This document shows, one piece after another, positions 1 through 64,000 of a DNA stretch of 64,000 nucleotides (the first letter of the stretch is position 1; each line of letters starts with the position of its first letter). The position numbers and the translations under genes were made by a program. Below the pieces are notes generated by a model, which worked only from the letters and a program-made list of their open reading frames with translations, made no database searches and had not been told where the DNA came from. The stretch is taken from positions 62,001 through 126,000 of IMG/VR virus record IMGVR_UViG_3300043395_003024. The stretch is one strand, 5' to 3'. The stretch is from a virus.

Positions 1-164
1 ATCTTCTCCACAGAAGCAGTGATTTCGCCACCGGAAACTTGAGCAAAGCGGAACGTGTTCCATTTTGGCAGGTTCACCTGCACATTTGTCTGCTGCTTGG
101 CGTTGTTAGTAAAAGAACTTGGAACAATTGTCGCAAGTACTTGTCTCTGCGCTACTTTTGCCAT
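1..164 (-). CDS. Virion protein, tail tube candidate (partial, C-terminus outside window)
   Basis: Only the first 54 or so codons are present; the gene runs off the left edge. It starts at an ATG whose first base is at 164, preceded on the minus strand by a strong GGAGGAAG ribosome binding site. The fragment begins MAKVAQRQVLATIVPSSFTN and is polar with beta-prone stretches. It follows the tail sheath gene with a 16-nt gap on the same strand. In contractile-tail phages the tail tube gene usually comes directly after the sheath, so tail tube is the positional guess. No motif in this fragment proves it. Confidence 0.5.
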   Translation of the reverse strand, partial: MAKVAQRQVLATIVPSSFTNNAKQQTNVQVNLPKWNTFRFAQVSGGEITASVEK

Positions 165-180
165 TGGTTACTTCCTCCGA

Positions 181-1635
181 TTAAACCACTGTTGAAGTGA
201 GGTTTGACTTGACAATGTCGATTTCGATTCTGTCTCCGACGCTGCTGACGCGGACGCCAACCTTCGCCTTAACCAGACCGTCAGCAAGCTGCGAGGTTGG
301 GTTGAGCGATGCATCGCACTTGACCACGTAGCCATTGTCTAGCTGACGACCATTTGTATCGAATGCCGGGTAAAGGGCACCGATATTGCGCATCACTGAC
401 AGAATTGACACCAGTCTTGACTCGATATCGGAGAAGATTGTGTTTCTGCCATCGATTGAGCTGAACACAACGTCCTCGATTGAGCGGTAGCACTCTGTCA
501 CGATTGAGTTAACAACATCCTGCTGTGTAATGTAGCGGAAATTGTCTGTATCAGATGATAGTGAACGAGCACCGTACACGCGAATTGAATTTTGGATAAT
601 TCTAATTGCATTTACGAAGTTAGTATCCAGGTCATCACCGACTGTCTTGTTGATATCCGCCTTGAGGCCAGTCACAAACTTGGCCGAAGAAAGCAGACCG
701 GCTGCTGGAAGGTGCGGTCCAGTTTGGTTATGAGCTACTGAACGCTTAGCTGCAACATACCCAACCGGCGGCACCATGCGTGATACGCCGGGTACTGATG
801 TTGGAATCTGAACCCATGGGTAGTACAGGGCGGCGTGCTCTGCATTATTCTCGGACTGAAGCGTTAGCGCCTTGGCTTTGACCGTTGCCGTTGAATCGTT
901 CTCGTCAGCGAACAACAGTGCAACTCTGCTGTAGTTGTTGCAGTGGGCGATAAGTGCAATACCCATAGCATCACTTGAATCCTCTGGGCAAACGACAGCA
1001 CCAGAGCCAAGTGCATCATTAAACAGCTCAAGCTGGTCAGCATAAACCTCATAGTCAACAGATGCGTACTGGTCATTTCCAGAGCTTAGCGAGGTAGCGC
1101 CAAGCACGTCTGGAATTAGGTCAGCGTCAACAACGGCGGCAGAGATGTAACGAGCAGCCGTAGCGCTGAGGTTAATTCGTCCAACGGCCTGAGAGGCGGT
1201 GGAAACATTTCCGGTTGAATACTTCAGCTCTCCAGCGTAGTAGACATCAATCTTGAATGTTGAACCAGTAGGATGCGTAACCGCAACATCGACGTCACCA
1301 CTCCATGCACCAGCACCATTTGCCGTGATGGTGATGACATCGTCTCCGCCATCCTGCAGCGTGAGCGTTCCGACTGTTGCAGATGCGCCGACGGCACGAG
1401 CTACATATGCACGTGTTCCACCCTCTTCGAAGAACGTCTCCAGAGTTGGGTGCATGTACGAGTACGAAAGGTACCCACCAAAAATGTCTTCAAAGTCTGA
1501 AAGACTCTCGATAAGCACTGGCTCATCTGATGGACCGCGCTCCGTGAGGCCGACAATGAATAGCTGCGAAGACTCGCGAACTGTTGCCGTCGAAGGGCCG
1601 GTTCTAACTGAAGTTGAAATGACTACGCCAGGCAT
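181..1635 (-). CDS. Contractile tail sheath protein
   Basis: This 484-aa protein is recognisable as a phage tail sheath. It has the typical N-terminus (MPGVVISTSVRTGPS) that lines up with other sheath subunits, a 'GLTERGPSDEPVLIESLSDF' type domain-I segment, and a C-terminal domain ending in a beta-rich stretch that in other sheaths packs on the tube. The sheath surrounds the tail tube and contracts to drive it through the envelope. Its length is normal for the family. Start ATG at 1635 has GTGAGG just upstream. A separate promoter candidate lies 16-44 nt upstream, so sheath and tube may be expressed more strongly than the genes before them. It marks the phage as a myovirus. Confidence 0.94.
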   Translation of the reverse strand: MPGVVISTSVRTGPSTATVRESSQLFIVGLTERGPSDEPVLIESLSDFEDIFGGYLSYSYMHPTLETFFEEGGTRAYVARAVGASATVGTLTLQDGGDDVITITANGAGAWSGDVDVAVTHPTGSTFKIDVYYAGELKYSTGNVSTASQAVGRINLSATAARYISAAVVDADLIPDVLGATSLSSGNDQYASVDYEVYADQLELFNDALGSGAVVCPEDSSDAMGIALIAHCNNYSRVALLFADENDSTATVKAKALTLQSENNAEHAALYYPWVQIPTSVPGVSRMVPPVGYVAAKRSVAHNQTGPHLPAAGLLSSAKFVTGLKADINKTVGDDLDTNFVNAIRIIQNSIRVYGARSLSSDTDNFRYITQQDVVNSIVTECYRSIEDVVFSSIDGRNTIFSDIESRLVSILSVMRNIGALYPAFDTNGRQLDNGYVVKCDASLNPTSQLADGLVKAKVGVRVSSVGDRIEIDIVKSNLTSTVV

Positions 1636-1650
1636 AGGACCTCACTGTTT

Positions 1651-1679
1651 CGAATAGGGAATCCCGTTTGTATGGTCAA
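1651..1679 (-). promoter_or_regulatory. Candidate promoter for tail sheath
   Basis: On the minus strand, TTGACC (-35, 1674-1679) is followed after 17 nt by TATTCG (-10, 1651-1656), just ahead of the sheath start at 1635. A 7-bp inverted repeat (GAATCCC at 1659-1665, GGGATTC at 1690-1696) overlaps the spacer and could be an operator or a weak terminator of the upstream transcript. Sequence match only. Confidence 0.45.
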
Positions 1680-1740
1680 TTGTACAGATGGGATTCTATT
1701 ATTTTGTGCAACTATGAATTGAACTTTTAAAAGAGGAAAC

Positions 1741-2349
1741 TTAATCATTTAGTGATGGCATTTCCTCGTTCGGACCAGCAGTTCGTGTTTCGATTTCTAT
1801 TTCAGAGACAATTCCGAGCGGCTCCCTAGTGACTACTTCATCTAGTTCAAGCGTGTAGGCGATATAGGCGCCGGCCATCATTCTGTCGCCTTTTAGTAAA
1901 GTGATGTCGGAGTATTCTTCCCTGATGGTATTTTCTGCGATAACAGCCCTAAATGAAGTTCTTGCGTCATAGGCCTTTAAGCATGGGTAGTCGAGAAGAG
2001 CGCTACGCACTACAGTTGTCAATCTATCTCGCATTAATGTGGCTGCTTCGTTGCCCTCGTCTCTCACCCATATATAGGTGCGCATGCTGTAGTTGACGCG
2101 ATATAGGGGGTCTGCGCTGTCATAGCCAATACGCTCCAGTCCATTCATGGAAAGGGCTACTGTAATTATTGACGGCCATTCGTCTATCGCTAATGGCTCG
2201 TGCGCTATGTACTGCGCTGGGTCCGGTAGGTCAGTGCTATCCAGATTCCAGCCATTTCTATATCTAATAATTCTTATCGGTATGTCACGCGCAAGATAAT
2301 CGTTTACGTATTTTTTGGCAGCGTGAGAGCCGTTCATTAGGGGTGTCAC
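1741..2349 (-). CDS. Tail terminator/completion-like protein (hypothetical)
   Basis: A 202-aa protein with no catalytic motif that I recognise. It has an N-terminal helix, a central segment 'SMNGLERIGYDSADPLYRVN' and a C-terminal beta-rich segment ending in acidic residues. It sits between the virion-morphogenesis gene (4-nt ATGA overlap) and the sheath, the usual place of the tail terminator protein that joins head connector and tail. The function is inferred from position and size; it could be another neck protein. Its stop is 105 nt from the sheath start, and that gap holds the sheath promoter candidate. Confidence 0.6.
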   Translation of the reverse strand: MTPLMNGSHAAKKYVNDYLARDIPIRIIRYRNGWNLDSTDLPDPAQYIAHEPLAIDEWPSIITVALSMNGLERIGYDSADPLYRVNYSMRTYIWVRDEGNEAATLMRDRLTTVVRSALLDYPCLKAYDARTSFRAVIAENTIREEYSDITLLKGDRMMAGAYIAYTLELDEVVTREPLGIVSEIEIETRTAGPNEEMPSLND

Positions 2350-2846
2350 GTTATTTTGCTCCCCTCAACGACATATTGGATTGTCTTTTTTTCAATATCT
2401 CTATCAAAATCCCTCGGAACAAAAACAATTTTTCTTGCCGGCATATCCTGTGTGCCGAATTGATGGAATTTGGCAATAGGGTTGTCTACGACGAATTCTG
2501 CAGACATATCTGTCATCACGTTTTTTGGACTCGAGCCGATACTTGCAACGCTCCTGAATAGACCGCCAGTTACGACAAGAGGTGGCGCTCCCGGGATATG
2601 CATGAATTTCCAAGCTGCATACTCTTCATCAAGCGGAGGCCACGCACCCTTGAGCATTGCTTTTGCCGACATCGCGCCCATTGTTGTGAAGTTTTTTGTA
2701 TAGGCACGTTCAAGGTGATTTTTTGCCCAGTGCAATACAGGCCCAAAATCTTGTGCCCTATCGCGCATATTTCTTAAGCGGTCTACGGCATCTTTCCCCC
2801 GCCAATCAACGTCTTTTATATAGACATAAACCTCTTTTGACGCCAT
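2346..2846 (-). CDS. Phage virion morphogenesis / tail completion protein
   Basis: A 166-aa protein with the hallmark of the virion-morphogenesis (Mu gpG / P2 gpS-like) family: a conserved 'GGLFRSVASIGSS' segment followed near the C-terminus by 'IAKFHQFGTQDMPARKIVF', where H-x-x-G-T and P-A-R are family signatures. The family acts at the head-tail joint in tail completion. It overlaps the next gene by 4 nt and follows the connector gene with a 3-nt gap, so the three are translationally coupled. The N-terminal half is basic and helical. Confidence 0.75.
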   Translation of the reverse strand: MASKEVYVYIKDVDWRGKDAVDRLRNMRDRAQDFGPVLHWAKNHLERAYTKNFTTMGAMSAKAMLKGAWPPLDEEYAAWKFMHIPGAPPLVVTGGLFRSVASIGSSPKNVMTDMSAEFVVDNPIAKFHQFGTQDMPARKIVFVPRDFDRDIEKKTIQYVVEGSKIT

Positions 2847-2849
2847 GCT

Positions 2850-3494
2850 TTATGCCTGAATTCTTCTATATTTACGCAGCGATGCAAGCTCGGAATCAAG
2901 GAAGCCAGTCACAAGTGGGCCAGTGTTTCTTGTGTTCAAATCTTTTACGGCAACCACATCGTCGTGCATATTTTGCATCTCACGTGAAGCGGCACGAAGA
3001 ATCATCAGCTTTAATGCCGGTATCGAAGTACCGTCTAGACCTGCCGTATAAGTGACCGTGATTAGGTCGTCTGAGTACCCGTAGTAGTAGTCAATACCGT
3101 ACTTGCGAGGGATATAGTCCGTTTCTTCAACAAGTATTTTTTCAGCTCCAAATAAAGGTTTTACTTTAACCTCTATGATGGAGACAATCGGTGTATTGCG
3201 AAAGTAGATTGATGGCGGTGGGGTTGCCCATGTTGTCATATCGTTCCGCGGGCTAGTCGTAAATGACGAGTTATATGTGTTGTCATTTGCTGTGAGGAAT
3301 GTCCCCATGGGGACTCCTGTGTGTGTCGAGTCAAGTCGATGTTCTTCCTCGAACTCTGCAACTTCTATTGGCCGACGGAGGAATGCCTCAAGTTCGCTCT
3401 GCAGGCCAGCTAGAATCATTTCTGCAGCATCCTCTTGACGGGCAGATAGCCTGATGTCCATATATGTCTTGATGTCGTTGACTGAGACAATCAT
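2850..3494 (-). CDS. Head-tail connector protein (gp6-like)
   Basis: I set the start at the ATG at 3494 because AGGAG lies 6-7 nt upstream; the longer reading frame to 3524 lacks a ribosome binding site. The 214-aa product begins MIVSVNDIKTYMDIRLSARQ, typical of adaptor proteins that dock under the portal: an N-terminal helical bundle that lies on the DNA channel, then a mid region 'IYFRNTPIVSIIEVKV' that matches the 'PI..I..V' strand of the family, then a C-terminal helix rich in R and M. It is the first gene of a minus-strand neck/tail operon. Confidence 0.65.
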   Translation of the reverse strand: MIVSVNDIKTYMDIRLSARQEDAAEMILAGLQSELEAFLRRPIEVAEFEEEHRLDSTHTGVPMGTFLTANDNTYNSSFTTSPRNDMTTWATPPPSIYFRNTPIVSIIEVKVKPLFGAEKILVEETDYIPRKYGIDYYYGYSDDLITVTYTAGLDGTSIPALKLMILRAASREMQNMHDDVVAVKDLNTRNTGPLVTGFLDSELASLRKYRRIQA

Positions 3495-3578
3495 GGCCAC
3501 TCCTGTTATAAAGCGATTTTGCAAATAAATGCAGTATCAAATTCTAACACCAAGTATATGCGTAGGGGTATAGGGAGA

Positions 3579-3606
3579 TTGACTGAAGCATGTCATGGGT
3601 ATAAAT
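3579..3606 (+). promoter_or_regulatory. Leaderless promoter for the paralogous acidic gene pair
   Basis: TTGACT (-35, 3579-3584) and TATAAAT (-10, 3600-3606) lie 15-16 nt apart. The ATG of the gene is at 3614, 7-8 nt after the -10, so transcription should begin at or next to the start codon. No Shine-Dalgarno sequence is present. Confidence 0.65.
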
Positions 3607-3613
3607 TGTCCAT

Positions 3614-3916
3614 ATGACGGCCGAGCAACTATTTATGCCAACTATTGAATTCTCGGAAGGGGAGAGAGTTGCGGCAAATACCGACATCCTCGAAAGAGTG
3701 GCTCGGATACTTTTCGTAATATTCATGGACGACGACAACCCCATGAGCGAAGATGAAGTCGATGAACTCGCCGAAGACGTATTCGGGATGGCGTCAGTTC
3801 TCATGGCCGTTGCCGGAATGAATATTGTTGGAAGAAACTCAGAGGGCGACTATGTTGCCAGATTCAAGCCATATAAATCGCTGGAACACTTCTCAAAAGA
3901 AAAAGGCATCAAATGA
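3614..3916 (+). CDS. Small acidic protein, paralog family A (copy 1)
   Basis: A 100-aa acidic protein. Its core ('ERVARILFVIFMDDDNPMSE', then a helix, then 'MNIVGRNSEGDYVARFKPYK') aligns over most of its length with the protein encoded just downstream and with the 81-aa protein at 60900. All three share an N-terminal hydrophobic helix, a D/E/N-rich turn, a second amphipathic helix and a final beta pair with the pattern N-I-[IV]-G-[KR]-[ND]-x-x-G-x-x-x-A. I recognise no known family. It is a small intracellular protein without signal peptide, expressed from a leaderless promoter and overlapping the next gene by 4 nt. An early host-takeover or regulatory role is possible but unproven. Confidence 0.8.
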   Translation: MTAEQLFMPTIEFSEGERVAANTDILERVARILFVIFMDDDNPMSEDEVDELAEDVFGMASVLMAVAGMNIVGRNSEGDYVARFKPYKSLEHFSKEKGIK

Positions 3917-4317
3917 CAGTCACAAATCCTGTGGACAATATAGCTGTACAGCGTTTTGCCAACGAAGCGGATAAACGCGCAGCAAATGCAAGAGTCCTAA
4001 AAAACGTTCTAGAAGTCATGTTTTTTTGGCTAGAGGAGGACCAGGAAAATCTTGACGACGATGACCAAGTAGAAATTTTTACTGACTTCTTATGGTCTAT
4101 TGCCGTTTCTGCCCTGTCTTCGACAAATATAAACATTATCGGCAAAGACGAGAATGGTCGCCTAATTGCGACAATTGAGCCGTATGAGTCGGTCAAGGAT
4201 TTCCTAATCAAGGAAGACATAGGCGAAGACGACCATGTCTTTTATGAGGATTTCCTAGAGAGTGTTGGGCTCGACTCTGGCTTTGGGCGTCACGACGACA
4301 AGTTCATGAGGTCGTAG
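3913..4317 (+). CDS. Small acidic protein, paralog family A (copy 2)
   Basis: A 134-aa protein coupled to the previous gene by an ATGA overlap. Residues 28-105 align with the upstream paralog ('KNVLEVMFFWLEEDQENLDD', then 'INIIGKDENGRLIATIEPYE'). The extra C-terminal tail is also acidic, with a final segment 'GFGRHDDKFMRS'. The tandem arrangement points to local duplication followed by divergence. No enzymatic motif is visible. The gene ends at an 18-bp perfect palindrome that separates it from the convergent minus-strand operon. Confidence 0.8.
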   Translation: MTVTNPVDNIAVQRFANEADKRAANARVLKNVLEVMFFWLEEDQENLDDDDQVEIFTDFLWSIAVSALSSTNINIIGKDENGRLIATIEPYESVKDFLIKEDIGEDDHVFYEDFLESVGLDSGFGRHDDKFMRS

Positions 4318-4320
4318 TTA

Positions 4321-4338
4321 AATAGGGTTAACCCTATT
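4321..4338. terminator. Perfect 18-bp palindrome between convergent genes
   Basis: AATAGGGTTAACCCTATT reads the same on both strands and lies exactly where the plus-strand gene ending at 4317 and the minus-strand gene ending at 4337 converge. It can fold as a short hairpin in either transcript, so a weak bidirectional terminator is likely. A protein-binding palindrome is the alternative. Confidence 0.45.
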
Positions 4339-5059
4339 ACTTCTTTCTGCCGCCGCCAGTCTTCCCCTTGCCCTTACTGCCGGCGCCCTTAACATTCTTG
4401 GCCCGTTCTCTCTGCCGTTGCGCGTTGCGAATCGCTGACTTCGGCAAAGGCGGACGTATTGGTAGGCCCGGCTTTCTGGTTGTTGTTGCGCCACGCGGCC
4501 GGTTGACAATGTCGCTGGACCCAGTTCTTGCCTTGGCAATGTTGAGCTTGTCGACTTGGGCCAACAGATTGTCTGGCTTGGTAGAACGTGGTGCAATCTT
4601 GGTTTTACCAAAACTTGCGCCGTTTCTATTCATGCGGCGCTGAACCTTAGCCTCTAGCTCGCGGAACTTCTTCGGCCTCGTGCGTCCGACGTACCATGTA
4701 CCCTCTGGGGTCTTCGAGCTTCCAGCCTTGCGTCCGCCCGGCACGCCACGGTCGACGAACTCCTGGGTAACAGATTTCTTCATCTGCCCACCAGTTCTCC
4801 AGTCTTTGGCTATTGCGCTTCTCGGCTTTGAGCCGCCATACCTAGCCATCTCTGCCAGGTCACCAAGCTTGCCTTTCTCAAATCTATCGCCGCCAACACC
4901 AAAAATATCTTTTGCTATCTGCTTGTATGAGGTATATCTGGCTGTATCACGCTTGCTGAGTTTCAGGCCCTTACGCATGCGGGCTTGGGCGTCTTTAACA
5001 AAGTCAACAATTTCAGCAGCATCGTCTGAAATGTCTGGGCCGTAGCGTACTCCGGGCAT
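4337..5059 (-). CDS. Hypothetical basic protein
   Basis: A 240-aa strongly basic protein with a good start (AGAGGAG upstream of the ATG at 5059). The N-terminal third is helical ('DISDDAAEIVDFVKDAQARM'); the C-terminal 100 residues are low-complexity and rich in K, R, G and P ('GAGSKGKGKTGGGRKK'), which suggests DNA or RNA contact. I do not recognise a family. It follows the ParB-like/PAPS-reductase cluster on the same strand with a 47-nt gap and could be an accessory of that operon or a structural protein. Confidence 0.7.
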   Translation of the reverse strand: MPGVRYGPDISDDAAEIVDFVKDAQARMRKGLKLSKRDTARYTSYKQIAKDIFGVGGDRFEKGKLGDLAEMARYGGSKPRSAIAKDWRTGGQMKKSVTQEFVDRGVPGGRKAGSSKTPEGTWYVGRTRPKKFRELEAKVQRRMNRNGASFGKTKIAPRSTKPDNLLAQVDKLNIAKARTGSSDIVNRPRGATTTRKPGLPIRPPLPKSAIRNAQRQRERAKNVKGAGSKGKGKTGGGRKK

Positions 5060-5106
5060 AGTGCTCCTCTAGTCTGTTCAACAAATATACCAGAAAACAC
5101 TTTTAT

Positions 5107-5664
5107 TTATCTGTCAGGATTTGGCGGTCTTTCGATAGAAAATGATTCCTGCTCAACTGAGCCAGGTGGAGCCTCGATTGGAATCCATGCGCGGGCGTAA
5201 ATATGTTCTTTTAGTTTTCTTGTTTTTAGTAGTGAGCCATCGAGCATTATTGATAGCTCTTCTGCTCGCATGCAAAGCATGTCCTCAAAGTCCGATACAC
5301 CGTATTTGCCTGAACGCTTTACAGCTCGCACTATTTCAGACGTCTTTTTGGCTAAAACCTGGGAATGACCTCTATTTAGCCTGAGGTGCAGAAGCATTGC
5401 GTCGATTTTATCTAAATCATGGAATATGACAGGAATCTTGCCAGAGCTCTTTTTTAGTATTTGCGGAATATTCGTCGCTAGAAGAAACCGCTCAGAGCCG
5501 TCAATAATTTCCCCCGTAGCCAGCCTTACGTGAATCGGTTGAATAAAACCAAACTGAGATAGTGATGCTGATATGACAAGCATCTCTGGACGAAGCGTAT
5601 ATGTTGCTCTCCATTCTGGGACCGAAAGAACCGATGGGTCAACGTATTCAATATTAATACTCAT
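5107..5664 (-). CDS. ParB/sulfiredoxin-fold protein (IbrB-like)
   Basis: The 185-aa protein has a ParB-like fold: 'VDPSVLSVPEWRATYTLRPE', then 'SLSQFGFIQPIHVRLATGEI' (the strand-turn-strand of ParB-like domains), then 'IDGSERFLLA' in the place of the G-x-x-R-x-x-A signature, and a C-terminal helical part. It overlaps the PAPS-reductase-like gene by 11 nt. In bacteria and prophages such a pair is annotated IbrA/IbrB (an ATP-using PAPS-reductase-like enzyme plus a ParB-like partner), tied to phage gene activation and, by analogy with Dnd systems, possibly to DNA modification. The exact chemistry is unknown. Confidence 0.75.
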   Translation of the reverse strand: MSINIEYVDPSVLSVPEWRATYTLRPEMLVISASLSQFGFIQPIHVRLATGEIIDGSERFLLATNIPQILKKSSGKIPVIFHDLDKIDAMLLHLRLNRGHSQVLAKKTSEIVRAVKRSGKYGVSDFEDMLCMRAEELSIMLDGSLLKTRKLKEHIYARAWIPIEAPPGSVEQESFSIERPPNPDR

Positions 5665-6793
5665 AAATGTCTGCTCTTTCCATTTCGACGGCCCTTATTG
5701 CGTGAGCCTTAGTCTTTGGCCCAACTGGCGTCGGCGAGTTAACGTCTATGTCGTTGAGCATCAGGTTTCTGATTAGCCAGCTAACTGGGTAACCATGAGG
5801 GTCAGTCAGGTGTTTCTTTCTGAATTTTGAAACATATGCTCTTGCTTCTGTTTTTCTTCTATCGCCGATTAGGTACTCGTCGATAAAACTTGATGCACCG
5901 TCAAACCCAAGACGCGCATAGCTTTCTATTAGCTGCTCGGAGTCAAACTCTGGCCAAAGCCTGCGCTGCGCATCGATGTATGGAAAGCACTCAAAAAGCC
6001 TGTCATAGAATTCTGGCTCAGTCGCTATAACGTCACCGATTCTTCGAATTGCGGTTGCGTGGAGGGGTATGCCAACGCGCGTATTGCTTCCAGTCATTGC
6101 GGCCAGGTCATAATACTCGCAGTACTCAGCACCATGTTCTTCAATGATGAACTTGAAAACATCATTCGTGTTCCAGTCATAAATGACTTTTGCGAACTTG
6201 AGTGGTATTCCTTTTTTTAGCTTGTATGGCGTATTGATATAGTTTTCATGCAGCTTTTGAACAATTGACCTATACCTGACCATTGATTCACTTGCGCGTA
6301 CTCCTGTAAGAAAAGCAACATTTCCTCTTTTGCCCTGCATTGTGTAGTAGTCGGTTTGCTCTGGCAGCGAAACGCTGTGACTGAGACCAAAATGTTTTCC
6401 GCTTATTGCCCAGGGCGGCATTTGACGGACCCATCTATCCTGGTCGAAGCGCTCCTGGCTCCACAGCAGTGTTGTGATTCTGTAACCGAGCACCCATATT
6501 TCGGCAGGATACGGAAGGCAGTACCATTCCATGTCGACCCAATCATAATTCCGTACTCTTTCGACGTAGTCTGCAACGACAGGGCTAACCATTTCTTCGT
6601 CACGGAAAATAACCTTCACAGGGCCAAGACCGCGCTCTTCATGCACTTCTTTTGCAAGCAGCAAGACAGCGGTGGAGTCCTTGCCGCCAGAAAACTGGAC
6701 ACAGACAGTGTCAAATGTGTCGTAAACGTGTCTGATTCTTTGTCGAGCAGCGTCTACGCAACTCATGTCTAGGAAAAGCCTCTGACGTGTCAT
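5654..6793 (-). CDS. Phosphoadenosine phosphosulfate reductase-like protein (IbrA-like)
   Basis: A 379-aa adenine nucleotide alpha-hydrolase of the PAPS-reductase superfamily. The PP-loop 'VQFSGGKDSTAVLLLAKEVH' lies near residue 35, and the later 'KRGNVAFLTGVRASESMVRY' carries the G-x-R-x-x-E/S core typical of IbrA and DndC-like proteins. It lacks the C-terminal E-C-G-[IL]-H redox cysteine motif of true assimilatory reductases, so it is unlikely to reduce sulfate. It probably activates a substrate with ATP. It is flanked by ParB-like genes on both sides in one minus-strand operon. Its start at 6793 lies 1 nt from the stop of the preceding gene. A downstream ATG (MSCVDAARQ) is an alternative start. 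Confidence 0.85.
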   Translation of the reverse strand: MTRQRLFLDMSCVDAARQRIRHVYDTFDTVCVQFSGGKDSTAVLLLAKEVHEERGLGPVKVIFRDEEMVSPVVADYVERVRNYDWVDMEWYCLPYPAEIWVLGYRITTLLWSQERFDQDRWVRQMPPWAISGKHFGLSHSVSLPEQTDYYTMQGKRGNVAFLTGVRASESMVRYRSIVQKLHENYINTPYKLKKGIPLKFAKVIYDWNTNDVFKFIIEEHGAEYCEYYDLAAMTGSNTRVGIPLHATAIRRIGDVIATEPEFYDRLFECFPYIDAQRRLWPEFDSEQLIESYARLGFDGASSFIDEYLIGDRRKTEARAYVSKFRKKHLTDPHGYPVSWLIRNLMLNDIDVNSPTPVGPKTKAHAIRAVEMERADIYEY

Positions 6794-6794
6794 G

Positions 6795-6995
6795 TCAGTA
6801 TTTTGCGATTTGGTTCAGGCGTAGATTTTCGGCTCTAAGTTCATTGTTTATGCTTAGGGCCTGTTCAGCTATTGACTTCCAGTGGTCGCATTCAGCAATG
6901 CGTTTTGTGAGTACTTCGAGCACTTCGGCGCATTCTGTTTTTGAAATACGACCTCTACCCAGGAGGTAGATGCATTTTTGCTCAATTTGGTCCAT
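6795..6995 (-). CDS. Small coiled-coil protein
   Basis: A 66-aa protein without known domain. Residues 20-62 form a likely amphipathic coiled coil ('HWKSIAEQALSINNELRAEN'). It is wedged between the second ParB-like gene (1-nt gap) and the PAPS-reductase-like gene (1-nt gap). This tight packing supports it being real and co-translated. It may be an oligomerisation partner of one neighbour; nothing shows which. Confidence 0.7.
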   Translation of the reverse strand: MDQIEQKCIYLLGRGRISKTECAEVLEVLTKRIAECDHWKSIAEQALSINNELRAENLRLNQIAKY

Positions 6996-6996
6996 T

Positions 6997-7869
6997 TTAA
7001 ATCTCGATGTGTTGGTCTATGAAATCGATTAATTTTTCCGCTGTTGTGTTTCCGACAACTGCTGGGTCAGAGCGAAGCCACTTAATGAATTCGTACCACC
7101 GAGCTTGTTGCGCAGTATTGTCAAACACTAGCGTGTATTGGACTACGGCCTGTGGAGCGGAACCAGGAGCAACCGTTGTTGAGCCTCGAACGACTGCGTC
7201 GTTTTGGTCAATCCCCGGTCTGATATCTATGCGCTGCTTGCCGTCGTCCGTCTGCGTAACGGAAACAGCATTTCTGTCTAGCGCCGGCCTGGCGTGGGAT
7301 GGTTCTTCATGCTCATCCTCCTCGTAATCTTCGTACCTATCCAGTTTTGTGCTTCCGGACGTAAACCCATTCCCGGACGTATCGGAAATAACTGGAGGGA
7401 TAAATCCAGCCCCAGGCTCAATAATCCTGTTGTCCTGGCGAATGACCTTTTGCTCTATCTCCGCAGTAGAAAACTCATCCCACCCCAGGCCCGTCATTAG
7501 TTCTGGGTAGACATCTGCAAGCTCCAGAATGACTTCGTTTAGAAGCTCCGGCTCAGTGTATCCAAGTTCCATTGTTCGGTTGTCCGCAATGGCAAACGCA
7601 ATAGCCCGCTCGCCGTCAACCTCGTATGGAACGGCTGCTATTTTGTCCCACCCAAGCTGCTTGGCTGCCTGTAGCTGGTGATTTCCGGCGATTACGGTTG
7701 CCGTGCCATCATCGTTTGGGCGTATAACGATTGGCTTGACCTGCCCAAACTCTTTGTATGACGACATAATCGCCGCAACATCGCCGCGCCGCGGGTTATT
7801 GTCGAGGGGGATAAGGTCGTCTATGTCGACAGCCAGGGAAATGAGCGATTCATGTATTCCGTGCGCCAT
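6997..7869 (-). CDS. ParB-like nuclease-domain protein
   Basis: The 290-aa protein starts with a clear ParB-like domain: 'DIDDLIPLDNNPRRGDVAAI', then 'GQVKPIVIRPNDDGTATVIA', then 'GNHQLQAAKQLGWDKIAAVP', where G-N-H-x-x-x-A-A is the phosphate-binding box (standard ParB has G-E-R/H-R-x-x-A). It is followed by 'AIADNRTMELGYTEPELL', a segment shared by phage ParB-like/methylase-associated proteins. The second half is a charged linker with a C-terminal 'WYEFIKWLRSDP' module. ParB-like domains bind CTP or cut DNA. With the IbrA/IbrB-like pair this gives two ParB-like proteins in one operon. Confidence 0.82.
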   Translation of the reverse strand: MAHGIHESLISLAVDIDDLIPLDNNPRRGDVAAIMSSYKEFGQVKPIVIRPNDDGTATVIAGNHQLQAAKQLGWDKIAAVPYEVDGERAIAFAIADNRTMELGYTEPELLNEVILELADVYPELMTGLGWDEFSTAEIEQKVIRQDNRIIEPGAGFIPPVISDTSGNGFTSGSTKLDRYEDYEEDEHEEPSHARPALDRNAVSVTQTDDGKQRIDIRPGIDQNDAVVRGSTTVAPGSAPQAVVQYTLVFDNTAQQARWYEFIKWLRSDPAVVGNTTAEKLIDFIDQHIEI

Positions 7870-7873
7870 TGTG

Positions 7874-8215
7874 TTATACCTGCGTTCTTACGTTTGCGTT
7901 AAGGGTTCTTATTGCATCCATGGAGGAGCGAACAGAGAGAAGTTTTTCCCTTTTTGCTTTGACCAAGGCCTCGGCACATTTGTACTCAAATAGCTCTTGG
8001 TCCAGCTTGTAGTCAGCCCAAGCCTCGCGTTCCTTAATTGAACCCTTGGCAGAAAGGTACTCACGGGCCCAATTAGCCTTGTATAGGGCCTCTTTTTTGG
8101 CCATGTCCATCGATAGCGACTCGAACTGCTCTGTTTCGTTTTCAAGACTGTCCATCAGTCTTAGAAGTTCTTGCTCAATATCTACCTGACTGATAGGTGT
8201 CGTTCTCATTCTCAT
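7874..8215 (-). CDS. Hypothetical helical protein
   Basis: A 113-aa protein, almost entirely helical and charged, beginning MRMRTTPISQVDIEQELLRL. It contains 'SIKEREAWADYKLDQELFEY', a pattern seen in small phage recombination-module proteins with no assigned function. GAGGGAAT precedes the start, which overlaps the RuvC-like gene by 4 nt. Translational coupling to the resolvase suggests a role in recombination or DNA processing, but this is inference. Confidence 0.7.
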   Translation of the reverse strand: MRMRTTPISQVDIEQELLRLMDSLENETEQFESLSMDMAKKEALYKANWAREYLSAKGSIKEREAWADYKLDQELFEYKCAEALVKAKREKLLSVRSSMDAIRTLNANVRTQV

Positions 8216-8742
8216 ATTCCCTCTTCAATTAAGTCGTTTATCGGCGACCAGTCTACTTTTGTCAAGCCGTCGAGCTGTTCTTTTGTCCAGAATATTGTTG
8301 ACTTTTTGGTGTATGTAAGAACCATTTGCTCCAGCACCCAGGCATCGCATTCATCGTCTGCGCCGGCACCGAGAAACGTGAGACCAGTCTTTGCCGATAT
8401 TGCCGATATGACTTCGGCCTTCCCGGCATTCCCCTTCCCGGTTGCGAACTTCGCCCTACAGGTGGGCGGAACGTCGACAAACGGGATTCCTGACTCCCAA
8501 AGCCTCATGCGGACAGCTCCGCCAAGTTCACCAATACTGTGCGCCTGGCTATTGCGTGAGGCAAATGAATACCCTTCGATAATAACGGCGTCTATATTAT
8601 GTTTGATAATTAAATCAATAATCTCATTAGAGACTATTGACAATCTTTCTGGGCCTTTTGTTTTTGTTGAGATTATTCCGGTTTCGCCGTTTATGCAGTA
8701 TCCGGTAGACGTGAGTGAAAGGTCAAGCCCCAGAAAGTGCAT
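8212..8742 (-). CDS. RuvC-like Holliday junction resolvase
   Basis: A 176-aa RNase H-fold nuclease. Catalytic acidic residues are visible at 'FLGLDLSLTSTGYC' (first Asp, strand 1), 'DAVIIEGYSF' (Glu), and 'GAGADDECDAWVLEQM' (C-terminal Asp pair), the RuvC D-E-D-D order. 'KFATGKGNAGKAEVISAIS' matches the 'tGnG.AsKeqV' helix of RuvC. It would cut branched DNA before packaging and during recombination. The start at 8742 has no ribosome binding site, but a TATAGT -10 lies 8 nt upstream, so it may be leaderless. It heads the minus-strand set running to 5107. Confidence 0.88.
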   Translation of the reverse strand: MHFLGLDLSLTSTGYCINGETGIISTKTKGPERLSIVSNEIIDLIIKHNIDAVIIEGYSFASRNSQAHSIGELGGAVRMRLWESGIPFVDVPPTCRAKFATGKGNAGKAEVISAISAKTGLTFLGAGADDECDAWVLEQMVLTYTKKSTIFWTKEQLDGLTKVDWSPINDLIEEGI

Positions 8743-8750
8743 AATCGCTG

Positions 8751-8756
8751 ACTATA
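8751..8756 (-). promoter_or_regulatory. Leaderless -10 element for the RuvC-like gene
   Basis: On the minus strand TATAGT ends 8 nt before the ATG at 8742. No Shine-Dalgarno is present. No good -35 is seen at 16-18 nt. The arrangement matches the other leaderless starts in this window. Confidence 0.45.
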
Positions 8757-8767
8757 GCAAATACAAA

Positions 8768-8802
8768 GGCGGGCAGTTGCTCAACTAGAACATCCACCCG
8801 CC
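8768..8802 (-). terminator. Rho-independent terminator after HNH gene
   Basis: On the minus strand GGCGGG (8797-8802) pairs with CCCGCC (8768-8773), with an inner GTTGAGCAAC hairpin, followed by TTTGTATTT. It lies between the HNH gene stop and the RuvC-like start, closing the upstream recombination transcript. Confidence 0.55.
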
Positions 8803-8857
8803 GATGTACCTATACCATCCCCAGGTAGCGATTACTGAGAATGATTAAATAATACAC

Positions 8858-9214
8858 TCACTCCCAGGAATGCTTGGCCAGTCCTAGAGAAAAAGCCAAT
8901 TCTGGCTCATTTCCTATCCGCGTATGGCATTGACGGCATACGGATACAAGGTTTTCCCTGTCAAGAATTGAACCACCCTGCGAACGTCTAATTAGCTCGT
9001 GAATGTCAACGCTATTTCTATGGATGAACGTTGATAGCCCATCATGTTTTGCGAACAGCGGACAAGCAAAACAAAGCGGAAACTCGGCCAACATTTCAGC
9101 GACAATCTTGCGACGCTCAACATAGACCTTCTCTGTTTTTTTACTGCGTTTTGCTATTGGTTTAGCCTGACGCTTCAGTGGCGTCCGCTTCATCGGTTTC
9201 TTACGCTCCATCAA
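8858..9214 (-). CDS. HNH endonuclease
   Basis: A 118-aa protein with a basic N-terminus (MMERKKPMKRTPLKRQAKPI) and an HNH core: 'FPLCFACPLF' (first Cys pair), 'NSVDIHELIRRSQGGSILD' (His of the beta-hairpin), and 'RENLVSVCRQCHTRIG' (Asn-Leu, second Cys pair and His). The two C-x-x-C pairs bind a structural zinc; the H-N-H residues hold the catalytic metal. It nicks or cuts DNA. Many phages carry such a gene near recombination or packaging genes, where it helps DNA packaging, or as a free-standing homing enzyme. The second ATG (9211) could be the true start. Confidence 0.85.
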   Translation of the reverse strand: MMERKKPMKRTPLKRQAKPIAKRSKKTEKVYVERRKIVAEMLAEFPLCFACPLFAKHDGLSTFIHRNSVDIHELIRRSQGGSILDRENLVSVCRQCHTRIGNEPELAFSLGLAKHSWE

Positions 9215-9228
9215 AGCGCAAGACTACA

Positions 9229-9744
9229 TCAAAGATTGTCGTTGTTAATGAGGTCGAACGTCCATTTTCCGTCAAGACAGTCCCAAAGTGAACGGTCGAT
9301 TGCCGTATCCTCAAGGTCAAACTCTCGGAGCATATTGCGGTGTGTGATAATAGCCCTGCGGTAGAAGTCGACTTCTTTCCAGCCATCGCTTTGCGTGGCC
9401 TCGCCGGTTTCAATCATCACGCAGACTTCGTCAAGCTTTCTATCAACATGGTACTTAAATCTCTTGATTTTGCTTGCCTTGTCGTCGTAATAGCGGCGAG
9501 TTTCGTTCGTAAGTTTGTTCCCCTTGGAACCGAGAGAGGAGTATCGCCTTTGGTCTGACTCGTTGTCTGCCTCGATTGATTCAATCTGACGCTGCAGATT
9601 CTCGGAAAGAGCAACAAGTGCTCGCTTCCATCTATCCCAGTTTTCTGGACGACGGAGTTCTTCACGCTCAATAGGTGTTACCTTGTTTTTGACCTCTTCG
9701 GCAACCATTCTGGCGAAGGTGTCATCATTCCATTTTGCGCTCAT
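9229..9744 (-). CDS. Hypothetical protein in recombination operon
   Basis: I chose the ATG at 9744 (MSAKWNDDTFARMVAEEVKN) because AGGAAA lies 8 nt upstream and the longer frame would overlap the nuclease gene. The 171-aa product is charged and helical with a central coiled-coil-like stretch ('LSENLQRQIESIEADNESDQ') and a C-terminus ending near the HNH gene. 'WKEVDFYRRAIITHRN' resembles segments of small phage proteins near RecB-like nucleases. No catalytic motif is visible. It is co-transcribed with the recombination genes. Confidence 0.7.
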   Translation of the reverse strand: MSAKWNDDTFARMVAEEVKNKVTPIEREELRRPENWDRWKRALVALSENLQRQIESIEADNESDQRRYSSLGSKGNKLTNETRRYYDDKASKIKRFKYHVDRKLDEVCVMIETGEATQSDGWKEVDFYRRAIITHRNMLREFDLEDTAIDRSLWDCLDGKWTFDLINNDNL

Positions 9745-9754
9745 AAAAGATTTC

Positions 9755-10537
9755 CTATCGCTGCCACGCTGGGCAAATCGACTTGAATCCACACCAGTTA
9801 CAGAGGATTGTTTTGTTTGGCTCAAAATACCCTTCCTTGCATCTCTTTTCGATTCCCTGTCTTACTTCGGCGATAACTGACGCGACTTTATTGACATCAT
9901 CTGCCGTAATTTCTTTCGCAAACCTCACTCCATCTTTCAGATAGAGAAGTTCCACTTCAAGTTTTTCTGCATCAATTCCAGCGCTTTTTAGCAACTGAGT
10001 GTAAATGATTAATTGGAAAAACTTGTCATCGATGTAGTTTTTTTTCGGAGTTTTGCCGGTCTTATAGTCAGAAACTTTTGCCGTATTTCCAGAAAAATGA
10101 AGTCTATCTATAAATCCATGCAGTTTAATCCCGGAAATCTCGCCCTCCACATGCTCTTCTATGGCATAGGGCTCAACTTCCATTGGCTCCTCAAGAGCCC
10201 ATAGATTTTCAACACACCACCACGCAGTCCATCTGAAAAGCTTTAACTCTTTTTCAGAACGAATGAGCGTTGTTACTTGTTCTTCCCACTTTGACGCCCA
10301 TAAATCACGGGCCAGAATTCTCGCCGTGTCCTGCGTTCTCTGTTCTGCCGGAAGCGCATACATCGTTTCGAGTATTTCATGAACAAAGTTTCCCAACATT
10401 GTTGCCTCTGTTGGCGAATCCATGAGTCCATCTATCTTGCTGAACTTGAACTTCAGCGGGCATTGCTGAAACGTGGAGATGGAAGACGGTGAAAGTCTGT
10501 CTGGGGCTACAAGGAGCGCTGGCTCATCAGTTGCCAT
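9755..10537 (-). CDS. PD-(D/E)XK exonuclease, RecB/Cas4-like
   Basis: A 260-aa nuclease of the RecB/Cas4 group. 'SPSSISTFQQCPLKFKF' opens the fold and carries the first cysteine; 'GNFVHEILETMY' has the conserved G-x-x-x-H; the active site is 'KVSDYKTGKTP' (D and D-Y-K); 'QLIIYTQLL' is the QxxxY motif. Three further cysteines near the C-terminus ('LCNWCGFKSICPAW') complete a likely [4Fe-4S] cluster as in Cas4/AddB. It would resect DNA ends to give single strands for the Rad52-like protein, whose gene overlaps by 11 nt. Together they form a phage recombination pair. Confidence 0.9.
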   Translation of the reverse strand: MATDEPALLVAPDRLSPSSISTFQQCPLKFKFSKIDGLMDSPTEATMLGNFVHEILETMYALPAEQRTQDTARILARDLWASKWEEQVTTLIRSEKELKLFRWTAWWCVENLWALEEPMEVEPYAIEEHVEGEISGIKLHGFIDRLHFSGNTAKVSDYKTGKTPKKNYIDDKFFQLIIYTQLLKSAGIDAEKLEVELLYLKDGVRFAKEITADDVNKVASVIAEVRQGIEKRCKEGYFEPNKTILCNWCGFKSICPAWQR

Positions 10538-11204
10538 CTGTTTCCTCTACTAGCGTTGCGCCGAAAGATAGACGCATTGCTTCGACAACAAGCGCGTCGA
10601 TGTCGTCTTCGGTTGCAGTAGTCAGTGTCGGCTTGGGCTTGCCGCCAGAGTGCTTTTCCCAGAAGCTATTCAGTGAATCCTTTTGCTCCTGTGACAGCGT
10701 CTTGGTGATTGAAACGAAATTGGACCACTTCTCTCCGAGGGGGGAGACTGGCTGTTCCTGTGGGGCTGAGTAGATGGCATCTTCGGCGTCCAACGCATCT
10801 GCTGAACGGGCCAGGTAGAGGCCAACTCCGAGCTGCTGGGCGGCTTTCTTGAGTGCGTCCGAAACTGCGCCCTTGAAATCATTGCCGAGGTCAACTGGCT
10901 TGTTGTCCTTTTTCTGTCGCTTAACCGTCTGGCCGCCGAATCCGTCCTTGACAACCTTGTTTCCGTTGATGGTTGCAGTCAGAGACACGTGAGCGATTAT
11001 TTCGTCAGTGTCAACGTGGTCACGGTACACGGACTGAATCTTGAAAGACCAGCTGTCAACGCCTAGAACCTTGTTGAGCCTATTGATTACTTCGCTGATT
11101 GGTAGATAGACGAGCGAGACACCGCTCTTTACGAGCGTCTTTTCCATTTCTTCGGGAAACGGCTCCGCGAGCAGTCGAGCGATTTCGTTGCTATTTGTTG
11201 TCAT
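10527..11204 (-). CDS. Rad52/22-like single-strand annealing protein
   Basis: A 225-aa protein matching the Rad52/Rad22 family of phage annealing proteins. Diagnostic stretches are 'SLVYLPISEVINRLNKVLG', 'WSFKIQSV', 'VSLTATINGNKVVKDGFGGQ' and 'FKGAVSDALKKAAQQLGVGL', the last being the helix that lines the DNA groove. It binds ssDNA and anneals complementary strands, working with the RecB-like nuclease encoded next to it. The C-terminal third is a flexible linker followed by a helical tail 'QEQKDSLNSFWEKHSGG', which may bind SSB or the nuclease. Confidence 0.9.
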   Translation of the reverse strand: MTTNSNEIARLLAEPFPEEMEKTLVKSGVSLVYLPISEVINRLNKVLGVDSWSFKIQSVYRDHVDTDEIIAHVSLTATINGNKVVKDGFGGQTVKRQKKDNKPVDLGNDFKGAVSDALKKAAQQLGVGLYLARSADALDAEDAIYSAPQEQPVSPLGEKWSNFVSITKTLSQEQKDSLNSFWEKHSGGKPKPTLTTATEDDIDALVVEAMRLSFGATLVEETDGN

Positions 11205-11215
11205 TTTCTTTCTTT

Positions 11216-11710
11216 CTATGACTTTGGTTTGCGGACAATGATGCTGGTCTTGAGGTCGCCAACTTCGCTGAAGTTATCTGCGTTCAGACCAATTTTGTTC
11301 AGTTCTTTGATTCTCCAGTACGAAGGAGCGCAGTATGTAAGCATCTCCTCTGCTATCTCTTTTGGAGACTTTGTGATTTCTCCGGTGTCCATGTCAATTG
11401 ACATCTTCACGAGGCGGTCGGCAACGGCAGAACCGAGGTCAGCATGCTTCCAACCCTTTCTGTCGTAAGAAGACTTCTTTTCAATTGTTGTTCCATCTGG
11501 GAGAAGAAGCGTCTCGGTAGGTCCCATTATCTCGGAAAGTGCTCCAGCAAATGAGTCATAGACGATGGAGACATCTCTCTTCAGAAAGTTCAGTTCAGCG
11601 AGAGCGACACCAGCTTCTTCTGCTGTGGGGTTGTCTCTCAGAAAAGACGCAACGACATTATCCAAATCAATGATTGCGGAACGGAGTTCTTGGATTTTAT
11701 CCAAGCTCAT
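11216..11710 (-). CDS. Hypothetical protein, recombination operon
   Basis: A 164-aa protein with an N-terminal helical half and a middle segment 'LLLPDGTTIEKKSSYDRKGW', then 'KHADLGSAVADRLVKMSIDM'. Small proteins of this type precede Rad52-like genes in many actinophages; their role is not known to me. The stop lies 12 nt before the Rad52-like start, so the two are in one transcript. No metal-binding or nuclease motif is visible. Confidence 0.72.
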   Translation of the reverse strand: MSLDKIQELRSAIIDLDNVVASFLRDNPTAEEAGVALAELNFLKRDVSIVYDSFAGALSEIMGPTETLLLPDGTTIEKKSSYDRKGWKHADLGSAVADRLVKMSIDMDTGEITKSPKEIAEEMLTYCAPSYWRIKELNKIGLNADNFSEVGDLKTSIIVRKPKS

Positions 11711-11746
11711 TATTAGTACCTCGTATGTGTCTAGTTTGGTGATGGT

Positions 11747-13060
11747 CTAGAAGATTATAGAAGCCCTCTTGCGCTGCGGCAACCCTAGCCCAGTCAAAAA
11801 GGTAAAAGCCCCAACAGCGGAGTCAACCTGGTCATCATGGTTTGCTGCTTCAGGAAATGAAGAAAATTCATCGAGCCAGTCGGTGAGCCACGCAGAGCGG
11901 ACTAACCGAACATTTCCATTAGCGGCTGCGGCAGCGAATGGCCTAGCCCTGGTCACCTTATCTCCGGTCGGCCTCATGGCGCCAAAGTCATAGCCCGGAA
12001 CTACGTATCTGGCATATTGGTCAACAAGTGCCTTGCCGGAAGAACCAGGTTCCTGCTCCATCCTTATTGAAACTCCGTACCCATCGTCTTCCGCGGTCTC
12101 GGCAATCAACTGTTCGACCTTTTCACCCCTAACGCGGGCTTTCTTTACGTCCAAGATGTATGCGATTCCGCCGTCAAATAGCATCAAGGTACCCACCGTC
12201 CAGTCTGGGTCTGGATTCCCGGCATGTGGTTCCGTGGCGGCAAGGTCCCAAAACCTGACAACCCTGGCAGAATTAGTGATTAGGGGTATCTCGTCTGGGT
12301 CAATAATTATGAAAGATTCCCGCTGGAAAAGGCTTCCCAGGGTGGTCGACCACCAGTCGCCCTCCTCTAGCCGCCTTCTTTCCACGGGGTCCAGGGCGGA
12401 TAGGGCCTGACGGTAGGAATCAGCGTCAATTCCGGGGTTATCCTTGAGTGTGGATGGGACAAAAACCCTTCCGGCTTCCTTGCCTTCTACAATAAACCTC
12501 TGCCGGACCCAGTTGGGGGCGGGGTTTGACGCGGCCCTCATTCTGAGCGGAACCTGGGCAATCGGGCCGCTGGCTGGACGACGGAGTCGGGAGAACAGGT
12601 ATCTGTAGTCAGATTCACGTATTTCGGTGACCTCATCCATGCCTATGAACTGGAATTCAGAGCCCTTATAGCGTAAATAGTCATTAACATTATTTAGATA
12701 TCCAAAAGAAATGCGCGCTCCAGAGGGGAAGGTCGCCACGAATGTGTTGTTATTCCAGTGAACATCGTCGTAGTTGCTCATCCATGACTTAAAGCGGTCC
12801 ATTAGAGCGCCGGGCAGCGATAGGTCAGCAAATGTGCGGCGGAAAAGAATTGCCGAGTAGTTAGGTACATCTACATACTGGAGAGCCGCCATGAGAAGAG
12901 CAGAAGATTTACCCCCACCGGCCGCTCCCCCGAAAAGGCCCTCCAGGGAGTTGGTTCTCAGGAATACTTTTTGGTTTATCGATGGCTCTTCGGGGCAGTA
13001 TGGCGGCATTTTAGGGCTGAGATACTCCAGTACTTCTTCCCAATTTGCTTTTCCAGCCAT
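11747..13060 (-). CDS. Terminase large subunit
   Basis: The ATPase-nuclease motor that packages DNA. The N-terminal ATPase has Walker A 'GLFGGAAGGGKSSALLMAAL', an arginine-rich 'AILFRRTFADLSLPG' segment and Walker B 'FIGMDEVTEI'. The C-terminal RNase H-like nuclease has 'VRFWDLAATEP' (first Asp), 'DWTVGTLMLFDGGIAYILDV' and the final 'NHDDQVDSAVGAF' Asp pair. Its 437-aa length is typical. The start at 13060 lacks a ribosome binding site; an upstream TTG (13084) or internal ATG (MPPYCPEEPS) are alternatives. It is transcribed away from the portal gene, whereas most phages place both in one operon. Confidence 0.93.
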   Translation of the reverse strand: MAGKANWEEVLEYLSPKMPPYCPEEPSINQKVFLRTNSLEGLFGGAAGGGKSSALLMAALQYVDVPNYSAILFRRTFADLSLPGALMDRFKSWMSNYDDVHWNNNTFVATFPSGARISFGYLNNVNDYLRYKGSEFQFIGMDEVTEIRESDYRYLFSRLRRPASGPIAQVPLRMRAASNPAPNWVRQRFIVEGKEAGRVFVPSTLKDNPGIDADSYRQALSALDPVERRRLEEGDWWSTTLGSLFQRESFIIIDPDEIPLITNSARVVRFWDLAATEPHAGNPDPDWTVGTLMLFDGGIAYILDVKKARVRGEKVEQLIAETAEDDGYGVSIRMEQEPGSSGKALVDQYARYVVPGYDFGAMRPTGDKVTRARPFAAAAANGNVRLVRSAWLTDWLDEFSSFPEAANHDDQVDSAVGAFTFLTGLGLPQRKRASIIF

Positions 13061-13116
13061 AAAATTATAAGAACCAATCAACAAGACTCTTTGTGCATCA
13101 GAGCCAACTTATGCGC

Positions 13117-13122
13117 TACTGT
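13117..13122 (+). promoter_or_regulatory. Leaderless -10 element TACTGT
   Basis: TACTGT is followed by exactly 7 nt and then the ATG at 13130. The 8-mer context GCTACTGT parallels GCTAGTGT upstream of the genes at 45645 and 60900, which have the same 7-nt spacing. No ribosome binding site is seen. Confidence 0.55.
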
Positions 13123-13129
13123 ATCGTAC

Positions 13130-13396
13130 ATGCCCCCAGCGCAAGTAGAATTAAAAAACACACGGCGAAAAATCAAAAAGGCACTGAAGGCCGCCTCATC
13201 TCGAATTGTATTGACAGCGAGAATCTTTCGCAGATGGGTCCAAAGCAAGGCTAATCGCGGAACTTTCGCAAATATATTAATGCTTTGCTTTATAATATTT
13301 TGTAGTATTGGAGCAGGAATGATATTTTTCCCTGCCGGTTGGGTGGTCGCTGGTGTCTGTTGCGGAATTTTCGGTTTCTTGTTGGGTGCTGAGTAG
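13130..13396 (+). CDS. Small basic membrane protein
   Basis: The ATG at 13130 is chosen because of the leaderless -10 signal; upstream in-frame codons run into the divergent terminase gene. The 88-aa product has a strongly basic N-terminus (MPPAQVELKNTRRKIKKALK) and a hydrophobic C-terminal half with two likely membrane helices ('ILMLCFIIFCSIGAGMIFF' and 'GWVVAGVCCGIFGFLLG'). Size, charge and topology would fit a holin-like or membrane-remodelling protein, but I see no lysis enzyme next to it. It ends 7 nt before the portal gene. Confidence 0.7.
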   Translation: MPPAQVELKNTRRKIKKALKAASSRIVLTARIFRRWVQSKANRGTFANILMLCFIIFCSIGAGMIFFPAGWVVAGVCCGIFGFLLGAE

Positions 13397-13403
13397 ATAG
13401 CGC

Positions 13404-15503
13404 ATGGGTTGGAACTCGCCTCAGAATAAAGACATAAATTCCCAGTCCCGCAAGGACATTGGGTATGGAGCACCAATCTCCGTCAACCCCTCGCTGGCTG
13501 GCAAGGCATATCGCGACTCATGGGATATTGAGCGCGCCTACCGAGAGGGAATGTCAAAAATCACCTGGGTTAATAGGTGTATCGACGCTATAGCCGGCAA
13601 CCAGGCTAGATTGCCGATAATTCTCAGAAAAGATAATTCTAACCAGGGTGAGATTGTTCGTGGCAGAGAAGCAAACCGCTCTCCGCTTCTTGAATTGCTA
13701 AACACAAAGGCCAATGTTGGAGAAAACTCGTTCATTTTCCGTTATCGACTTTCCGCACAACTTCTCTTGGGAACACGCGGAGCGTTCATTGAAAAGATTT
13801 ATGGCCGAGACGGTCGAATTATTGGGCTAAATCTTTTGCCGCCACAATCAACTGCCCCAATCCCGGACCCAAAAACATTTGTATCTGGATATGAAGTGCA
13901 GATGCCTTACGGGGAAAAAAAATTTCTAAAGCCTGAAGACGTTGTTTGGGTAAGACGCCCGCATCCGCTTGACCCATATCTGTCCCTGACTCCGCTAGAA
14001 GCCGCAGGAGTGGCTATTGAGATTGAAAATCTTGCCAAATTGTATAACAGAAACTATCTGCTCAATGACGGCCGGCCTGGCGGATTGCTTGTCGTTAGAG
14101 GCGCTATTGACGAAGACGACAAAGAAGAACTGAGAAGCAGATTCCGTGGAAATCTCGCAAAAGCGGGCCATACAACAGTTATAGCCGCAGATGACGGGGT
14201 CGACTTCGTTGACACTTCCGCTAATCCACGCGATGCTGCTTACATTCAGATGCGCCAGATAACAAAAGAAGAAATACTTTCTTCGTTTGGCGTCCCTGAA
14301 TCGGTAATCGGCAATGCTGCCGGAAGAACATTCAGTAATGCAGCAGAAGAGATTCGTGTTTTCTGGATGGAGACGATGCTCCCCCATTTGGAACCATTGG
14401 CACGCGCGCTTGACGAGCTCGACGAAAAGTATTATTTAGACTTTGATACATCGGAAGTCCCCATCCTCATGCTCTATAAGCAGGAGCGAGATAAGTATCT
14501 GCTCCAGGAGTTTCAGTCTGGCCTGATTAGTGCCAACGAATATAGAATCGGTTCTTCGCGTAAAGAGGTAGAAGCCGACCTAGCCGATTCATTGCTTCAG
14601 AACCCAAACCTCATCCCAATTGCAAACACGAAAAAGAAAATGGAAGAGGGGCAAACGCAGATTCCCGGGGCACCAGGTATGCCGGGCATGCCGGGTATGC
14701 CAGGTATGCCGCCAGGTGCGCCACCAGGAATGCCACCGGGGGCACTACATCCGGTTGGGCCAGCTGGAGAACCAGTACCGCTTGACGTCAACACAATGGG
14801 CGGTGCGCTCGCAGAGTCAGCGCAAGAAGGACAGCTTGCTCAAACCACAGTTCCGCCAGAGGCCATGGGGGGGGTGCCGCAGACAGCCATGCCGCCAATG
14901 CCGACAACGGCAGCTTCTGCTCCCGAATCGGAAATTGAAACAAAGTCAAATGACTTAGAAAAAGAAGAGCTTGACCGTACAGAGCAGTCAATTGAAAGAT
15001 GGTCAAACATTTTGGCGCGCGGCATGGAAAGACTGATAGAGCGCCAGCAGCGCGTTGTACTTGAAAAAGCAAGCGGCGCAAGGGCAAAGAAAGCGCTTAT
15101 GCACGGAACGCTTGACATCGAGTCCGTTTTGTCAATAGATACATGGAACAAGCAATTTGAAGACGACATCAAGCCCGTTATCTCCTCAATTATCAACGAT
15201 TCTTTCGAATCCCGAGTCAACGCAGCCTCGGAAAAAGGCTTAAGAATCAAGGCAATGCCGGCGAAAGACGTCAGGGCCATGGTTGATGCCCACGTTTCAA
15301 GGATTAAGAAGATTAACGAATCTCATTTCAACGAAATCAACGCGATGATGCTGAAGTCGTTCGAATATGCAGACGAAGACAAGAGGTTCTCTTTCTTCCG
15401 CGACAGCCTTGTCGAGATGTTTACAGACTTTTTTGCTCATCAGCAAGAATCAATCGCGGAACGCGAAGCTCGGTCCGCGTGGGGATTTGGGCAGACCGTT
15501 TAG
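13404..15503 (+). CDS. Portal protein with long C-terminal extension
   Basis: HK97-type portal, 699 aa. The N-terminal 430 residues show portal features: 'MSKITWVNRCIDAIAGNQAR', 'LLLGTRGAFIEKIYGRDGRI', 'LPPQSTAPIPDP', and the wing/stem segments 'FGVPESVIGNAAGRTFSNAA'. Portals of this type are usually 400-500 aa. The extra ~250 residues hold a G/M/P-rich tandem repeat (about residues 420-455, built of P-G-M triplets) and then a charged helical domain. The portal is the dodecameric DNA gate at one capsid vertex. No strong ribosome binding site precedes ATG 13404; translation may be coupled to the upstream membrane gene. Confidence 0.92.
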   Translation: MGWNSPQNKDINSQSRKDIGYGAPISVNPSLAGKAYRDSWDIERAYREGMSKITWVNRCIDAIAGNQARLPIILRKDNSNQGEIVRGREANRSPLLELLNTKANVGENSFIFRYRLSAQLLLGTRGAFIEKIYGRDGRIIGLNLLPPQSTAPIPDPKTFVSGYEVQMPYGEKKFLKPEDVVWVRRPHPLDPYLSLTPLEAAGVAIEIENLAKLYNRNYLLNDGRPGGLLVVRGAIDEDDKEELRSRFRGNLAKAGHTTVIAADDGVDFVDTSANPRDAAYIQMRQITKEEILSSFGVPESVIGNAAGRTFSNAAEEIRVFWMETMLPHLEPLARALDELDEKYYLDFDTSEVPILMLYKQERDKYLLQEFQSGLISANEYRIGSSRKEVEADLADSLLQNPNLIPIANTKKKMEEGQTQIPGAPGMPGMPGMPGMPPGAPPGMPPGALHPVGPAGEPVPLDVNTMGGALAESAQEGQLAQTTVPPEAMGGVPQTAMPPMPTTAASAPESEIETKSNDLEKEELDRTEQSIERWSNILARGMERLIERQQRVVLEKASGARAKKALMHGTLDIESVLSIDTWNKQFEDDIKPVISSIINDSFESRVNAASEKGLRIKAMPAKDVRAMVDAHVSRIKKINESHFNEINAMMLKSFEYADEDKRFSFFRDSLVEMFTDFFAHQQESIAEREARSAWGFGQTV

Positions 15504-15516
15504 TTGATGTTTCAGT

Positions 15517-15543
15517 AAACTATCGTGTTTCTAACAATAGTTT
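15517..15543 (+). terminator. Inverted repeat after portal gene
   Basis: AAACTAT (15517-15523) pairs with ATAGTTT (15537-15543), with an inner GT/AC pair, followed by a short T/A-rich run. It lies 14 nt past the portal stop. It could be a weak terminator or an RNA stability hairpin. Confidence 0.4.
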
Positions 15544-15605
15544 CTTTAAACAAAAACTTTAAGTAATAGTTACATCGAGCAGACTTCCCAATCGCTTATT
15601 ATCTT

Positions 15606-15633
15606 CAATAGACACGACTTGAAGGGTCTATTG
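15606..15633 (+). promoter_or_regulatory. 5'-UTR hairpin with ribosome binding site in the loop
   Basis: CAATAGAC (15606-15613) pairs perfectly with GTCTATTG (15626-15633). The 12-nt loop ends in GAAGG (15621-15625), the only Shine-Dalgarno-like sequence ahead of the ATG at 15635. The stem ends one base before the start codon. Folding would display or limit the ribosome binding site, so the hairpin probably tunes synthesis of the giant protease-helicase polyprotein. Confidence 0.5.
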
Positions 15634-15634
15634 C

Positions 15635-18600
15635 ATGCCATCTGAACTGTTCGAATATAAGTCAAGTTCGCTTGGCAACTCCCTCTCATCCAAGGGTGGA
15701 AACATCAACCTGGACGAGGCTCAGGGCATAGTTGAGTGTTTCGTGGCCGGTATTGGGAATAAGGATTCGGTCGGTGACATCGTCGCAAGCGGCGCATTCA
15801 CAAAGAGCCTTCAGCGCCGTAAGCCACGCGTTGTTTGGGGCCACAGCTGGAATGACCCGATTGGCAAAGTTCTAGAGATTTACGAAGTTCCTAACACAGA
15901 CAACCGCCTACCGCTCAAGATGAAGATGGCTGGGATTGGCGGTCTTTTCGCTCGCGTCCAGTTCAACCTGAATTCAGAAAAGGGCCGCGAAGCCTTTGCG
16001 ATGGTTGCCTTCTTCGGCGAGGAACAGGAATGGTCAATTGGCTACAAGACGCTGCGAGCCCAGTTTGACCAGAAGTCTCAAGCAAATGTCATCTACGAAC
16101 TAGAGCTTTATGAGGTTTCGCCAGTTCTCCACGGAGCAAACCAGCTAACCGGAACAATTTCGGTTAAGTCGGACGAGCTCGCAGACAGAATGTCTGCAGT
16201 AATGGAAGATAGCGGAAGTGCTATCGATAAGGCCGAAATTGAGAAGCAATTGGCCGCGATTCTCGGTGAAAAAGTATCACTCATGGACGTAAACGATGAC
16301 GAGGTTACGTTCGCTCGCAGAATGCCCAACGGCGAAGTTGGCCGCTACAAGTGCGGCTTTAGTGGCAGCCGTGGTCGGTATATGTTCGGCGCCCCAGAAC
16401 CGATTGTTGTTATGCCAATGCGTAGGCCAATCGCGCCAGCGGCAAATATGCCGATGGCTGGACCTAGCATGCCTGCCAACGAGCCACAAAGAGTCATCCG
16501 ACCATCGCAGATGCCCTCAATGCCTGTGGCGATAAAGCCAGGCGAGAATGGCAATCGCATGGTTCCGCTCCCGCCAGTGGAGTACGAAGATGGTGGCAAA
16601 GACAGGGAAGAGCCAGAGTTCGACCCCAATAACCTAGACAGGGAAGAGGCCGACCTCAGGGATGCCCTTTTAAAAATTGTGAAGCGTCACGGTCGTTTTA
16701 ATGAGGATTCAACTGGTGTTTACGCGGCATACAGCTCGCCCGAGGAGAACGAAGTTGCCTCAATCGGAGTTAAGTGCGCAAACTGTGTTTTTTACCAAGG
16801 TGGAAATTCCTGCAAGATAATCGCAATGGATGTAGAGCCAGAAGGCAAGTGCAGATTTGCGGTTATCCCGAAGGGTGTCGTTAAGGGAAGCACGGCAGAT
16901 ACCAAGAATTATGAGCTCGATGAGGAGTTCGCGGAAGAGGACTACCTTGCCGAGCTTGAAGTTAAGTACCCAGGGGAACTAGCTGTTGCAGCTGTTCGTG
17001 GAGCAATAGGAAGACGCCGCAAGAAGCGTCGTAAGTTTAAACTTCTTGGCGAGTTTGGTTCAAAACAGGACGATTTTGATTTTGACGACAAGCCATACCT
17101 GTTGCCAGTTGTTCCGCAGTTTGCATTCCAGGTAAAACAGGCGCTTGACCCAATATTTGATTACCACAATGTTGACTCTTTTGTCGATGTAAACGGAATT
17201 GTCATCACATCTGGCGTTAGCTTTGAGTTGATTGAGGCAATTGACACAGCTGTCGAAAATCTAAAAAAAAAATCTCTAACTGAAAACGACATAGAGTGGA
17301 AGGCGGCTAGTTACCGCCTCGGTCGTGCTATCGGAAGTCGCCTAATTGACCGTCCAAACATCGGCGGTGGACGTACGCGTGGAAGATTCTTCACTTCAAT
17401 AGGCGCTGAAGACTTCGACCCATTTACAGCCCGTGATGCGAATCTAAACGGAATCGTTGGTGAAGGTTTGTTCCTTCGTGGTATAGCGCTAGCAACACCG
17501 GACCCCACCCCAGACGGCCCTGGCTCCATAAGGAACCCAAAGCCATCACCACGTCAGCTTTCAAAGCCGGAATCGGAAACAGTAGCCCGTATTGAGAATG
17601 CTGCCGGAAAGCTTTCATCGGGGAAAATAGAGCTAGACCTTCCACGATTTGATGACCCGGATATCGATTCGGCAGAAAAGTTTGGTGCAGCAGAGTCGCG
17701 GCGCGATGAACTTCAGGGCGTACTTGATGGTGCTACCGACCCAGAACAAATAAAGAAGCTAGAAAGAGCAATTTCAGAACTCGACAAGTACATGAACCGC
17801 GTCGAGAAGTTGGCCGAAAGCGAGATGGCTCAGTCTGAGAAGCCAAAGAAGAAGCCTGCAGCTGGAAAGGTAATAAAGGCCGGTCAGAAACTTTCTAGCG
17901 GATATGCAAAATACCTAGATAAGCCGAAATCAAAGCGTTCAATCGATGAGATAAACAAGTTTGATGGCCCGATTAGCGCTGCCTTGTCGTCTGGGAAATT
18001 GCCAGATAAAGCAGAGATTCCAGAAGATTCGCCGATACTGTCGGAAATGTATAAGCGGATGGCTGATGAAATAATCGCTGTTCTACAAGACCTGATTGAT
18101 AACCCCGAAAAGGCAAAACAATGGAAGATGCCGTGGCGAAATCCTGAAATTTTTGCCAGAAACCCAACGCGTAATCGTGTTTACCAGGGCATGAACCAGC
18201 TTGCACTTCTTCTGACTGCACAAAGTCGTGGATATACAACAAATAGATGGGCCGGAAAGACGCAGTGGCAGAAACTTGGTGGAAAACTAAAGCCAGGAGC
18301 TAGCGCACGCGGCGTTTCAATCCTCGTGCCGCGTGAGGGACGAATTCTAATGAACGCAGATGGCCAGCCGGTTGAGACTGGCCGCTACTACGTTGTTCAG
18401 ACTGTTTACAACGTCGATGATGTTGCTGGTCTGCCAAAGAAGTTCTACGAGGTTGAGGATAGCGCCATCAACCAGGAAGAGCGCCTACAGGACTTGGAAA
18501 ACGTAATTCAGGAAATAGGTCCTAAGTTTGTAGAGTCTAAAGGTCAGCAGGCTTTTTATCGCCCCATGACCGACAGCATCCACATGCCGGCGTTTGACCA

Positions 18601-21600
18601 GTTTGAAAATGCACTCGCATTTTATTCAACAGCAATGCACGAGACAATTCACTGGACTTCGCACCCAACGCGACTAAATAGAACTCTTGGCAAAGAGTTT
18701 GGTGATGAACAATATGCTTTCGAGGAGCTTATTGCCGAAATAGGTTCAGCATTTGCTCTTGGCTCAATGGGTCTCGAGCCAACAGTCCGCGAAGACCATC
18801 TTCTGTATCTAAATAGCTGGCTAAAGAAGCTCAAGTCAGACCCACTTGCGATACATAGGGCAATAGTCCAGGCACAGCAAGCAAATGACTATCTTCTTAA
18901 CCGTTCGGCGACAATGCGAAGACTTGCTGGCATACCTGACGATGAGCGTAAGGGCAAGGACGATATATGGTTCGAAGTTCCTATGCTCGCCGGCTATGAG
19001 GATATTGAGCCAATAAAGCCAACAACAACAATAACTGGCCCACTAGAGGACCTGCTTGACTCAGAAGCATGGGATGAATTTGTCCCAGATTCACCAAATC
19101 TGAGTATCGCGGAGCGCGAACTTCGTTCATACGACGTAGCGCCAAATGCGCCGTCAAAGAACAAGGCAGGAGTTGTTATTACTCCGTCCGGAGCGCTTGC
19201 AAGCGGTAAAAAGGCTGGGAAAATCAAGGGTACAAAGCCTGGCGTTCCAGAAATCGACAGAATTGCTGAAGATGTATCGCTAAAGCTTGCATTTGGTCTG
19301 GCTAATGAGCCCACAAATGAGCAGCGCGACATTATGGCTGTTGCTCTATCGCTTATCCACGGCAATAATCCTGCAATTTTAAGTGTTCTTGCTGGTGCTG
19401 GAACTGGAAAAACGACAACGCTTAAAAGCATCGCGTGGGCTCTTCAGAGAGAATTCGACCTATGGCCGGAAGGTGACCCAAGAAGGGCGGAACAGCTTGC
19501 TTACCTATCGGATAGATATGGAATTGATTTCAGCAAGATAAAACCAGAGAAGATTGCTGATGCAGTAACTGAGTTAGCAAAGAATAATAAAACCGGAAAT
19601 CTTTACTATACGGTTTTCAACACAAAAAACCAACTAGAAGCCGAAACAGAATTCCCACGAAATACGGGTATTGCTACTACGGACAAGCTCTGGCAGTGGT
19701 CGCTCCGTCTTGGTCAGGGTGACAAAAAGTATGGACCGGGCATGCGCAGAAAAATGGGCATGCTAAACAAGAGCCGAGAGAGCAAAAAGTCCATGCGTAG
19801 AAATCCGGCATGGAAGAGCGAAGAAGAGACGCCAGGCGTCGAAAAAATGATTGGAAAAAATTTCGTCAGAGAAAAATTTGACGGAACAACCGAAACGTTT
19901 GTTGGTGAGGACCCTGGTTTTGAGGCTCTTGGCTGGACAATGCTTCAAAAAGGTGACGACTTTGCTGAGCATCTTGGCCTAGAGAAATGGCCAGATGTTG
20001 TAAAAAGAAAGAAAATGAAGCCAGACGTGGATGCTTCCGGCAGGCCTATTCGTGATGAAAAAGGAAAAGTAAAGAAGTCAGAAGTAGAAGTAGAGGGTTT
20101 TGAACTTCCAAACGGAACGTTCCTTGAACTTTCCGAAATGGGCGACCTTCTATCTAACGCCCTTAAGCGCTGGGGTCTGTCCAAAGAAGAAAAAGTTACA
20201 GCACAACACTTCATGCCTCCAAAACAGAGACTTGAAGACATGGATACGCCGCGTGGAAAGGACAATCAACCCACAGGCGTTGACAGCATTCTCACCGAAG
20301 AGCAAATTCCTAAAAAATGGATTGAGGCGGTCCAGTCAATCGTGGACGAGATTGCAGATGGCGACTCTAACCTGCTACCAACAATGGAACTTGTGTCTAA
20401 ATTCTGGATGATGACAGACCCTGACCTGAGAACAGACCCAGGTTTAATTACGCACTCTTCAGCTCAAACAAGAGTAAAAGTATCCGTTCCATCATCGCTA
20501 CGCGAAGGCGATACATACGTTTATGACGGCGAAGAGTGGGTTGTTACAGGATTAACCAAAAAGGCTGGGAAAACATCAAGTGCTACCTTACGTAAAAAGA
20601 TGGCATCAAAGGAAAATCCCCTCGGTGCATTCTTGCTAGACGAGGTGCAAGACTCAAACGAGGTTCTCGAAACAGTTCTAGATAGGAATAGGGATAAGCT
20701 CCCTATTATTCTTGTCGGAGACGATAGACAGGCTGTCTATGCATTCCGCGATGCAAAGAATATTCTGGCGTCACTTGATTCAGAGTACTCACAGGACATT
20801 ACAGAGTCGTTTAGATATGGCGAAACTGTAGGTCATGCCGCAAACCTGGTTCTTGGAGCACAAAATGTTCATCTGCGTAGACAGGGTGTTAAGCAACAGC
20901 CGTGGAAGCACGTTAAGGGCCAGGCGCAAACTGTTATCAATAGGCAGTTTGACCCACTATTGCCAGAAAAAGATAGGCTCGGCAATAATCCGGTCGATGA
21001 AATAGATGATGCAACACGCCAGATATTGATAGCCGATATAGAGAAAAAATATTCTACTCCAGAGAAGAAGCTTGACCTGCTGTCACTAGATAGACCAGCA
21101 CAGGACAAGGCCTTAAAGGAGCTTAGGGATACGCTTTATGGACCAAAAGCTGGTCAAATAGTAGATAGATATGCAGAGGCCGATAAGGGCAATCTGCCAA
21201 CGATGATTCTCTGTAGAACAAACGGTGAAATAATCAACGAAGCTCTAAAGTTTATAAATATAGTCATAAATAGTAAGGCTGTTGAGCGTGATGAACGAGG
21301 CATGCCAAAACTACCTGAAGTAATTATTCCAGCTAGCAAGTGGGAGCAGCTTCTTACATTTACTAAGCACCTTGACTTCATAATGCGTTCACCTGCAAAG
21401 CAGCAAGAATACATAGCAAGATTTGGTAAGCCAGAGATGTCATCATGGCTCGGACCGATTTGGACACAGGGCACCTTGCAGAAAGCTCTCAATCAGTCAA
21501 AGTATCAACAGGCGCGCAGCGCATACAAACTGATAATGCAGCCGCCAAAGAGCGACCCAACTGCTCCGCCACTTGGCACTCGCGGCATGCTTGAACTTTT

Positions 21601-24466
21601 GCAGGGAACGATAGTTAGAAGCGTTCATGAAAAGGGCAAAGCTAAAGGCAAAGAAAAAATTGAGATAATCCCAGCTGTTTTGTTACCAGAGCGCAAAACG
21701 ATGGAGCTTGATAACTGGGCGGTTGGCATCGACCAGGTAAGAGAAATAGCCGGTAGGCAAAAGTCAGCATGGAAGTCTTCGCCAACCCAGAGAGAAAAAC
21801 TATTTATTATCCCGAATGTCGATGACACCTACAAGCAGGCTGTATATGCCGCACTTGACATAGAAGGTGGGGACGATAAGAGACCAGGAAAGCCAACTGG
21901 AAGAATAATAATAACTGGAGACGGAGTCGATACAGGTCGCCCAATCGATATGCCAGATGGGTCGCAGAGGCCCAATACTCCGACTGGTGGTCGCGGTTCG
22001 AACAACGGTAGATACCGTAGAGACCTCGAGAAAGCAATAATTAAACTTGGCCTGCAGGACAAAGTAAAGCCAATGGCTGAAGCCGAACGCGGTTTTAGAA
22101 AAGAAGGCGAAGCTCAGCGCAGGCTTTATGACGGTTTCGTCATTGAAGGCGCAACGATAGAGGAAAGCACTGAGATTCTAGGACAATTAGCACAAGCGCT
22201 TCGAGATTCCGCAAAGACCGCAGGTGGAGATGTTGAAATTACAACAATGCAGCTTTCGAAGGGTCGCGAATCTAGATTCGTTGCAGTTGCGGAGGACCTC
22301 AGCGACCCAATTTCAAATATCCCGGAAAAACTGGCGCAGGGTGAAGCTGGCGTCAGCTATATGGAAGAAGGCAACCTAGTTCACGTTGCATTCTCGCGTG
22401 CAAAAGAACAGCTCGACCCGGGCACTGCCGGATTTGTTTACTGGCTACATGACCAGCGCACAAAAGCGGTGCGAGAAGCCATAACGCAGGCTGTAAAAGA
22501 TGGACATATTCCGCCAGAGCTCGATAAGGGCGCATTTAGCGACGATGGCGGCATTGAGTTGCCGGAATGGTACAAAAAGCTCAACTCTATGTCTCTAGAG
22601 GAGCTAAAGGATGGATTCCCGGCTCGTCCAACAGACAAAAAAGAAGACGAAGACATAACTGTCCCATCACCTGTTGATGGTGGAGAACCCGATGATTTTG
22701 AACCAATCGTTACGGAAATTGACGAAGATGATTACGAAATGGGGGATACTGACGTCCCGAGTGACGAAGGTGAAAAACTACCAACATTCGATGATGATGA
22801 AGAAATTATGGACGATGGCGAACTTCCGGAAGTCCCAGGCATGCGCCTATCCAGTGGCGCGACTCCTGGTGCGGATAGGCGCATAGCTCGCAGAAATAGG
22901 CGCATAGCAAAGAGCAATTTGTACTCAAATAGCATGAGTGCACAGCAGCTTGCTGGAATAAGAATTAGCGGCGACCCAAATTCAAGCAAAAATAGACAAG
23001 CATTAGAGTTCGCAATGCAAGCATGGGACGGTGTACGTCGTCGTGGCATAGCTATTGACGTTGACGACGATACGCTTTCGGTAGCAGAGCGTCAGTCTAG
23101 GACGCGCGGTGCCATGCAGAGTGTCGGTGCGGCCATGAGGGGGCGCAAGGATAGGGTCCGCATTGGTAAGGTTAGTGATAATGGAAGAAATGAAAATCCA
23201 TCGGCGGAAACATGGATGCTTTCTGTTGACAAGCTTGCTGACACAATAAGGATTCCAACAGAATTTACGTCAAGAGAAAACTCCGAGGGTGGCTCGACAA
23301 TCCGCTGGACCCAGTCGCGCCCTGCAACGAGGGAAGAAATTGGTAAATTGCTTGGCCTTAGCCCTGCCGACGCAGAAAAGCTAAAGGACCCAGATGCAGG
23401 CATAAACCATGACGCAGTACGTCTTCTCATTGCGGAACTAGGCAAACAGGAAGACCTTCCAGCATGGAGATACTTTGCTCCTGTTAGCGCCGATGAGGCA
23501 AGGCGCATAACCCCTTCACCCGAAGGCGATATTGCGGAAAATATCCCTCAGGTAGATTTGGCTGCAGAAAATGCTGGCCGTGCAAACATGCGAGATAGGT
23601 TTATTATCGAAACCTTCGGCAAAGACGCATATCCGCACTGGTTTGACGTCGAGGAAAACCAGTCGATGACGCCAGATGAGTACGTCCAGCTTGGAGAGAT
23701 AAGTGAAACGTCTAAATTCCGTGCCTCTGGTCGCTTCTACCCAGATAGCGCAATCAAGGGCGACTCGGAAGCAGAAGTTGACCTTTACGGCGAATCACTT
23801 GACGCGCTTGTACCAGCAGAGGGTGCAGTAGATGCAACAGGCGATGTGCTGAGAAACGACAAGACTTCAATAGAAGATTTCGACCTTGACTCTCTGATTG
23901 ATTATCTAGGAATAGACAAAAAAGAGTGGAAGAAGGGCCTGCAGGAAAGACTTTCTGCAGCTTTTGGCACTGATTCGGTCGGAATCAACGATGAATGGAG
24001 AAGAAAAGGCATCCCAACAGCGACGGTTGCCCACATGATTAGAACGGGCGTTCTGCCAGATGCAGGGTCGGTATGGAAAGAGGCAGATGCCGGGCAAAAA
24101 TTCGACGACGAGATGAAGAGGCCAAAGTATGCGGTCTACGAGGCTTTGACTGAATTTATTGACAAGAGCTTCCCTAATTCCAGACTCAATAACAGAGAAA
24201 ACAGAAACAAGATAATTGGCGCCACGGACATGGGGTACACCCTGACCAACGCGGCCAAGAATCGCGGTTCTGTCTGGAGCCCTGGGAAAGGGAACGAGCC
24301 ACGGTTCTCTCGCGGAGAAATGCAATCAATGGTTGACAGGTTCAATGAAATATTTGGAACTAACCACACACTTGATGACATCTTCAGCGACGAGCAACTG
24401 AGAACGGCCAAGGAAAGAGTCGAGTCCGGGAATACCCTTTCGGGCAAGAAAAAGCCAAAGGCTTAA
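15635..24466 (+). CDS. Giant polyprotein 1: prohead protease - zincin (ArdC-like) - UvrD-like helicase
   Basis: One open frame of 2943 codons. Residues 1-200 are an HK97-type prohead protease: 'VVWGHSWNDPIGKVLEIYEV' with His70, 'EEQEWSIGYKTL' with Ser134, and 'LYEVSPVLHGAN'. Residues ~375-410 hold four cysteines starting 'CANCVFYQGGNSC' (HiPIP-like). Residues 561-575 carry 'LGRAIGSRLIDRPNIGGG', repeated in polyprotein 3. Residues ~785-1100 are ArdC-like, with zincin H-E-T-I-H at 1002-1006. Residues ~1190-2300 are an SF1 UvrD/PcrA-like helicase: Walker A 'AGAGTGKTT' at 1253, D-E-V-Q-D at 1669, 'VGDDRQAVYAFRDA', and 'HVAFSRAKEQ' near 2250. LSSG motifs at 660, 753, 784 and 2405 and LASG at 1188 fall at domain borders. 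Such fusion of a capsid protease to a helicase is not typical. Residues 2405-2943 are of unknown function. Confidence 0.9.
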   Translation: MPSELFEYKSSSLGNSLSSKGGNINLDEAQGIVECFVAGIGNKDSVGDIVASGAFTKSLQRRKPRVVWGHSWNDPIGKVLEIYEVPNTDNRLPLKMKMAGIGGLFARVQFNLNSEKGREAFAMVAFFGEEQEWSIGYKTLRAQFDQKSQANVIYELELYEVSPVLHGANQLTGTISVKSDELADRMSAVMEDSGSAIDKAEIEKQLAAILGEKVSLMDVNDDEVTFARRMPNGEVGRYKCGFSGSRGRYMFGAPEPIVVMPMRRPIAPAANMPMAGPSMPANEPQRVIRPSQMPSMPVAIKPGENGNRMVPLPPVEYEDGGKDREEPEFDPNNLDREEADLRDALLKIVKRHGRFNEDSTGVYAAYSSPEENEVASIGVKCANCVFYQGGNSCKIIAMDVEPEGKCRFAVIPKGVVKGSTADTKNYELDEEFAEEDYLAELEVKYPGELAVAAVRGAIGRRRKKRRKFKLLGEFGSKQDDFDFDDKPYLLPVVPQFAFQVKQALDPIFDYHNVDSFVDVNGIVITSGVSFELIEAIDTAVENLKKKSLTENDIEWKAASYRLGRAIGSRLIDRPNIGGGRTRGRFFTSIGAEDFDPFTARDANLNGIVGEGLFLRGIALATPDPTPDGPGSIRNPKPSPRQLSKPESETVARIENAAGKLSSGKIELDLPRFDDPDIDSAEKFGAAESRRDELQGVLDGATDPEQIKKLERAISELDKYMNRVEKLAESEMAQSEKPKKKPAAGKVIKAGQKLSSGYAKYLDKPKSKRSIDEINKFDGPISAALSSGKLPDKAEIPEDSPILSEMYKRMADEIIAVLQDLIDNPEKAKQWKMPWRNPEIFARNPTRNRVYQGMNQLALLLTAQSRGYTTNRWAGKTQWQKLGGKLKPGASARGVSILVPREGRILMNADGQPVETGRYYVVQTVYNVDDVAGLPKKFYEVEDSAINQEERLQDLENVIQEIGPKFVESKGQQAFYRPMTDSIHMPAFDQFENALAFYSTAMHETIHWTSHPTRLNRTLGKEFGDEQYAFEELIAEIGSAFALGSMGLEPTVREDHLLYLNSWLKKLKSDPLAIHRAIVQAQQANDYLLNRSATMRRLAGIPDDERKGKDDIWFEVPMLAGYEDIEPIKPTTTITGPLEDLLDSEAWDEFVPDSPNLSIAERELRSYDVAPNAPSKNKAGVVITPSGALASGKKAGKIKGTKPGVPEIDRIAEDVSLKLAFGLANEPTNEQRDIMAVALSLIHGNNPAILSVLAGAGTGKTTTLKSIAWALQREFDLWPEGDPRRAEQLAYLSDRYGIDFSKIKPEKIADAVTELAKNNKTGNLYYTVFNTKNQLEAETEFPRNTGIATTDKLWQWSLRLGQGDKKYGPGMRRKMGMLNKSRESKKSMRRNPAWKSEEETPGVEKMIGKNFVREKFDGTTETFVGEDPGFEALGWTMLQKGDDFAEHLGLEKWPDVVKRKKMKPDVDASGRPIRDEKGKVKKSEVEVEGFELPNGTFLELSEMGDLLSNALKRWGLSKEEKVTAQHFMPPKQRLEDMDTPRGKDNQPTGVDSILTEEQIPKKWIEAVQSIVDEIADGDSNLLPTMELVSKFWMMTDPDLRTDPGLITHSSAQTRVKVSVPSSLREGDTYVYDGEEWVVTGLTKKAGKTSSATLRKKMASKENPLGAFLLDEVQDSNEVLETVLDRNRDKLPIILVGDDRQAVYAFRDAKNILASLDSEYSQDITESFRYGETVGHAANLVLGAQNVHLRRQGVKQQPWKHVKGQAQTVINRQFDPLLPEKDRLGNNPVDEIDDATRQILIADIEKKYSTPEKKLDLLSLDRPAQDKALKELRDTLYGPKAGQIVDRYAEADKGNLPTMILCRTNGEIINEALKFINIVINSKAVERDERGMPKLPEVIIPASKWEQLLTFTKHLDFIMRSPAKQQEYIARFGKPEMSSWLGPIWTQGTLQKALNQSKYQQARSAYKLIMQPPKSDPTAPPLGTRGMLELLQGTIVRSVHEKGKAKGKEKIEIIPAVLLPERKTMELDNWAVGIDQVREIAGRQKSAWKSSPTQREKLFIIPNVDDTYKQAVYAALDIEGGDDKRPGKPTGRIIITGDGVDTGRPIDMPDGSQRPNTPTGGRGSNNGRYRRDLEKAIIKLGLQDKVKPMAEAERGFRKEGEAQRRLYDGFVIEGATIEESTEILGQLAQALRDSAKTAGGDVEITTMQLSKGRESRFVAVAEDLSDPISNIPEKLAQGEAGVSYMEEGNLVHVAFSRAKEQLDPGTAGFVYWLHDQRTKAVREAITQAVKDGHIPPELDKGAFSDDGGIELPEWYKKLNSMSLEELKDGFPARPTDKKEDEDITVPSPVDGGEPDDFEPIVTEIDEDDYEMGDTDVPSDEGEKLPTFDDDEEIMDDGELPEVPGMRLSSGATPGADRRIARRNRRIAKSNLYSNSMSAQQLAGIRISGDPNSSKNRQALEFAMQAWDGVRRRGIAIDVDDDTLSVAERQSRTRGAMQSVGAAMRGRKDRVRIGKVSDNGRNENPSAETWMLSVDKLADTIRIPTEFTSRENSEGGSTIRWTQSRPATREEIGKLLGLSPADAEKLKDPDAGINHDAVRLLIAELGKQEDLPAWRYFAPVSADEARRITPSPEGDIAENIPQVDLAAENAGRANMRDRFIIETFGKDAYPHWFDVEENQSMTPDEYVQLGEISETSKFRASGRFYPDSAIKGDSEAEVDLYGESLDALVPAEGAVDATGDVLRNDKTSIEDFDLDSLIDYLGIDKKEWKKGLQERLSAAFGTDSVGINDEWRRKGIPTATVAHMIRTGVLPDAGSVWKEADAGQKFDDEMKRPKYAVYEALTEFIDKSFPNSRLNNRENRNKIIGATDMGYTLTNAAKNRGSVWSPGKGNEPRFSRGEMQSMVDRFNEIFGTNHTLDDIFSDEQLRTAKERVESGNTLSGKKKPKA

Positions 24467-24504
24467 ACTTAATAAAACGGGCAGAAGTAATAGATGTTGC
24501 TAAT

Positions 24505-24534
24505 TCACGCTCCTATAGCGTGATAGGTTATAAT
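24505..24534 (+). promoter_or_regulatory. Inverted repeat and candidate -10 before the acidic scaffold-like gene
   Basis: TCACGCT (24505-24511) pairs with AGCGTGA (24517-24523) around a 5-nt loop, followed by TATAAT (24529-24534). The hairpin could end the polyprotein 1 transcript while TATAAT starts a new one for the gene at 24595. No clear -35 is present at 17 nt. Confidence 0.4.
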
Positions 24535-24594
24535 TTAAAGACAATTAATGGTTAATGGTCCATCCGGTCATTTCCCTGCACTCACGGGAGTTGT

Positions 24595-26196
24595 ATGAAG
24601 TACGACGAGAAAGCTACTGTAAGCATTGACGGCGACGGCAATGTCTTGAAGTGCGCAAAGGGCGCAGCCGCAGCGGATTGTGGTTTCGTCAAAGGTGCAG
24701 AGCTATGCGCTAAGTGCGGTGCAATGCCTGTAGAGATGAAAATGGTTCCAGCGTCTGATGAGCAGGTAGTGGAAGAGGAAGTTGATGCAGAGGATGCGAT
24801 GAATCCAACTGCGGCGACTAAGACAAAGAAGAAAATGGATGGGAAAAAGCCCGGCCACGCAATGCTCGACATGGCGGACGAGGACGAAGAGCCGGAGATG
24901 ACAGAGGAAGAGCTTGCAGCTGTAATGCCGTCAAAGAAGGGCGAAGCCGTCACCATGGGCGAAGACGAAGCCGAAGAGATGATGGATGAAGATGAAATAG
25001 ACGAAGAGGACATCCCGGAAGACGAAGAGGACATGGAGTCCGACGAAGAGAAAATGATGGACTCCAACAGTGGAAATAGCGCTCGCATGCAGCGTATGGG
25101 TCGTCGCAGGAAGGGCGCAATGGCCGCCATGGAGGATGAAGAGGAAACTGAGGACGAAGAGGAAGCCGCTACTGAAGCAGAGATGGGCGGAGTCGAAGAG
25201 GAAGACGAAGAGGAAGAAGACGAGGAGTACGCAGAAATGGGTACAAAGTCTTTTTCACCACAAGACTCCGAATGGGAGCAAATTCGCCGCTCAAGAATCA
25301 AGTCAATGGGTCTCAAAACGTCTGACGTTGGCGCAGCTGGATATGTTTGTGCCATTGAGCGCAAGGCCTACGGCGGTTCTTCGCCTGTTTGCGACGACTG
25401 CCCAGGCGGCTGTGTCGCAGAGAAGGGCATGCCAGGAATTCTTCATGTTGAGGGTCTTGCAGAAAAGATGTTTGATGGCGTTGTTGTAGATTCCGGCTAT
25501 TCATCGGATGCAGACATGTTCGTTGTCGATGTTCAGGTCAAAGACGGCTCAATCAATGAGGTTTTCGTCGATGGCACCTCAGCTGAAATACTTGGATTCC
25601 ATAAGCTAGATTCATCCAGTTTCGAACAAAAATCTGATTTCGGTGATTTCCAGCTAATTGATTTCACGGAGGCTGCTGAAATTGCAGTTAAGTCAATTGA
25701 CGGCACGGTAGTGGCTGTTGAGCCAGATGTCTTCGAGGGATTTGATGCGTATGCCGTAGAAATCGAAGGTTTTGACGGCAAGTCGTACGACGTCTTTGTT
25801 GCACTTGATGGCGAGCTGCTTGGTTACGACAAGTACGAAGCAGATGAGGTTGAGGAAATTGAGGCTGAAGCTGCCGAAATCGCTCTTAAGCGCGCGTTCT
25901 CGCAGGAGCGCAGATTTGACTTAGCCAAGAGCGGCGAGGCAATGCCAGACGGCTCATATCCAATCGTGTCGGAGACCGACCTCCGCAATGCCATTCAGGC
26001 TTATGGTCGTGCCAAGGATAAAGAAGCCACAAAGAAGCACATCATGAAGCGTGCTCGGGCGTTGAAGCTGGAGAGCCTGATTCCTGGGAACTGGATTGCT
26101 GGTGGAGAAGAGAAGGCCGGCGACGTTAGCGATGCCGAATTCATGGCCTCACTTGTCGAGTTCCAGCTTCTCGAAGACACACTAGACGACAACTGA
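24595..26196 (+). CDS. Acidic scaffold-like capsid protein
   Basis: A 533-aa protein with GGGAG 5 nt before its ATG. Residues ~8-40 have four cysteines (zinc-ribbon-like). Residues ~50-215 are dominated by D, E and M, a low-complexity acidic tract. Cysteines recur near residue 255 ('CAIERKAYGGSSPVCDDCPG'). Two PepSY-like halves follow ('INEVFVDGTSAEILGFHKLD' and 'YDVFVALDGELLGYDKYEAD'). The C-terminus has a motif common in actinophage head proteins: 'SGEAMPDGSYPIVSETDLRN' then 'HIMKRARALKLESLIPGNW'. Position between protease and capsid genes plus the acidic tract suggest a scaffold or internal head protein; scaffold is inference. Confidence 0.7.
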   Translation: MKYDEKATVSIDGDGNVLKCAKGAAAADCGFVKGAELCAKCGAMPVEMKMVPASDEQVVEEEVDAEDAMNPTAATKTKKKMDGKKPGHAMLDMADEDEEPEMTEEELAAVMPSKKGEAVTMGEDEAEEMMDEDEIDEEDIPEDEEDMESDEEKMMDSNSGNSARMQRMGRRRKGAMAAMEDEEETEDEEEAATEAEMGGVEEEDEEEEDEEYAEMGTKSFSPQDSEWEQIRRSRIKSMGLKTSDVGAAGYVCAIERKAYGGSSPVCDDCPGGCVAEKGMPGILHVEGLAEKMFDGVVVDSGYSSDADMFVVDVQVKDGSINEVFVDGTSAEILGFHKLDSSSFEQKSDFGDFQLIDFTEAAEIAVKSIDGTVVAVEPDVFEGFDAYAVEIEGFDGKSYDVFVALDGELLGYDKYEADEVEEIEAEAAEIALKRAFSQERRFDLAKSGEAMPDGSYPIVSETDLRNAIQAYGRAKDKEATKKHIMKRARALKLESLIPGNWIAGGEEKAGDVSDAEFMASLVEFQLLEDTLDDN

Positions 26197-26210
26197 GAAG
26201 GGGACGCCAA

Positions 26211-29200
26211 ATGGCGAAGACCCCACAAACGCGGGAAAGAGTAATAGTTTCGGCACGACTAATTGTGCCAACCTCATGCTGCGGTGGCTTTAATGAAAAG
26301 GCAGTCCGATTCAGGACGTCTATCAATTCTTCGGTTTCTAGCGGTCGGCTACAAGCGGAGATGGCTACAAAAGCGATAACTAGTGGATTTGGAATACGTG
26401 TTAAGGCGTACGTTGACACGGACAATAAGAAACGCGAGTTCACTGGCGATTCTCGTCCGGGTGTTGAATCTAACGAATACGGCTACAGGTGGGAAAAGTC
26501 GGCTACATGGGAACCCGGCTCGAGGCTCGTAATAAGTCCATCATTCAAATCAAGAGAAGGAATGGGCACAGAGCCAAACGTTGGCTGGATTAAGCCAGAC
26601 AAGAATGCTCCGAAGAATTTTGCAGAAACGCTTGAGCGAATCCGCTCAAAGCCGACAATAAAACTGAGCAAGTACAAAGTAAATCCCAAAACCGACGAGG
26701 TAATCCCCGATTCCGAACAGGTAATTGACCCATTTGGCATCACTGCAGGCCTAAGCTACGAAGAAAAACAAAAAGCTATTCAAAAATATAAGGGAAACCT
26801 TATAGAGAAGAAAATGCTTCCTGGTCGCAGTCTTGAATCTCGTGTACCAGGCGGCTCGCTACTGTCGCGTGCCGCTGCGGTATTTGGCATTCTTCGTGAC
26901 GAGAACAACAAGTTCAGGTGCCCGCCGGGAACTCCAGCCGCAAACCAGTTTACGGATGCGACAGGTTCCAACTGTTTTGGTTTCAGCCCATCCAGGTTTG
27001 CTCGTTTTGCGGCAAGACAGGCTGCAAAACTTACAGCAGAAGGCGAATATCAGGGTCTTCGTAATAACGCGAGGTCATTCTTCAACTTCCTGTATAACGA
27101 CCAATACAGCGCAGAAGCGCGTGGCGTAGCAGACCCAGCACTTCTTGGGAGAAGCGTTTACTGGGACTCAATCAGCGGGGACAGATTCAAACCGCCATCA
27201 TGGCGCGAGATTGAAGTGCCAGGAAATCTGCGGATGTTCAAGAATGGTGCTGTTCGCGGGCAGGACGATATTGCGCGACAAAAAGCATCAGTGGCCAGAA
27301 TTGTTGAGTCTCTCGGGATAGACCCAGCAGACCCAGACGCATCACTTAAGGCCGCTCAGGCTTTAAGAAAAATGTGGGAGGACACTGGCGGCGCTGCCGG
27401 ATGGGACCTTGAGATACTTAATGTTTCAGGTGATGGCGCGGCTTTACTTGATGATTTTGAAATAAAACAGTTCATGGAAGCTCGCCTTCAGTCTGTTCCC
27501 GGATGGGGAGCGTTGTCTAAAGAAGAACGGGACAGACTGCTCCTTTCAGATATTGGCAGATACAAAGAAACACAAAAAGCAATGTTCGACACGTTGCTTG
27601 ACCTATTTTCAAAAGACCCAGCTGGCATGCGCAGCATAGGCCGTATCGAATACAACTTTTTTTCAGATGACGAAGCCGGAACATCACTATACAGAGATGC
27701 ACCAAAACTAGTTCAAGCACTGAACCCGGATGGGACCCCACGACTAGACAGAGATGGCAATCCAGTTATGCGTAAAGTGCCTGGGGAAATGCGCACTGCA
27801 ATTCACATCAATATGGCTGAAATTCTTTCCAATCAGGAATCGATGCTCCCAGACATGCGTCCAGACCAGCGCCTGGCAATATCTGCCGTTGGCGCAAGAA
27901 GTGAAGCGGAGGGGCGTCTTGCTGTCGCTGACTTCCTGATTAATGCCGACTATGCATCTAGGGGAATGGCCGGCTTGCTGGATGGCGTCTATTCATTCTC
28001 TAGCCACATCATGCTCCACGAATCAGCACACCATAAACAAGCGCAACTATTTCAAGAGAAAATAATGTCTGAAATAGCAGACAAGGGATTCATTACTGTC
28101 CCCGTCATTAGGGACGGAGTCAAAATAGGCGAACGCAACGTCGATTCAATTTATAAATTGAGCGGAGATGACCTCATGGCAATCATGACGGATACCGCCG
28201 ACTCAATAAATCTTGATTCACTTAATGATGCTATGGAGAGAATCAAGGCAATCGCCCCACTCGCCGGCTCGTATCCACGAGATACATACATAGAGGGTTC
28301 AGAGGTATGGGCGCTTGAGGCCTCAGCCGAGTTATGGGCATTGCGCGAGCGCGGAATCATCTATGGCGAAGATATTGATGCAGCACTTGAGTGGATGGAC
28401 AGCGCAAGCTTTGCAGCCGCAGCCCGCGAAAGAGCCTCTGCCGACGATGATTCAGCAATGGATTCCATGGACGACGTGTTCCGTATCCCTACGCCAACCA
28501 CGGTTCCAGACGATATGCCGGATGATGTCATTGAGGAGACGCTCGCTGATAGAGACGAGAGACTCGCTTCTGAGTTGCGCGAGGAAATAAAGCGATTTAA
28601 GACGGTATTTGGCGAGCTTCCAGAAGAAGAAATGTTCGATGAAGCTGCAATTATTGCTTCACAAAGAGATAATGCAAAACGCAGGCTAGATGCAGTAAGA
28701 GATTTTGAAATCGACCCGACCCTTCCTGACGACGAGAGAATTTCACTTGAATCCATGAAGGCAGAGGCAATAAAAGATTGCCAACGGGCCCTGGATTATC
28801 ACACTAAAAAATACGACGAAGCATCAAAGATATGGAGAAAAAAATATGGCGTAGGTGCCAGCGGAGAAAAGAAGCGTTTCGAAGACAGTGTCCGAGAGGT
28901 TAGGGAGCGAGAGGGTCTTCTAGATGTCGGGGAGATGGAAGAAATAGCAAGACTTGCGGACCTTGACGACCTGCGCGAGAGCGTAAAGGGAATGCCTGAG
29001 AAAAAGGTTATACGGAAGCTCGCCGACGATGAGGTTCGTCTTTCAACGATGGACCCAGCATCTCCAGAGGCAAGAGACCTCGCAGAGCGTATTGACGTCA
29101 TAAAAGACCAACATGCGAAAAATCTAAAAGAGGCTGGCGATACCAGAAGCATCACAGCTGTTAAGAGAGATATCGACAAGAAGGTAAAGGACACAATCAG

Positions 29201-32200
29201 CCCTCCGCCGAAGCCAAGCAAAAAATTTAAGAGTGCAAAAGAAGCATCTGACCATGGCGCGCGCGAGCGCAGACGGGTAAAAGCCACTCCAGAACAGAAA
29301 AAGGCCATGAAAGAGCTAGGCGATGTAGCCGAATCTGACGTTGGCATGCTCCTTGACCCGGCGACACAGACGCGGGCCGGACGCGCAATGAACAAGAGAA
29401 ATGCAAGACTAAAGAGGCTAGGCCTAGAGGTTGACCCAATGTCTTCTGATGAAGCGGACACTGTTCAGCAAGTCGAAAAACTTTTGATACCAACAATGGA
29501 GGCGATTGATGGAACATCTGTTGCCGACCCGTTTGAAATGGAAGCAATTATTGATTTCGAGGCAGGCGTCTTAAAGGGCAAACTAGATGGAAAAGAAGTT
29601 GATGTTGACAAGTTTGTTTCTGGTCGTGTCATAACTAGTAGAACAAAAAAGACAGACATGCCAGAACGCGGCCGGCGAGATGCAAAAACAGGCCGCACTT
29701 CTAGGCGCGTTGTTGTCCAGGTGAGAGAAGGCGACCGTGGATTATTCCCAGCAACAGGCGGAGAGGGCGAACAGAAGTTCGTTGCCCCGCCAGGACGATT
29801 GAGAATTATCGGCAGGGACTCCGACGGTACAATCAGGGCAGAAATTTCTTATCAAAAAGATGCTGTTGAAGTTGTCGATGGCATGGCGGATAGCTTGTCA
29901 AAGAATAAAACTGATGCAATATGGGCTCAGAGCCATGCCAAAAAAATACAGGCAGTTGCAGACAAATATGTTTCAAAGAGACGGGCATCTGGGAAAACGT
30001 TCCCAGGCTCGCGAAGCGACTATGACGACGTAGCTGCAAAATCAACATCTGACGTGCTTGATGACGTCATAGACGCCGGTGGCTCATTTGGAGAAGGCAT
30101 TGATGACCTGCCACCAGATGGGCCGTCAGGACGTTCAGGTTCACTGTCATCTGGCGCCGTAAATGGGAAAAGAAGTGCCCTTGGCGTGCCTGCGACACGA
30201 CAGCAACGGACTCAATCACGCGAATCGAGAATGTCTTCCGTTACGAGAAATATTAAAACCGCACTTGGCGGTGGACGTGGCGACGGCAGTATTTCTCGGG
30301 GAGATATTCACCCAGAAGTTGCTGACCTGATAGCCGGACTCCCCGAAGAGGTTCTCATTTCAAGGGCACAGGCAACCGCATACAGAATGCATGAAGGTTT
30401 TGATAGAAGAGTCAGAGTGCGCGCGACTGACGCTGACATAGAAAGACTTTCATCAGGCCGCGGAATACGCTCTCCGTTCTCGTCCCCATCAGATGAAACT
30501 GCAAGGGCATCGAGAAGGGCTGAACGCCTAGCCGGTATGCCGCCAGAACAGCGTTCTGCAAGACTTTCTTCTGGTAGGACAATTGATTCAAGCGAAAACC
30601 TAGCCGAACGCAGGCGTCAGGAAAAAGACGTTGCCAAACGCGCCCTGTCCGTCTTTGACGACGTTATCAATAGTGGGCAAAACGTAAACGACATGTCTGA
30701 TGACGAGATATCAAAGAGATTTGGTGGGTCGGTTAAGCGGTCTGCAAGAAAGTCAATCAGCGAAAAAGACTCGAACCTTTATGAGGTTGACGATGTTTCT
30801 ACTGCCGTAGCGCTCATGATGCTTGGACACCACGTTGAGGTAAGAGACCAAGATATTCGCCTTACGGAGCAGGCACAAAAAGTCTTTGAAAAAGAGGTTA
30901 AATCAGTAGCTAAAAAGCATATTAAAGAAAACCATCCGCGCTGGAGAGCATTTCAAGAGGAATATGCACTCAAAAACCCAGGACTAGATATCGACAACCC
31001 GGATGTTAGAAAAGCAATGGAAAGCGAGTACGTAGGCAACTATCAGGCTGACCTATGTTCGCTTTATAACCCTGCGAACAACTTAATGTGCTCTGGCCAC
31101 ATAGGTATCGACAGAGAAAAAATGCCACAGACAAATGGTCGCTCATCTGGTCAAAATACAAAGGCAATAATGGCCCTTAAAGCTGGCGTGGCTGCAGGAA
31201 AATGGGAGCCATCAAAGGACGGAATAACGAGAAATAGGGAACTTGAAATTGAGTTTGCCGAAGAGCTAGACGCAAAAATAGCAAAAATCAATAGGAAGAG
31301 GTCACAAGAAATACCACCTAAGGATGCTGTTTCTGATGATGAAATTCCAGGAATTCTTTATGAAATAATTGCAGACAAGCACTCGCTGCGCAATGAGCTA
31401 AGTGGCAAAACGCAGCGCGAACATATGGAAGACTCATTTAGTTTGCTTTCAGATAAAGCAAAGCAGTGGCTATATGAAAATACTGACTGGAACGATACAG
31501 AGGTTAACCTAGAAACGCCATTCATAAATTGGCTCAATGGCGTAATAGATGTTGAGGACCCACAGAATGGTGCGGCAGTTCGATTGAGAAAAGTTGACCC
31601 TAGCGAATATGCACCGTCACAGCAACAACTTGTAGCATCAAAAGTTGACTCAACCGCACAAACAATTCAGGAAACTGCGATAAAAATCGCAGAGCAGATA
31701 AGGGCTGCATCGCCAGGAATATCAGATGAAGAATTTAGAGTAAAGTATTTAGAAGAAATGGGTAAAGAATGGTTCATGCAGCCAATCCTTACAACACGAG
31801 ATAAGTACATCTTAGATGGTCACCATAGGTGGGCAGGGATAGTTGTCGGCAATAGGTCTCTGCCGCCTGAGCTTCAAATACCACTTTCTGCTAATGAGGT
31901 TCAAACAGATATCATCGAGGGACTTACGCTTGGAAAAGTATTCCAGGATGCGTTTGGGATTAAGGAAGCGCGTCTTGGTGCAGAGCTTCGCTGGGATGGA
32001 AAACAAGAAAACATACCTCAGATATCTCCAGATGAATTTGATGCAATATCTACAGACTTAACTGCAAATGCACCAAGGCTAATCGATGAGAAATATAATC
32101 AGGGAGACTATATCCAGCTCGGGTCAGTAGGACTCCGTAATAATCCAGACTATGCACAAGCAGTTGAGTTCAGACAAAGACTTGCACGTACGCGCGGGCA

Positions 32201-33686
32201 AAGCGATATAGCCGCGGCGCGCGAAAGACAACTTGATGAGGCGATAAGAGCGGCAGATATAGAACGTTCCGGCCGCTTATCAAGTGGCAAGAAAGGTTCG
32301 CCTGGTAGACAGAGCGTTGGACGTTTAGCAAAAATGCGCAAATCTAAGGCTGATAAGCGCAAAATTGAGCGCGAGCGTGAGCTACGTAATCTGTATGGCG
32401 AAGATGTTGGAGATATAACACGTTATTTCAGTGGAATGCTGTCTCGCGACGATGCTGACCTAATGATTTACAATGATTTTGTTGAGGGCGGCGAAAAAAT
32501 TGAAAGAGTGGCCCGCAGATATGAGATATCAACTGATGAAGTAAATAGTGCTATCGAGCGATTTAAAAATCTTGATGCAGAAACACAACAGGAACTACGG
32601 GATAGGGCAATAACACGAAATGGCCCATTACCAACAGAAACATCAGGAAGATTATCGTCTGGGAAAACACTCAACAGGTCGTCTGAACAGTATGCACGTG
32701 AATACTATTCTCGAATAGGTCTTCCAGAATCCGTAAGCAACGACTCTCTGCCAGTAAGCGGATATCTAGTTCACAAGTCGCATCTTGATGCCAAGAGACA
32801 GCAAATAATGAATTCAAAGAATGGCAACCTAAGGCCGGATGCTGTTTACGAGATAGGGGACGAAGACGTTGTTGGCGATGGACTGACAGCATTTGGCGAC
32901 ATAGAAATTGTTCTTAGACCATCAGTATCCGAGAGAACTGCTTATGGTCGCGGCAATTCAATATCGTCTGCTCATCGACCTGTCAAGCTAAACTCCCGCA
33001 ACAGAGAAGACGTTGCTGATGCTATATTGAACCCAGACGGCATCAACGGAGATAAGCAGGCGCAGGAAGCGTTCCTGCACATGCTTTCGTCGTCAATAAA
33101 TAACGATTTCTCAAACGTAAACGCGTCAAGAGGCTCGAAAGGAACAATGCCAAGTTCCTTTGACAAGAATCTTCCAGATGGTTCATCAAGAGAGCCGTTT
33201 GAAGCGCAGATACTTGGTGGATTTGACATAAATGAAGTCGAACAAGTCAATATCCCATTCAAGAGGCTTCAGTCTGCTGGCGAAAAAGAAAATATTAGCG
33301 ATGCGGTCAACGAGCGGTCAATAGCAGAGAAACTGAGGTCTGCTGGGTTCTCTCCAGAAGAGATTCAATATTTTTACTCAATCGGCGGTGGCAAAAATAT
33401 CAACACGCAAAGCATGGCAATGCTGCGACAGTACAGAGCATCTCAAAAAATAAAAACAGACATGGCCAGCAAGGGTCTTAATAATGTCAAGTTTGCCCAT
33501 CCAACCGGTTTCAACATAGAAGACCCGCGGTCGCACTCCAAGGCAGCAAGGGGAGGAGAGTCGGTCGAGTCCGTCCTGATTAGGGCTATTGGGGATGAAA
33601 TAGTCGAAGCTGCGAAAGACATGATGAAAGAAATGAAAAACAGCCGTAAGCCGCAAATAACGTCAACTTCTGGTGGAATGCTATGA
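26211..33686 (+). CDS. Giant polyprotein 2: zincin - coiled coil - ART-like - ParB-like - DUF3626-like
   Basis: One 2491-codon frame with GAAGGGG ahead of ATG 26211. Residues 237-255 carry C-P-x-G-x6-F-T-D-x5-C, shared with the 677-aa protein at 34825. A zincin sits at H603-E-S-A-H with downstream 'LEASAELWALRERGI'. Residues ~780-1050 are charged coiled coil. Residues ~1080-1230 end with 'GGEGEQKFVAPPGRLRII', like the ExE strand of ADP-ribosyltransferases, but I cannot place the Arg and Ser-Thr-Ser parts. Residues ~1810-1950 are ParB-like ('YILDGHHRWAGIVVGN', H1871). Residues ~2160-2420 resemble DUF3626 ('FGDIEIVLRPSVSERTAYG', 'EAQILGGFDINEVEQV'), from memory. LSSG motifs at 1312, 1413, 1452, 2023 and 2148 flank these units. 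Likely packaged cargo; inferred. Confidence 0.85.
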   Translation: MAKTPQTRERVIVSARLIVPTSCCGGFNEKAVRFRTSINSSVSSGRLQAEMATKAITSGFGIRVKAYVDTDNKKREFTGDSRPGVESNEYGYRWEKSATWEPGSRLVISPSFKSREGMGTEPNVGWIKPDKNAPKNFAETLERIRSKPTIKLSKYKVNPKTDEVIPDSEQVIDPFGITAGLSYEEKQKAIQKYKGNLIEKKMLPGRSLESRVPGGSLLSRAAAVFGILRDENNKFRCPPGTPAANQFTDATGSNCFGFSPSRFARFAARQAAKLTAEGEYQGLRNNARSFFNFLYNDQYSAEARGVADPALLGRSVYWDSISGDRFKPPSWREIEVPGNLRMFKNGAVRGQDDIARQKASVARIVESLGIDPADPDASLKAAQALRKMWEDTGGAAGWDLEILNVSGDGAALLDDFEIKQFMEARLQSVPGWGALSKEERDRLLLSDIGRYKETQKAMFDTLLDLFSKDPAGMRSIGRIEYNFFSDDEAGTSLYRDAPKLVQALNPDGTPRLDRDGNPVMRKVPGEMRTAIHINMAEILSNQESMLPDMRPDQRLAISAVGARSEAEGRLAVADFLINADYASRGMAGLLDGVYSFSSHIMLHESAHHKQAQLFQEKIMSEIADKGFITVPVIRDGVKIGERNVDSIYKLSGDDLMAIMTDTADSINLDSLNDAMERIKAIAPLAGSYPRDTYIEGSEVWALEASAELWALRERGIIYGEDIDAALEWMDSASFAAAARERASADDDSAMDSMDDVFRIPTPTTVPDDMPDDVIEETLADRDERLASELREEIKRFKTVFGELPEEEMFDEAAIIASQRDNAKRRLDAVRDFEIDPTLPDDERISLESMKAEAIKDCQRALDYHTKKYDEASKIWRKKYGVGASGEKKRFEDSVREVREREGLLDVGEMEEIARLADLDDLRESVKGMPEKKVIRKLADDEVRLSTMDPASPEARDLAERIDVIKDQHAKNLKEAGDTRSITAVKRDIDKKVKDTISPPPKPSKKFKSAKEASDHGARERRRVKATPEQKKAMKELGDVAESDVGMLLDPATQTRAGRAMNKRNARLKRLGLEVDPMSSDEADTVQQVEKLLIPTMEAIDGTSVADPFEMEAIIDFEAGVLKGKLDGKEVDVDKFVSGRVITSRTKKTDMPERGRRDAKTGRTSRRVVVQVREGDRGLFPATGGEGEQKFVAPPGRLRIIGRDSDGTIRAEISYQKDAVEVVDGMADSLSKNKTDAIWAQSHAKKIQAVADKYVSKRRASGKTFPGSRSDYDDVAAKSTSDVLDDVIDAGGSFGEGIDDLPPDGPSGRSGSLSSGAVNGKRSALGVPATRQQRTQSRESRMSSVTRNIKTALGGGRGDGSISRGDIHPEVADLIAGLPEEVLISRAQATAYRMHEGFDRRVRVRATDADIERLSSGRGIRSPFSSPSDETARASRRAERLAGMPPEQRSARLSSGRTIDSSENLAERRRQEKDVAKRALSVFDDVINSGQNVNDMSDDEISKRFGGSVKRSARKSISEKDSNLYEVDDVSTAVALMMLGHHVEVRDQDIRLTEQAQKVFEKEVKSVAKKHIKENHPRWRAFQEEYALKNPGLDIDNPDVRKAMESEYVGNYQADLCSLYNPANNLMCSGHIGIDREKMPQTNGRSSGQNTKAIMALKAGVAAGKWEPSKDGITRNRELEIEFAEELDAKIAKINRKRSQEIPPKDAVSDDEIPGILYEIIADKHSLRNELSGKTQREHMEDSFSLLSDKAKQWLYENTDWNDTEVNLETPFINWLNGVIDVEDPQNGAAVRLRKVDPSEYAPSQQQLVASKVDSTAQTIQETAIKIAEQIRAASPGISDEEFRVKYLEEMGKEWFMQPILTTRDKYILDGHHRWAGIVVGNRSLPPELQIPLSANEVQTDIIEGLTLGKVFQDAFGIKEARLGAELRWDGKQENIPQISPDEFDAISTDLTANAPRLIDEKYNQGDYIQLGSVGLRNNPDYAQAVEFRQRLARTRGQSDIAAARERQLDEAIRAADIERSGRLSSGKKGSPGRQSVGRLAKMRKSKADKRKIERERELRNLYGEDVGDITRYFSGMLSRDDADLMIYNDFVEGGEKIERVARRYEISTDEVNSAIERFKNLDAETQQELRDRAITRNGPLPTETSGRLSSGKTLNRSSEQYAREYYSRIGLPESVSNDSLPVSGYLVHKSHLDAKRQQIMNSKNGNLRPDAVYEIGDEDVVGDGLTAFGDIEIVLRPSVSERTAYGRGNSISSAHRPVKLNSRNREDVADAILNPDGINGDKQAQEAFLHMLSSSINNDFSNVNASRGSKGTMPSSFDKNLPDGSSREPFEAQILGGFDINEVEQVNIPFKRLQSAGEKENISDAVNERSIAEKLRSAGFSPEEIQYFYSIGGGKNINTQSMAMLRQYRASQKIKTDMASKGLNNVKFAHPTGFNIEDPRSHSKAARGGESVESVLIRAIGDEIVEAAKDMMKEMKNSRKPQITSTSGGML

Positions 33687-34198
33687 AGTCAATACTCGTA
33701 GGTCTCCTCAATGACAGCAGGGTCTACTACAACGCTGAGGCAAAGCCCGGGGAAAAAGACGCAATAATAGAAAAACCAGATGGGACTACTATCAAGGGGT
33801 ACATAATGAGCATTTCAACAACTGCTCGTGACTTCAGGAAGCTTCGTTCAACGCCATTTCAGAGATTTCTATGGGACGCGCCCAAGGACCCGACGTCTGG
33901 AGCGTGGTATGAAACTTTTATTGAAAAAACACGCCCAATAAAAGACTCAATGCTTGACAAGATGCCAGCCAAAAAGTCTGTTGGCAAAAACAAGAAAAAG
34001 ATTGACAAAACTGAAAGGGCTGTCAAATCATTCATTGATAGAGACATCGAACAGAAAATGCTGACGAGCTCATGTTGCGATGAAATGATAAAGTTAGATG
34101 TCAATATATATAAATTCAAAACGCTGGAAGAGCGTGATTTTGCATGGAAAGCCATGCTTCTTCTTCGCGAACTAGAGGAGAACAATAGTGTCAACTGA
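33683..34198 (+). CDS. Hypothetical capsid-operon protein
   Basis: A 171-aa basic protein overlapping the end of polyprotein 2 by 4 nt, with GGTGGA as ribosome binding site inside that gene. 'DGTTIKGYIMSISTTARDFR' and 'TPFQRFLWDAPKDPTSGAWY' are the best conserved-looking stretches; a lysine-rich linker follows and then 'SCCDEMIKLDVNIYKFKTLE'. I recognise no family. It overlaps the following gene by 11 nt, so both are coupled in the head operon and it is probably a minor virion or assembly protein. Confidence 0.7.
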   Translation: MKSILVGLLNDSRVYYNAEAKPGEKDAIIEKPDGTTIKGYIMSISTTARDFRKLRSTPFQRFLWDAPKDPTSGAWYETFIEKTRPIKDSMLDKMPAKKSVGKNKKKIDKTERAVKSFIDRDIEQKMLTSSCCDEMIKLDVNIYKFKTLEERDFAWKAMLLLRELEENNSVN

Positions 34199-34841
34199 TG
34201 ATTTTATAAAAGCGGACCCGCTTGGTGGGTTACTTCCTCAAGAGTTAATCACTGGCGACATACTTAAGGGCAGAGGACCGCGACGCGGCAATCTCGAGCG
34301 CCTACTCCGTTATTGGCGTCCAATAATGAAAAAGCCCGGCGGCTTTCGGCGTTGCAGGCTTATTCTTGCAAACCACCCAGAGCTTTATCCATTAAGCAAC
34401 ATCTGCGCATGGCTGCACCATGAGACAACCGGCCTTTGGCCAAATGAGGGGTGCCATCACCCTACAATGAAGAATTGCAGAAAAAAGCTGCGCAAGCTAA
34501 TGAACTGGAACGATTCACAGTTTGCCAGAGCCCTGGCTGGCAAGAAGCCAAAGAACACAATTCGTTCCGCTGGTAAATCAATAGAGAACGGATACTCTGA
34601 CGTTTTCTTTTACGAATATCCGGACATGGATGTCAAGTCGGACGATAACTACGTCGTAACTGAAGAAGACATAAATCACGCAATAAAGGTTCTTGGTGAA
34701 TTCTGCGAGATGGAGCCAGATTTTACAAAATTCCTACAAAACGACGAAAACTGGCAAGTTGAGGGCGAAGACGCGACGGGCCAGAAGGTTTATTCCGTAT
34801 ATGTGAGCACAAAATCAATAGAAGATGAATGCTGTGGATGA
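34188..34841 (+). CDS. Hypothetical minor capsid-operon protein
   Basis: A 217-aa protein starting at GTG 34188 with GAGGAG 7 nt upstream. The central part is rich in W, R, C and H: 'RGNLERLLRYWRPIMKKPGG', 'CRLILANHPELYPLSNICAW', 'LHHETTGLWPNEGCHHPTMK'. I have seen this arrangement in head operons of actinophages, without known function. The cysteine/histidine pattern could bind metal. The C-terminus is acidic. It overlaps the next gene by 17 nt. Confidence 0.72.
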   Translation: MSTDDFIKADPLGGLLPQELITGDILKGRGPRRGNLERLLRYWRPIMKKPGGFRRCRLILANHPELYPLSNICAWLHHETTGLWPNEGCHHPTMKNCRKKLRKLMNWNDSQFARALAGKKPKNTIRSAGKSIENGYSDVFFYEYPDMDVKSDDNYVVTEEDINHAIKVLGEFCEMEPDFTKFLQNDENWQVEGEDATGQKVYSVYVSTKSIEDECCG

Positions 34842-36858
34842 TTTTGGACAGTGCTGTGGGGATAGTGAAGTTCTCGTAACGCGAGTACTTCTTTTTAACC
34901 CTGCACAAAAACAAAACATTGACCACATACGCGGCATTAAGGCATTTTCTCAAGAAGCTACCGACTATAAGGCTCTTTCAAAGCGGTTCGGCAACACCAG
35001 GCGCACACAGCGAAATGACGTTACGAATGGTATGCAGTTCAAGGCAAATGCAGCGCGTCAAATAGGGAGCACGGTCCTTAGCACAATACTTCCGGGAGAT
35101 ACTGGACCACTTCGGTCTCCAGTTCGCTCTGCATTTTACCGAACAGTAACTCCTGGATTTGGTGGCGGACGGCGCGGTGGTTCTCTTCCTGGTCAGAATA
35201 GGGCAGCAAGATGTCCCGAGGGCTACCAATTTGGTGGCCGATTTACCGACAACCGCCTGTCAACATGCGGCGCAAAATTGTTTGACATACCGTCAGTTCT
35301 TGGGCTAGCAATCGGAGCAGCAAGACGAGCACTTACATCTGGGATATCTCCACAAACTCGCGGAAGAGATATCACCGGAGCCCCATACGATAGCTCGATA
35401 ATTCTTTCAAGGGCTCCGCAAATCCCGAAGGTCACATCGGGAAATCCAAGACTTGCCGCTGGAAGAGTCACCGATGAAATAAATGCCATAGGAAAATTCA
35501 ATAAAGAATCTGGCATCAAAGCAAGAAGGATGGTTCGACGAGACGGATTTGTCCTGGAACCAGTAGTTCCAAACAAGGTTCTCCGCGCAATACCTGACAA
35601 CAGAGATATGGAGGGCGCGTCATTCCTTATGTCTGCGCTATCCCCCAGGGATATTGGCGGTGAAGAGTTAGGGCTCTTGTCAAACACTGGCGTGAAGTCA
35701 CTTATTTACGTCCTTCCAGGAGGTTCGTCTATCACGCTAGAAAAAGCAAGACCATTGGAAATAGGCGAAAGACGCAAGCTTGGACGCGTCGTTAACCAGG
35801 TTGTGTCAATTGACAATTCACGTGACCCCTCAAAACGTCTCCGTTTCGTGGCTGATGAAATTGGAACCGGCCTTAAGTACTCAGAAAACTTCAAGGGCGT
35901 GAAGAATCCCAACGAAATAATCAAGGGAAGAATTAGTTGGGCCTCCCAGGTATGGGGCGGAAGACTTGCTTCTCAGCCAGAATCTTCGTCAATAAGAAAC
36001 ACGGAAACATTTGGGCCACGTCGCAAACTGATAAAGAGTGTTGATGAGGCGGTGCAGTTCCTGGTCGATGGTGGGAGCATGTCTGCAATTGACCCATCAA
36101 TAATGCCGAAAGTATTAGCTAAATCTGGTGTAATCCAAAAACAGAGGATGGCTAACAACATCACCGCAATCGCTACGCCATCAGAAAACCTGTTTCTATA
36201 TGAAAAGCCAAAAACGTTTCAGCACATTGGCGAAAGATTTGCCTCAGACGTTCAGCAGGCACTGGGGCTCGAGTCTCCTGACGTTATTTTTGCTGGTAAA
36301 CCCGGAGACACTAGGCAGTTCCTACGGCAAGAAGTTACATCTGCAATACCTGGTAGTAACTTCAACCCGGATGCAAAATTCAACGAGCTGGAGCCACGTG
36401 ATGTGGCAGCGATGCTCGTATCGGATTTCTTAACCGACCAGCGTGAGCGCCCAATGACGTCAATATATACGCTTGACACTCCAGATGCTCGACGTCTGGT
36501 TCTTGGACAGAATTCAACTTCTGGATTAATTGATTTATCAAAGATTGAAATTACCAAGAGAATGAAGCTGAGCCTTGAAGAGTTTTATTCATCGCAATTA
36601 ACGCCGTCTTACTCTGATTATTATCAGGCCCTTAAGGCCGAGCAGCGCATTATTTTTATGAAATACCTCTCGGAAATGATTAATCGCGCAAGAAAGTTTA
36701 ACCCAAATAACTTTAAAGACTCACTCAACCAGTATGGATTGTCCGAAGGTGAAAAAATCCATCTAAATATTCTTGGCAAACTTTTTGAGTCGCGCCTTGA
36801 AGTTCTAAAGATTCAAAAAAATACTCTAAGGAAGATAGTTACTGGAGCTTCGCAATGA
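34825..36858 (+). CDS. Minor capsid candidate with C-P-x-G/FTD/C motif
   Basis: A 677-aa protein. Residues ~130-148 carry C-P-x-G-x6-F-T-D-x5-C ('CPEGYQFGGRFTDNRLSTC'), with the same spacing as in polyprotein 2. After it come 'IPSVLGLAIGAARRALTSG' and a mostly beta-rich body, then 'KPKTFQHIGERFASDVQQAL' and a charged helical C-terminus 'LTPSYSDYYQALKAEQRIIF'. No LSSG site is present, unlike the three polyproteins. Function unknown; its position in the head operon and the shared motif suggest a virion protein that contacts or is co-packaged with polyprotein 2. Confidence 0.7.
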   Translation: MNAVDDFGQCCGDSEVLVTRVLLFNPAQKQNIDHIRGIKAFSQEATDYKALSKRFGNTRRTQRNDVTNGMQFKANAARQIGSTVLSTILPGDTGPLRSPVRSAFYRTVTPGFGGGRRGGSLPGQNRAARCPEGYQFGGRFTDNRLSTCGAKLFDIPSVLGLAIGAARRALTSGISPQTRGRDITGAPYDSSIILSRAPQIPKVTSGNPRLAAGRVTDEINAIGKFNKESGIKARRMVRRDGFVLEPVVPNKVLRAIPDNRDMEGASFLMSALSPRDIGGEELGLLSNTGVKSLIYVLPGGSSITLEKARPLEIGERRKLGRVVNQVVSIDNSRDPSKRLRFVADEIGTGLKYSENFKGVKNPNEIIKGRISWASQVWGGRLASQPESSSIRNTETFGPRRKLIKSVDEAVQFLVDGGSMSAIDPSIMPKVLAKSGVIQKQRMANNITAIATPSENLFLYEKPKTFQHIGERFASDVQQALGLESPDVIFAGKPGDTRQFLRQEVTSAIPGSNFNPDAKFNELEPRDVAAMLVSDFLTDQRERPMTSIYTLDTPDARRLVLGQNSTSGLIDLSKIEITKRMKLSLEEFYSSQLTPSYSDYYQALKAEQRIIFMKYLSEMINRARKFNPNNFKDSLNQYGLSEGEKIHLNILGKLFESRLEVLKIQKNTLRKIVTGASQ

Positions 36859-37535
36859 AAATAGGTTTTATCAAAAATGCATTCGGCAACATGCCGCATG
36901 CTGTGGCGACAGAGGCCGATGGGAAGATTGAAGTAAAGTCAATAACTGAATTTGGCAAGTCAATAATCAACAATTTTGATTTTGATAAAGACAACATATC
37001 GAGTACTTTGCCGGAAGGATTCGTGTTTACGGGCTTTACGGAAAAAGCCATTCCAGCAGAATTTGAACAATCGCCAGACCATGTCAAAACAAAATCACTT
37101 GCATATTCCTGTTCATTTACTGCAGAGCAAATCGGCAAAAAATCAGCAGTTTCTAACATTTCAATCAACAAATTTACAAACAGCGCCGACAAATTAAATG
37201 CAATTTCATTTAAGGCATCAGCCTTTAAGTCATCAAGCAGACGTGGGGAATTTTTGGCCAGAATAAGTTCTAAAAAAATCTTGTTCGACCAGAGGCTTGC
37301 GCGTGTTTCTAATAACCCCAAATTTGCATTCAGCCATCTGGAAGAAGAGGGTTTAAAGAGTTATTTCAGTGACGGGTTCATGAGAAAGACTGCTCAAAAA
37401 ACAACGCTGAATCGCCGTGCGGCTAGGCGTGCTCGCGTTCTTTCGAGTATGAACGAAGAAGAAAAATCAAAGCCAAAGAAAAACATACTTTCACGTATTA
37501 ACACAGCTCGTAAGGATGTTAAAAATGGCCGCTAA
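36855..37535 (+). CDS. Hypothetical capsid-operon protein
   Basis: A 226-aa protein that overlaps the previous gene by 4 nt (ATGA) with GGAG 8 nt upstream. It starts 'MKIGFIKNAFGNMPHAVATE' and is beta-rich in its first 130 residues, then basic and helical ('TTLNRRAARRARVLSSMNEE', which contains a degenerate LSS triplet). No known domain recognised. It probably belongs to the virion or its assembly, judged only by position. Confidence 0.68.
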   Translation: MKIGFIKNAFGNMPHAVATEADGKIEVKSITEFGKSIINNFDFDKDNISSTLPEGFVFTGFTEKAIPAEFEQSPDHVKTKSLAYSCSFTAEQIGKKSAVSNISINKFTNSADKLNAISFKASAFKSSSRRGEFLARISSKKILFDQRLARVSNNPKFAFSHLEEEGLKSYFSDGFMRKTAQKTTLNRRAARRARVLSSMNEEEKSKPKKNILSRINTARKDVKNGR

Positions 37536-38181
37536 AAAAGAAGCAGTTAAAAAAGCAGATGCGCTGCGTCTAGCGAAGGAAATTGGATGCTCTGGTGCGC
37601 ACAAAGATAAAAAGGGAAATTGGATGCCATGCGCATCTATGGAAGAGCTTGAAAGAATATCTAATGTTGCGGAAACATCAAAGTGGCGCAGTGTTGTACC
37701 TGGGTACAAATCGTCAAAGGTAAGAACAAAGGGCAAAAACAAAAGGCGTCGTGATGATTGGGAAAACCTCAGGGAGGCACCAATCAGAGGTATTGCAACC
37801 CTGGAGGACGGAAGCATAGTTTCTTCACCATCTCTAAGTGGTAAATCACTTGACTGCTGTGGAACAAAGGGGATTGGTCCTGAATTCGTGAGGGACAATG
37901 ACCCTGACGTGTTCATGGACGCTGAATCCGCGAGATTTAGGTCTCGGCAGCTTGGGTGCATAGGCATAAGCAGGCGAGTCAGCAAATCTGGAAGAACCGT
38001 CTGGATGCCATGCACCAATATGAGCGACTACGCAAATAGGGCGGGGTCTACTGATTTAGGCCGCAGAAATATGAATAAGCGGCGTGAAAACGAGACTAGA
38101 CAGGCCGTGCGTACAGTCCTGCGCGAAAAGCCAAAAGCAACTCTTAAAAGAAAAACATCTCTTGCCAAAGAGCTGCTTTAA
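37525..38181 (+). CDS. Duplicated W-M-P-C motif protein
   Basis: The ATG at 37525 is chosen because AAGGA lies 8 nt upstream; an ATG at 37516 is too close to that site. The 218-aa product has two copies of a cysteine module: 'IGCSGAHKDKKGNWMPC' near residue 20 and 'LGCIGISRRVSKSGRTVWMPC' near residue 135, written here as G-C-x-G-x(n)-W-M-P-C. The two Cys could form a disulfide or bind metal. The linker between is basic, with 'KSLDCCGTKGIGPEFVRDND'. No known function. It is the last gene before the major capsid gene. Confidence 0.72.
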   Translation: MAAKKEAVKKADALRLAKEIGCSGAHKDKKGNWMPCASMEELERISNVAETSKWRSVVPGYKSSKVRTKGKNKRRRDDWENLREAPIRGIATLEDGSIVSSPSLSGKSLDCCGTKGIGPEFVRDNDPDVFMDAESARFRSRQLGCIGISRRVSKSGRTVWMPCTNMSDYANRAGSTDLGRRNMNKRRENETRQAVRTVLREKPKATLKRKTSLAKELL

Positions 38182-38196
38182 TTAAGCAAATATCTA

Positions 38197-38246
38197 TTTA
38201 CACACTTTAGTTTCAAAATCTTATTAGTTCCACTAAAGAGTGTAAA
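38197..38246 (+). terminator. Long inverted repeat upstream of the capsid gene
   Basis: TTTACACACTTTAGT (38197-38211) pairs with ACTAAAGAGTGTAAA (38232-38246), 14 of 15 positions, with one A-A mismatch and a 20-nt loop. A T-rich run (GTTATTTTTATTT) follows. It likely ends or attenuates the upstream head transcript, so capsid protein can be made from its own promoter in the remaining 96 nt; I cannot fix that promoter. Confidence 0.5.
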
Positions 38247-38342
38247 TCATCTGTTATTTTTATTTATACGTAGGGCTGGGTGCTGACCTAAGCCATTGCT
38301 AACCCAACAACCCAAATCACTTTCACAAACAAGGAGAAAGTA

Positions 38343-39701
38343 ATGTCGGAAGACAAAGCCCGTATCGAGGAGCTGCAATCAGCCCTCCGTCAGAAGATGG
38401 CAGACAATAAGACCATCGCTGACTCATTCAGAGTTGAGGACGGCACCGTTGTCGTTACTCCAGAGCAGAAGAGCGCGTTCGACAAGAACATGCGCGACAT
38501 CAAGGAAATCAAGGGCCTTCTCGGCGACCTTGAGACCATGAACTCAGTTGATAGCTGGGGTTCAGAGCCGTCAGGCGATTCAGCAGCCGCCGCTTACGCA
38601 GCTGCTGCCGCAGACATGAACCAACTGTCATCTCGTGAAATCAAGAGCATTGGTCAGATGTTCCTTGAGTCAGCAGAGTTCAAGGCTCTCAACGGTGGCC
38701 GTAATGGCGCAAACATGGCCGCTCCGTGGCAGGTTGCCGCTTCGCTAACATCTGGCTACAACGTCAAGGACGTGTACTCAGGTCTGCCTACAACAGACGT
38801 TACCGGTAGCCGTCTCGGTTCATTCGGCACGGTTCAGCGTGACCCAATGGTAACACCGCCAATGCGCACAAAGCGCGTTCGCGACCTGTTCCCAACACGC
38901 ACCACAAACGCTGCAGTGATTGAGTACTTCCGTCAACTCGGCTTCACCACGCTTCAGGCTGGTCATGGCACGAACTCGGCTTCTTCGGTCGCTGAGCGCA
39001 ACGCCGGCAACACAGCATTCGGTATCAAGCCGCAGTCATCGTTCGCCTTTGTTGGCGAGCAGGCGCCGGTTCGTACGCTCGCCCACTGGGAAGCAGCGCA
39101 CCGCAACGTCCTCGCAGATGAGCCGCAGCTGCGTTCAATCATCGACAACGAGCTCATGTATGGTCTCCGTCTCCTTGAGGACAACCAAATCCTCAACGGT
39201 GACGGCGTCGGCGAGAACCTGCTCGGCGTTCTGAACACCCCGAACATCCAGGAGTACGCATGGTCATCCGGTGCCGTTACCCCGGTCCCGGACACAAAGG
39301 CTGATGCTCTCCGTCGCGCTGCGACCCTCTCATTCTTGGCATACTACGAGCCGTCAGGCATCGTGGTTCACCCGAACGACTGGGAAGACATCGAGCTGAC
39401 AAAGGACGCCAATGGTCAGTACCTCATCGCGGTTTCGGTCGCAATGGGTGGCGAGCCACGCGTCTGGAGAATGCCAATCGTGGACACCCCGGCAATGACC
39501 GAGGGTACAGCACTGGTCGGTGCGTTCGGTACCGGCGCACAGCTGTACGACCGCGAGCAGGCGAGCATCCGCATCAGCGAGCAGCACTCGGACTTCTTCG
39601 TCCGCAACGCCATCGTCATCCTCGCGGAGCAGAGACTGGCACTCGCCGTCAAGCGTCCGGAGGCCTTCGTGAAGGTGGACTTCGACAACGCCCCTGACTG
39701 A
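38343..39701 (+). CDS. HK97-fold major capsid protein
   Basis: A 452-aa protein with AGGAGAAAG before ATG 38343. Residues 1-100 are charged and helical, ending in an Ala-rich linker, as in a delta (scaffolding) domain. The mature-type fold follows: 'IKSIGQMFLESAEFKALNGG' (N-arm), 'LGSFGTVQRDPMVTPPMRTK', 'VRDLFPTRTTNAAVIEYFRQ' (E-loop region), 'LADEPQLRSIIDNELMYGLR' (spine helix), 'LEDNQILNGDGVGENLLGVL' and 'VAMGGEPRVWRMPIVDTPAM'. LSSR at 95-98 sits where HK97 capsid is cut (residue 103). Base use differs from neighbours: third positions are much richer in C and G, as expected for a highly expressed gene. Confidence 0.95.
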   Translation: MSEDKARIEELQSALRQKMADNKTIADSFRVEDGTVVVTPEQKSAFDKNMRDIKEIKGLLGDLETMNSVDSWGSEPSGDSAAAAYAAAAADMNQLSSREIKSIGQMFLESAEFKALNGGRNGANMAAPWQVAASLTSGYNVKDVYSGLPTTDVTGSRLGSFGTVQRDPMVTPPMRTKRVRDLFPTRTTNAAVIEYFRQLGFTTLQAGHGTNSASSVAERNAGNTAFGIKPQSSFAFVGEQAPVRTLAHWEAAHRNVLADEPQLRSIIDNELMYGLRLLEDNQILNGDGVGENLLGVLNTPNIQEYAWSSGAVTPVPDTKADALRRAATLSFLAYYEPSGIVVHPNDWEDIELTKDANGQYLIAVSVAMGGEPRVWRMPIVDTPAMTEGTALVGAFGTGAQLYDREQASIRISEQHSDFFVRNAIVILAEQRLALAVKRPEAFVKVDFDNAPD

Positions 39702-39721
39702 TAGAGGCTGAGTAGTGGGGT

Positions 39722-39765
39722 AACCCCCGGGAGTAATCGCTCAATGCGGTGAAACCGGGGGTTTT
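39722..39765 (+). terminator. Rho-independent terminator after the capsid gene
   Basis: AACCCCCGG (39722-39730) pairs with CCGGGGGTT (39755-39763) and is followed by TT. It starts 20 nt after the major capsid stop codon and closes the head operon. Confidence 0.7.
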
Positions 39766-39802
39766 ACCTTTATGGACGACAATATGTGGGAAGATGGTGT
39801 GT

Positions 39803-40618
39803 ATGACAAATCCTATTGATGACACCGAAAAACTCTATGAAGAGCTACAGTCGGTAGCCGACCATATAGAGACAGAGCTAGAGCTGGAGCGCATCGCCGA
39901 GCAGTCGCTAATAGAGCTAAAGCGGCTAGAGATGATGCCAATTTTTGACGAGTACTATGCGTCTGATTTATTTGCCGACATAGCGGAGAAGGGCACTAAG
40001 AGGCCAGTTTTGAGAGACCCCAAAGGGGGATTAACGGCTGCGGGAAGGGCATACTTCAAAAGGAAAGAGGGGGCCAACCTCAAACCCGGGGTTCGCGGTG
40101 CGGCAAATACGCCTGAAAAAATGCGTCGCAAGGGTTCATTTCTGACAAGATTTTTTACCAATCCATCTGGTCCAATGAAGGATGAAAAGGGACGTTCCAC
40201 AAGATTGGCACTCTCTGCCGCCGCGTGGGGGGAGCCGGTTCCTCAGGACATGGAGGATGCCAGAAAATTGGCTGCCAAGGGGCGGCGAATGCTTGAAAGA
40301 TATCAGAATACAAAGAAGAAAAAGAAGTCTGATTCAGAAGTTGACATCTTCAACAAAACAGCAAGCGAGAACTATTTTTCCCATAAGAACGACCCAGACA
40401 TGGAAGGCGTGTGGAGCGGAAACATCGTCGATTTAGACGACTTTGATTTTGAAGCAGAAAAGAATATGCGTATTGCAATAAGAAGCAACCTTGCGCATAT
40501 GGGTGCATCCAAAAAGTCAATTACCTCATATGTTCCTAGCGACGAAGATACGAAGAGGCGTATACACCATGCCGCTAAAGTGATGAACAAGCGTCGGAAT
40601 AAGAAACAAAATGGCTGA
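39803..40618 (+). CDS. Basic hypothetical protein (DUF6321-like)
   Basis: I place the start at ATG 39803 (GGAAG 9 nt upstream); the frame extends to a GTG inside the upstream terminator, which is unlikely. The 271-aa product has an acidic helical N-terminus (residues 1-50) and then 'GGLTAAGRAYFKRKEGANLK', 'NTPEKMRRKGSFLTRFFTNP' and 'STRLALSAAAWGEPVP', a pattern I associate with DUF6321-type phage proteins (recalled, not checked). The C-terminus is lysine-rich. A DNA-binding role is plausible. Confidence 0.68.
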   Translation: MTNPIDDTEKLYEELQSVADHIETELELERIAEQSLIELKRLEMMPIFDEYYASDLFADIAEKGTKRPVLRDPKGGLTAAGRAYFKRKEGANLKPGVRGAANTPEKMRRKGSFLTRFFTNPSGPMKDEKGRSTRLALSAAAWGEPVPQDMEDARKLAAKGRRMLERYQNTKKKKKSDSEVDIFNKTASENYFSHKNDPDMEGVWSGNIVDLDDFDFEAEKNMRIAIRSNLAHMGASKKSITSYVPSDEDTKRRIHHAAKVMNKRRNKKQNG

Positions 40619-41012
40619 GCAATACTGGTACTCCGCAACGGTTCTCAAGGTAATCGATGGCGACACCTTGGACGTGATGATTGACCTTGGATTCAATATT
40701 CACCACAAAGCAAGGGTCCGGCTATATGGTGTAAATACCCCGGAGTCACGGACAAAGGACCTCGCCGAGAAAGACATGGGCCTTAAGGCAAAGTCGTTCA
40801 CATCAGACTGGACTACCCGTCATCAAACTGTGTTTTTGCAGACAATTGCTGGCAAGGATGACAAATACGGGAGAATACTTGCCCAAATATATTCAGATAA
40901 AGACATAAAATCAGAGCAGACAGCATGCCTCAATGAGGATATTGTGTCTTCTGGTTACGCTAGGGCCTACTTTGGCGTTGGCGATAAGACATGGGAAGAG
41001 TTTAAGAAATGA
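40611..41012 (+). CDS. Thermonuclease-family (SNase) protein
   Basis: A 133-aa staphylococcal-nuclease-fold protein. Hallmarks are 'YWYSATVLKVIDGDTLDVMI' (the V-x-D-G-D-T strand), 'VRLYGVNTPES' (R-L-x-G-x-x-x-P-E with the catalytic Arg/Glu), and 'DKYGRILAQIY' (catalytic Arg). It hydrolyses DNA or RNA with calcium. There is no signal peptide, so it acts inside the cell or virion. It overlaps the previous gene by 8 nt and the next by 4 nt. Confidence 0.88.
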   Translation: MAEQYWYSATVLKVIDGDTLDVMIDLGFNIHHKARVRLYGVNTPESRTKDLAEKDMGLKAKSFTSDWTTRHQTVFLQTIAGKDDKYGRILAQIYSDKDIKSEQTACLNEDIVSSGYARAYFGVGDKTWEEFKK

Positions 41013-41464
41013 CAGAGACAACATGGGGTTCGTACAGAGGCCCTATTAAGGGAATTCGCATCGAAGTGAAGGCTGATGGCGAGCAGTGCCCAACAGCAAC
41101 ACAGGACATCGCAGTTAACCTAAAAAATAGAGCAAAAGCCATTGCTGTTGCGGACTATGGACCACTTAACCCAGGCGAAGCAAACGATGGTTACTGGGCA
41201 AAGATGGCCAAAGAGTGGGATGTAACACCAGAAGAGGCGCAAAAGCAGCGCTGTGGAAACTGTGCAGTCTTCATAGTTAGCCCTAGAATGAAATCCTGCA
41301 TTGAGTCTGGCCTTGTCGGGGAGGATAGACCAGACGAGTGGGGAGCAATTGATGCTGCCGGCGAACTTGGGTACTGCGAAGCTTTCGATTTCAAGTGTGC
41401 ATCAAAGAGGACATGCCGTGCGTGGGTGACGGGTGGACCGATACGTGAAGAAAAGCCTAAGTAA
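41009..41464 (+). CDS. HiPIP-like cysteine protein
   Basis: A 151-aa protein whose C-terminal 70 residues hold a regular cysteine set: 'QRCGNCAVFI', 'MKSCIESG', 'GELGYCEAFDFKCASKRTCR', and then 'AW'. Order and spacing match high-potential iron-sulfur-like domains found in phages; a similar 'CANCVFYQGGNSC' set lies in polyprotein 1. It would carry a [4Fe-4S] cluster or zinc. Redox function is inferred. The N-terminus ('ATQDIAVNLKNRAKAIAVAD') is a separate helical segment common in phage capsid-cluster proteins. Confidence 0.75.
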   Translation: MTETTWGSYRGPIKGIRIEVKADGEQCPTATQDIAVNLKNRAKAIAVADYGPLNPGEANDGYWAKMAKEWDVTPEEAQKQRCGNCAVFIVSPRMKSCIESGLVGEDRPDEWGAIDAAGELGYCEAFDFKCASKRTCRAWVTGGPIREEKPK

Positions 41465-41570
41465 AGCATTTTCGTGGCTGACCGTAATAGTCGGCTCTTT
41501 TGTAATTGCTAAAACTGCTGTCGGAATTAAGCGAGCAGTAAACCACCCTAACCCAGAAATGTGGGAATAG
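41445..41570 (+). CDS. Small single-pass membrane protein
   Basis: A 41-aa frame from GTG 41445, preceded by GGGTGG. It overlaps the end of the cysteine protein by 20 nt and ends next to the convergent gene. The product has a basic N-terminus and one membrane helix ('FSWLTVIVGSFVIAKTAVGI'). It might be holin-like, but there is no lysis gene nearby. Confidence 0.45.
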   Translation: MKKSLSKAFSWLTVIVGSFVIAKTAVGIKRAVNHPNPEMWE

Positions 41571-41936
41571 CTATCTCTTGTCTTCGTGTTCGTCGCATGA
41601 AGTGTACATGTACCCACCAACGCCCAACCGCCTCCTATAGCCAGGGGCTCCGCATTCTTCACATGTCTCAAGAGACCTCTCTTCAATCGCCATGACAATT
41701 GAATTAAGGCGACTGTACTGCTTCATATCCGATGGGTTGAAGTAAAACCGCAAGCCCCCAAACTTTTCCTTTATCTGGGCAATTACGTAATTGGGGTCCT
41801 GAGCGAATAGGGCGGCGTCACATTCCCTTATAAGTTCAGCCCAGCCATATCCACAGTCGATTCTCGCCGGGATATCATCGGCAAAACGGTCGAGTATGTT
41901 CTGGAACTCTGGGTCTGATTCTATGTACTCTTTCAT
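41571..41936 (-). CDS. Zinc-ribbon hypothetical phage protein
   Basis: A 121-aa protein with an N-terminal helical domain including 'IKEKFGGLRFYFNP', which I have seen in many phage proteins, and a C-terminal zinc site 'CEECGAPGYRRRLG' followed by 'YTSCDEHEDK' (C-x-x-C ... C-x-x-H). It is first in sequence order of the minus-strand set reading from nrdJ through tRNA-Arg; function unknown. Confidence 0.75.
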   Translation of the reverse strand: MKEYIESDPEFQNILDRFADDIPARIDCGYGWAELIRECDAALFAQDPNYVIAQIKEKFGGLRFYFNPSDMKQYSRLNSIVMAIEERSLETCEECGAPGYRRRLGVGGYMYTSCDEHEDKR

Positions 41937-41960
41937 GACAGCAGTTTATACATAAAATGG

Positions 41961-42033
<73 letters not shown>

Positions 42034-42039
42034 CTGAGT

Positions 42040-42546
42040 CTACTTTTTCCTACGCTGATATTTTCGTTGATATTCGCGCTGGTATTGCAAGTAGGCCTCT
42101 CGTGTTTCAGGATTCGTCCTCATATTTTTGGCCGCAATGCGCTTGCACTCCCGGCAAATTCTGTCAACTGTTCCGTTCTTTCTTTGTTTCTCATAGACGC
42201 CAAACTCATCAAACGAATGGCCTCGCCTGCAGTGTGTCCTTTTTCTGGAAGACGAACCATTTCTGTCTTTGGTGAACATGTCGCGGTTATTGTCAGCAGT
42301 TGTCCCCACCCAGAGGTGCTCAGGATTTACGCAATGCCTTACGTCGCACGAATGGCAAACAACCATTCCTGCCGGTATTTCACCTACATACAATTCGTAA
42401 GAAAAGCGATGGGCGCTGACAGATTTGCCGTTGACACCAATGGAGCCATACCCCTGTGAATTGAGTGCCCCCGTCCACAACCAGCACGAATCCGTTTTAG
42501 TGGTTTTCTGAAGAAAACGCCCCTCGAGGGACATATATTTCGCCAT
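42040..42546 (-). CDS. HNH homing endonuclease
   Basis: A 168-aa HNH_3-type protein. The DNA-binding and HNH core reads 'CWLWTGALNSQGYGSIGVNG', 'SAHRFSYELYVGEIPAGMVV', 'CHSCDVRHCVNPEHLWVGT' (C-x-x-C and H, H-L), then 'NNRDM'. The C-terminus has a second zinc site 'HCRRGHSFDEFG' and 'CRECKRIAAKN' and a Q/R/K-rich tail. It is inserted between the ribonucleotide reductase gene and tRNA-Arg, the typical home of a free-standing selfish endonuclease, which cuts a related phage and copies itself in. Confidence 0.85.
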   Translation of the reverse strand: MAKYMSLEGRFLQKTTKTDSCWLWTGALNSQGYGSIGVNGKSVSAHRFSYELYVGEIPAGMVVCHSCDVRHCVNPEHLWVGTTADNNRDMFTKDRNGSSSRKRTHCRRGHSFDEFGVYEKQRKNGTVDRICRECKRIAAKNMRTNPETREAYLQYQREYQRKYQRRKK

Positions 42547-42550
42547 ATGG

Positions 42551-44476
42551 CTACTTTACTGGGCATGCTCCGGTAGCGCAATCATCCATATCGATATCGC
42601 CGTTGAACCTGTCTTGAACAAGCGGGATGGAGAAGTCAATCTTTGACACCATCTTTTCGTATGTCTGCTTGTCGATTTCCTCATACGGAGGGAGAACGAA
42701 ATTGTGGTCGCTGTGAAGCAGGAAAGACACTGACTTTACTCCCTTGTCATAGTTCTTCGACAACCAGTCTTTAATGCTGTCTAGCTCTTCTTTACGATAG
42801 TACACAGTCACGGAAACTGCGTTGTCTGCCCATTCTGTTTGCATCTTCTTGACCCACTCAAGCTGTTGCACTGCAGTCATTTCGCTCGCCATTGTTGAAC
42901 CCTCTGGGGACATGCAGGGGAACTCAACAACATAGCGAGTATGGTCTTCTCGGCCGTCGATTCCAATATCCCAAACGACCTTGTATCCGCGCTTGCGGCA
43001 AGCGTCAACGAGCGGGTCGGCAGAGCCGAAACGAACGCGACGAATGTAGTATGGGGCAAATGCCGGGTGGACGCCAGGTGTGACTCCTGGAAGAAGCGAA
43101 AGCGTGCCAGACGGCTGAACAGTTGTCATGCGCACAGACTCTGGGAATCCCTTTTCGGCAGAGTACTCCTTATCGAGGTCGCGAAGGTACTGGTACGTGG
43201 CATCTAGCCATGCAATTTGCTGTTCTGTAGCCTGAAGAACGCCTGTAATGCTCTGACCAAGGCGCGCGTTTGCGCGGACAATTGACGTCGTCTTCTCATA
43301 AGGATATGGAAGGCGCGTAATCTGCTTTTGTGTCATGTACAAGAGGCGTGAAATCGACAAGAGCTGCGGAAGCGACTCGATGTTCGGCAGGAAAATGGTT
43401 GCAAGATTGCACGACTCACCATCTGCCAAAGCAATTTCCGCGCACGGATTGAAACCCTCGATTGTTGGGTCAGGGCGCTTCTCGCCAAGGCGCCCGTATG
43501 TGCGCGCCAGCTTGCGATTCACGAGACCGTATGGTTCCCCTGAACCGTCATAGCCACGCCACAGTTCCGTGGGCATCTCGTCCCATCCGTCGGCATAGAG
43601 GGAGTTGTTGCTATTTGCACGCCATCCTGGGATATTCCCGGAACCCCAGTTCTTTGCACGAAGGAAAAGAACATCATCCGGGTCTCCCATTGCTATTTGC
43701 GCCGACCGCCTAGACGAGCCGGAAACAACAATGCGACCAATAATGTTGCAAATATCAAGAACATCAACTGACCTCAACTTCTTGCCGACGCGGTTGTCGA
43801 GAACTTTACAAATATCGGTGATTCCATCAATGAGTGCGCCAGGACCAGATGCGGTTCCGCCAAATGTCTTGAGAGGCGCACCAAACTCGCGAATAAGAAT
43901 CGTGGAGTACGTAAATGACTTACCAGTGTCGAAGTAAGACTTAAGAACGCTGTGCAGTAGACGGCGCCAGCCAGTGCGGCTATCTGGGACGATGATATCA
44001 GCATCATTGGTTCTTTCATGTGAAATAGAAACACCACTCTTGACCTTCGGTAGGTCGTGAATCTTCGAGCGCTCCACGGAGAAACCAACTCCGCCGCCAA
44101 GCATCAGATAATCAAAGAGGAACTCAAAGTCTTCAATCTTCTCGATATTTGTGAAGTAACAGTTATTGAGTGACGCACCACCAAAACGCGCGACCATCGA
44201 CGTGCCGAGTTGCCATAATGCGCGCCCACTCATTGAGCAGCGGAGGTTATACATGTGGTCGAAAAGTTCTTCAGCTTCGGCACGGGTATAAGGGACGCCG
44301 ATTTCTACTGCGCCATTGATAACACGCTGAACTGTTTCTGCCCACGTCTCGATGCTCCCATTGTCTTTCGTGCGGCTATATGTGCGTAGGAAGACAATTT
44401 CTCCCATGCCATTAAATCCCCAGGGAACTGGACGATTGGCGTACGAAGCAACGAATTCATCATCAATGAGGCTCAT
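42551..44476 (-). CDS. nrdJ: Class II (adenosylcobalamin-dependent) ribonucleoside-triphosphate reductase
   Basis: A 641-aa reductase resembling the monomeric RTPR type. 'ASLNNCYFTNIEKIEDFEFL' holds the first redox cysteine; 'GGGVGFSVERSKI' lines the active site; 'FNPCAEIALADGESCNLATI' carries the N-x-C-x-E catalytic triad; 'TTVQPSGTLSLLPGVTPGVH' is the P-S-G-T-x-S motif; the C-terminal 'DDCATGACPVK' is the swinging redox Cys pair. It reduces ribonucleotides using adenosylcobalamin. The phage would need host vitamin B12. AAGGAA precedes the start at 44476. Confidence 0.92.
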   Translation of the reverse strand: MSLIDDEFVASYANRPVPWGFNGMGEIVFLRTYSRTKDNGSIETWAETVQRVINGAVEIGVPYTRAEAEELFDHMYNLRCSMSGRALWQLGTSMVARFGGASLNNCYFTNIEKIEDFEFLFDYLMLGGGVGFSVERSKIHDLPKVKSGVSISHERTNDADIIVPDSRTGWRRLLHSVLKSYFDTGKSFTYSTILIREFGAPLKTFGGTASGPGALIDGITDICKVLDNRVGKKLRSVDVLDICNIIGRIVVSGSSRRSAQIAMGDPDDVLFLRAKNWGSGNIPGWRANSNNSLYADGWDEMPTELWRGYDGSGEPYGLVNRKLARTYGRLGEKRPDPTIEGFNPCAEIALADGESCNLATIFLPNIESLPQLLSISRLLYMTQKQITRLPYPYEKTTSIVRANARLGQSITGVLQATEQQIAWLDATYQYLRDLDKEYSAEKGFPESVRMTTVQPSGTLSLLPGVTPGVHPAFAPYYIRRVRFGSADPLVDACRKRGYKVVWDIGIDGREDHTRYVVEFPCMSPEGSTMASEMTAVQQLEWVKKMQTEWADNAVSVTVYYRKEELDSIKDWLSKNYDKGVKSVSFLLHSDHNFVLPPYEEIDKQTYEKMVSKIDFSIPLVQDRFNGDIDMDDCATGACPVK

Positions 44477-44563
44477 AATTTCCTTAACGTAGGTTGATTA
44501 ACAACTGGAGGAAAAGAGTGTAGCGCAGATATGAATACAGAAAAAGTCGAGAGTAGATGTGAT

Positions 44564-44899
44564 TTATTGGATTAGGCCAAGACGCTTCGCTTCGCCAAGC
44601 GGAATACTCTTACCCTTCTTGTGGATAACCACTCGTGTTGTGATTCCAGGCGCAATTTCTCGCTCTTCAATGTAATCATCTTCTAAATAAAAAGTAACAG
44701 ACTCATCTAGTGATGAATTAGTATTGAATCCCCACACCGTTTCCTGCCTCAATGTCTCACTGTCGCCCACACAGTCGCCGGTAGGGTGACCGCATACTGG
44801 ACACGGCATTCTGTCAGCCCTGGCAATTTTAACTTCGCCTGATGGGCTCTCAAAAATCGATACCTCGCCAAAGCCCGGACTCGTATAAAATGGATTCAC
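44564..44899 (-). CDS. Hypothetical zinc-binding protein
   Basis: A 111-aa protein starting at GTG 44899 with no ribosome binding site. 'DRMPCPVCGHPTGDCVGDSE' is a zinc-binding Cys cluster. The C-terminus 'GKSIPLGEAKRLGLIQ' is like other actinophage small proteins whose last residues form a 'G...P..EA...GL' pattern. Function unknown. It precedes the nrdJ gene by 87 nt and follows the 212-aa gene by 13 nt, so it is part of the same minus-strand transcript. Confidence 0.7.
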   Translation of the reverse strand: MNPFYTSPGFGEVSIFESPSGEVKIARADRMPCPVCGHPTGDCVGDSETLRQETVWGFNTNSSLDESVTFYLEDDYIEEREIAPGITTRVVIHKKGKSIPLGEAKRLGLIQ

Positions 44900-44912
44900 A
44901 TTTATATTTTAT

Positions 44913-45551
44913 CTAAATAATGCTCTGCATAACAAAACCTAGATTGACAATATTGGATGCAGCAGCATTGAGTGTTTCATCATTTATTGACTCATCTGGG
45001 GACATTTGCAGAACACGGCGTAGCATGGCTGGGTATCTTGTTTGTTTCGTGTGCTGTTCGGCCTTCTCGGGATAAACCAGAACTTCTTTCCACTGCACTT
45101 TTCTGCCGACGTTAATTTTGTAGGGGGCGGCAACCATGGAAACTGGGGCTATATGGCCAGTATCTTCATCTATAGAGATATGGCTAATCGTTATACATTC
45201 GTAGACGGGCAATTTTGGGTCTGCAAAGGCCGTGGCGAGGTCCATGTTGTTTGTCTTGGAGGAGTCGAGCGAGCAGTAACCTTCTGAAACCATCGTTAAA
45301 GCCGTACACCACAGGTCTTTCCTGAGAATCTTGCATAGCTCTTTACATCTATTAAAACGCTCATCGGGGTCCATCTTGCTGGTATCCGCACCCATCTGGC
45401 AGATTGCGATTAACCCATCATCTACCCATGCGAGAAAGTGAACAGCTATCTCCTCGCCCACGCCATGTTCCTGGACTGCATCATCTTTAGCCATTTGTGC
45501 AGACGTCAACGCAAGCGCCATTTTACTAAAATCATTGACATACTGTTCCAT
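44913..45551 (-). CDS. Hypothetical protein
   Basis: A 212-aa protein with no recognised domain. 'IAVHFLAWVDDGLIAICQMG' and 'ALTMVSEGYCSLDSSKTNNM' suggest an alpha/beta core; several cysteines are scattered, not clustered. The ATG at 45551 follows a TAGTAT -10 by 6 nt with no ribosome binding site, so it may be leaderless. It is divergent from the histone-like gene, and the two promoters lie within 93 nt. Confidence 0.68.
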   Translation of the reverse strand: MEQYVNDFSKMALALTSAQMAKDDAVQEHGVGEEIAVHFLAWVDDGLIAICQMGADTSKMDPDERFNRCKELCKILRKDLWCTALTMVSEGYCSLDSSKTNNMDLATAFADPKLPVYECITISHISIDEDTGHIAPVSMVAAPYKINVGRKVQWKEVLVYPEKAEQHTKQTRYPAMLRRVLQMSPDESINDETLNAAASNIVNLGFVMQSII

Positions 45552-45557
45552 GCATGA

Positions 45558-45563
45558 ATACTA
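45558..45563 (-). promoter_or_regulatory. Leaderless -10 element TAGTAT
   Basis: On the minus strand TAGTAT ends 6 nt before the ATG at 45551, with no Shine-Dalgarno. It faces away from the plus-strand leaderless promoter at 45632, making a bidirectional control region. Confidence 0.4.
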
Positions 45564-45631
45564 AACAAATATGTCTACATTTTAAGGTAAAGAAATAAAC
45601 GTCTTTTCACTCGCGCGCCACACGTATGCGC

Positions 45632-45637
45632 TAGTGT
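45632..45637 (+). promoter_or_regulatory. Leaderless -10 element TAGTGT
   Basis: GCTAGTGT followed by exactly 7 nt and ATG 45645. The same 8-mer and spacing occurs at the gene at 60900, and GCTACTGT at 13130. No clear -35 box and no ribosome binding site. Confidence 0.55.
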
Positions 45638-45644
45638 CTTCGAT

Positions 45645-46082
45645 ATGAGCGATAGCAAGAAAAAGACCCCAGCCAAGAAGCAGCCCGCCAAGAAGGCTCC
45701 TGCAAAGAAGGCAACAGCCAAAAAAGTTCCTGCTAAAAAGCAGGCCGCCAAGAAGGCCCCCGCAAAGAAGGCCCCTGCCAAGAAGGCGCAGCCAACAAAG
45801 GCTCCTGCTAAGAAGAAGAAGACGCCTGTCGAGACTGCTTTTGAGGCGATTGATTCGATTGAAGCACATGAGCTGCATCATGAGGAAATGATGAACGCCC
45901 TCAACAGCCACATGATGAAGGCTCTCGATGCCGCTGAGACAATAAAGATTGATTTTATCGACGACACTCGCGACAACATTGTTGAGTGGGCCCAGGAGTG
46001 GGTTACCCCTGACTCGCCATCAACACCGGTGGCAAAAAAGGGATTCTTCAAGCGCTTCATTGCTTCGTTTATTAAGCGCTAA
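45645..46082 (+). CDS. Histone H1-like K/A/P-repeat protein
   Basis: A 145-aa protein. Residues 5-62 are a run of about ten degenerate 'PAKKA' pentapeptides, as in histone H1 C-tails and bacterial Hc1/AlgP-like proteins, so it should bind DNA electrostatically. Residues 63-125 form an acidic helical domain ('FEAIDSIEAHELHHEEMMNA'), and the tail is basic ('GFFKRFIASFIKR'). It may compact phage DNA or act on host chromatin early. Its leaderless promoter fits early expression. Confidence 0.8.
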   Translation: MSDSKKKTPAKKQPAKKAPAKKATAKKVPAKKQAAKKAPAKKAPAKKAQPTKAPAKKKKTPVETAFEAIDSIEAHELHHEEMMNALNSHMMKALDAAETIKIDFIDDTRDNIVEWAQEWVTPDSPSTPVAKKGFFKRFIASFIKR

Positions 46083-46110
46083 ACGAATTCGGTAAGAGGG
46101 GTCTTGCCGA

Positions 46111-46524
46111 ATGACTACGGAAAGACGAAGAGCGCCAAGGCGCAAAATATTATCTATCGAAAAAATTGGTAGATGGGGACAGCTAACGTACAACCACAAG
46201 CTCGAGTGTGGTCATGTCGATGTTAGAAAAAGAGCTGCGAACTCTGACGAAATAGCATGTATGTGGTGTTTGCGCGCCGAAGAACAAGCAGTAGAACTAA
46301 AGAAGTTAACAGCACCGCCAGTTCAAAGCGTTTTCTATGACGACAACCTCGCAGAAGAGGAGACGCGAATTGAAAAAACGCGAGCGGCAATAGCGGCAAG
46401 AATTGGTGTGCCCATGGAGGCCGTCGATATTGCCGCAGAGGATGTTGGCGGAATTCTTGTAATCCGCAGCGCCGTCGTGTATCTTTCTGCACGTGATGTA
46501 AATCGCATTTCGGGGGACACCTAG
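46111..46524 (+). CDS. Hypothetical protein with Cys/His cluster
   Basis: A 137-aa protein with AAGAGGGG upstream. Basic N-terminus, then 'TYNHKLECGHVDVRKRAANS' and 'IACMWCLRAEEQ': a C-x-H ... C-x-x-C set that can bind zinc. The C-terminal half is helical with 'AAIAARIGVPMEAVDIAAED' and a final beta strand. It precedes the WhiB gene. I do not recognise a family; small zinc proteins of this type are frequent in actinophages. Confidence 0.7.
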   Translation: MTTERRRAPRRKILSIEKIGRWGQLTYNHKLECGHVDVRKRAANSDEIACMWCLRAEEQAVELKKLTAPPVQSVFYDDNLAEEETRIEKTRAAIAARIGVPMEAVDIAAEDVGGILVIRSAVVYLSARDVNRISGDT

Positions 46525-46550
46525 CCTCCGGTAATTCATGGGAGGGCCAG

Positions 46551-46886
46551 ATGAAAGCAATTAGTCGCATAGACGAACTTCCACGCGGAGGTGACTGCGC
46601 TGGGCATGACCCCGACATTTGGTTCCCGATGGCCGATAAATCAGAGCCCGGCGAATTCTCCCGAAAAATCCGTGAGGCCAAACTAAACACAGAGATTGCC
46701 AAGAAAATCTGCTCAACTTGCCACATCCGGCAGGAATGTTTGTCCTACTCGCTTTATCACGAAATGTTTGGAATATGGGGTGGGGCGACAGAGCGGGAAC
46801 GTCAGAAGATTCGTAAACAGCTGAACATTGTTCCCATACCACGCATACCTGTTAATCTGCTTTTCCTCTCATCGCAGGCAAATTAA
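46551..46886 (+). CDS. whiB: WhiB-family transcriptional regulator
   Basis: A 111-aa WhiB-like protein with GGGAGGG upstream. The four cluster cysteines are visible: one in 'RGGDCAGHDPDIWFP', a C-x-x-C in 'AKKICSTCHIRQECLSYSLY' and the last Cys there. The turn 'GIWGGATERERQKIRKQ' with the G-[IV]-W-G-G signature and basic tail completes the family. It holds a [4Fe-4S] cluster and works with sigma factor to change transcription. WhiB is confined to Actinobacteria and their phages, so this is the best host clue in the window. It overlaps the primase gene start by 1 nt. Confidence 0.93.
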   Translation: MKAISRIDELPRGGDCAGHDPDIWFPMADKSEPGEFSRKIREAKLNTEIAKKICSTCHIRQECLSYSLYHEMFGIWGGATERERQKIRKQLNIVPIPRIPVNLLFLSSQAN

Positions 46887-48730
46887 TGACAACAGTTCCA
46901 TCAGAAGAAACAGAAAATTTTCTCGGCCTGCTTGACGGCGTCAGAAGAGCTGGCTCTGGCTGGGTGGCGCGTTGTCCGTGCAGAAATGACGACTCAAATC
47001 CATCGCTTTCCGTCGGGCAAGGAGCAGATGGCCGAGTCCTTGTTACGTGTCATCGTGGAATGTCCTGCAATGTCGAGGAAATATGTGCGGCTGTTGGTCT
47101 TAGCGTCGCTGACTTGATGCCTAAGAAAGACGATTTTGAACAGACATACAAAACCGACCATAGGCCGCCACCGGCACCAAAAAAGACAGAGCAAAAACAT
47201 GTAACGCCAAAGCAGGTTGAGCCACCAAAAAAACAAACACTTGTAGCCACATATGACTACACGGATGAAAACGGCGTGCTTCTTTTCCAAAAACTGCGAT
47301 ACGTAGATGAAGACGGAAAGAAAACGTTTCGCCAGCGCAAACCAGACGGGAAAGGCGGATGGGAATACAGTCTTGGTGACGTGCCAAAAGTCCTATACAA
47401 CTTGCCAGCTGTTATTTCTGCCAAAACATATAACGCTCCAGTGTGGGTTGTAGAGGGGGAGAAAGATGCAGACACCCTCATAGAGGCTGGATTTATCGCA
47501 ACGACAATGCCAGGCGGAGCTGGGAAATGGCTAGATATCCACACGGAACCACTCGCTGGAAGTCTTGTTGAAATAGTTGCAGACAATGATGAAGTCGGAA
47601 TCAAGCATGCTCTTGATGTTCAACAAAAACTAAATGAAGCTGGCTGTGATGCGCAGGTATGGATTTGCCCATCGCACAAAGACATCACAGACCATCTTTC
47701 ATCAGGTAAATCCATCGATGAACTTCTTGCCTACGAAGAGCACGCAGAAACATATTCTGCGAACGTTTCTGAAGATGGTTTTAGCGATATTGAGCCAGCA
47801 GTACACCGAATTGACGATGAGGCGTCCCCAGAAGGGCTTGCGCTTTTAAAGTTACAGGAGCTGTTAGAGCGCGACGACCTCAATACAAAACAGAAAATTG
47901 CAAAAAGCAATCTCATCCTCTCAACAGCAACTGTGTCATTTACTCTTGATACAGGCCGACTGGTTCATTGGAATGATTTTCTTAAAGAAACAGACGGCGA
48001 CTCGTACGAATGGGCAATACCAGGACTAATTGAGAGAGGCGAAAGAGTGATTGTTGTTGCCGCCGAAGGTGTCGGCAAGACAATGCTCGCTAGGCAAGTA
48101 GCACTCCTGTCTGCCGCCGGAATCCATCCGTTCTCGTTTCAGCCGATGAATCCAATCAAGACACTTACGGTAGACCTTGAAAACCCTGACAGAATTATTC
48201 GCCGAACTGGACGCTCAATCGCGATGCAGGCAATGGCTCATGCCCGGGTTTCAAGACTGAACGCAGAACTACTAACACGCCCATCAGGAATGGACCTGCT
48301 TAAAGCTTCGGATAGGGCAATTCTCGAGGATACCCTCGACAGGGTTAAGCCAGAGTTACTAGTGATTGGGCCTCTTTACAAGGCGTTTCTTGACCCAGGC
48401 GGAAGAACGTCTGAATCAATTGCGCTAGAGGTTGCAAAATACCTTGACACCATTAGAACCATCTACAAGTGCGCCCTATGGATTGAACATCACGCTCCAC
48501 TGGGAACCAGCATGACGAGCAGAGACCTTCGGCCCTTTGGTTCGGCAGTCTGGTCGCGCTGGCCAGAATTCGGTATTTCCCTTCAGCCAGACCCCACGGC
48601 CCTCGGGGCATATGTTTACGATGTTCGACATTTCCGTGGTGCTCGTGACGAGCGTCAGTGGCCGACTAAAATGAAAAGAGGCGTCAGATTTCCATTTGAG
48701 GTCATCGAGTGGTCTAAGGCTGTTAAATGA
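46886..48730 (+). CDS. Primase-helicase (zinc finger, TOPRIM, RecA-like ATPase)
   Basis: A 614-aa fusion. Residues ~20-70: zinc-binding 'GWVARCPCRNDDSNPSLSVG' and 'LVTCHRGMSCNVEEICAAVG'. Residues ~185-280: TOPRIM with 'VWVVEGEKDADTLIEAGF' (catalytic Glu), 'TMPGGAGKW' and 'VEIVADNDEVGIKHAL' (Asp pair). Residues ~370-614: RecA/RepA-like ATPase, 'VIVVAAEGVGKTMLARQVAL' (Walker A) and 'LLVIGPLYKAFLDPGGRTSE' (Walker B), 'ALWIEHHAPLG' sensor. It primes and may unwind the replication fork, working with SSB (60344-60826). Confidence 0.88.
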   Translation: MTTVPSEETENFLGLLDGVRRAGSGWVARCPCRNDDSNPSLSVGQGADGRVLVTCHRGMSCNVEEICAAVGLSVADLMPKKDDFEQTYKTDHRPPPAPKKTEQKHVTPKQVEPPKKQTLVATYDYTDENGVLLFQKLRYVDEDGKKTFRQRKPDGKGGWEYSLGDVPKVLYNLPAVISAKTYNAPVWVVEGEKDADTLIEAGFIATTMPGGAGKWLDIHTEPLAGSLVEIVADNDEVGIKHALDVQQKLNEAGCDAQVWICPSHKDITDHLSSGKSIDELLAYEEHAETYSANVSEDGFSDIEPAVHRIDDEASPEGLALLKLQELLERDDLNTKQKIAKSNLILSTATVSFTLDTGRLVHWNDFLKETDGDSYEWAIPGLIERGERVIVVAAEGVGKTMLARQVALLSAAGIHPFSFQPMNPIKTLTVDLENPDRIIRRTGRSIAMQAMAHARVSRLNAELLTRPSGMDLLKASDRAILEDTLDRVKPELLVIGPLYKAFLDPGGRTSESIALEVAKYLDTIRTIYKCALWIEHHAPLGTSMTSRDLRPFGSAVWSRWPEFGISLQPDPTALGAYVYDVRHFRGARDERQWPTKMKRGVRFPFEVIEWSKAVK

Positions 48731-49395
48731 GCGACGAAAAATCAAAACCGATTACTACTAAAGAGTTTCTCAACGAGAGAGACATGCGTATTTTCAAGAT
48801 GCGCCAGGCCGGTACGTCTGTCAATGAGATAGCCAGAAGATTCGGCATCTCAACATCGTCTGTTTCACGCTCAATTCAGCGTCAACTGGAAAAGATGAAT
48901 AAGGAAGCCATCCTGGCCTACCCAGAGGTGCTCAGAATGGAGTTGGAGCGCCTAGACAACCTCCAGCAGGCTATTTGGCCCATGACGCAGCACAGGCGCG
49001 TTGTAATGGACGACGGTACAGAGATGCAGGTAGAACCAGACCTGAAAGCAATCCAGCAGGTGCTCTCAATTATGGACAGAAGAACGAAACTTCTTGGCAT
49101 GGAGCAAACAAATGTCAATGTAAATATTGACGGGAATATCAACTCTCAGGTTCGCGCAACAATTGCTGGCCAGCCTGGAGTTACGACGCCGGCGTCTGGT
49201 TTTGACGCTGAATCTGAAGCTAAAAAGCTGCTTGAACTCATGGCGATTTCTGGCGTATTGCCGGAGGAAACTGTTTCTTCAATTCTTCGGAAACATCAAG
49301 AAGATGAAGGTTTGATAATTGATGCTGAAGTAGTATCTGACTCAGAAGAAGAGCCTAGATACAGGGATTTCAGCGACGATGAGCCAGGAAAATAA
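48727..49395 (+). CDS. Terminase small subunit-like HTH protein
   Basis: A 222-aa protein overlapping the primase gene by 4 nt. Residues ~15-60 are a helix-turn-helix: 'FKMRQAGTSVNEIARRFGIS' then 'TSSVSRSIQRQLEKM'. A central helical part 'LRMELERLDNLQQAIWPMTQ' and 'QQVLSIMDRRTKLLGMEQTN' matches the oligomerisation region of many small terminases and HTH phage proteins. The tail is acidic. Small terminase is the best fit, although it lies 35 kb from the large subunit gene. A plain regulator is the alternative. Confidence 0.6.
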   Translation: MSDEKSKPITTKEFLNERDMRIFKMRQAGTSVNEIARRFGISTSSVSRSIQRQLEKMNKEAILAYPEVLRMELERLDNLQQAIWPMTQHRRVVMDDGTEMQVEPDLKAIQQVLSIMDRRTKLLGMEQTNVNVNIDGNINSQVRATIAGQPGVTTPASGFDAESEAKKLLELMAISGVLPEETVSSILRKHQEDEGLIIDAEVVSDSEEEPRYRDFSDDEPGK

Positions 49396-49702
49396 CCAAG
49401 AAGAGACTGACAACATCCGCTCCGCCATGGACAAGGTGGCGGAAACGTTAACCCCCAGCATTTCCACGTCAATAGATGCTGAAGATGGGCCAGCAGACAA
49501 GCAGGTTCTAATCAGAACTAACGATTATGAACGAAATCGCTGGAAAGAAGCCGCCTCCATTGAGCAGATTTCCCTTTCTGCGTGGATTCGAACAGTCCTC
49601 AATTCTGAAGCAAAGCGCCTCCTGGAATGTGACCATCCAATGAATATGGTCCGCTTCTACCCGTGGTCAAAAATATGCACCAAATGCGGTAAGCGCCTCT
49701 AA
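49379..49702 (+). CDS. Ribbon-helix-helix protein with C-terminal Cys pair
   Basis: A 107-aa protein. Residues ~40-80 read 'DKQVLIRTNDYERNRWKEAA' and 'SIEQISLSAWIRTVLNSEAK': an Arc/CopG-type beta strand plus two helices that bind DNA as a dimer. The C-terminus has 'LLECDHPMNM' and 'KICTKCGKRL', a possible zinc site. It overlaps the preceding gene by 17 nt. Probably a phage regulator; the target is unknown. Confidence 0.72.
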   Translation: MSQENNQEETDNIRSAMDKVAETLTPSISTSIDAEDGPADKQVLIRTNDYERNRWKEAASIEQISLSAWIRTVLNSEAKRLLECDHPMNMVRFYPWSKICTKCGKRL

Positions 49703-49722
49703 TTGGCCTTTATTTGTAATGG

Positions 49723-49728
49723 TATTAT
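49723..49728 (+). promoter_or_regulatory. Leaderless -10 element before polyprotein 3
   Basis: TATTAT is followed by 8 nt and the ATG at 49737. No Shine-Dalgarno precedes this ATG. The only -35-like sequence is TTGGCC at 49703-49708 with a short 14-nt spacer, so the promoter is tentative. Confidence 0.4.
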
Positions 49729-49736
49729 TTATTTAG

Positions 49737-52700
49737 ATGTCTGCAGATAATCAAGAGTTTCACATTCCCTTTGAGGAATCTCGTCGCGGTGCAAATTCAA
49801 GCCCGGAAAAGAAAGCTGCCCTAGGAAGACTTGGCCGCTATCTTGGCTCAAGAGCTATCGATAGGCCACGAATTGGCGACGGTCACCGTGATAGAAGACG
49901 CGGAAGGGACCATGGATTAAACATAGACCTGCCGACCGGCGGTAGACCGGGAAACAGACGCCCAACCGGTAGCCGCCTAGACCCAGATAATGATGGCTGG
50001 GCAGACGAGGGGACAACTAAGCCGGTATGGGTTGGCATTGGCGGTGCTGAAAATCGCAATACCCGAGCGTCAGGTACGAGAATGGCGGAAGAGCCAGACA
50101 CGTCGAGAACGCTTTCTTCAGGGAAGAAGTATCAGGAGATTGTTGATTCCCAGCCACCCGTGTCTGACGAAAAGAAAAAACTTGCATCTGAGTTTATAGA
50201 CGATATAAAGCAGGGTGAATTTTTAAAAGAAGACGTATACGAGGAAGAAAAAGGTCCTCGCCCACCACGGCCGCCTGGAATGCCGGAGCCAAAACCGTTA
50301 ATGGTAATCCAGGACAATGAAGACAGGAAGCTAGAAAAACAGCGTGTCCGCGATTTGTTGGCTGAGCTTTTTAAAGGTGAAATGACACTTGATGAAGACA
50401 TTATTATTACCACCGACGATGGGAAAAAAATAAATATAGGCAACAGGGTATTGATAGACATTGCTCCTAGCAGTGACTCGAAATACTCTACTTCTGTAAA
50501 AGTTCATAAGGCTAACGATGCGGATATCGCTGATGCCAAAGAGCTATATGGTGATACATTCGAACCGGGCGACATGCTGACCGAGGTTCAGCTTGGGTTT
50601 TTGGTTAGACCGCTTCCAGAGTACGAAAAAGAACTCATCGAATCATTAACGGACGAAAATAAAAAATCATTTCTCTCCTATGAAGATGGACGTTTATCGC
50701 TAGCACGCGCATATAGAACATATATCAATGTTTCTAATGACGAAAAAAACCTGGGATTAATTTCTCATGATTCATTTTATGTTCTTGGCATGGCTCAGGG
50801 CCAGGGGATAGGTTCGGCGTTTAATGCCAGAAATGAAAAACTATATAACGAGCTTGATGTTGCTTCGATATATACACACGGCCATTCAGGCAAGGGGGCA
50901 CGCGGCGCTGTCCATTGGCCCAAGAATGGATTTACGTGGGCTGGAGAAAACGACAAACAGAAGTTCTTATCGATAATCGACAAGGCCATCACGGAGCAAC
51001 CAGAAATATTCTCTGCGGAAGATAAAAAGAAAATATCTTCTCTATATAGAAAAAATCCAGATACTGGGCTTTTTGAAACAGAAGCAACAGCCGAGGAGCT
51101 TGTCGACTTCCCCGCCGCATATGAAGTATTTGCGGATGAAGAAGCACAGATAATGTACTCAAGGCCGCTAAAACAGCTCGCAGTGGCATCCTCGGGCCGT
51201 CTATCGTCCGGCTCAACTAAGCGTAGCTCTCGTGGAGTCCACGTATCAGAGCTGTACGACGGCGACTATGGCACGTGGGAAGAGGGGGCATTGCTCACTC
51301 CAGAATCACTATACAGACTCATATCTAGAGTGTTTGAAAAAAACGATATAGATGCGTCTTTGCCTAAATACGATGGAGCTCTTGAAAAAATAACTGAGTA
51401 TAAAGATTTTGGGTCAGTAATTAATGACTCACTAAGGCTGGGTTACACATTTGATGACCCGCGGTCCCCCAACCTGTACGAATATGCGTCTATGCAGCGG
51501 CTCCTAATGGACAACAGAATAACCGCCGGCATAACGTTGTATAGGTCAATCGCGAATACGCCAGAAATTGCATCGCTTAAAGAGGGTGACACATTTGGCG
51601 ATAGGGGCTTCCAGAGCTTTACAGTGATGGCCCCAGGCCAATACTCTGGAATGGGAGACAAAAGGCCAATAGTTCTTCGCTTATTAACAACAAAGAACAC
51701 GCGTGGCAGATACATATCTAGACGCCCAAATGACTATAACCTAGAAAACTTTGATACCCGGAAGCCTCTCGACGAAAGATATTTTGGAATAAATGAACAC
51801 GAAGTATTGCTGCCTGCTGGTGCAACATACAAGCTGGTTAAGAAGACGCAGACTGATGATGGACGTGAAATCTGGGACGTCAAACTTTCCGGTCAAGGCA
51901 AGCTCAGTTCTGGGGCAAAAGAAGTAGCACTAGATAATGTTGATTCCAATACGCTAAGTAGCGGGAAACCACCACGTCACCCAAGAACGCCAACGCTTGG
52001 TGCATTTATCGGTACTGCTGATGAAGAATTCGCAGACATAAAATCGTGGGACGAGTTTAAGAAGCTGTACGACGACAAAGAAGTTATATTTTTTGACTAT
52101 GAAACAACCGGATTAGTTTTTGACGAATTCGGGAAAGAGATTAGTAAAGGTGCGCCAGTCCAGTTCGGTGCCGTGAAAATAAAAAACGGCAAAGAGGTCG
52201 AAAGAATAAATCTGTTCATGAATCCTGGAGAGCCACTCGGTGAGTGGTCTAGGAATAATCTCAAAGATAAAGACGGAAATCCACTAACAGATGAATGGCT
52301 GGGCAGCCAGATATCTATAGACGAAGCACATAAGCAGCTGATTGAGTTTGCGGGCCCAGAAGCAATATTTGGCGTTCAGAATGCCACATTTGATAAGGGA
52401 GTTCTTGACGGCGTTCTGGAACAAATGGGTGAAAAGTGGCGCCCATCTGGATACCTGGACACGAGAGAAATAGCTTCCCTAACTCTCCCAAAGTGGACCC
52501 CGGAAACGGATGACGGTCCGTTCATGCTTGACAAAGAAGGAAATAAAAAGCCATCTAGTAGCCTTGCTGCAATAACCGAATATCTCGGAGTAAACCTCGG
52601 CGATGGCCACCATAACGCTGACTCAGATGCTTTTGCAACAAGCCAAGTAATGCGCCGGATTATTGATGGGGCTATCGAAAAGAATTGGCCGACAGATGCT

Positions 52701-55700
52701 CTGAATAAACAAAAGCGCGATTCGCTGCATAAGCAAACAGTCGACAAATTTAATGAAGAAGTAGCCCAGTTTGAAAAAGACAAAGCTTCGTATTTCGAAT
52801 CACTTTCATCAAATTCTGAGTCGCTTTCATCTGGTCGCAACCGGCCGGTCATTCAAATCAAGCCAACACAGGAACAGAAGCCAACAGAGCCAGGTAAGCG
52901 CGCGGTCAAGGGCTATGGCCAGCCTGATGCATCCGGAAAAGAAGTACGCAGAACCAACACCAAATGGCTAGCTGGGATGACTCCTGACGAAATCGCGCAA
53001 GTGGTTGTCCCAACCAGCGACGAACAGCGTTTTGAAATGTGGGCTGATGACATAGCCGGTGATACTTGGCGCACAAATCGTAAGTGGAGAAAATTCCTAG
53101 AAAAGTATTATTCGGAACTAGGCAAAGCTGACAATTCTCTACCTATTGATTATTCCCCAGAGTCGGTAAAGGCAGCACAAGACCTTGTTCGTGGGCTACT
53201 TGAGTCGTCCCCGCAGATGAGGTGGATGTTCGAGAACCATGGCGCCCCCCTGATAACAGTGTTTTCACGCGAAGCTGTAGATGCTTACGAAAACAACGGG
53301 GATATGAAACAGCGCATGGAGCAGCTACGGATTCAGCGCGGGGTAGAGAAGACGCCATTCGTTAGTGGGCTCGCAGTGCGCGAATACGGGCTCATTGGAT
53401 TTACACCGCGAGCAATAATTGATAGGGAGTCGTTAACGACATCCGAAAAGGGCGTATATCCAATTTCACTAAATCCAGACAGGCTCCCAGAACCGCGCGA
53501 TGCACATATGGACAGAAGCCTTGAGGGCACACTAGTGCACGAATATGGCCACTGGCTCCACTATCGCGCCATATGGGATACGGAGACAAATGGGGCATCC
53601 GGCAAGGCGCGTTCGTACTACGGAAATGGCGATTTAAGGGACCCTAAATACACCGCAGCACTCGATGTTGCTGAGGAATATGCAAACCCCGATACGGACA
53701 ATGAAGCAATAGAAATATATACGCAGTTTGTTGACCTGACTGGTCGTGACGCCGAGGAAATGTTTAGGGCAAATCCGGACAAAGCGCTAACTGCAACATC
53801 TTATGGAAATGTCAATAAGCGCGAAGCAATAGCTGAGGCGTTTGTTGCAATAATGCACCCAAACAGAGAAATGGCAAAGCGCGCTTTAAGCAAAAAATTG
53901 CGCGATGACATTTACACCCTTGCTGGGGTAGATAAAGATGACCTTCCGTGGGATAGACGTGCGGACGGGCGTCCGACAATAAGACTTTCTTCTGGGGCTA
54001 CGCAAAAACCAGAGCGCGAGAAGCGCAGGGGACGGATGGCCAGGGCGCTAAGACAGCTCATAGGCGGGGACGAGGCTGCCGAAGAACCAGAGAAGACTCA
54101 GGAGCCATACACATTCGAGGCCCCAGAAAGGCCGGAAGGCCTAGCATCCTTTGCTACAGGACCATCTGAGCGCCTGCGCGCCTCGCTTCCAATACCCTCA
54201 GAGGAGGATTTAACTGCGGAACTAGAACATGACGTGAGGGCAATGATTCTTGACCCAGTTATCGAGGGCCTATCCACACTTGATGTAACAGGGTTTGGCG
54301 TAAGCATGTTTTCATCCGAGGAGGATAGAAAAGCTAGCTCCTCAGCAAAGAGAATGATTGCGTCAAATATTGCAGAAACAGCAAAGATTGAACCGCGTGA
54401 ATTCATTAAATCGTTCTCTGAAGAATCAATTAAAGAAAGCGGTCTAGATTTAGCTGCTCAACGAAGATTTTTCCATGCGGCTGCAAATTTCAGGGCACTA
54501 AAAGGAATATTTGATGCCGTTGACAATCTTCCAGAAAATGCAACTGAAGAAGAAAGGCGTGCTGCCGGAAGGTTTGCTATTGACAGGTCCTCTGGCGCGG
54601 TGGTGTCCGTAGAGAAGCATGACAAAATAATCCAAAAGAGGTTCTGGTTTGACGAAATCATAGATGAGCTGGAAAAACGCTCATACGAGGACCTGTTCGG
54701 CGACAAATGGAATGAACTAACAAACATTGCGCTAGGCGACGAGAAGTCAATATTGACTCCATACTTGATAACGCGTCTTGGTGGAGACGAAATCAAAAAA
54801 GACATGCTCAATTTTGGCCTCCAAATAAGGACAATGTTCAACGATTTAATAGCGGAGATGAAGGGCGCTAACGGCGCCGACCGTAAAGACCCGCTAACTG
54901 GAAGACCATTGAAAGACGGGGATGGATTAGCCCTAATGTTCTCTCCAATGGGCGAGATTGACCCACGCACAGGAAAGCCTGGGATGGCATTGATTTCTAA
55001 GGGTGGCTCAATAAGTGACCAGTACGCAAGGGATTTCAAATCACTTATCCGTGATGGAAAGATTGTTCCAGAGCTAGAAAGAACAGATGAGCAACACAAG
55101 GCCTACGACAGACTTTACGTAAATTACGGAGCGAAAGATGACTACCTGGAGAGGGTGGCAGCTGCTGGATTATTTGTTGTTGACGCAACAAATGTTGATT
55201 CCCCAGAAACAAAAGAATTATTAAAAAACTTTTTGATAAATAGATTGCGGTTTATTGCCGGCAATGCAGAGGATTATAAAGCGCGTTATGAATACAAGAG
55301 CGGTATTTCATTTTTCGATATAAATTCTCCGGAAGGGATAAGAGAGGCGCGGTTAGCAATAGTTTCCGACATCATCCATACATGGGCAATTTCTTCCAAT
55401 AACTCAAACCCTGTAGCCATGGCAATACAGCACGAAGCACGAAAAATGTTTGGGCTGGACGATGCAGTTGGTTGGTACGGAGGCGTGCGTGGCAAGAGAA
55501 ATGACATTCTCTACGATTCGGCTATACCGATTGAGCGGCGTTCAGAGTTTGGCGACCTTGCTTTTGACGATACCCCAGAACTTAGCGAAAAACAGTCAGA
55601 AGTGATTCGCTCTGTAGTGAAGGCAATATACGACGCTACGCAGCATTACTACAAGTCAAAAGGAATTACGCATCTTGGTGTATGGCGAGGCATGAAAGCC

Positions 55701-58583
55701 ACGCCACAAATGGCAGTCGGAAGAGGAGAGATTGCCGAAAGAGAAGTGGCTATGCGTCCGCTTTCGTCGTGGACAACGAGCAGCACTATGGCCCAGGCTT
55801 TTTCAACATCGCTCGCTGCCGCTAAAAAACCAGGGATAGATGCGCTAGAGGAAGCTCAGGCTGTATTTGATTCAAACGTCCTCATGAAGGCATACATTCC
55901 TGTAGAACAAATATTCTCAAACCCACTAACCGGATTTGGCTGCCTCGGAGAGGACGAGGTTGTAGTGCTTGGTCGTCCAACAAAGACGTTGATGATTACT
56001 CCTCCGGCTAATTTCCTTCCGGAAATGCCATCTGATGGCGAAGGGACGGAAGGTGCTCGCGAAGTCATCCAACAAACACTTGATATTGCTACAAACAGAG
56101 ACAAGATTACAAACGCCGCATATAGGGAATTGCGTAGGACGGGATTTGACAAATTCAGCAGTGGTCCAACGCGTAATGATTCAGAAAGACTTTCGTCAGG
56201 CGCCAGACTGTCCCAGGTCACGGAAAAACTACCGATAGAGGGAGAGCTTAGCGTAGCTGAAACGACCGGAGAAACGGAAGGTGGCATATCCAAGATTGCA
56301 TTTGGAAAAAGAATTGCCGCAGTACTTGAAAAGACACTTGGAATTACTCTCGATGACTATCAGAGAAAAACAATTCAAGATATAATGCCAAATCTTCTTA
56401 AAGCGCTGAACAAAAGAAGGCTTCAGGAAGTGAAGCCACACCCCGCGTTCAGTGATACAGGAAGACAATTACTAGACTCAATATCGATAAGCATCGCTGC
56501 AGACGGTATACCCTTCGTGTCGGCTGACCCAATCCCGCAGATAGCGGAACACATACCAAAGAAAATTGATTGGAGAACAGTGGAACTTCCTTCGCGTAGT
56601 TCGTTGCTTCCAATCCTTGACAGGGCAGTGGCCGGTTCGCTGTTGTTTGACGACGAAAAGAAAGAATGGTTAGATGTTTTGGGCAACGCTGTTGCAAGAC
56701 AAGCTTCAGTAAATGGTGAATCAGTTCTCCAATATGTAGACGAAGCGGCAAAAGCTAAATTCCCACTTTTGGAAGCTATAGCACCAAAGGGTTATGTACT
56801 ACCATCCGACGCAATAGGGAATAGCGCCCTCCAGCGTGATGTGCTGCCCGGGATATATGGCGAAGCATGGCGTAAACACAGCGAATTTATGATGGAGCTG
56901 GCTGCAAAAGCTGGCGCAGCGATGGGTGACAATTCCCTGTTTGATGGAACGAAAAACAGAAGAGATTCCAGTTCTTTTGTTGAGTCGTACGTCGGAGGAA
57001 TAGAGGACCCTATCTACTTCAATATGGGCCTATCTGGAAAGGCGCTTCAGGCCCTCCACGACCTATTCGGACACCTTGGTACTGGCCGCGCATTTGACAG
57101 ACACGGAGAATGGGCAAATGACATTGCCATGATGTCAATGGCGGACCACCCCGACTCTCCGCTATCCGACTTAGAGAAGCTTGCTGTAAAGCATTTGCAC
57201 TTCCAGTTATATGCAGCAAGAAGACTTGGACGCTCACGGCGAGATGATTCTGGCGACCCCGGCTTCATACATGCAGTGACGGATACGTTTGGTATAAGGG
57301 ATGGCGAGCTCAGGGGGAGGCGGGTTTCGCTTGTTTATGCAGGCGACTTCCGAACGGCAGCCGAGGAGATGGAGAGGGTCTCGATTAACAACAAGCTGTC
57401 ATCAGGCAGAAAGAAAATTCAAGATGCGTCAAAAGACGATATAGAGCTAGCCGTAGCCCAGGACATTATCGGCCATAGTGAATCACGAGCCAGGCGATTC
57501 AAGCCAAGCAAATCAACTCGCTTATCTTCTGGGAAGGTTATTAAATATAACCTGATTGAAGCGCGCATGAAGGCCAGCGATATGAGGATTACTTTCAATC
57601 GTGACCCGGAGAGAGTTGCCGCGGTGAAAGCAACGCTCACCAAGGGCTTTATGGGCGGCTTTACCGTCGAAGTCGACAGGATGGATGACATAAAAGAAGG
57701 TATAGCCATAGCCAGAAATAAGCACGGCATGAAAGTTGACGCCGTAGCAGATTTTGACGCTGAAGGTAATCCGTCTGACGAGCTAGTAGAAACCTTCTTG
57801 TCATGGATGGACTTCCATGGGCCTAAAACGTTTGCAAACCCAAAGCAGGGGGCAGACAAAACAACAATCGGCGGATGGGTTTCCGATGGGACAGTCTACC
57901 TTGATGTTGTTGACGTTTATCCAAACAATGAAGAGAACCTTTCCAGGGCTGCCGACATGGGGCTCCAGGAAGACCAAATAGCCGTAACCGACCTGAACAA
58001 GCTTTGGGAATTGCTTGGACGAAATGAAGACCCAAGCCCTGCATTTATTGACTCTGGTGGCACTGGTGGATTCACCCTAGACGAGGAGTCGGTAAGAAAA
58101 GTTAGTGCCGCACTGAGCGAACTTAAGTCAAACAAGTTCAATACTGGCTCTTCGCATCTCAAACGAATTGGTAACACCAGGAAATTTACCGAGGGCCCAA
58201 TAACTGGAGCTCGTAGGGTCAGGAATACAGATTTATCCACAGGTGAAACCAATGATTACTGGGTAATTTCCGGAGCGGACGGAATGGTAAAAGTATTTAC
58301 GCATGAACAGTACATCAAGGTAAGGGACGGAAAAATACAGGGCCTATTTGACAAAATGTCAAATCCTTCTGACATTCTCAGAAGCATGTTCGAGGCTGAG
58401 AAGTTGAAGCCAGCGGCCACGATGTCTTTCGGAAGTAGGCGTACGGTTGGCAAGCCGACGATATCCAAGGAGCATAAGGGTCGCGGTCTGGCTGCGGCGA
58501 TGGCAAATCTATATGGATTTGCAAATGGCCTAAATAATGTCGGAGTTCAAATGGGCGACAAGGTTGTCGCGGCTATGGCGTGA
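49737..58583 (+). CDS. Giant polyprotein 3: GNAT-like - ADP-ribosyltransferase - DnaQ exonuclease - zincin - ADP-ribosyltransferase - unknowns
   Basis: A 2948-codon frame. Residues ~29-46 repeat the 'GRYLGSRAIDRPRIGDG' motif of polyprotein 1. Residues 126-489: GNAT-like ('VLGMAQGQGIGSAFNARNEK', near 357). 489-723: ADP-ribosyltransferase with R603 ('LYRSIANTPE'), Q626-S-F-T and E687-x-E689 ('INEHEVLLPAGATYKLV'). 740-1030: DEDDh exonuclease with D787-x-E789 ('FDYETTGL'), 'NATFDKGVL' and 'GHHNADSDA'. 1030-1417: zincin H1268-E-Y-G-H with 'REAIAEAFVAIMHPN'. 1417-2152: second ADP-ribosyltransferase, R1984 ('GVWRGMK'), 'SSWTTSSTMAQAFS', E2072-D-E2074. 2152-2554: unknown domain with 'HDLFGHLGTGRAFDRHGEW'. 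2596-2948: unknown. Nine exact LSSG motifs mark the borders. Confidence 0.9.
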   Translation: MSADNQEFHIPFEESRRGANSSPEKKAALGRLGRYLGSRAIDRPRIGDGHRDRRRGRDHGLNIDLPTGGRPGNRRPTGSRLDPDNDGWADEGTTKPVWVGIGGAENRNTRASGTRMAEEPDTSRTLSSGKKYQEIVDSQPPVSDEKKKLASEFIDDIKQGEFLKEDVYEEEKGPRPPRPPGMPEPKPLMVIQDNEDRKLEKQRVRDLLAELFKGEMTLDEDIIITTDDGKKINIGNRVLIDIAPSSDSKYSTSVKVHKANDADIADAKELYGDTFEPGDMLTEVQLGFLVRPLPEYEKELIESLTDENKKSFLSYEDGRLSLARAYRTYINVSNDEKNLGLISHDSFYVLGMAQGQGIGSAFNARNEKLYNELDVASIYTHGHSGKGARGAVHWPKNGFTWAGENDKQKFLSIIDKAITEQPEIFSAEDKKKISSLYRKNPDTGLFETEATAEELVDFPAAYEVFADEEAQIMYSRPLKQLAVASSGRLSSGSTKRSSRGVHVSELYDGDYGTWEEGALLTPESLYRLISRVFEKNDIDASLPKYDGALEKITEYKDFGSVINDSLRLGYTFDDPRSPNLYEYASMQRLLMDNRITAGITLYRSIANTPEIASLKEGDTFGDRGFQSFTVMAPGQYSGMGDKRPIVLRLLTTKNTRGRYISRRPNDYNLENFDTRKPLDERYFGINEHEVLLPAGATYKLVKKTQTDDGREIWDVKLSGQGKLSSGAKEVALDNVDSNTLSSGKPPRHPRTPTLGAFIGTADEEFADIKSWDEFKKLYDDKEVIFFDYETTGLVFDEFGKEISKGAPVQFGAVKIKNGKEVERINLFMNPGEPLGEWSRNNLKDKDGNPLTDEWLGSQISIDEAHKQLIEFAGPEAIFGVQNATFDKGVLDGVLEQMGEKWRPSGYLDTREIASLTLPKWTPETDDGPFMLDKEGNKKPSSSLAAITEYLGVNLGDGHHNADSDAFATSQVMRRIIDGAIEKNWPTDALNKQKRDSLHKQTVDKFNEEVAQFEKDKASYFESLSSNSESLSSGRNRPVIQIKPTQEQKPTEPGKRAVKGYGQPDASGKEVRRTNTKWLAGMTPDEIAQVVVPTSDEQRFEMWADDIAGDTWRTNRKWRKFLEKYYSELGKADNSLPIDYSPESVKAAQDLVRGLLESSPQMRWMFENHGAPLITVFSREAVDAYENNGDMKQRMEQLRIQRGVEKTPFVSGLAVREYGLIGFTPRAIIDRESLTTSEKGVYPISLNPDRLPEPRDAHMDRSLEGTLVHEYGHWLHYRAIWDTETNGASGKARSYYGNGDLRDPKYTAALDVAEEYANPDTDNEAIEIYTQFVDLTGRDAEEMFRANPDKALTATSYGNVNKREAIAEAFVAIMHPNREMAKRALSKKLRDDIYTLAGVDKDDLPWDRRADGRPTIRLSSGATQKPEREKRRGRMARALRQLIGGDEAAEEPEKTQEPYTFEAPERPEGLASFATGPSERLRASLPIPSEEDLTAELEHDVRAMILDPVIEGLSTLDVTGFGVSMFSSEEDRKASSSAKRMIASNIAETAKIEPREFIKSFSEESIKESGLDLAAQRRFFHAAANFRALKGIFDAVDNLPENATEEERRAAGRFAIDRSSGAVVSVEKHDKIIQKRFWFDEIIDELEKRSYEDLFGDKWNELTNIALGDEKSILTPYLITRLGGDEIKKDMLNFGLQIRTMFNDLIAEMKGANGADRKDPLTGRPLKDGDGLALMFSPMGEIDPRTGKPGMALISKGGSISDQYARDFKSLIRDGKIVPELERTDEQHKAYDRLYVNYGAKDDYLERVAAAGLFVVDATNVDSPETKELLKNFLINRLRFIAGNAEDYKARYEYKSGISFFDINSPEGIREARLAIVSDIIHTWAISSNNSNPVAMAIQHEARKMFGLDDAVGWYGGVRGKRNDILYDSAIPIERRSEFGDLAFDDTPELSEKQSEVIRSVVKAIYDATQHYYKSKGITHLGVWRGMKATPQMAVGRGEIAEREVAMRPLSSWTTSSTMAQAFSTSLAAAKKPGIDALEEAQAVFDSNVLMKAYIPVEQIFSNPLTGFGCLGEDEVVVLGRPTKTLMITPPANFLPEMPSDGEGTEGAREVIQQTLDIATNRDKITNAAYRELRRTGFDKFSSGPTRNDSERLSSGARLSQVTEKLPIEGELSVAETTGETEGGISKIAFGKRIAAVLEKTLGITLDDYQRKTIQDIMPNLLKALNKRRLQEVKPHPAFSDTGRQLLDSISISIAADGIPFVSADPIPQIAEHIPKKIDWRTVELPSRSSLLPILDRAVAGSLLFDDEKKEWLDVLGNAVARQASVNGESVLQYVDEAAKAKFPLLEAIAPKGYVLPSDAIGNSALQRDVLPGIYGEAWRKHSEFMMELAAKAGAAMGDNSLFDGTKNRRDSSSFVESYVGGIEDPIYFNMGLSGKALQALHDLFGHLGTGRAFDRHGEWANDIAMMSMADHPDSPLSDLEKLAVKHLHFQLYAARRLGRSRRDDSGDPGFIHAVTDTFGIRDGELRGRRVSLVYAGDFRTAAEEMERVSINNKLSSGRKKIQDASKDDIELAVAQDIIGHSESRARRFKPSKSTRLSSGKVIKYNLIEARMKASDMRITFNRDPERVAAVKATLTKGFMGGFTVEVDRMDDIKEGIAIARNKHGMKVDAVADFDAEGNPSDELVETFLSWMDFHGPKTFANPKQGADKTTIGGWVSDGTVYLDVVDVYPNNEENLSRAADMGLQEDQIAVTDLNKLWELLGRNEDPSPAFIDSGGTGGFTLDEESVRKVSAALSELKSNKFNTGSSHLKRIGNTRKFTEGPITGARRVRNTDLSTGETNDYWVISGADGMVKVFTHEQYIKVRDGKIQGLFDKMSNPSDILRSMFEAEKLKPAATMSFGSRRTVGKPTISKEHKGRGLAAAMANLYGFANGLNNVGVQMGDKVVAAMA

Positions 58584-58594
58584 GGTTAAAGACA

Positions 58595-58849
58595 ATGGCT
58601 GAACTAATGATTATTGATGATTCACAGGAAAACTGCGATTTTACGAAATTTAGGCAATTGGACATTCCCGGGGTTAGCAACATCTACCAGCTCATGGAGC
58701 GTGCTGGTGTTGAGTATCAGGCGGAAGACGGCGACGAGCAGGTTGTGCGTTTTGCCGAATCTCATCCATGGGTTGACAACATGAACCTAGAGACAGCATG
58801 GATAATTAATAGCGCCCGCAAGCGGGTAGAGAAGAAAAACAAACCATGA
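58595..58849 (+). CDS. Small acidic hypothetical protein
   Basis: The ATG at 58595 is used (GAGG 9 nt upstream); a GTG at 58580 overlapping the polyprotein stop is the alternative. The 84-aa product is acidic in its first half ('MAELMIIDDSQENCDFTKFR') and basic at the very end. No known domain. It is coupled to the next gene by an ATGA overlap and could belong to the virion gene set. Confidence 0.65.
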   Translation: MAELMIIDDSQENCDFTKFRQLDIPGVSNIYQLMERAGVEYQAEDGDEQVVRFAESHPWVDNMNLETAWIINSARKRVEKKNKP

Positions 58850-59343
58850 GAGAATATAAAAACTCCATAGAGTCCCCGGCGTGGGTAGAAGATTCGATTA
58901 TCAAGTTTGTTGAAGACGCGCCGGGCATGCTTGAGAAGACGGCAAAAATGTCTTATACAAAGCCAGAGCTGCGCGAGAAAATCAAGAATCGTATTATGGC
59001 TGGTTCGCGTGGCGGGAAACCGGGGCAGTGGAGCGCGCGCAAGGCCCAGCTCGTTGCCATGGAATACCGCAAGGCTGGCGGTGGGTACAGGGGCAAGCCG
59101 AAGAAGGCCCAGCGCTCACTGAAGAAGTGGACAAGAGAAAAATGGACTACATCCGATGGAAAACCGGCAATCAGAAAGGGCGGCACGCGGAGATATTTGC
59201 CAGCAAAAGCATGGTCAAAGCTGACACCAGCGCAAAGAGCCGCCACTAATCGTAAGAAGGTAATAGGAAGCCGCAAGGGCAGGCAGTTTGTAGCGAATAC
59301 AGAATCTGCGGCCAGTGCCGGGAAAAAAGTTAGAAATAGCTAA
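58846..59343 (+). CDS. DUF5872-like basic protein
   Basis: A 165-aa very basic protein. Residues ~35-80 read 'TKPELREKIKNRIMAGSRGG' and 'QWSARKAQLVAMEYRKAGGG'. The C-terminal 'WTREKWTTSDGKPAIRKGGT', 'RYLPAKAWSKLTPAQRAATN' and 'GRQFVAN' is the arrangement I recall for DUF5872, found in large phages and viruses (recalled, not verified). Charge suggests nucleic-acid binding, perhaps a virion DNA-associated protein. It overlaps the previous gene by 4 nt. Confidence 0.7.
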   Translation: MREYKNSIESPAWVEDSIIKFVEDAPGMLEKTAKMSYTKPELREKIKNRIMAGSRGGKPGQWSARKAQLVAMEYRKAGGGYRGKPKKAQRSLKKWTREKWTTSDGKPAIRKGGTRRYLPAKAWSKLTPAQRAATNRKKVIGSRKGRQFVANTESAASAGKKVRNS

Positions 59344-59355
59344 AGGACGATTATA

Positions 59356-59541
59356 ATGTCATCACGTTTTGATGAAGACGACGACGAGTATTTAGAGCTT
59401 CTGGCCGAATACGAGCGATATATCCAGCACAGCCCTGGGGCATACGAGGACTTCGACGACTGGCTTGAAGTAGAGTATGGTAACTCACGACGCAAAGCCC
59501 TGAAGAGGAACGTGCGGCGCTCTAAAGAGAAGGACTTTTAG
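59356..59541 (+). CDS. Small hypothetical protein (acidic N-, basic C-terminus)
   Basis: A 61-aa protein with AAAGGA upstream. Its N-terminal 40 residues are strongly acidic and aromatic ('DEDDDEYLELLAEYERYIQH') and the last 15 are basic ('RRKALKRNVRRSKEKDF'). No family recognised. The next gene begins 1 nt after its stop. The charge split could let it bridge DNA and a protein partner, but this is inference. Confidence 0.6.
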   Translation: MSSRFDEDDDEYLELLAEYERYIQHSPGAYEDFDDWLEVEYGNSRRKALKRNVRRSKEKDF

Positions 59542-59542
59542 T

Positions 59543-59743
59543 ATGACATTCCCGGGATTCGATGGAGATATACGTCTTCTGGCAGACATTGCTGCAGTTG
59601 ACCAAAAGCGAAATATTCAGGGAGAAGAGCGCGCCCTGGACTTGGTCGCCGCATACGAGCACATGCGTCGCAACATGCGCTACAAGACTGGAGAAAAGGT
59701 ATTCCCTGAATTAGAAGACGAGGCTCAGGATGACGGAGAATAG
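59543..59743 (+). CDS. Small hypothetical protein
   Basis: A 66-aa helical protein without known domain, starting MTFPGFDGDIRLLADIAAVD and ending in an acidic tail. The following 49-aa frame overlaps its end by 14 nt, so these small genes appear as a compact operon after polyprotein 3. No function can be assigned. Confidence 0.6.
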   Translation: MTFPGFDGDIRLLADIAAVDQKRNIQGEERALDLVAAYEHMRRNMRYKTGEKVFPELEDEAQDDGE

Positions 59744-59879
59744 ACTTCCCCGAGTGCGACCAATTCCCGACGACATCTTCAACAAATCTGATGAAGAGCG
59801 CCGGGAATGGGCCAAGAGTTTTCTTCGTGATTTCATTCGCCCTGGAGAAACCAAGGACGAACCGCCAACCGAGGACTAA
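59730..59879 (+). CDS. 49-aa hypothetical protein
   Basis: A short frame from ATG 59730 to TAA 59879 overlapping the preceding gene. The product has 'VRPIPDDIFNKSDEERREWA' and an amphipathic helix 'EWAKSFLRDFIRPG'. It fills the gap to the convergent gene exactly (4-nt overlap of the stop regions), which supports it being coding. Function unknown. Confidence 0.55.
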   Translation: MTENRLPRVRPIPDDIFNKSDEERREWAKSFLRDFIRPGETKDEPPTED

Positions 59880-60127
59880 GACTTACGAGTCTTCTTTGTC
59901 TTCGGAGCTGCTGTTGTCGCTGACTGCTCCTTGATGAGGTCGTTCATTTCCGTCTCGTAGATTTCGTTGAACTCATCAGCGTGACGAGCCTTGAGAACTA
60001 GATGGGCACGGCGACGAGCCTCTTGGCGAAGCGAGTTGCGAAGCTGCGAAGCAGCCTTTTGCTCAGGGCTATGACGAGGGCGACCTCGATTGATTCCCTT
60101 TTCGCGAAGCTTGTTGTATTCCGACAT
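59876..60127 (-). CDS. Small basic hypothetical protein
   Basis: An 83-aa protein with GGGGAGA before its ATG at 60127. It is helical and basic, with 'INRGRPRHSPEQKAASQLRN' followed by 'SLRQEARRRAHLVLKARHAD' and a Lys-rich tail. The G-R-P-R segment looks like an AT-hook, which binds the minor groove of AT-rich DNA. A phage DNA-binding protein is a fair guess, not proven. Confidence 0.65.
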   Translation of the reverse strand: MSEYNKLREKGINRGRPRHSPEQKAASQLRNSLRQEARRRAHLVLKARHADEFNEIYETEMNDLIKEQSATTAAPKTKKTRKS

Positions 60128-60261
60128 TTCTATCTCCCCGTTTATAAGTAGGTGAATGGGTTGAGCAAATCATAAGGCACTGTTTTTTGTTTGGCAACAC
60201 TTTCGCAGAGATTTTTTTGAGATATTTTTTTCTTCAAAAATCACCCCCAAAATGCAGAAAA

Positions 60262-60324
60262 CCCGGCCATTCTGGGTTTCCCCAGGGGCCGGGCCTGCTG
60301 TCCGTCTAGGCCTCTCAGGGCCTA
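60262..60324 (-). terminator. Terminator hairpins after ssb
   Basis: On the minus strand CCCGGCC (60287-60293 complement) pairs with GGCCGGG (60262-60268 complement) with an inner CTGGG/CCCAG stem (60272-60276, 60281-60285), followed by TTTTC. A second inverted repeat TAGGCC/GGCCTA (60307-60324) lies just after the ssb stop. The 216-nt gap 60128-60343 holds nothing else that I can support. Confidence 0.65.
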
Positions 60325-60343
60325 TTTAACGGCTATTTCGTTC

Positions 60344-60826
60344 TCAGAACGGCTCGTCTGCCTCTGGGTCTTCCAGCATCCCGCCGCCGGCAGGAACCTT
60401 TGCGGTGCTCGGACGGGCACGGCGCGGCTGAGCCGAACCGCCGCGGTTAGCCCCACCATCTGAGTTTTCGCTGCGCTGGCGACGCTCGATTGACTCCAGT
60501 GACTTTGTTGAGATTGCAACATCCTCTGCGACTAGCTCGACAATGGAGCGCTTAACGCCTTCCTTGTCCTCGTAGCTGCGCTGCTCGAGGCGCCCGTACA
60601 CGACAACTCCAATTCCCTTTTCAAGGGTGCGGGCGGAGTTCTCTGCGAGGTACCGCCATGCAGTCACGTTGAAGTAGCTGGTCTTTTCCTGCTTCTCATT
60701 GTTTGCGTCATACCAGATGTGGGTATTTGCAACGGAGAAGCTGAGCTTTGCTTGCCCGTTAGTTGTGTAGGTGAGTTCGGGGTCTGCTGTCAGATTCCCG
60801 ATGATTGTCACTGGTGACAGGTTCAT
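60344..60826 (-). CDS. ssb: Single-stranded DNA-binding protein
   Basis: A 160-aa SSB. The OB fold shows 'VTIIGNLTADPELTYTTNGQ', 'KLSFSVANTHIWYDANNEKQ', 'TSYFNVTAWRYLAENSARTL' and 'KGIGVVVYGRLEQRSY'. The C-terminal linker is G/R/S/P-rich and ends in the acidic tip 'EADEPF', which recruits partner proteins such as primase and nucleases. It coats ssDNA during replication and recombination. The start at 60826 lies behind a promoter (TTGACA, 17 nt, TAGTCT on the minus strand). Confidence 0.95.
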   Translation of the reverse strand: MNLSPVTIIGNLTADPELTYTTNGQAKLSFSVANTHIWYDANNEKQEKTSYFNVTAWRYLAENSARTLEKGIGVVVYGRLEQRSYEDKEGVKRSIVELVAEDVAISTKSLESIERRQRSENSDGGANRGGSAQPRRARPSTAKVPAGGGMLEDPEADEPF

Positions 60827-60850
60827 TGGTTTGTCTCTTTTCTCTTAAGA

Positions 60851-60897
60851 ATGCCATAAGGCATGACCAGACTACATGGTCAGTGCTAGTGTGTCAA
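60851..60897 (-). promoter_or_regulatory. ssb promoter overlapping a divergent leaderless promoter
   Basis: Minus strand: TTGACA (complement of 60892-60897), 17-nt spacer, TAGTCT (complement of 60869-60874). Inverted repeat TGACCA (60864-60869)/TGGTCA (60877-60882) spans the -10, a possible operator. Another ATGCC/GGCAT hairpin (60851-60864) lies in the ssb leader. The -35 overlaps the plus-strand -10 at 60887-60892. Confidence 0.6.
60887..60892 (+). promoter_or_regulatory. Leaderless -10 element TAGTGT
   Basis: GCTAGTGT, 7 nt, ATG 60900. ATGACC at 60863-60868 could be a -35 at 18 nt (4 of 6 matches to TTGACA). Same box and spacing as at 45645. Confidence 0.6.
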
Positions 60898-60899
60898 CC

Positions 60900-61145
60900 A
60901 TGACAAAGCAGAGCTCGGCAGAACTAAAACTTTCCATAAACGAATTAATAGCAAACACAATTTATAACTTTTTAGATAATGAAAACGCCAGCCCTGAAGA
61001 CGATAGGGAAAACAGGCTCGCTACAGAAGACGCCGCTGACAGCATCCTGGGAATTATCGGATTAACCGTTAACGATGGACCAAACGAAAATGGCGAAATC
61101 GAAGCCACTCTTACTAAGGCCATTCCCCATGAGTTCCGCATTTGA
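60900..61145 (+). CDS. Small acidic protein, paralog family A (copy 3)
   Basis: An 81-aa protein from ATG 60900; the longer frame from 60876 is rejected because the leaderless promoter points to 60900. It aligns with the pair at 3614 and 3913 ('NELIANTIYNFLDNENASPE' with the hydrophobic helix and acidic turn, then 'ILGIIGLTVNDGPNENGEIE' with the N-x-x-G end). It is shorter and lacks most of the N-terminal extension. All three copies are first or near-first genes of plus-strand units; the first and third have leaderless promoters. Function unknown. Confidence 0.75.
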   Translation: MTKQSSAELKLSINELIANTIYNFLDNENASPEDDRENRLATEDAADSILGIIGLTVNDGPNENGEIEATLTKAIPHEFRI

Positions 61146-61578
61146 TATACCGGCACGGAAATTTGATTTCCAAGCAGACCTAGAATTTGGCAAGCAAAGC
61201 GAAAAAGATATATCCGGCTTCCTAGACGACCTATCTGATGGTGCGTTCGAAGTCAAAACAGACCGATACAGAAATGGTCGAATGGTAGTTGAGACAGACC
61301 AAAACCCGCGAGGAATGCGCGACGAGGATGGACAGCGGGTCTGGACAAAGAGCGGGATAAACGTGACGGAAGCCAAGTGGTGGGTTTACGTTTTCTCACC
61401 GGCTCAGGGTTTTGTAATCGTAGATGTCAGACGCCTTAAGAGGTACCTACGCTTCAACAAAGATAAATTTAATGAGAGCACAAAAATATCACTCGGCGGA
61501 GAAGACAATCCAGCCAGGGGGTTTTTGCTCATGGCCGACGACGTGAAAGACTTGCTTACTAACGAACTTTATGACTAG
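61129..61578 (+). CDS. Restriction-endonuclease-fold hypothetical protein
   Basis: The start is placed at ATG 61129, with AAGG 11 nt upstream, because the longer frame would overlap the previous gene more. The 149-aa product has 'ARKFDFQADLEFGKQSEKDI', 'GAFEVKTDRYRNGRMVVETD' (an E-x-K and downstream Glu as in PD-(D/E)XK nucleases) and 'WWVYVFSPAQGFVIVDVRRL'. This order fits a type II-like nuclease core, but I cannot fix all catalytic residues. The 17-nt overlap with the previous gene suggests coupling. Confidence 0.62.
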   Translation: MSSAFDIPARKFDFQADLEFGKQSEKDISGFLDDLSDGAFEVKTDRYRNGRMVVETDQNPRGMRDEDGQRVWTKSGINVTEAKWWVYVFSPAQGFVIVDVRRLKRYLRFNKDKFNESTKISLGGEDNPARGFLLMADDVKDLLTNELYD

Positions 61579-61619
61579 AGTAAATAGATAACTAAACCAA
61601 CAACTAAACGGGAGGGAAA

Positions 61620-62051
61620 ATGCAGACGTTCGTACCGTCTACAGATATTTACGAATGTGGCCACGTGCTAGACAGGGCACGGCTTGGAAAACAGCGAGTT
61701 GAAACATTGCAGTTGATTCGCTGCAATCTCGACGTGACCCTCGGGTGGAAAAATCACCCTGCAGCAAAGATGTGGGCAGACAACGTAAACGGTCTTATTG
61801 CCTATGGAATTACCATGTGCGACATTTGGATTGCGCGCGGCTATAAGGATACGTGCCGAGAGAAGATGCTTTCATACGGCGAGCCGGACTTCGAAGACAT
61901 GCCTTTATGGTGGGGAGATGAAAGAGTTCATTCTTCACACAGGGCTAACTTGTTGCGTAAAGACATCGTCCACTATTCACAGTTTGGTTGGACAGAAAAT
62001 CCAGAGACACCGTATTTCTGGCCTACTGAAGATGTAGTATCTGCGCTATGA
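61620..62051 (+). CDS. Pyrimidine dimer DNA glycosylase-like (endonuclease V family)
   Basis: A 143-aa protein with GGGAGGG upstream. 'TFVPSTDIYECGHVLDRARL' and 'GKQRVETLQLIRCNLDV' open the domain; 'NHPAAKMWADNVNGLIAYGI' and 'PLWWGDERVHSSHRANLLRK' follow. This is the arrangement of the MSMEG_6728/denV-like group annotated as pyrimidine dimer DNA glycosylase/endonuclease V. It would repair UV damage to phage DNA, a sensible trait for a virus of sunlit water. The thioredoxin gene starts at an ATGA overlap. Confidence 0.8.
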   Translation: MQTFVPSTDIYECGHVLDRARLGKQRVETLQLIRCNLDVTLGWKNHPAAKMWADNVNGLIAYGITMCDIWIARGYKDTCREKMLSYGEPDFEDMPLWWGDERVHSSHRANLLRKDIVHYSQFGWTENPETPYFWPTEDVVSAL

Positions 62052-62377
62052 CAATAGAACTAACAGCAGATACTTACGACGAGTTCGTCAACAGTTCAGA
62101 AGTTCCCGTAATTGTGGATTTCTGGGCACCATGGTGTGGTCCATGCAAGATGATTGCACCAATTATTGATGAACTATCCGTGGAGATGGAGGGCGAAGTA
62201 GCATTTGCAAAGCTCAACATTGAGGAGTTCCCGGAATTCGGCATCAAGTACGACATCAAGTCAATACCTGCGCTAGTCGTCCTCAAGAATGGCTCATACA
62301 TGGGCCGAGTTGCCACAGCAAGTGGATTCCAGAAAGGCCGCCTCACCGAGAACATTCGAATAGCCATCGCCGACTAG
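62048..62377 (+). CDS. trx: Thioredoxin
   Basis: A 109-aa thioredoxin. 'PVIVDFWAPWCGPCKMIAP' holds the W-C-G-P-C-K active site; 'FAKLNIEEFPEFGIKYDIKS' and 'IPALVVLKNGSYMGRVATAS' (cis-Pro and the partner-binding strand) complete the fold. It has normal length and no signal peptide, so it is cytosolic. Its likely client is the class II ribonucleotide reductase (42551-44476), which needs reduction at its C-terminal Cys pair. Phage thioredoxin can also serve as a polymerase processivity factor, but no DNA polymerase is visible in this window. Confidence 0.95.
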   Translation: MTIELTADTYDEFVNSSEVPVIVDFWAPWCGPCKMIAPIIDELSVEMEGEVAFAKLNIEEFPEFGIKYDIKSIPALVVLKNGSYMGRVATASGFQKGRLTENIRIAIAD

Positions 62378-62400
62378 GCATTTCATAGTCAGCGATGGCT
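62362..62400 (+). repeat. 15-bp inverted repeat joining thioredoxin 3' end and tRNA-like gene
   Basis: AGCCATCGCCGACTA (62362-62376) pairs with TAGTCAGCGATGGCT (62386-62400) at 14 of 15 positions, with a 9-nt loop. The left arm covers the thioredoxin stop codon; the right arm ends three bases into the tRNA-like gene. No T-tract follows, so it is not a standard terminator. It may guide 5' processing of the tRNA or end the thioredoxin mRNA. Confidence 0.6.
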
Positions 62401-62473
62401 GGAGTATCGGCTCACTCTTATAAAGTGTAGAAACCGTAGCGGTGACACGCGGGTTCAAATCCCGCCTCCAGCA
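62398..62473 (+). tRNA. Atypical tRNA-like gene, possible tRNA-Ile (TAT)
   Basis: Acceptor GCTGGAG/CTCCAGC plus A and a perfect T arm GCGGG-TTCAAAT-CCCGC are clear. The best anticodon arm is CACT-CTTATAA-AGTG (anticodon TAT), but only TCGGC is left where the D arm should be, and an extra hairpin ACCG-TAG-CGGT occupies the variable region. It could be a D-armless tRNA, a degenerate gene or a tRNA mimic. TAT would read AUA. Confidence 0.55.
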
Positions 62474-62478
62474 CTTTT

Positions 62479-62637
62479 ATGAACGATAAGAATCAATATA
62501 AAAAAGTAGTACTACATCTTTCGCCAGAAATGGTCGAAAGGATGGAGCGTGCGTCCGCAAAGAATAAACTTTCGTTTGGCTCGATAGTGAGAGAAGCGGT
62601 AAAGCGGTATTTAGATGAGTCAGAAAAGGGCAAATAA
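62479..62637 (+). CDS. Small ribbon-helix-helix protein
   Basis: A 52-aa protein starting at ATG 62479, 6 nt after the tRNA-like gene. 'YKKVVLHLSPEMVERMERAS' then 'KLSFGSIVREAVKRYLDESE' is the CopG/Arc ribbon-helix-helix: one beta strand and two helices, DNA-binding as a dimer. No ribosome binding site is seen, because the tRNA ends just before; it may be read from a transcript that also carries the tRNA. Small phage regulator. Confidence 0.7.
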   Translation: MNDKNQYKKVVLHLSPEMVERMERASAKNKLSFGSIVREAVKRYLDESEKGK

Positions 62638-62639
62638 AC

Positions 62640-62852
62640 ATGAGTCATAGCGACTCTGTCAAGAAATCTCTTCTAAAAACTACGACATGGTATTTCTCTG
62701 ACCTCATCCTTACGTTTGCAATCGCATTTGCCGTAACGCGTAATGTGCGCTCATCGATTGCTATTGGAGTTGCTCAACAGACGTGGGAGCTTCTTTTGTA
62801 TTTCGTACACGAAAGAATTTGGGTAAGATTCTCAAAACACAGGGGCGCTTAG
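62640..62852 (+). CDS. DUF2061-like membrane protein
   Basis: A 70-aa protein with AAGGG 11-15 nt upstream. 'SVKKSLLKTTTWYFSDLILT' and 'AIGVAQQTWELLLYFVHERI' followed by 'W' fit the DUF2061 pattern: K-S-x-x-K-x-x-x-W, two hydrophobic segments, and a Y-x-x-H-E-R-x-W end. Such proteins are small inner-membrane proteins of unknown role, present in many bacteria and some phages. Its last 10 nt overlap the tRNA-Val gene. Confidence 0.78.
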   Translation: MSHSDSVKKSLLKTTTWYFSDLILTFAIAFAVTRNVRSSIAIGVAQQTWELLLYFVHERIWVRFSKHRGA

Positions 62853-62914
62853 CTCAGCGGTAGAGCAACTCGTTTACACCGAGTAGGCCGGGGGTTCGAG
62901 ACCCTCAGCGCCCA
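62843..62914 (+). tRNA. tRNA-Val (anticodon TAC)
   Basis: Acceptor GGGCGCT/AGCGCCC, D arm GCTC...GAGC, anticodon stem ACTCG/CGAGT with loop TTTACAC, T arm GGGGG-TTCGAGA-CCCTC (one G-T pair). The gene overlaps the upstream coding sequence by 10 nt. CCA not encoded. Confidence 0.93.
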
Positions 62915-62933
62915 CAAAATGAAAGGACAATAT

Positions 62934-63002
62934 ATGACCGTACTCTTGATACTTTGCCTAATAGCAACATTCGGAGTCCTTGACTACATGTTTGGGGATT
63001 AG
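62934..63002 (+). CDS. 22-aa membrane micropeptide
   Basis: ATG 62934 with AAAGGA 7 nt upstream. The product is almost all hydrophobic, MTVLLILCLIATFGVLDYMF plus GD, a single membrane helix. It lies between tRNA-Val and a small zinc-type gene. Coding status is uncertain, but the ribosome binding site is good. Confidence 0.4.
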   Translation: MTVLLILCLIATFGVLDYMFGD

Positions 63003-63008
63003 CCGCAC

Positions 63009-63167
63009 ATGGAAGACGAATGGGATTGTGATACCCCAAGGCCAACCGGGTTTACCTATCACATGAACGTCACAGTATGTGATGAGTGCGGATTAAAATT
63101 TCCGTACTATGACTGTTACTGCGAGTTGGAACATGAATGCGAAAAGGGTAAATACCTCAATGCCTAA
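63009..63167 (+). CDS. Small cysteine-rich protein
   Basis: A 52-aa frame from ATG 63009, 6 nt after the preceding micropeptide. It has six cysteines: one in 'EWDCDTPRP', a C-x-x-C in 'TVCDECGLKF', and three in 'YDCYCELEHECEKG'. This composition suggests a zinc-ribbon or metal-binding micro-protein. No ribosome binding site is obvious; it may be translated by re-initiation. Function unknown. Confidence 0.5.
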   Translation: MEDEWDCDTPRPTGFTYHMNVTVCDECGLKFPYYDCYCELEHECEKGKYLNA

Positions 63168-63236
63168 GTTCTCACAAAATGAGAATTTAATTTCACATTG
63201 TGGATAATCGCGGTAATATTTGACACAATAAATCTA

Positions 63237-63309
<73 letters not shown>

Positions 63310-63349
63310 CTATAGTTGCGAAAGCAACTCTTAAAAGAAAGCAAAGTAA

Positions 63350-63745
63350 ATGAAGAAACTAGCGATTACCGCAATTGTGTTGACGGCAGCATCACTATCA
63401 GCATGCGGAACACGTACTATCGTCGTAGAGAAGGCAGTACCCGATACTGTTGCCGCCACTCAGCAAACAGCAGCTCCAAAGCCTATTGACAGGGAAGAGC
63501 AGTTTCTCAATAACGTTGCAGCCGACTATCCAGCAGAGGTGACACGTCTTGGGAAGGTTGGCGTTCTGAAGATGGGGCGCCTTACGTGTGACGCAATCGA
63601 TGAGGGCTCGACACTTGCAGACTTTGTCAATATGGCCCAATCTAGCGGTGTTGACTCCGGCTTTATCGGTACGCTAATTCGCGAAGCAGTGCATAACTTC
63701 TGCCCAGAAAACCAGTGGTTTATTGACTCTGCCCTCAACGCCTAA
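63350..63745 (+). CDS. Lipoprotein (DUF732-like)
   Basis: A 131-aa secreted lipoprotein. The signal peptide 'MKKLAITAIVLTAASLSACG' ends in the lipobox L-S-A-C at residues 16-19, so Cys19 is lipidated and anchored outside the membrane. The mature domain 'EQFLNNVAADYPAEVTRLGK', with paired Cys further on ('LTCDAIDEGS' and 'NFCPENQWF'), matches the DUF732 pattern of actinobacterial secreted proteins. A phage lipoprotein like this may block superinfection, which is inference. Confidence 0.78.
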   Translation: MKKLAITAIVLTAASLSACGTRTIVVEKAVPDTVAATQQTAAPKPIDREEQFLNNVAADYPAEVTRLGKVGVLKMGRLTCDAIDEGSTLADFVNMAQSSGVDSGFIGTLIREAVHNFCPENQWFIDSALNA

Positions 63746-63790
63746 TACCGGCAAAACGTGTAACATCTACCTACCGTGTGAAGGTAGTTT

Positions 63791-63877
63791 GGAAGAGTGG
63801 CAGAGCGGCCGAATGCACCTGTCTTGAAAACAGGAGTGGGTTTGCGCCCACCGGGGGTTCAAATCCCTCCTCTTCCG
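63791..63877 (+). tRNA. tRNA-Ser (anticodon TGA)
   Basis: Class II tRNA: acceptor GGAAGAG/CTCTTCC, anticodon loop CTTGAAA on stem CCTGT/ACAGG, long variable arm (GTGGG-TTTGCG-CCCAC), T arm GGGGG-TTCAAAT-CCCTC. Discriminator G. CCA not encoded. Confidence 0.94.
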
Positions 63878-63902
63878 CTGAATGGTGTAGTATTTGGCTA
63901 CC

Positions 63903-64000
63903 ATGGAAACGCACGAAGCTCTTGCTGAGCGCATAATAAAAATGCAACAAGAGATAAATCAATGGCGAGATATCGCGTACCGGTTAACAATGCCGCATCA
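63903..64000 (+). CDS. Hypothetical protein (partial, C-terminus outside window)
   Basis: Only 32 codons are visible, starting METHEALAERIIKMQQEINQ, which looks helical. TAGTAT (63888-63893) lies 9 nt upstream without a ribosome binding site, so this too may be leaderless. It runs off the right edge; no function can be given. Confidence 0.55.
   Translation, partial: METHEALAERIIKMQQEINQWRDIAYRLTMPH

What the first reader, a model, noticed from the sequence alone, without database searches (positions are those of the whole stretch)
15635..58583. Repeated [R/K/T/S/A]-L-S-S-G motif marks domain borders in three giant polyproteins: candidate prohead-protease cleavage sites
Seen: 18 exact LSSG tetrapeptides in 8,382 residues (polyprotein 1: 660, 753, 784, 2405; polyprotein 2: 1312, 1413, 1452, 2023, 2148; polyprotein 3: 126, 489, 723, 740, 1030, 1417, 2152, 2554, 2596), plus LASG at 1188 and LSSK at 17 in polyprotein 1, and LSSN 1023 and FSSG 2140 in polyprotein 3. 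With each residue near 7% frequency, chance would give well under one. The preceding residue is R, K, T, S or A and the following one is usually K, R, A or S. Each domain that I recognise in polyprotein 3 falls between two sites. Known: HK97-type prohead proteases and T4 gp21 cut capsid and internal proteins at short motifs. Inferred: this motif is the recognition site, and each polyprotein yields 5-9 separate proteins.
Basis: partly seen in the sequence, partly recalled or inferred. Interest (0 to 1): 0.92.

Follow-up and report, generated by a model that had tools for sequence, protein, structure and literature searches.

The report
Phage polyproteins with lineage-specific cut marks
This phage strings many separate proteins together into three giant chains and marks the joints with one short repeated motif; related phages mark the same joints with a different motif, private to their lineage, which is what one expects if a phage protease cuts the chains apart, much as RNA viruses do.

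Summary
In detail: 18 LSSG tetrapeptides in 8,382 residues of three giant ORFs, against 0.26 expected. The codons vary, so selection acts on the protein, not on a DNA repeat. I fetched several hundred relatives from IMG/VR. Each phage lineage repeats its own short motif in its giants: [RK]LSSG, SLSSG, GLSSG, FSSG, [DE]GFASRG, RxGLASxS, LGSRS, RGMASR, LRSSG, I[ST]GxM and others. The motif sits at module borders. With borders defined independently and window rows left out, 29 of 43 domain copies have the local motif within 45 residues upstream (null 6.2, maximum 17). Only 1 motif lies inside a domain (null 31, minimum 14). The same module sits in different places and giants, flanked each time by the local dialect. 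The unrelated tape-measure protein also carries the local dialect near its N terminus: 17 of 27, shuffled mean 0.9.

Best reading: recognition sites of a phage protease that cuts polyvalent polyproteins into modules. Cleavage itself is inferred. Which protease cuts is not settled: the S78 domain heading polyprotein 1 or a universal zincin in polyprotein 2. Nothing like it was found in the papers searched.

The parts
15635..24466 (+). Polyprotein 1 (2943 aa): N-terminal S78 protease, ArdC-N + MPTase-PolyVal, UvrD-like helicase and uncharacterised modules
   Evidence: ORF; Pfam/PHROG
15728..16159 (+). Peptidase_S78 prohead protease domain (res 32-175); H70, S134, H166 invariant in 42 relatives
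   Evidence: Pfam E 1.7e-11, 45 bits vs cut-off 21; fold matches to phage prohead proteases and weakly to herpesvirus assemblins
17612..17623 (+). LSSG site P1-660
   Evidence: kept in close orthologues
17891..17902 (+). LSSG site P1-753
17984..17995 (+). LSSG site P1-784, 21 aa upstream of the ArdC module; S786 and G787 invariant in 25 orthologues
18044..18907 (+). ArdC-N + zincin MPTase module (res 804-1091)
   Evidence: Pfam 1.3e-16 and 2.6e-40
19196..19207 (+). LASG variant site P1-1188, between the ArdC-MPTase and helicase modules; S1190/G1191 (nearly) invariant
19226..22489 (+). UvrD-like helicase module (res ~1198-2285)
   Evidence: Pfam 2.1e-9, PHROG 2.1e-24, extent
22847..22858 (+). 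LSSG site P1-2405
24595..26196 (+). 533-aa ORF between polyproteins 1 and 2; its C-terminal domain is fused to the S78 protease ORF in Gordonia phages; no motif
26211..33686 (+). Polyprotein 2 (2491 aa)
27783..28448 (+). Zincin-like domain (HESAH at res 603); an HExxH at a comparable place is in the second giant of all nine full records; rival candidate for the processing protease
30144..30155 (+). LSSG site P2-1312
30447..30458 (+). LSSG site P2-1413
30564..30575 (+). LSSG site P2-1452
30777..32060 (+). Module P2 1523-1950 (ParB-like by its DGHHRW motif, read by eye), homologous to res 1832-2229 of a G005 giant
32277..32288 (+). LSSG site P2-2023
32652..32663 (+). LSSG site P2-2148, 10 aa upstream of the C-terminal module
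32673..33650 (+). C-terminal module of polyprotein 2 (res 2155-2480)
49737..58583 (+). Polyprotein 3 (2948 aa)
50112..50123 (+). LSSG site P3-126
51201..51212 (+). LSSG site P3-489
51384..51851 (+). ADP-ribosyltransferase module, between sites 489 and 723
   Evidence: Pfam ADPrib_exo_Tox 8.4e-8
51903..51914 (+). LSSG site P3-723
51954..51965 (+). LSSG site P3-740, 3 aa upstream of the exonuclease
51963..52793 (+). DnaQ-like exonuclease module (res 743-1019)
   Evidence: Pfam RNase_T 1.7e-9; PHROG 1.3e-19; HSP borders
52824..52835 (+). LSSG site P3-1030 (with a degenerate LSSN at 1023)
52911..53966 (+). Zincin-like module (HEYGH at res 1268), between sites 1030 and 1417
53985..53996 (+). LSSG site P3-1417, 8 aa downstream of the zincin module
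56154..56165 (+). FSSG variant site P3-2140
56190..56201 (+). LSSG site P3-2152
56343..57146 (+). Module P3 2203-2470, homologous to res 2396-2622 of a GLAS-dialect giant in G008
57396..57407 (+). LSSG site P3-2554
57522..57533 (+). LSSG site P3-2596
38343..39701 (+). HK97-fold major capsid protein; LSSRE lies near the expected delta-domain junction but does not track the dialect
   Evidence: Pfam 1.4e-42

Best explanation
The phage makes its arsenal of virion-carried (polyvalent) proteins as three long polyproteins whose folded modules are joined by linkers, each holding a short recognition site, here [R/K/T/S]-[L/F]-[S/A]-S-G-[K/R/A]. A phage-encoded protease acting in trans recognises the site and cuts the chains into separate proteins during virion maturation, and also trims the tape-measure protein near residue 36 and around residue 580. 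The most likely cutter is the S78 (HK97-type) protease at the N terminus of polyprotein 1; the zincin domain of polyprotein 2 is the main alternative. In each lineage the site and its reader have drifted together, so all sites of a phage change in step and each lineage has its own dialect. Shown by computation: the motif, its enrichment, its border position, its lineage specificity, its occurrence in tape-measure proteins, and the presence of both proteases. Inferred: cleavage itself, the identity of the cutter, timing, packaging and injection.
For: 18 LSSG vs 0.26 expected, varied codons. Other phages of the family repeat other motifs in their giants: GFAS 21 vs 0.24, GLAS 24 vs 0.35, ISGxM 13 vs 0.06, LGSR 15, RGMxS 11, SLSSG, RLSSG, GLSSG and more. 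Border test without window rows and with independently defined borders: local motif within 45 aa upstream in 29/43 domain copies (null 6.2, max 17 of 5000), inside domains 1 (null 31.1, min 14); off-dialect motifs almost absent at those borders. Same module, different position, local dialect: ArdC-MPTase follows LSSG by 21 aa in the window, GFASL by 24 aa in G005, LGSR by 22 aa in L294; the exonuclease follows LSSG by 3 aa in P3 and ISGRM by 11 aa in the P2-type giant of G007. Within 25 orthologues S786, G787 and G1191 are invariant in otherwise variable linkers. The unrelated tape-measure protein carries the local motif class in its first 100 aa in 17/27 phages (shuffled 0.9, max 4). Motif class is concordant with the S78 tree (20 changes, minimum 17, shuffled 39.8). 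S78 is present, with invariant H70, S134 and H166, in all dialects. Precedent: prohead proteases trim ejected head proteins at short motifs (PMC5694885, PMC10052503), and phage P1 Pro trims DarA (PMC12810830).
Against: No direct evidence of cleavage. The S78 domain is highly conserved (66-93%) although the motif differs, and only weak candidate specificity columns were found. The capsid protein junction, the classic S78 substrate, does not follow the dialect: the G006 contig (L134) and L144 have an I/V-x-G-x-M dialect but the same QLTSRE junction as some LSSG phages. Concordance with the S78 tree is no better than with the capsid tree. A zincin of the P2 type is as universal as S78. Some borders carry no motif: 14 of 43 upstream borders, and a few lineages show no clear motif. 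Cultured relatives with S78 or large head proteins show none.
Confidence: 0.7

Rival explanations
1. The sites are cut, but by a zincin metallopeptidase domain embedded in the polyproteins (the P2-type zincin, or the ArdC-linked and P3 zincins), as Iyer et al. proposed for polyvalent proteins, perhaps after injection; S78 only matures the capsid protein.
For: An HExxH domain at ~470-600 of the second giant was seen in all nine full records. The zincins diverge far more than S78, as a reader with changing specificity might. S78 and the capsid junction are conserved across dialects. Iyer et al. 2017 suggest zincin autoprocessing (PMC5512222). The tape measure and the polyproteins share the fate of ejection rather than of head assembly (ejection from general knowledge).
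Against: ArdC-linked zincins are missing from G006-G008, which still have motifs, so only the P2 type would fit. No test here separates the P2 zincin from S78.
Confidence: 0.3
2. The motif is a docking signal rather than a cut site: each module carries a short linear motif by which a phage chaperone or portal component sorts virion-internal, ejected proteins into the particle.
For: Motif and reader would co-drift in the same way. Found in giants and in the tape measure, i.e. proteins expected to be ejected.
Against: One copy per module border, often 3-25 aa before each domain, is more than sorting of a single chain needs. The tape measure is sorted to the tail, not the head.
Confidence: 0.17
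3. The motif is a neutral flexible linker, or a DNA-level recombination site that spread with module shuffling.
For: Modules have been shuffled between positions and giants, with borders at the motif.
Against: Codons differ between sites. A shuffled module wears the dialect of the phage it sits in. Neutral linkers would not stay invariant in fast-changing regions nor appear in the tape measure.
Confidence: 0.04

Closest known systems
Polyvalent proteins of phages and conjugative elements (Iyer et al. 2017, PMC5512222)
   Same: Giant chains that mix ArdC-N, zincin MPTase, ART, nuclease and helicase domains beside portal/terminase genes; processing by embedded peptidases was proposed there, with an explicit analogy to RNA-virus polyproteins.
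   Different: A repeated border motif is not among the passages read or found by keyword. They note assemblin-like peptidases always at the C terminus; here S78 is N-terminal. Here each lineage has a distinct motif, spread over several giants and the tape measure.
phiKZ-like prohead protease maturation (SPN3US gp245, PMC10052503)
   Same: A phage protease cuts several internal head proteins at a short motif.
   Different: There the identified cuts produce N-terminal propeptides; here sites lie between enzymatic modules of 2,500-4,900-aa chains and the motif differs by lineage.
HK97 gp4 / Peptidase_S78 prohead protease
   Same: Same domain family, next to the portal gene.
   Different: Classically a small separate protein that cuts the capsid delta domain; here it heads a 2,943-aa polyprotein.
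Phage P1 Pro protease and DarA (PMC12810830)
   Same: Anti-restriction head protein trimmed by the prohead protease.
   Different: One N-terminal cut, not separation of many modules.
RNA-virus polyproteins (picornavirus 3C-type, from general knowledge)
   Same: Several enzymes in one chain, short shared cleavage sites, site and protease co-evolve by lineage.
   Different: dsDNA tailed phage, with other proteases and other domains.

Membership tests
Peptidase_S78 prohead protease (P1 res 32-175) | Profile match above the curated cut-off | tested here: met
   45 bits vs 21, E 1.7e-11
Peptidase_S78 prohead protease (P1 res 32-175) | Catalytic Ser/His residues kept (assignment from general knowledge of S78/assemblins) | tested here: met
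   H70, S134, H166 invariant in 42 sequences of all dialects
Peptidase_S78 prohead protease (P1 res 32-175) | Assemblin-like fold | tested here: inconclusive
   Model pLDDT 70; viral library hits are largely prohead proteases (146 hits with E<=0.001); PDB list dominated by herpesvirus proteases, but the best of these has E 0.16
Peptidase_S78 prohead protease (P1 res 32-175) | Cuts the capsid protein and other substrates at the motif | not testable with these tools
   Needs experiment; the capsid junction does not carry the dialect
Polyvalent proteins (Iyer et al.) | Several unrelated enzymatic domains in one polypeptide, with MPTase/ArdC-N hubs | tested here: met
   S78, ArdC-N, MPTase, UvrD helicase in P1; ART, exonuclease, zincin in P3
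Polyvalent proteins (Iyer et al.) | Encoded beside portal/terminase genes | tested here: met
   Portal 13404-15503 directly upstream
Polyvalent proteins (Iyer et al.) | Packaged and injected with the DNA | not testable with these tools
   Needs virion proteomics
Virus polyprotein processed at repeated sites | Same short site at most module borders, kept out of domains | tested here: met
   29/43 upstream borders, 1 site inside a domain vs 31 expected
Virus polyprotein processed at repeated sites | Site and reader co-vary among relatives | tested here: inconclusive
   Motif class follows the S78 tree but the capsid tree equally well; no specificity residues identified
Virus polyprotein processed at repeated sites | Separate mature products | not testable with these tools
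   Needs proteomics
T4 gp21 / phiKZ-type cleavage ((L/I)xE or (S/A)xE motifs, from general knowledge) | Motif ending in Glu | tested here: not met
   De novo motif searches return LSSG, GFAS, GLAS, IxGxM types, not xE motifs

The most novel reading that the evidence does not exclude
A large, mostly environmental family of dsDNA tailed phages uses an RNA-virus-like polyprotein strategy: its ejected proteins are encoded as shuffled modules in 1,500-4,900-aa chains and cut apart, together with the tape-measure protein, by a phage protease whose recognition code has diverged into more than ten lineage-specific dialects that change at all sites in concert.
Probability: 0.62. Interest if true: 0.88.

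Novelty: new variant of a known kind. Interest (0 to 1): 0.8.

Why it matters
Polyvalent giant phage proteins were suspected of being processed, but how and where was unknown. A readable border code allows the mature products of these chains to be predicted from sequence in a family with hundreds of IMG/VR members. It splits unannotated giants into foldable modules, and it gives a natural set of more than ten protease specificities built on closely related proteins, testable with short-linker reporters. It would also be a clear case of a DNA phage using a multi-chain polyprotein with a co-evolving cleavage code, and would tie tail (tape-measure) and virion-internal proteins to one maturation step.

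Tried and rejected
DNA-level repeat or recombination site: rejected, codons differ. LSSK at P1-17 as a self-cleavage site: not conserved. RLSSG at 39708 after the capsid stop: probably a chance reading of a terminator-like stretch. Capsid junction as proof of S78 specificity: LSS/LTS-RE is present in most LSSG phages but also in two phages of another dialect and absent in others, so not used. S78 vs capsid tree as a discriminator of the cutter: equal. S78 columns explaining L-to-M or L-to-F dialect shifts: only weak candidates (res 52, 60, 141, 154), not convincing. Excluding zincins by absence: failed, every full record has one. Cultured relatives as a ready test system: Gordonia, Brevibacterium and Microbacterium phages show no repeated motif. 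AlphaFold of P1 1-1200 put sites 660, 753 and 784 in low-confidence stretches (1188 beside one), but 48% of residues are such, so weak. No solved structure matches S78 by sequence. The first border test used some motif-derived borders and was replaced.

Full report
Observation. Composition predicts 0.26 occurrences; LSSG is the most enriched tetrapeptide of the three proteins. The codons of the sites are varied, so the repeat is kept at the protein level. In the whole 145-kb record from which the window is cut (G000:62001-126000), proteins over 1,400 aa are 22% of the proteome but hold 21 of 24 [LF]SSG.

What the proteins are. Polyprotein 1 starts with a Peptidase_S78 prohead protease (E 1.7e-11), followed by ArdC-N plus MPTase-PolyVal and a UvrD-like helicase. 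Polyprotein 3 holds an ADP-ribosyltransferase (8.4e-8) between sites 489 and 723, a DnaQ-like exonuclease (1.7e-9) between 740 and 1030, and a zincin (HEYGH 1268) between 1030 and 1417. Polyprotein 2 has a zincin-like HExxH domain near residue 603 and conserved modules after sites 1452 and 2148. The portal gene is directly upstream. These are polyvalent proteins in the sense of Iyer et al. (PMC5512222).

Relatives. The S78 domain has several hundred relatives in IMG/VR. Cultured phages are at most 44% identical in S78 (Gordonia). I studied about 150 S78 loci and nine long phage records fetched in pieces.

Dialects. A de novo search for repeated gapped 4-mers found that most lineages repeat their own motif in their giants. 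LSSG, with lineage-fixed preceding residue R, S or G, and FSSG occur in the window's clade. Elsewhere: [DE]GFASRG (21 GFAS in G005, 0.24 expected), RxGLASxS (24 GLAS in G008, 0.35 expected), LGSRS (15 in L294), RGMASR (11 in L344), LRSSG (L326), ISGRM (13 ISGxM in G007, 0.06 expected), ITGxM (G006), PSGSM, GPxGxM and AGM types. Most share a pattern of small residue or R, then L/F/M, then small residues. Eighteen motif classes need 20 changes on the S78 tree (minimum 17, shuffled 39.8). The capsid tree does as well on a common set of 23 contigs, so this shows lineage fidelity, not which gene reads the motif.

Module borders. BLAST between phages of different dialects gave modules whose ends lie beside the motif: window P3 743-1019 between sites 740 and 1030; window ArdC-MPTase between 784 and 1188, found at about 3030-3320 of the L294 giant between LGSR 3013 and 3415. 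In a border test on 43 domain copies, with borders fixed independently of the motif and the window's rows left out, the local motif lies within 45 residues upstream in 29 (null mean 6.2, maximum 17 of 5000 draws). One motif falls inside a domain, where 31 are expected (minimum 14). Other dialects' motifs are almost absent at those borders: LSSG-type phages 16/26 own and 2/26 other, GFxS phages 9/12 own and 0 other, IxGxM 2/2 own. One search gives the individual borders: ArdC-MPTase is preceded by LSSG in G000, G001 and G003, by GFASL/GFASR in G005 and L265-L274, by GFSSR in L284/L289, by LGSR in L294, and the downstream border is also usually marked. The exonuclease lies in polyprotein 3 here but in the P2-type giant of G006 and G007, preceded there by ITGFM and ISGRM. 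A module that moves therefore wears the dialect of the phage it sits in. In 25 orthologues of polyprotein 1 the letters S786, G787 and G1191 are invariant while the surrounding linkers are not.

Tape measure. Unexpectedly, the tape-measure protein, encoded about 17 kb upstream on the other strand and unrelated in sequence, carries the same dialect near residue 36-50 and again around 580: KLSSGRG/ALSSGGR (G000), RFSSGDR/KLSSGHK (G002), EGLASRG/GFASSGG (G005), LTGAMGR (G006), LAGRMGE (G007), GLASVNR/GLASATP (G008). Over 27 phages the own motif class occurs in the first 100 residues in 17 (shuffled mean 0.9, maximum 4 of 500), other classes in 2.

Mechanism. The simplest account is proteolytic processing by a phage protease of evolving specificity. 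S78 is the leading candidate: it is universal, its Ser/His residues are intact (H70, S134, H166 invariant in 42 sequences), it heads the first polyprotein, and prohead proteases of SPN3US and P1 trim head proteins (PMC5694885, PMC10052503, PMC12810830). Against it, S78 is very conserved across dialects, the capsid junction does not follow the dialect, and the P2-type zincin is equally universal. I give processing about 0.7, and S78 as the cutter about half.

Limits. No cleavage was observed. Some borders lack a motif and some lineages have no clear one. The relatives are metagenomic contigs. The statistical nulls place motifs at random and do not model disorder; linkers attract any tolerated motif, which is why the dialect switch and the tape-measure result carry more weight than border position alone. 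Motif classes were assigned by hand from the de novo output. In the seven literature searches made no description of this motif or of such dialects was found, but the library lacks most subscription papers and preprints.

Noticed in passing
G000:C1:56027-60838 (L261/L262), tape-measure protein; also G001-G008: The tape-measure protein carries the phage's own motif dialect at two homologous places (~36-50 and ~580), suggesting two processing sites in a tail protein.
   Followed up: yes
G005:C1:93698-103153 and G008:C1:28355-37690: Giants with three zincin (HExxH) modules in a row, homologous to the single zincin of window polyprotein 3, separated by motif sites.
   Followed up: partly
window 24595-26196; GMA6 L001:15585-17039, DalanDe L004:14937-19838: The C-terminal domain of this 533-aa ORF is fused to the S78 protease ORF in Gordonia phages but is a separate gene here; in DalanDe the protease sits in the C-terminal third of a 1,633-aa ORF.
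   Followed up: no
G007:C1:62932 (118 aa) vs window P1 res 324-418: A small free-standing gene in G007 is 60% identical to an internal stretch of polyprotein 1, an apparent gene fusion or fission.
   Followed up: no
window 39699-39790: Two stop codons and a terminator-like stem-loop follow the capsid gene; an in-frame RLSSG just after the stops is probably chance.
   Followed up: partly
L401:10001-10594: The S78 match in this contig spans an in-frame stop codon; a start-site artefact, an intron or a recoded stop was not distinguished.
   Followed up: no
G000, G001, G002, G008 whole records: Strong enrichment of collagen-like GATG/GPTG repeats (66 GATG in G000).
   Followed up: no
window 62843-63878, 41958-42033: Four tRNA genes (Val, Met, Ser; Arg on the other strand).
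   Followed up: no
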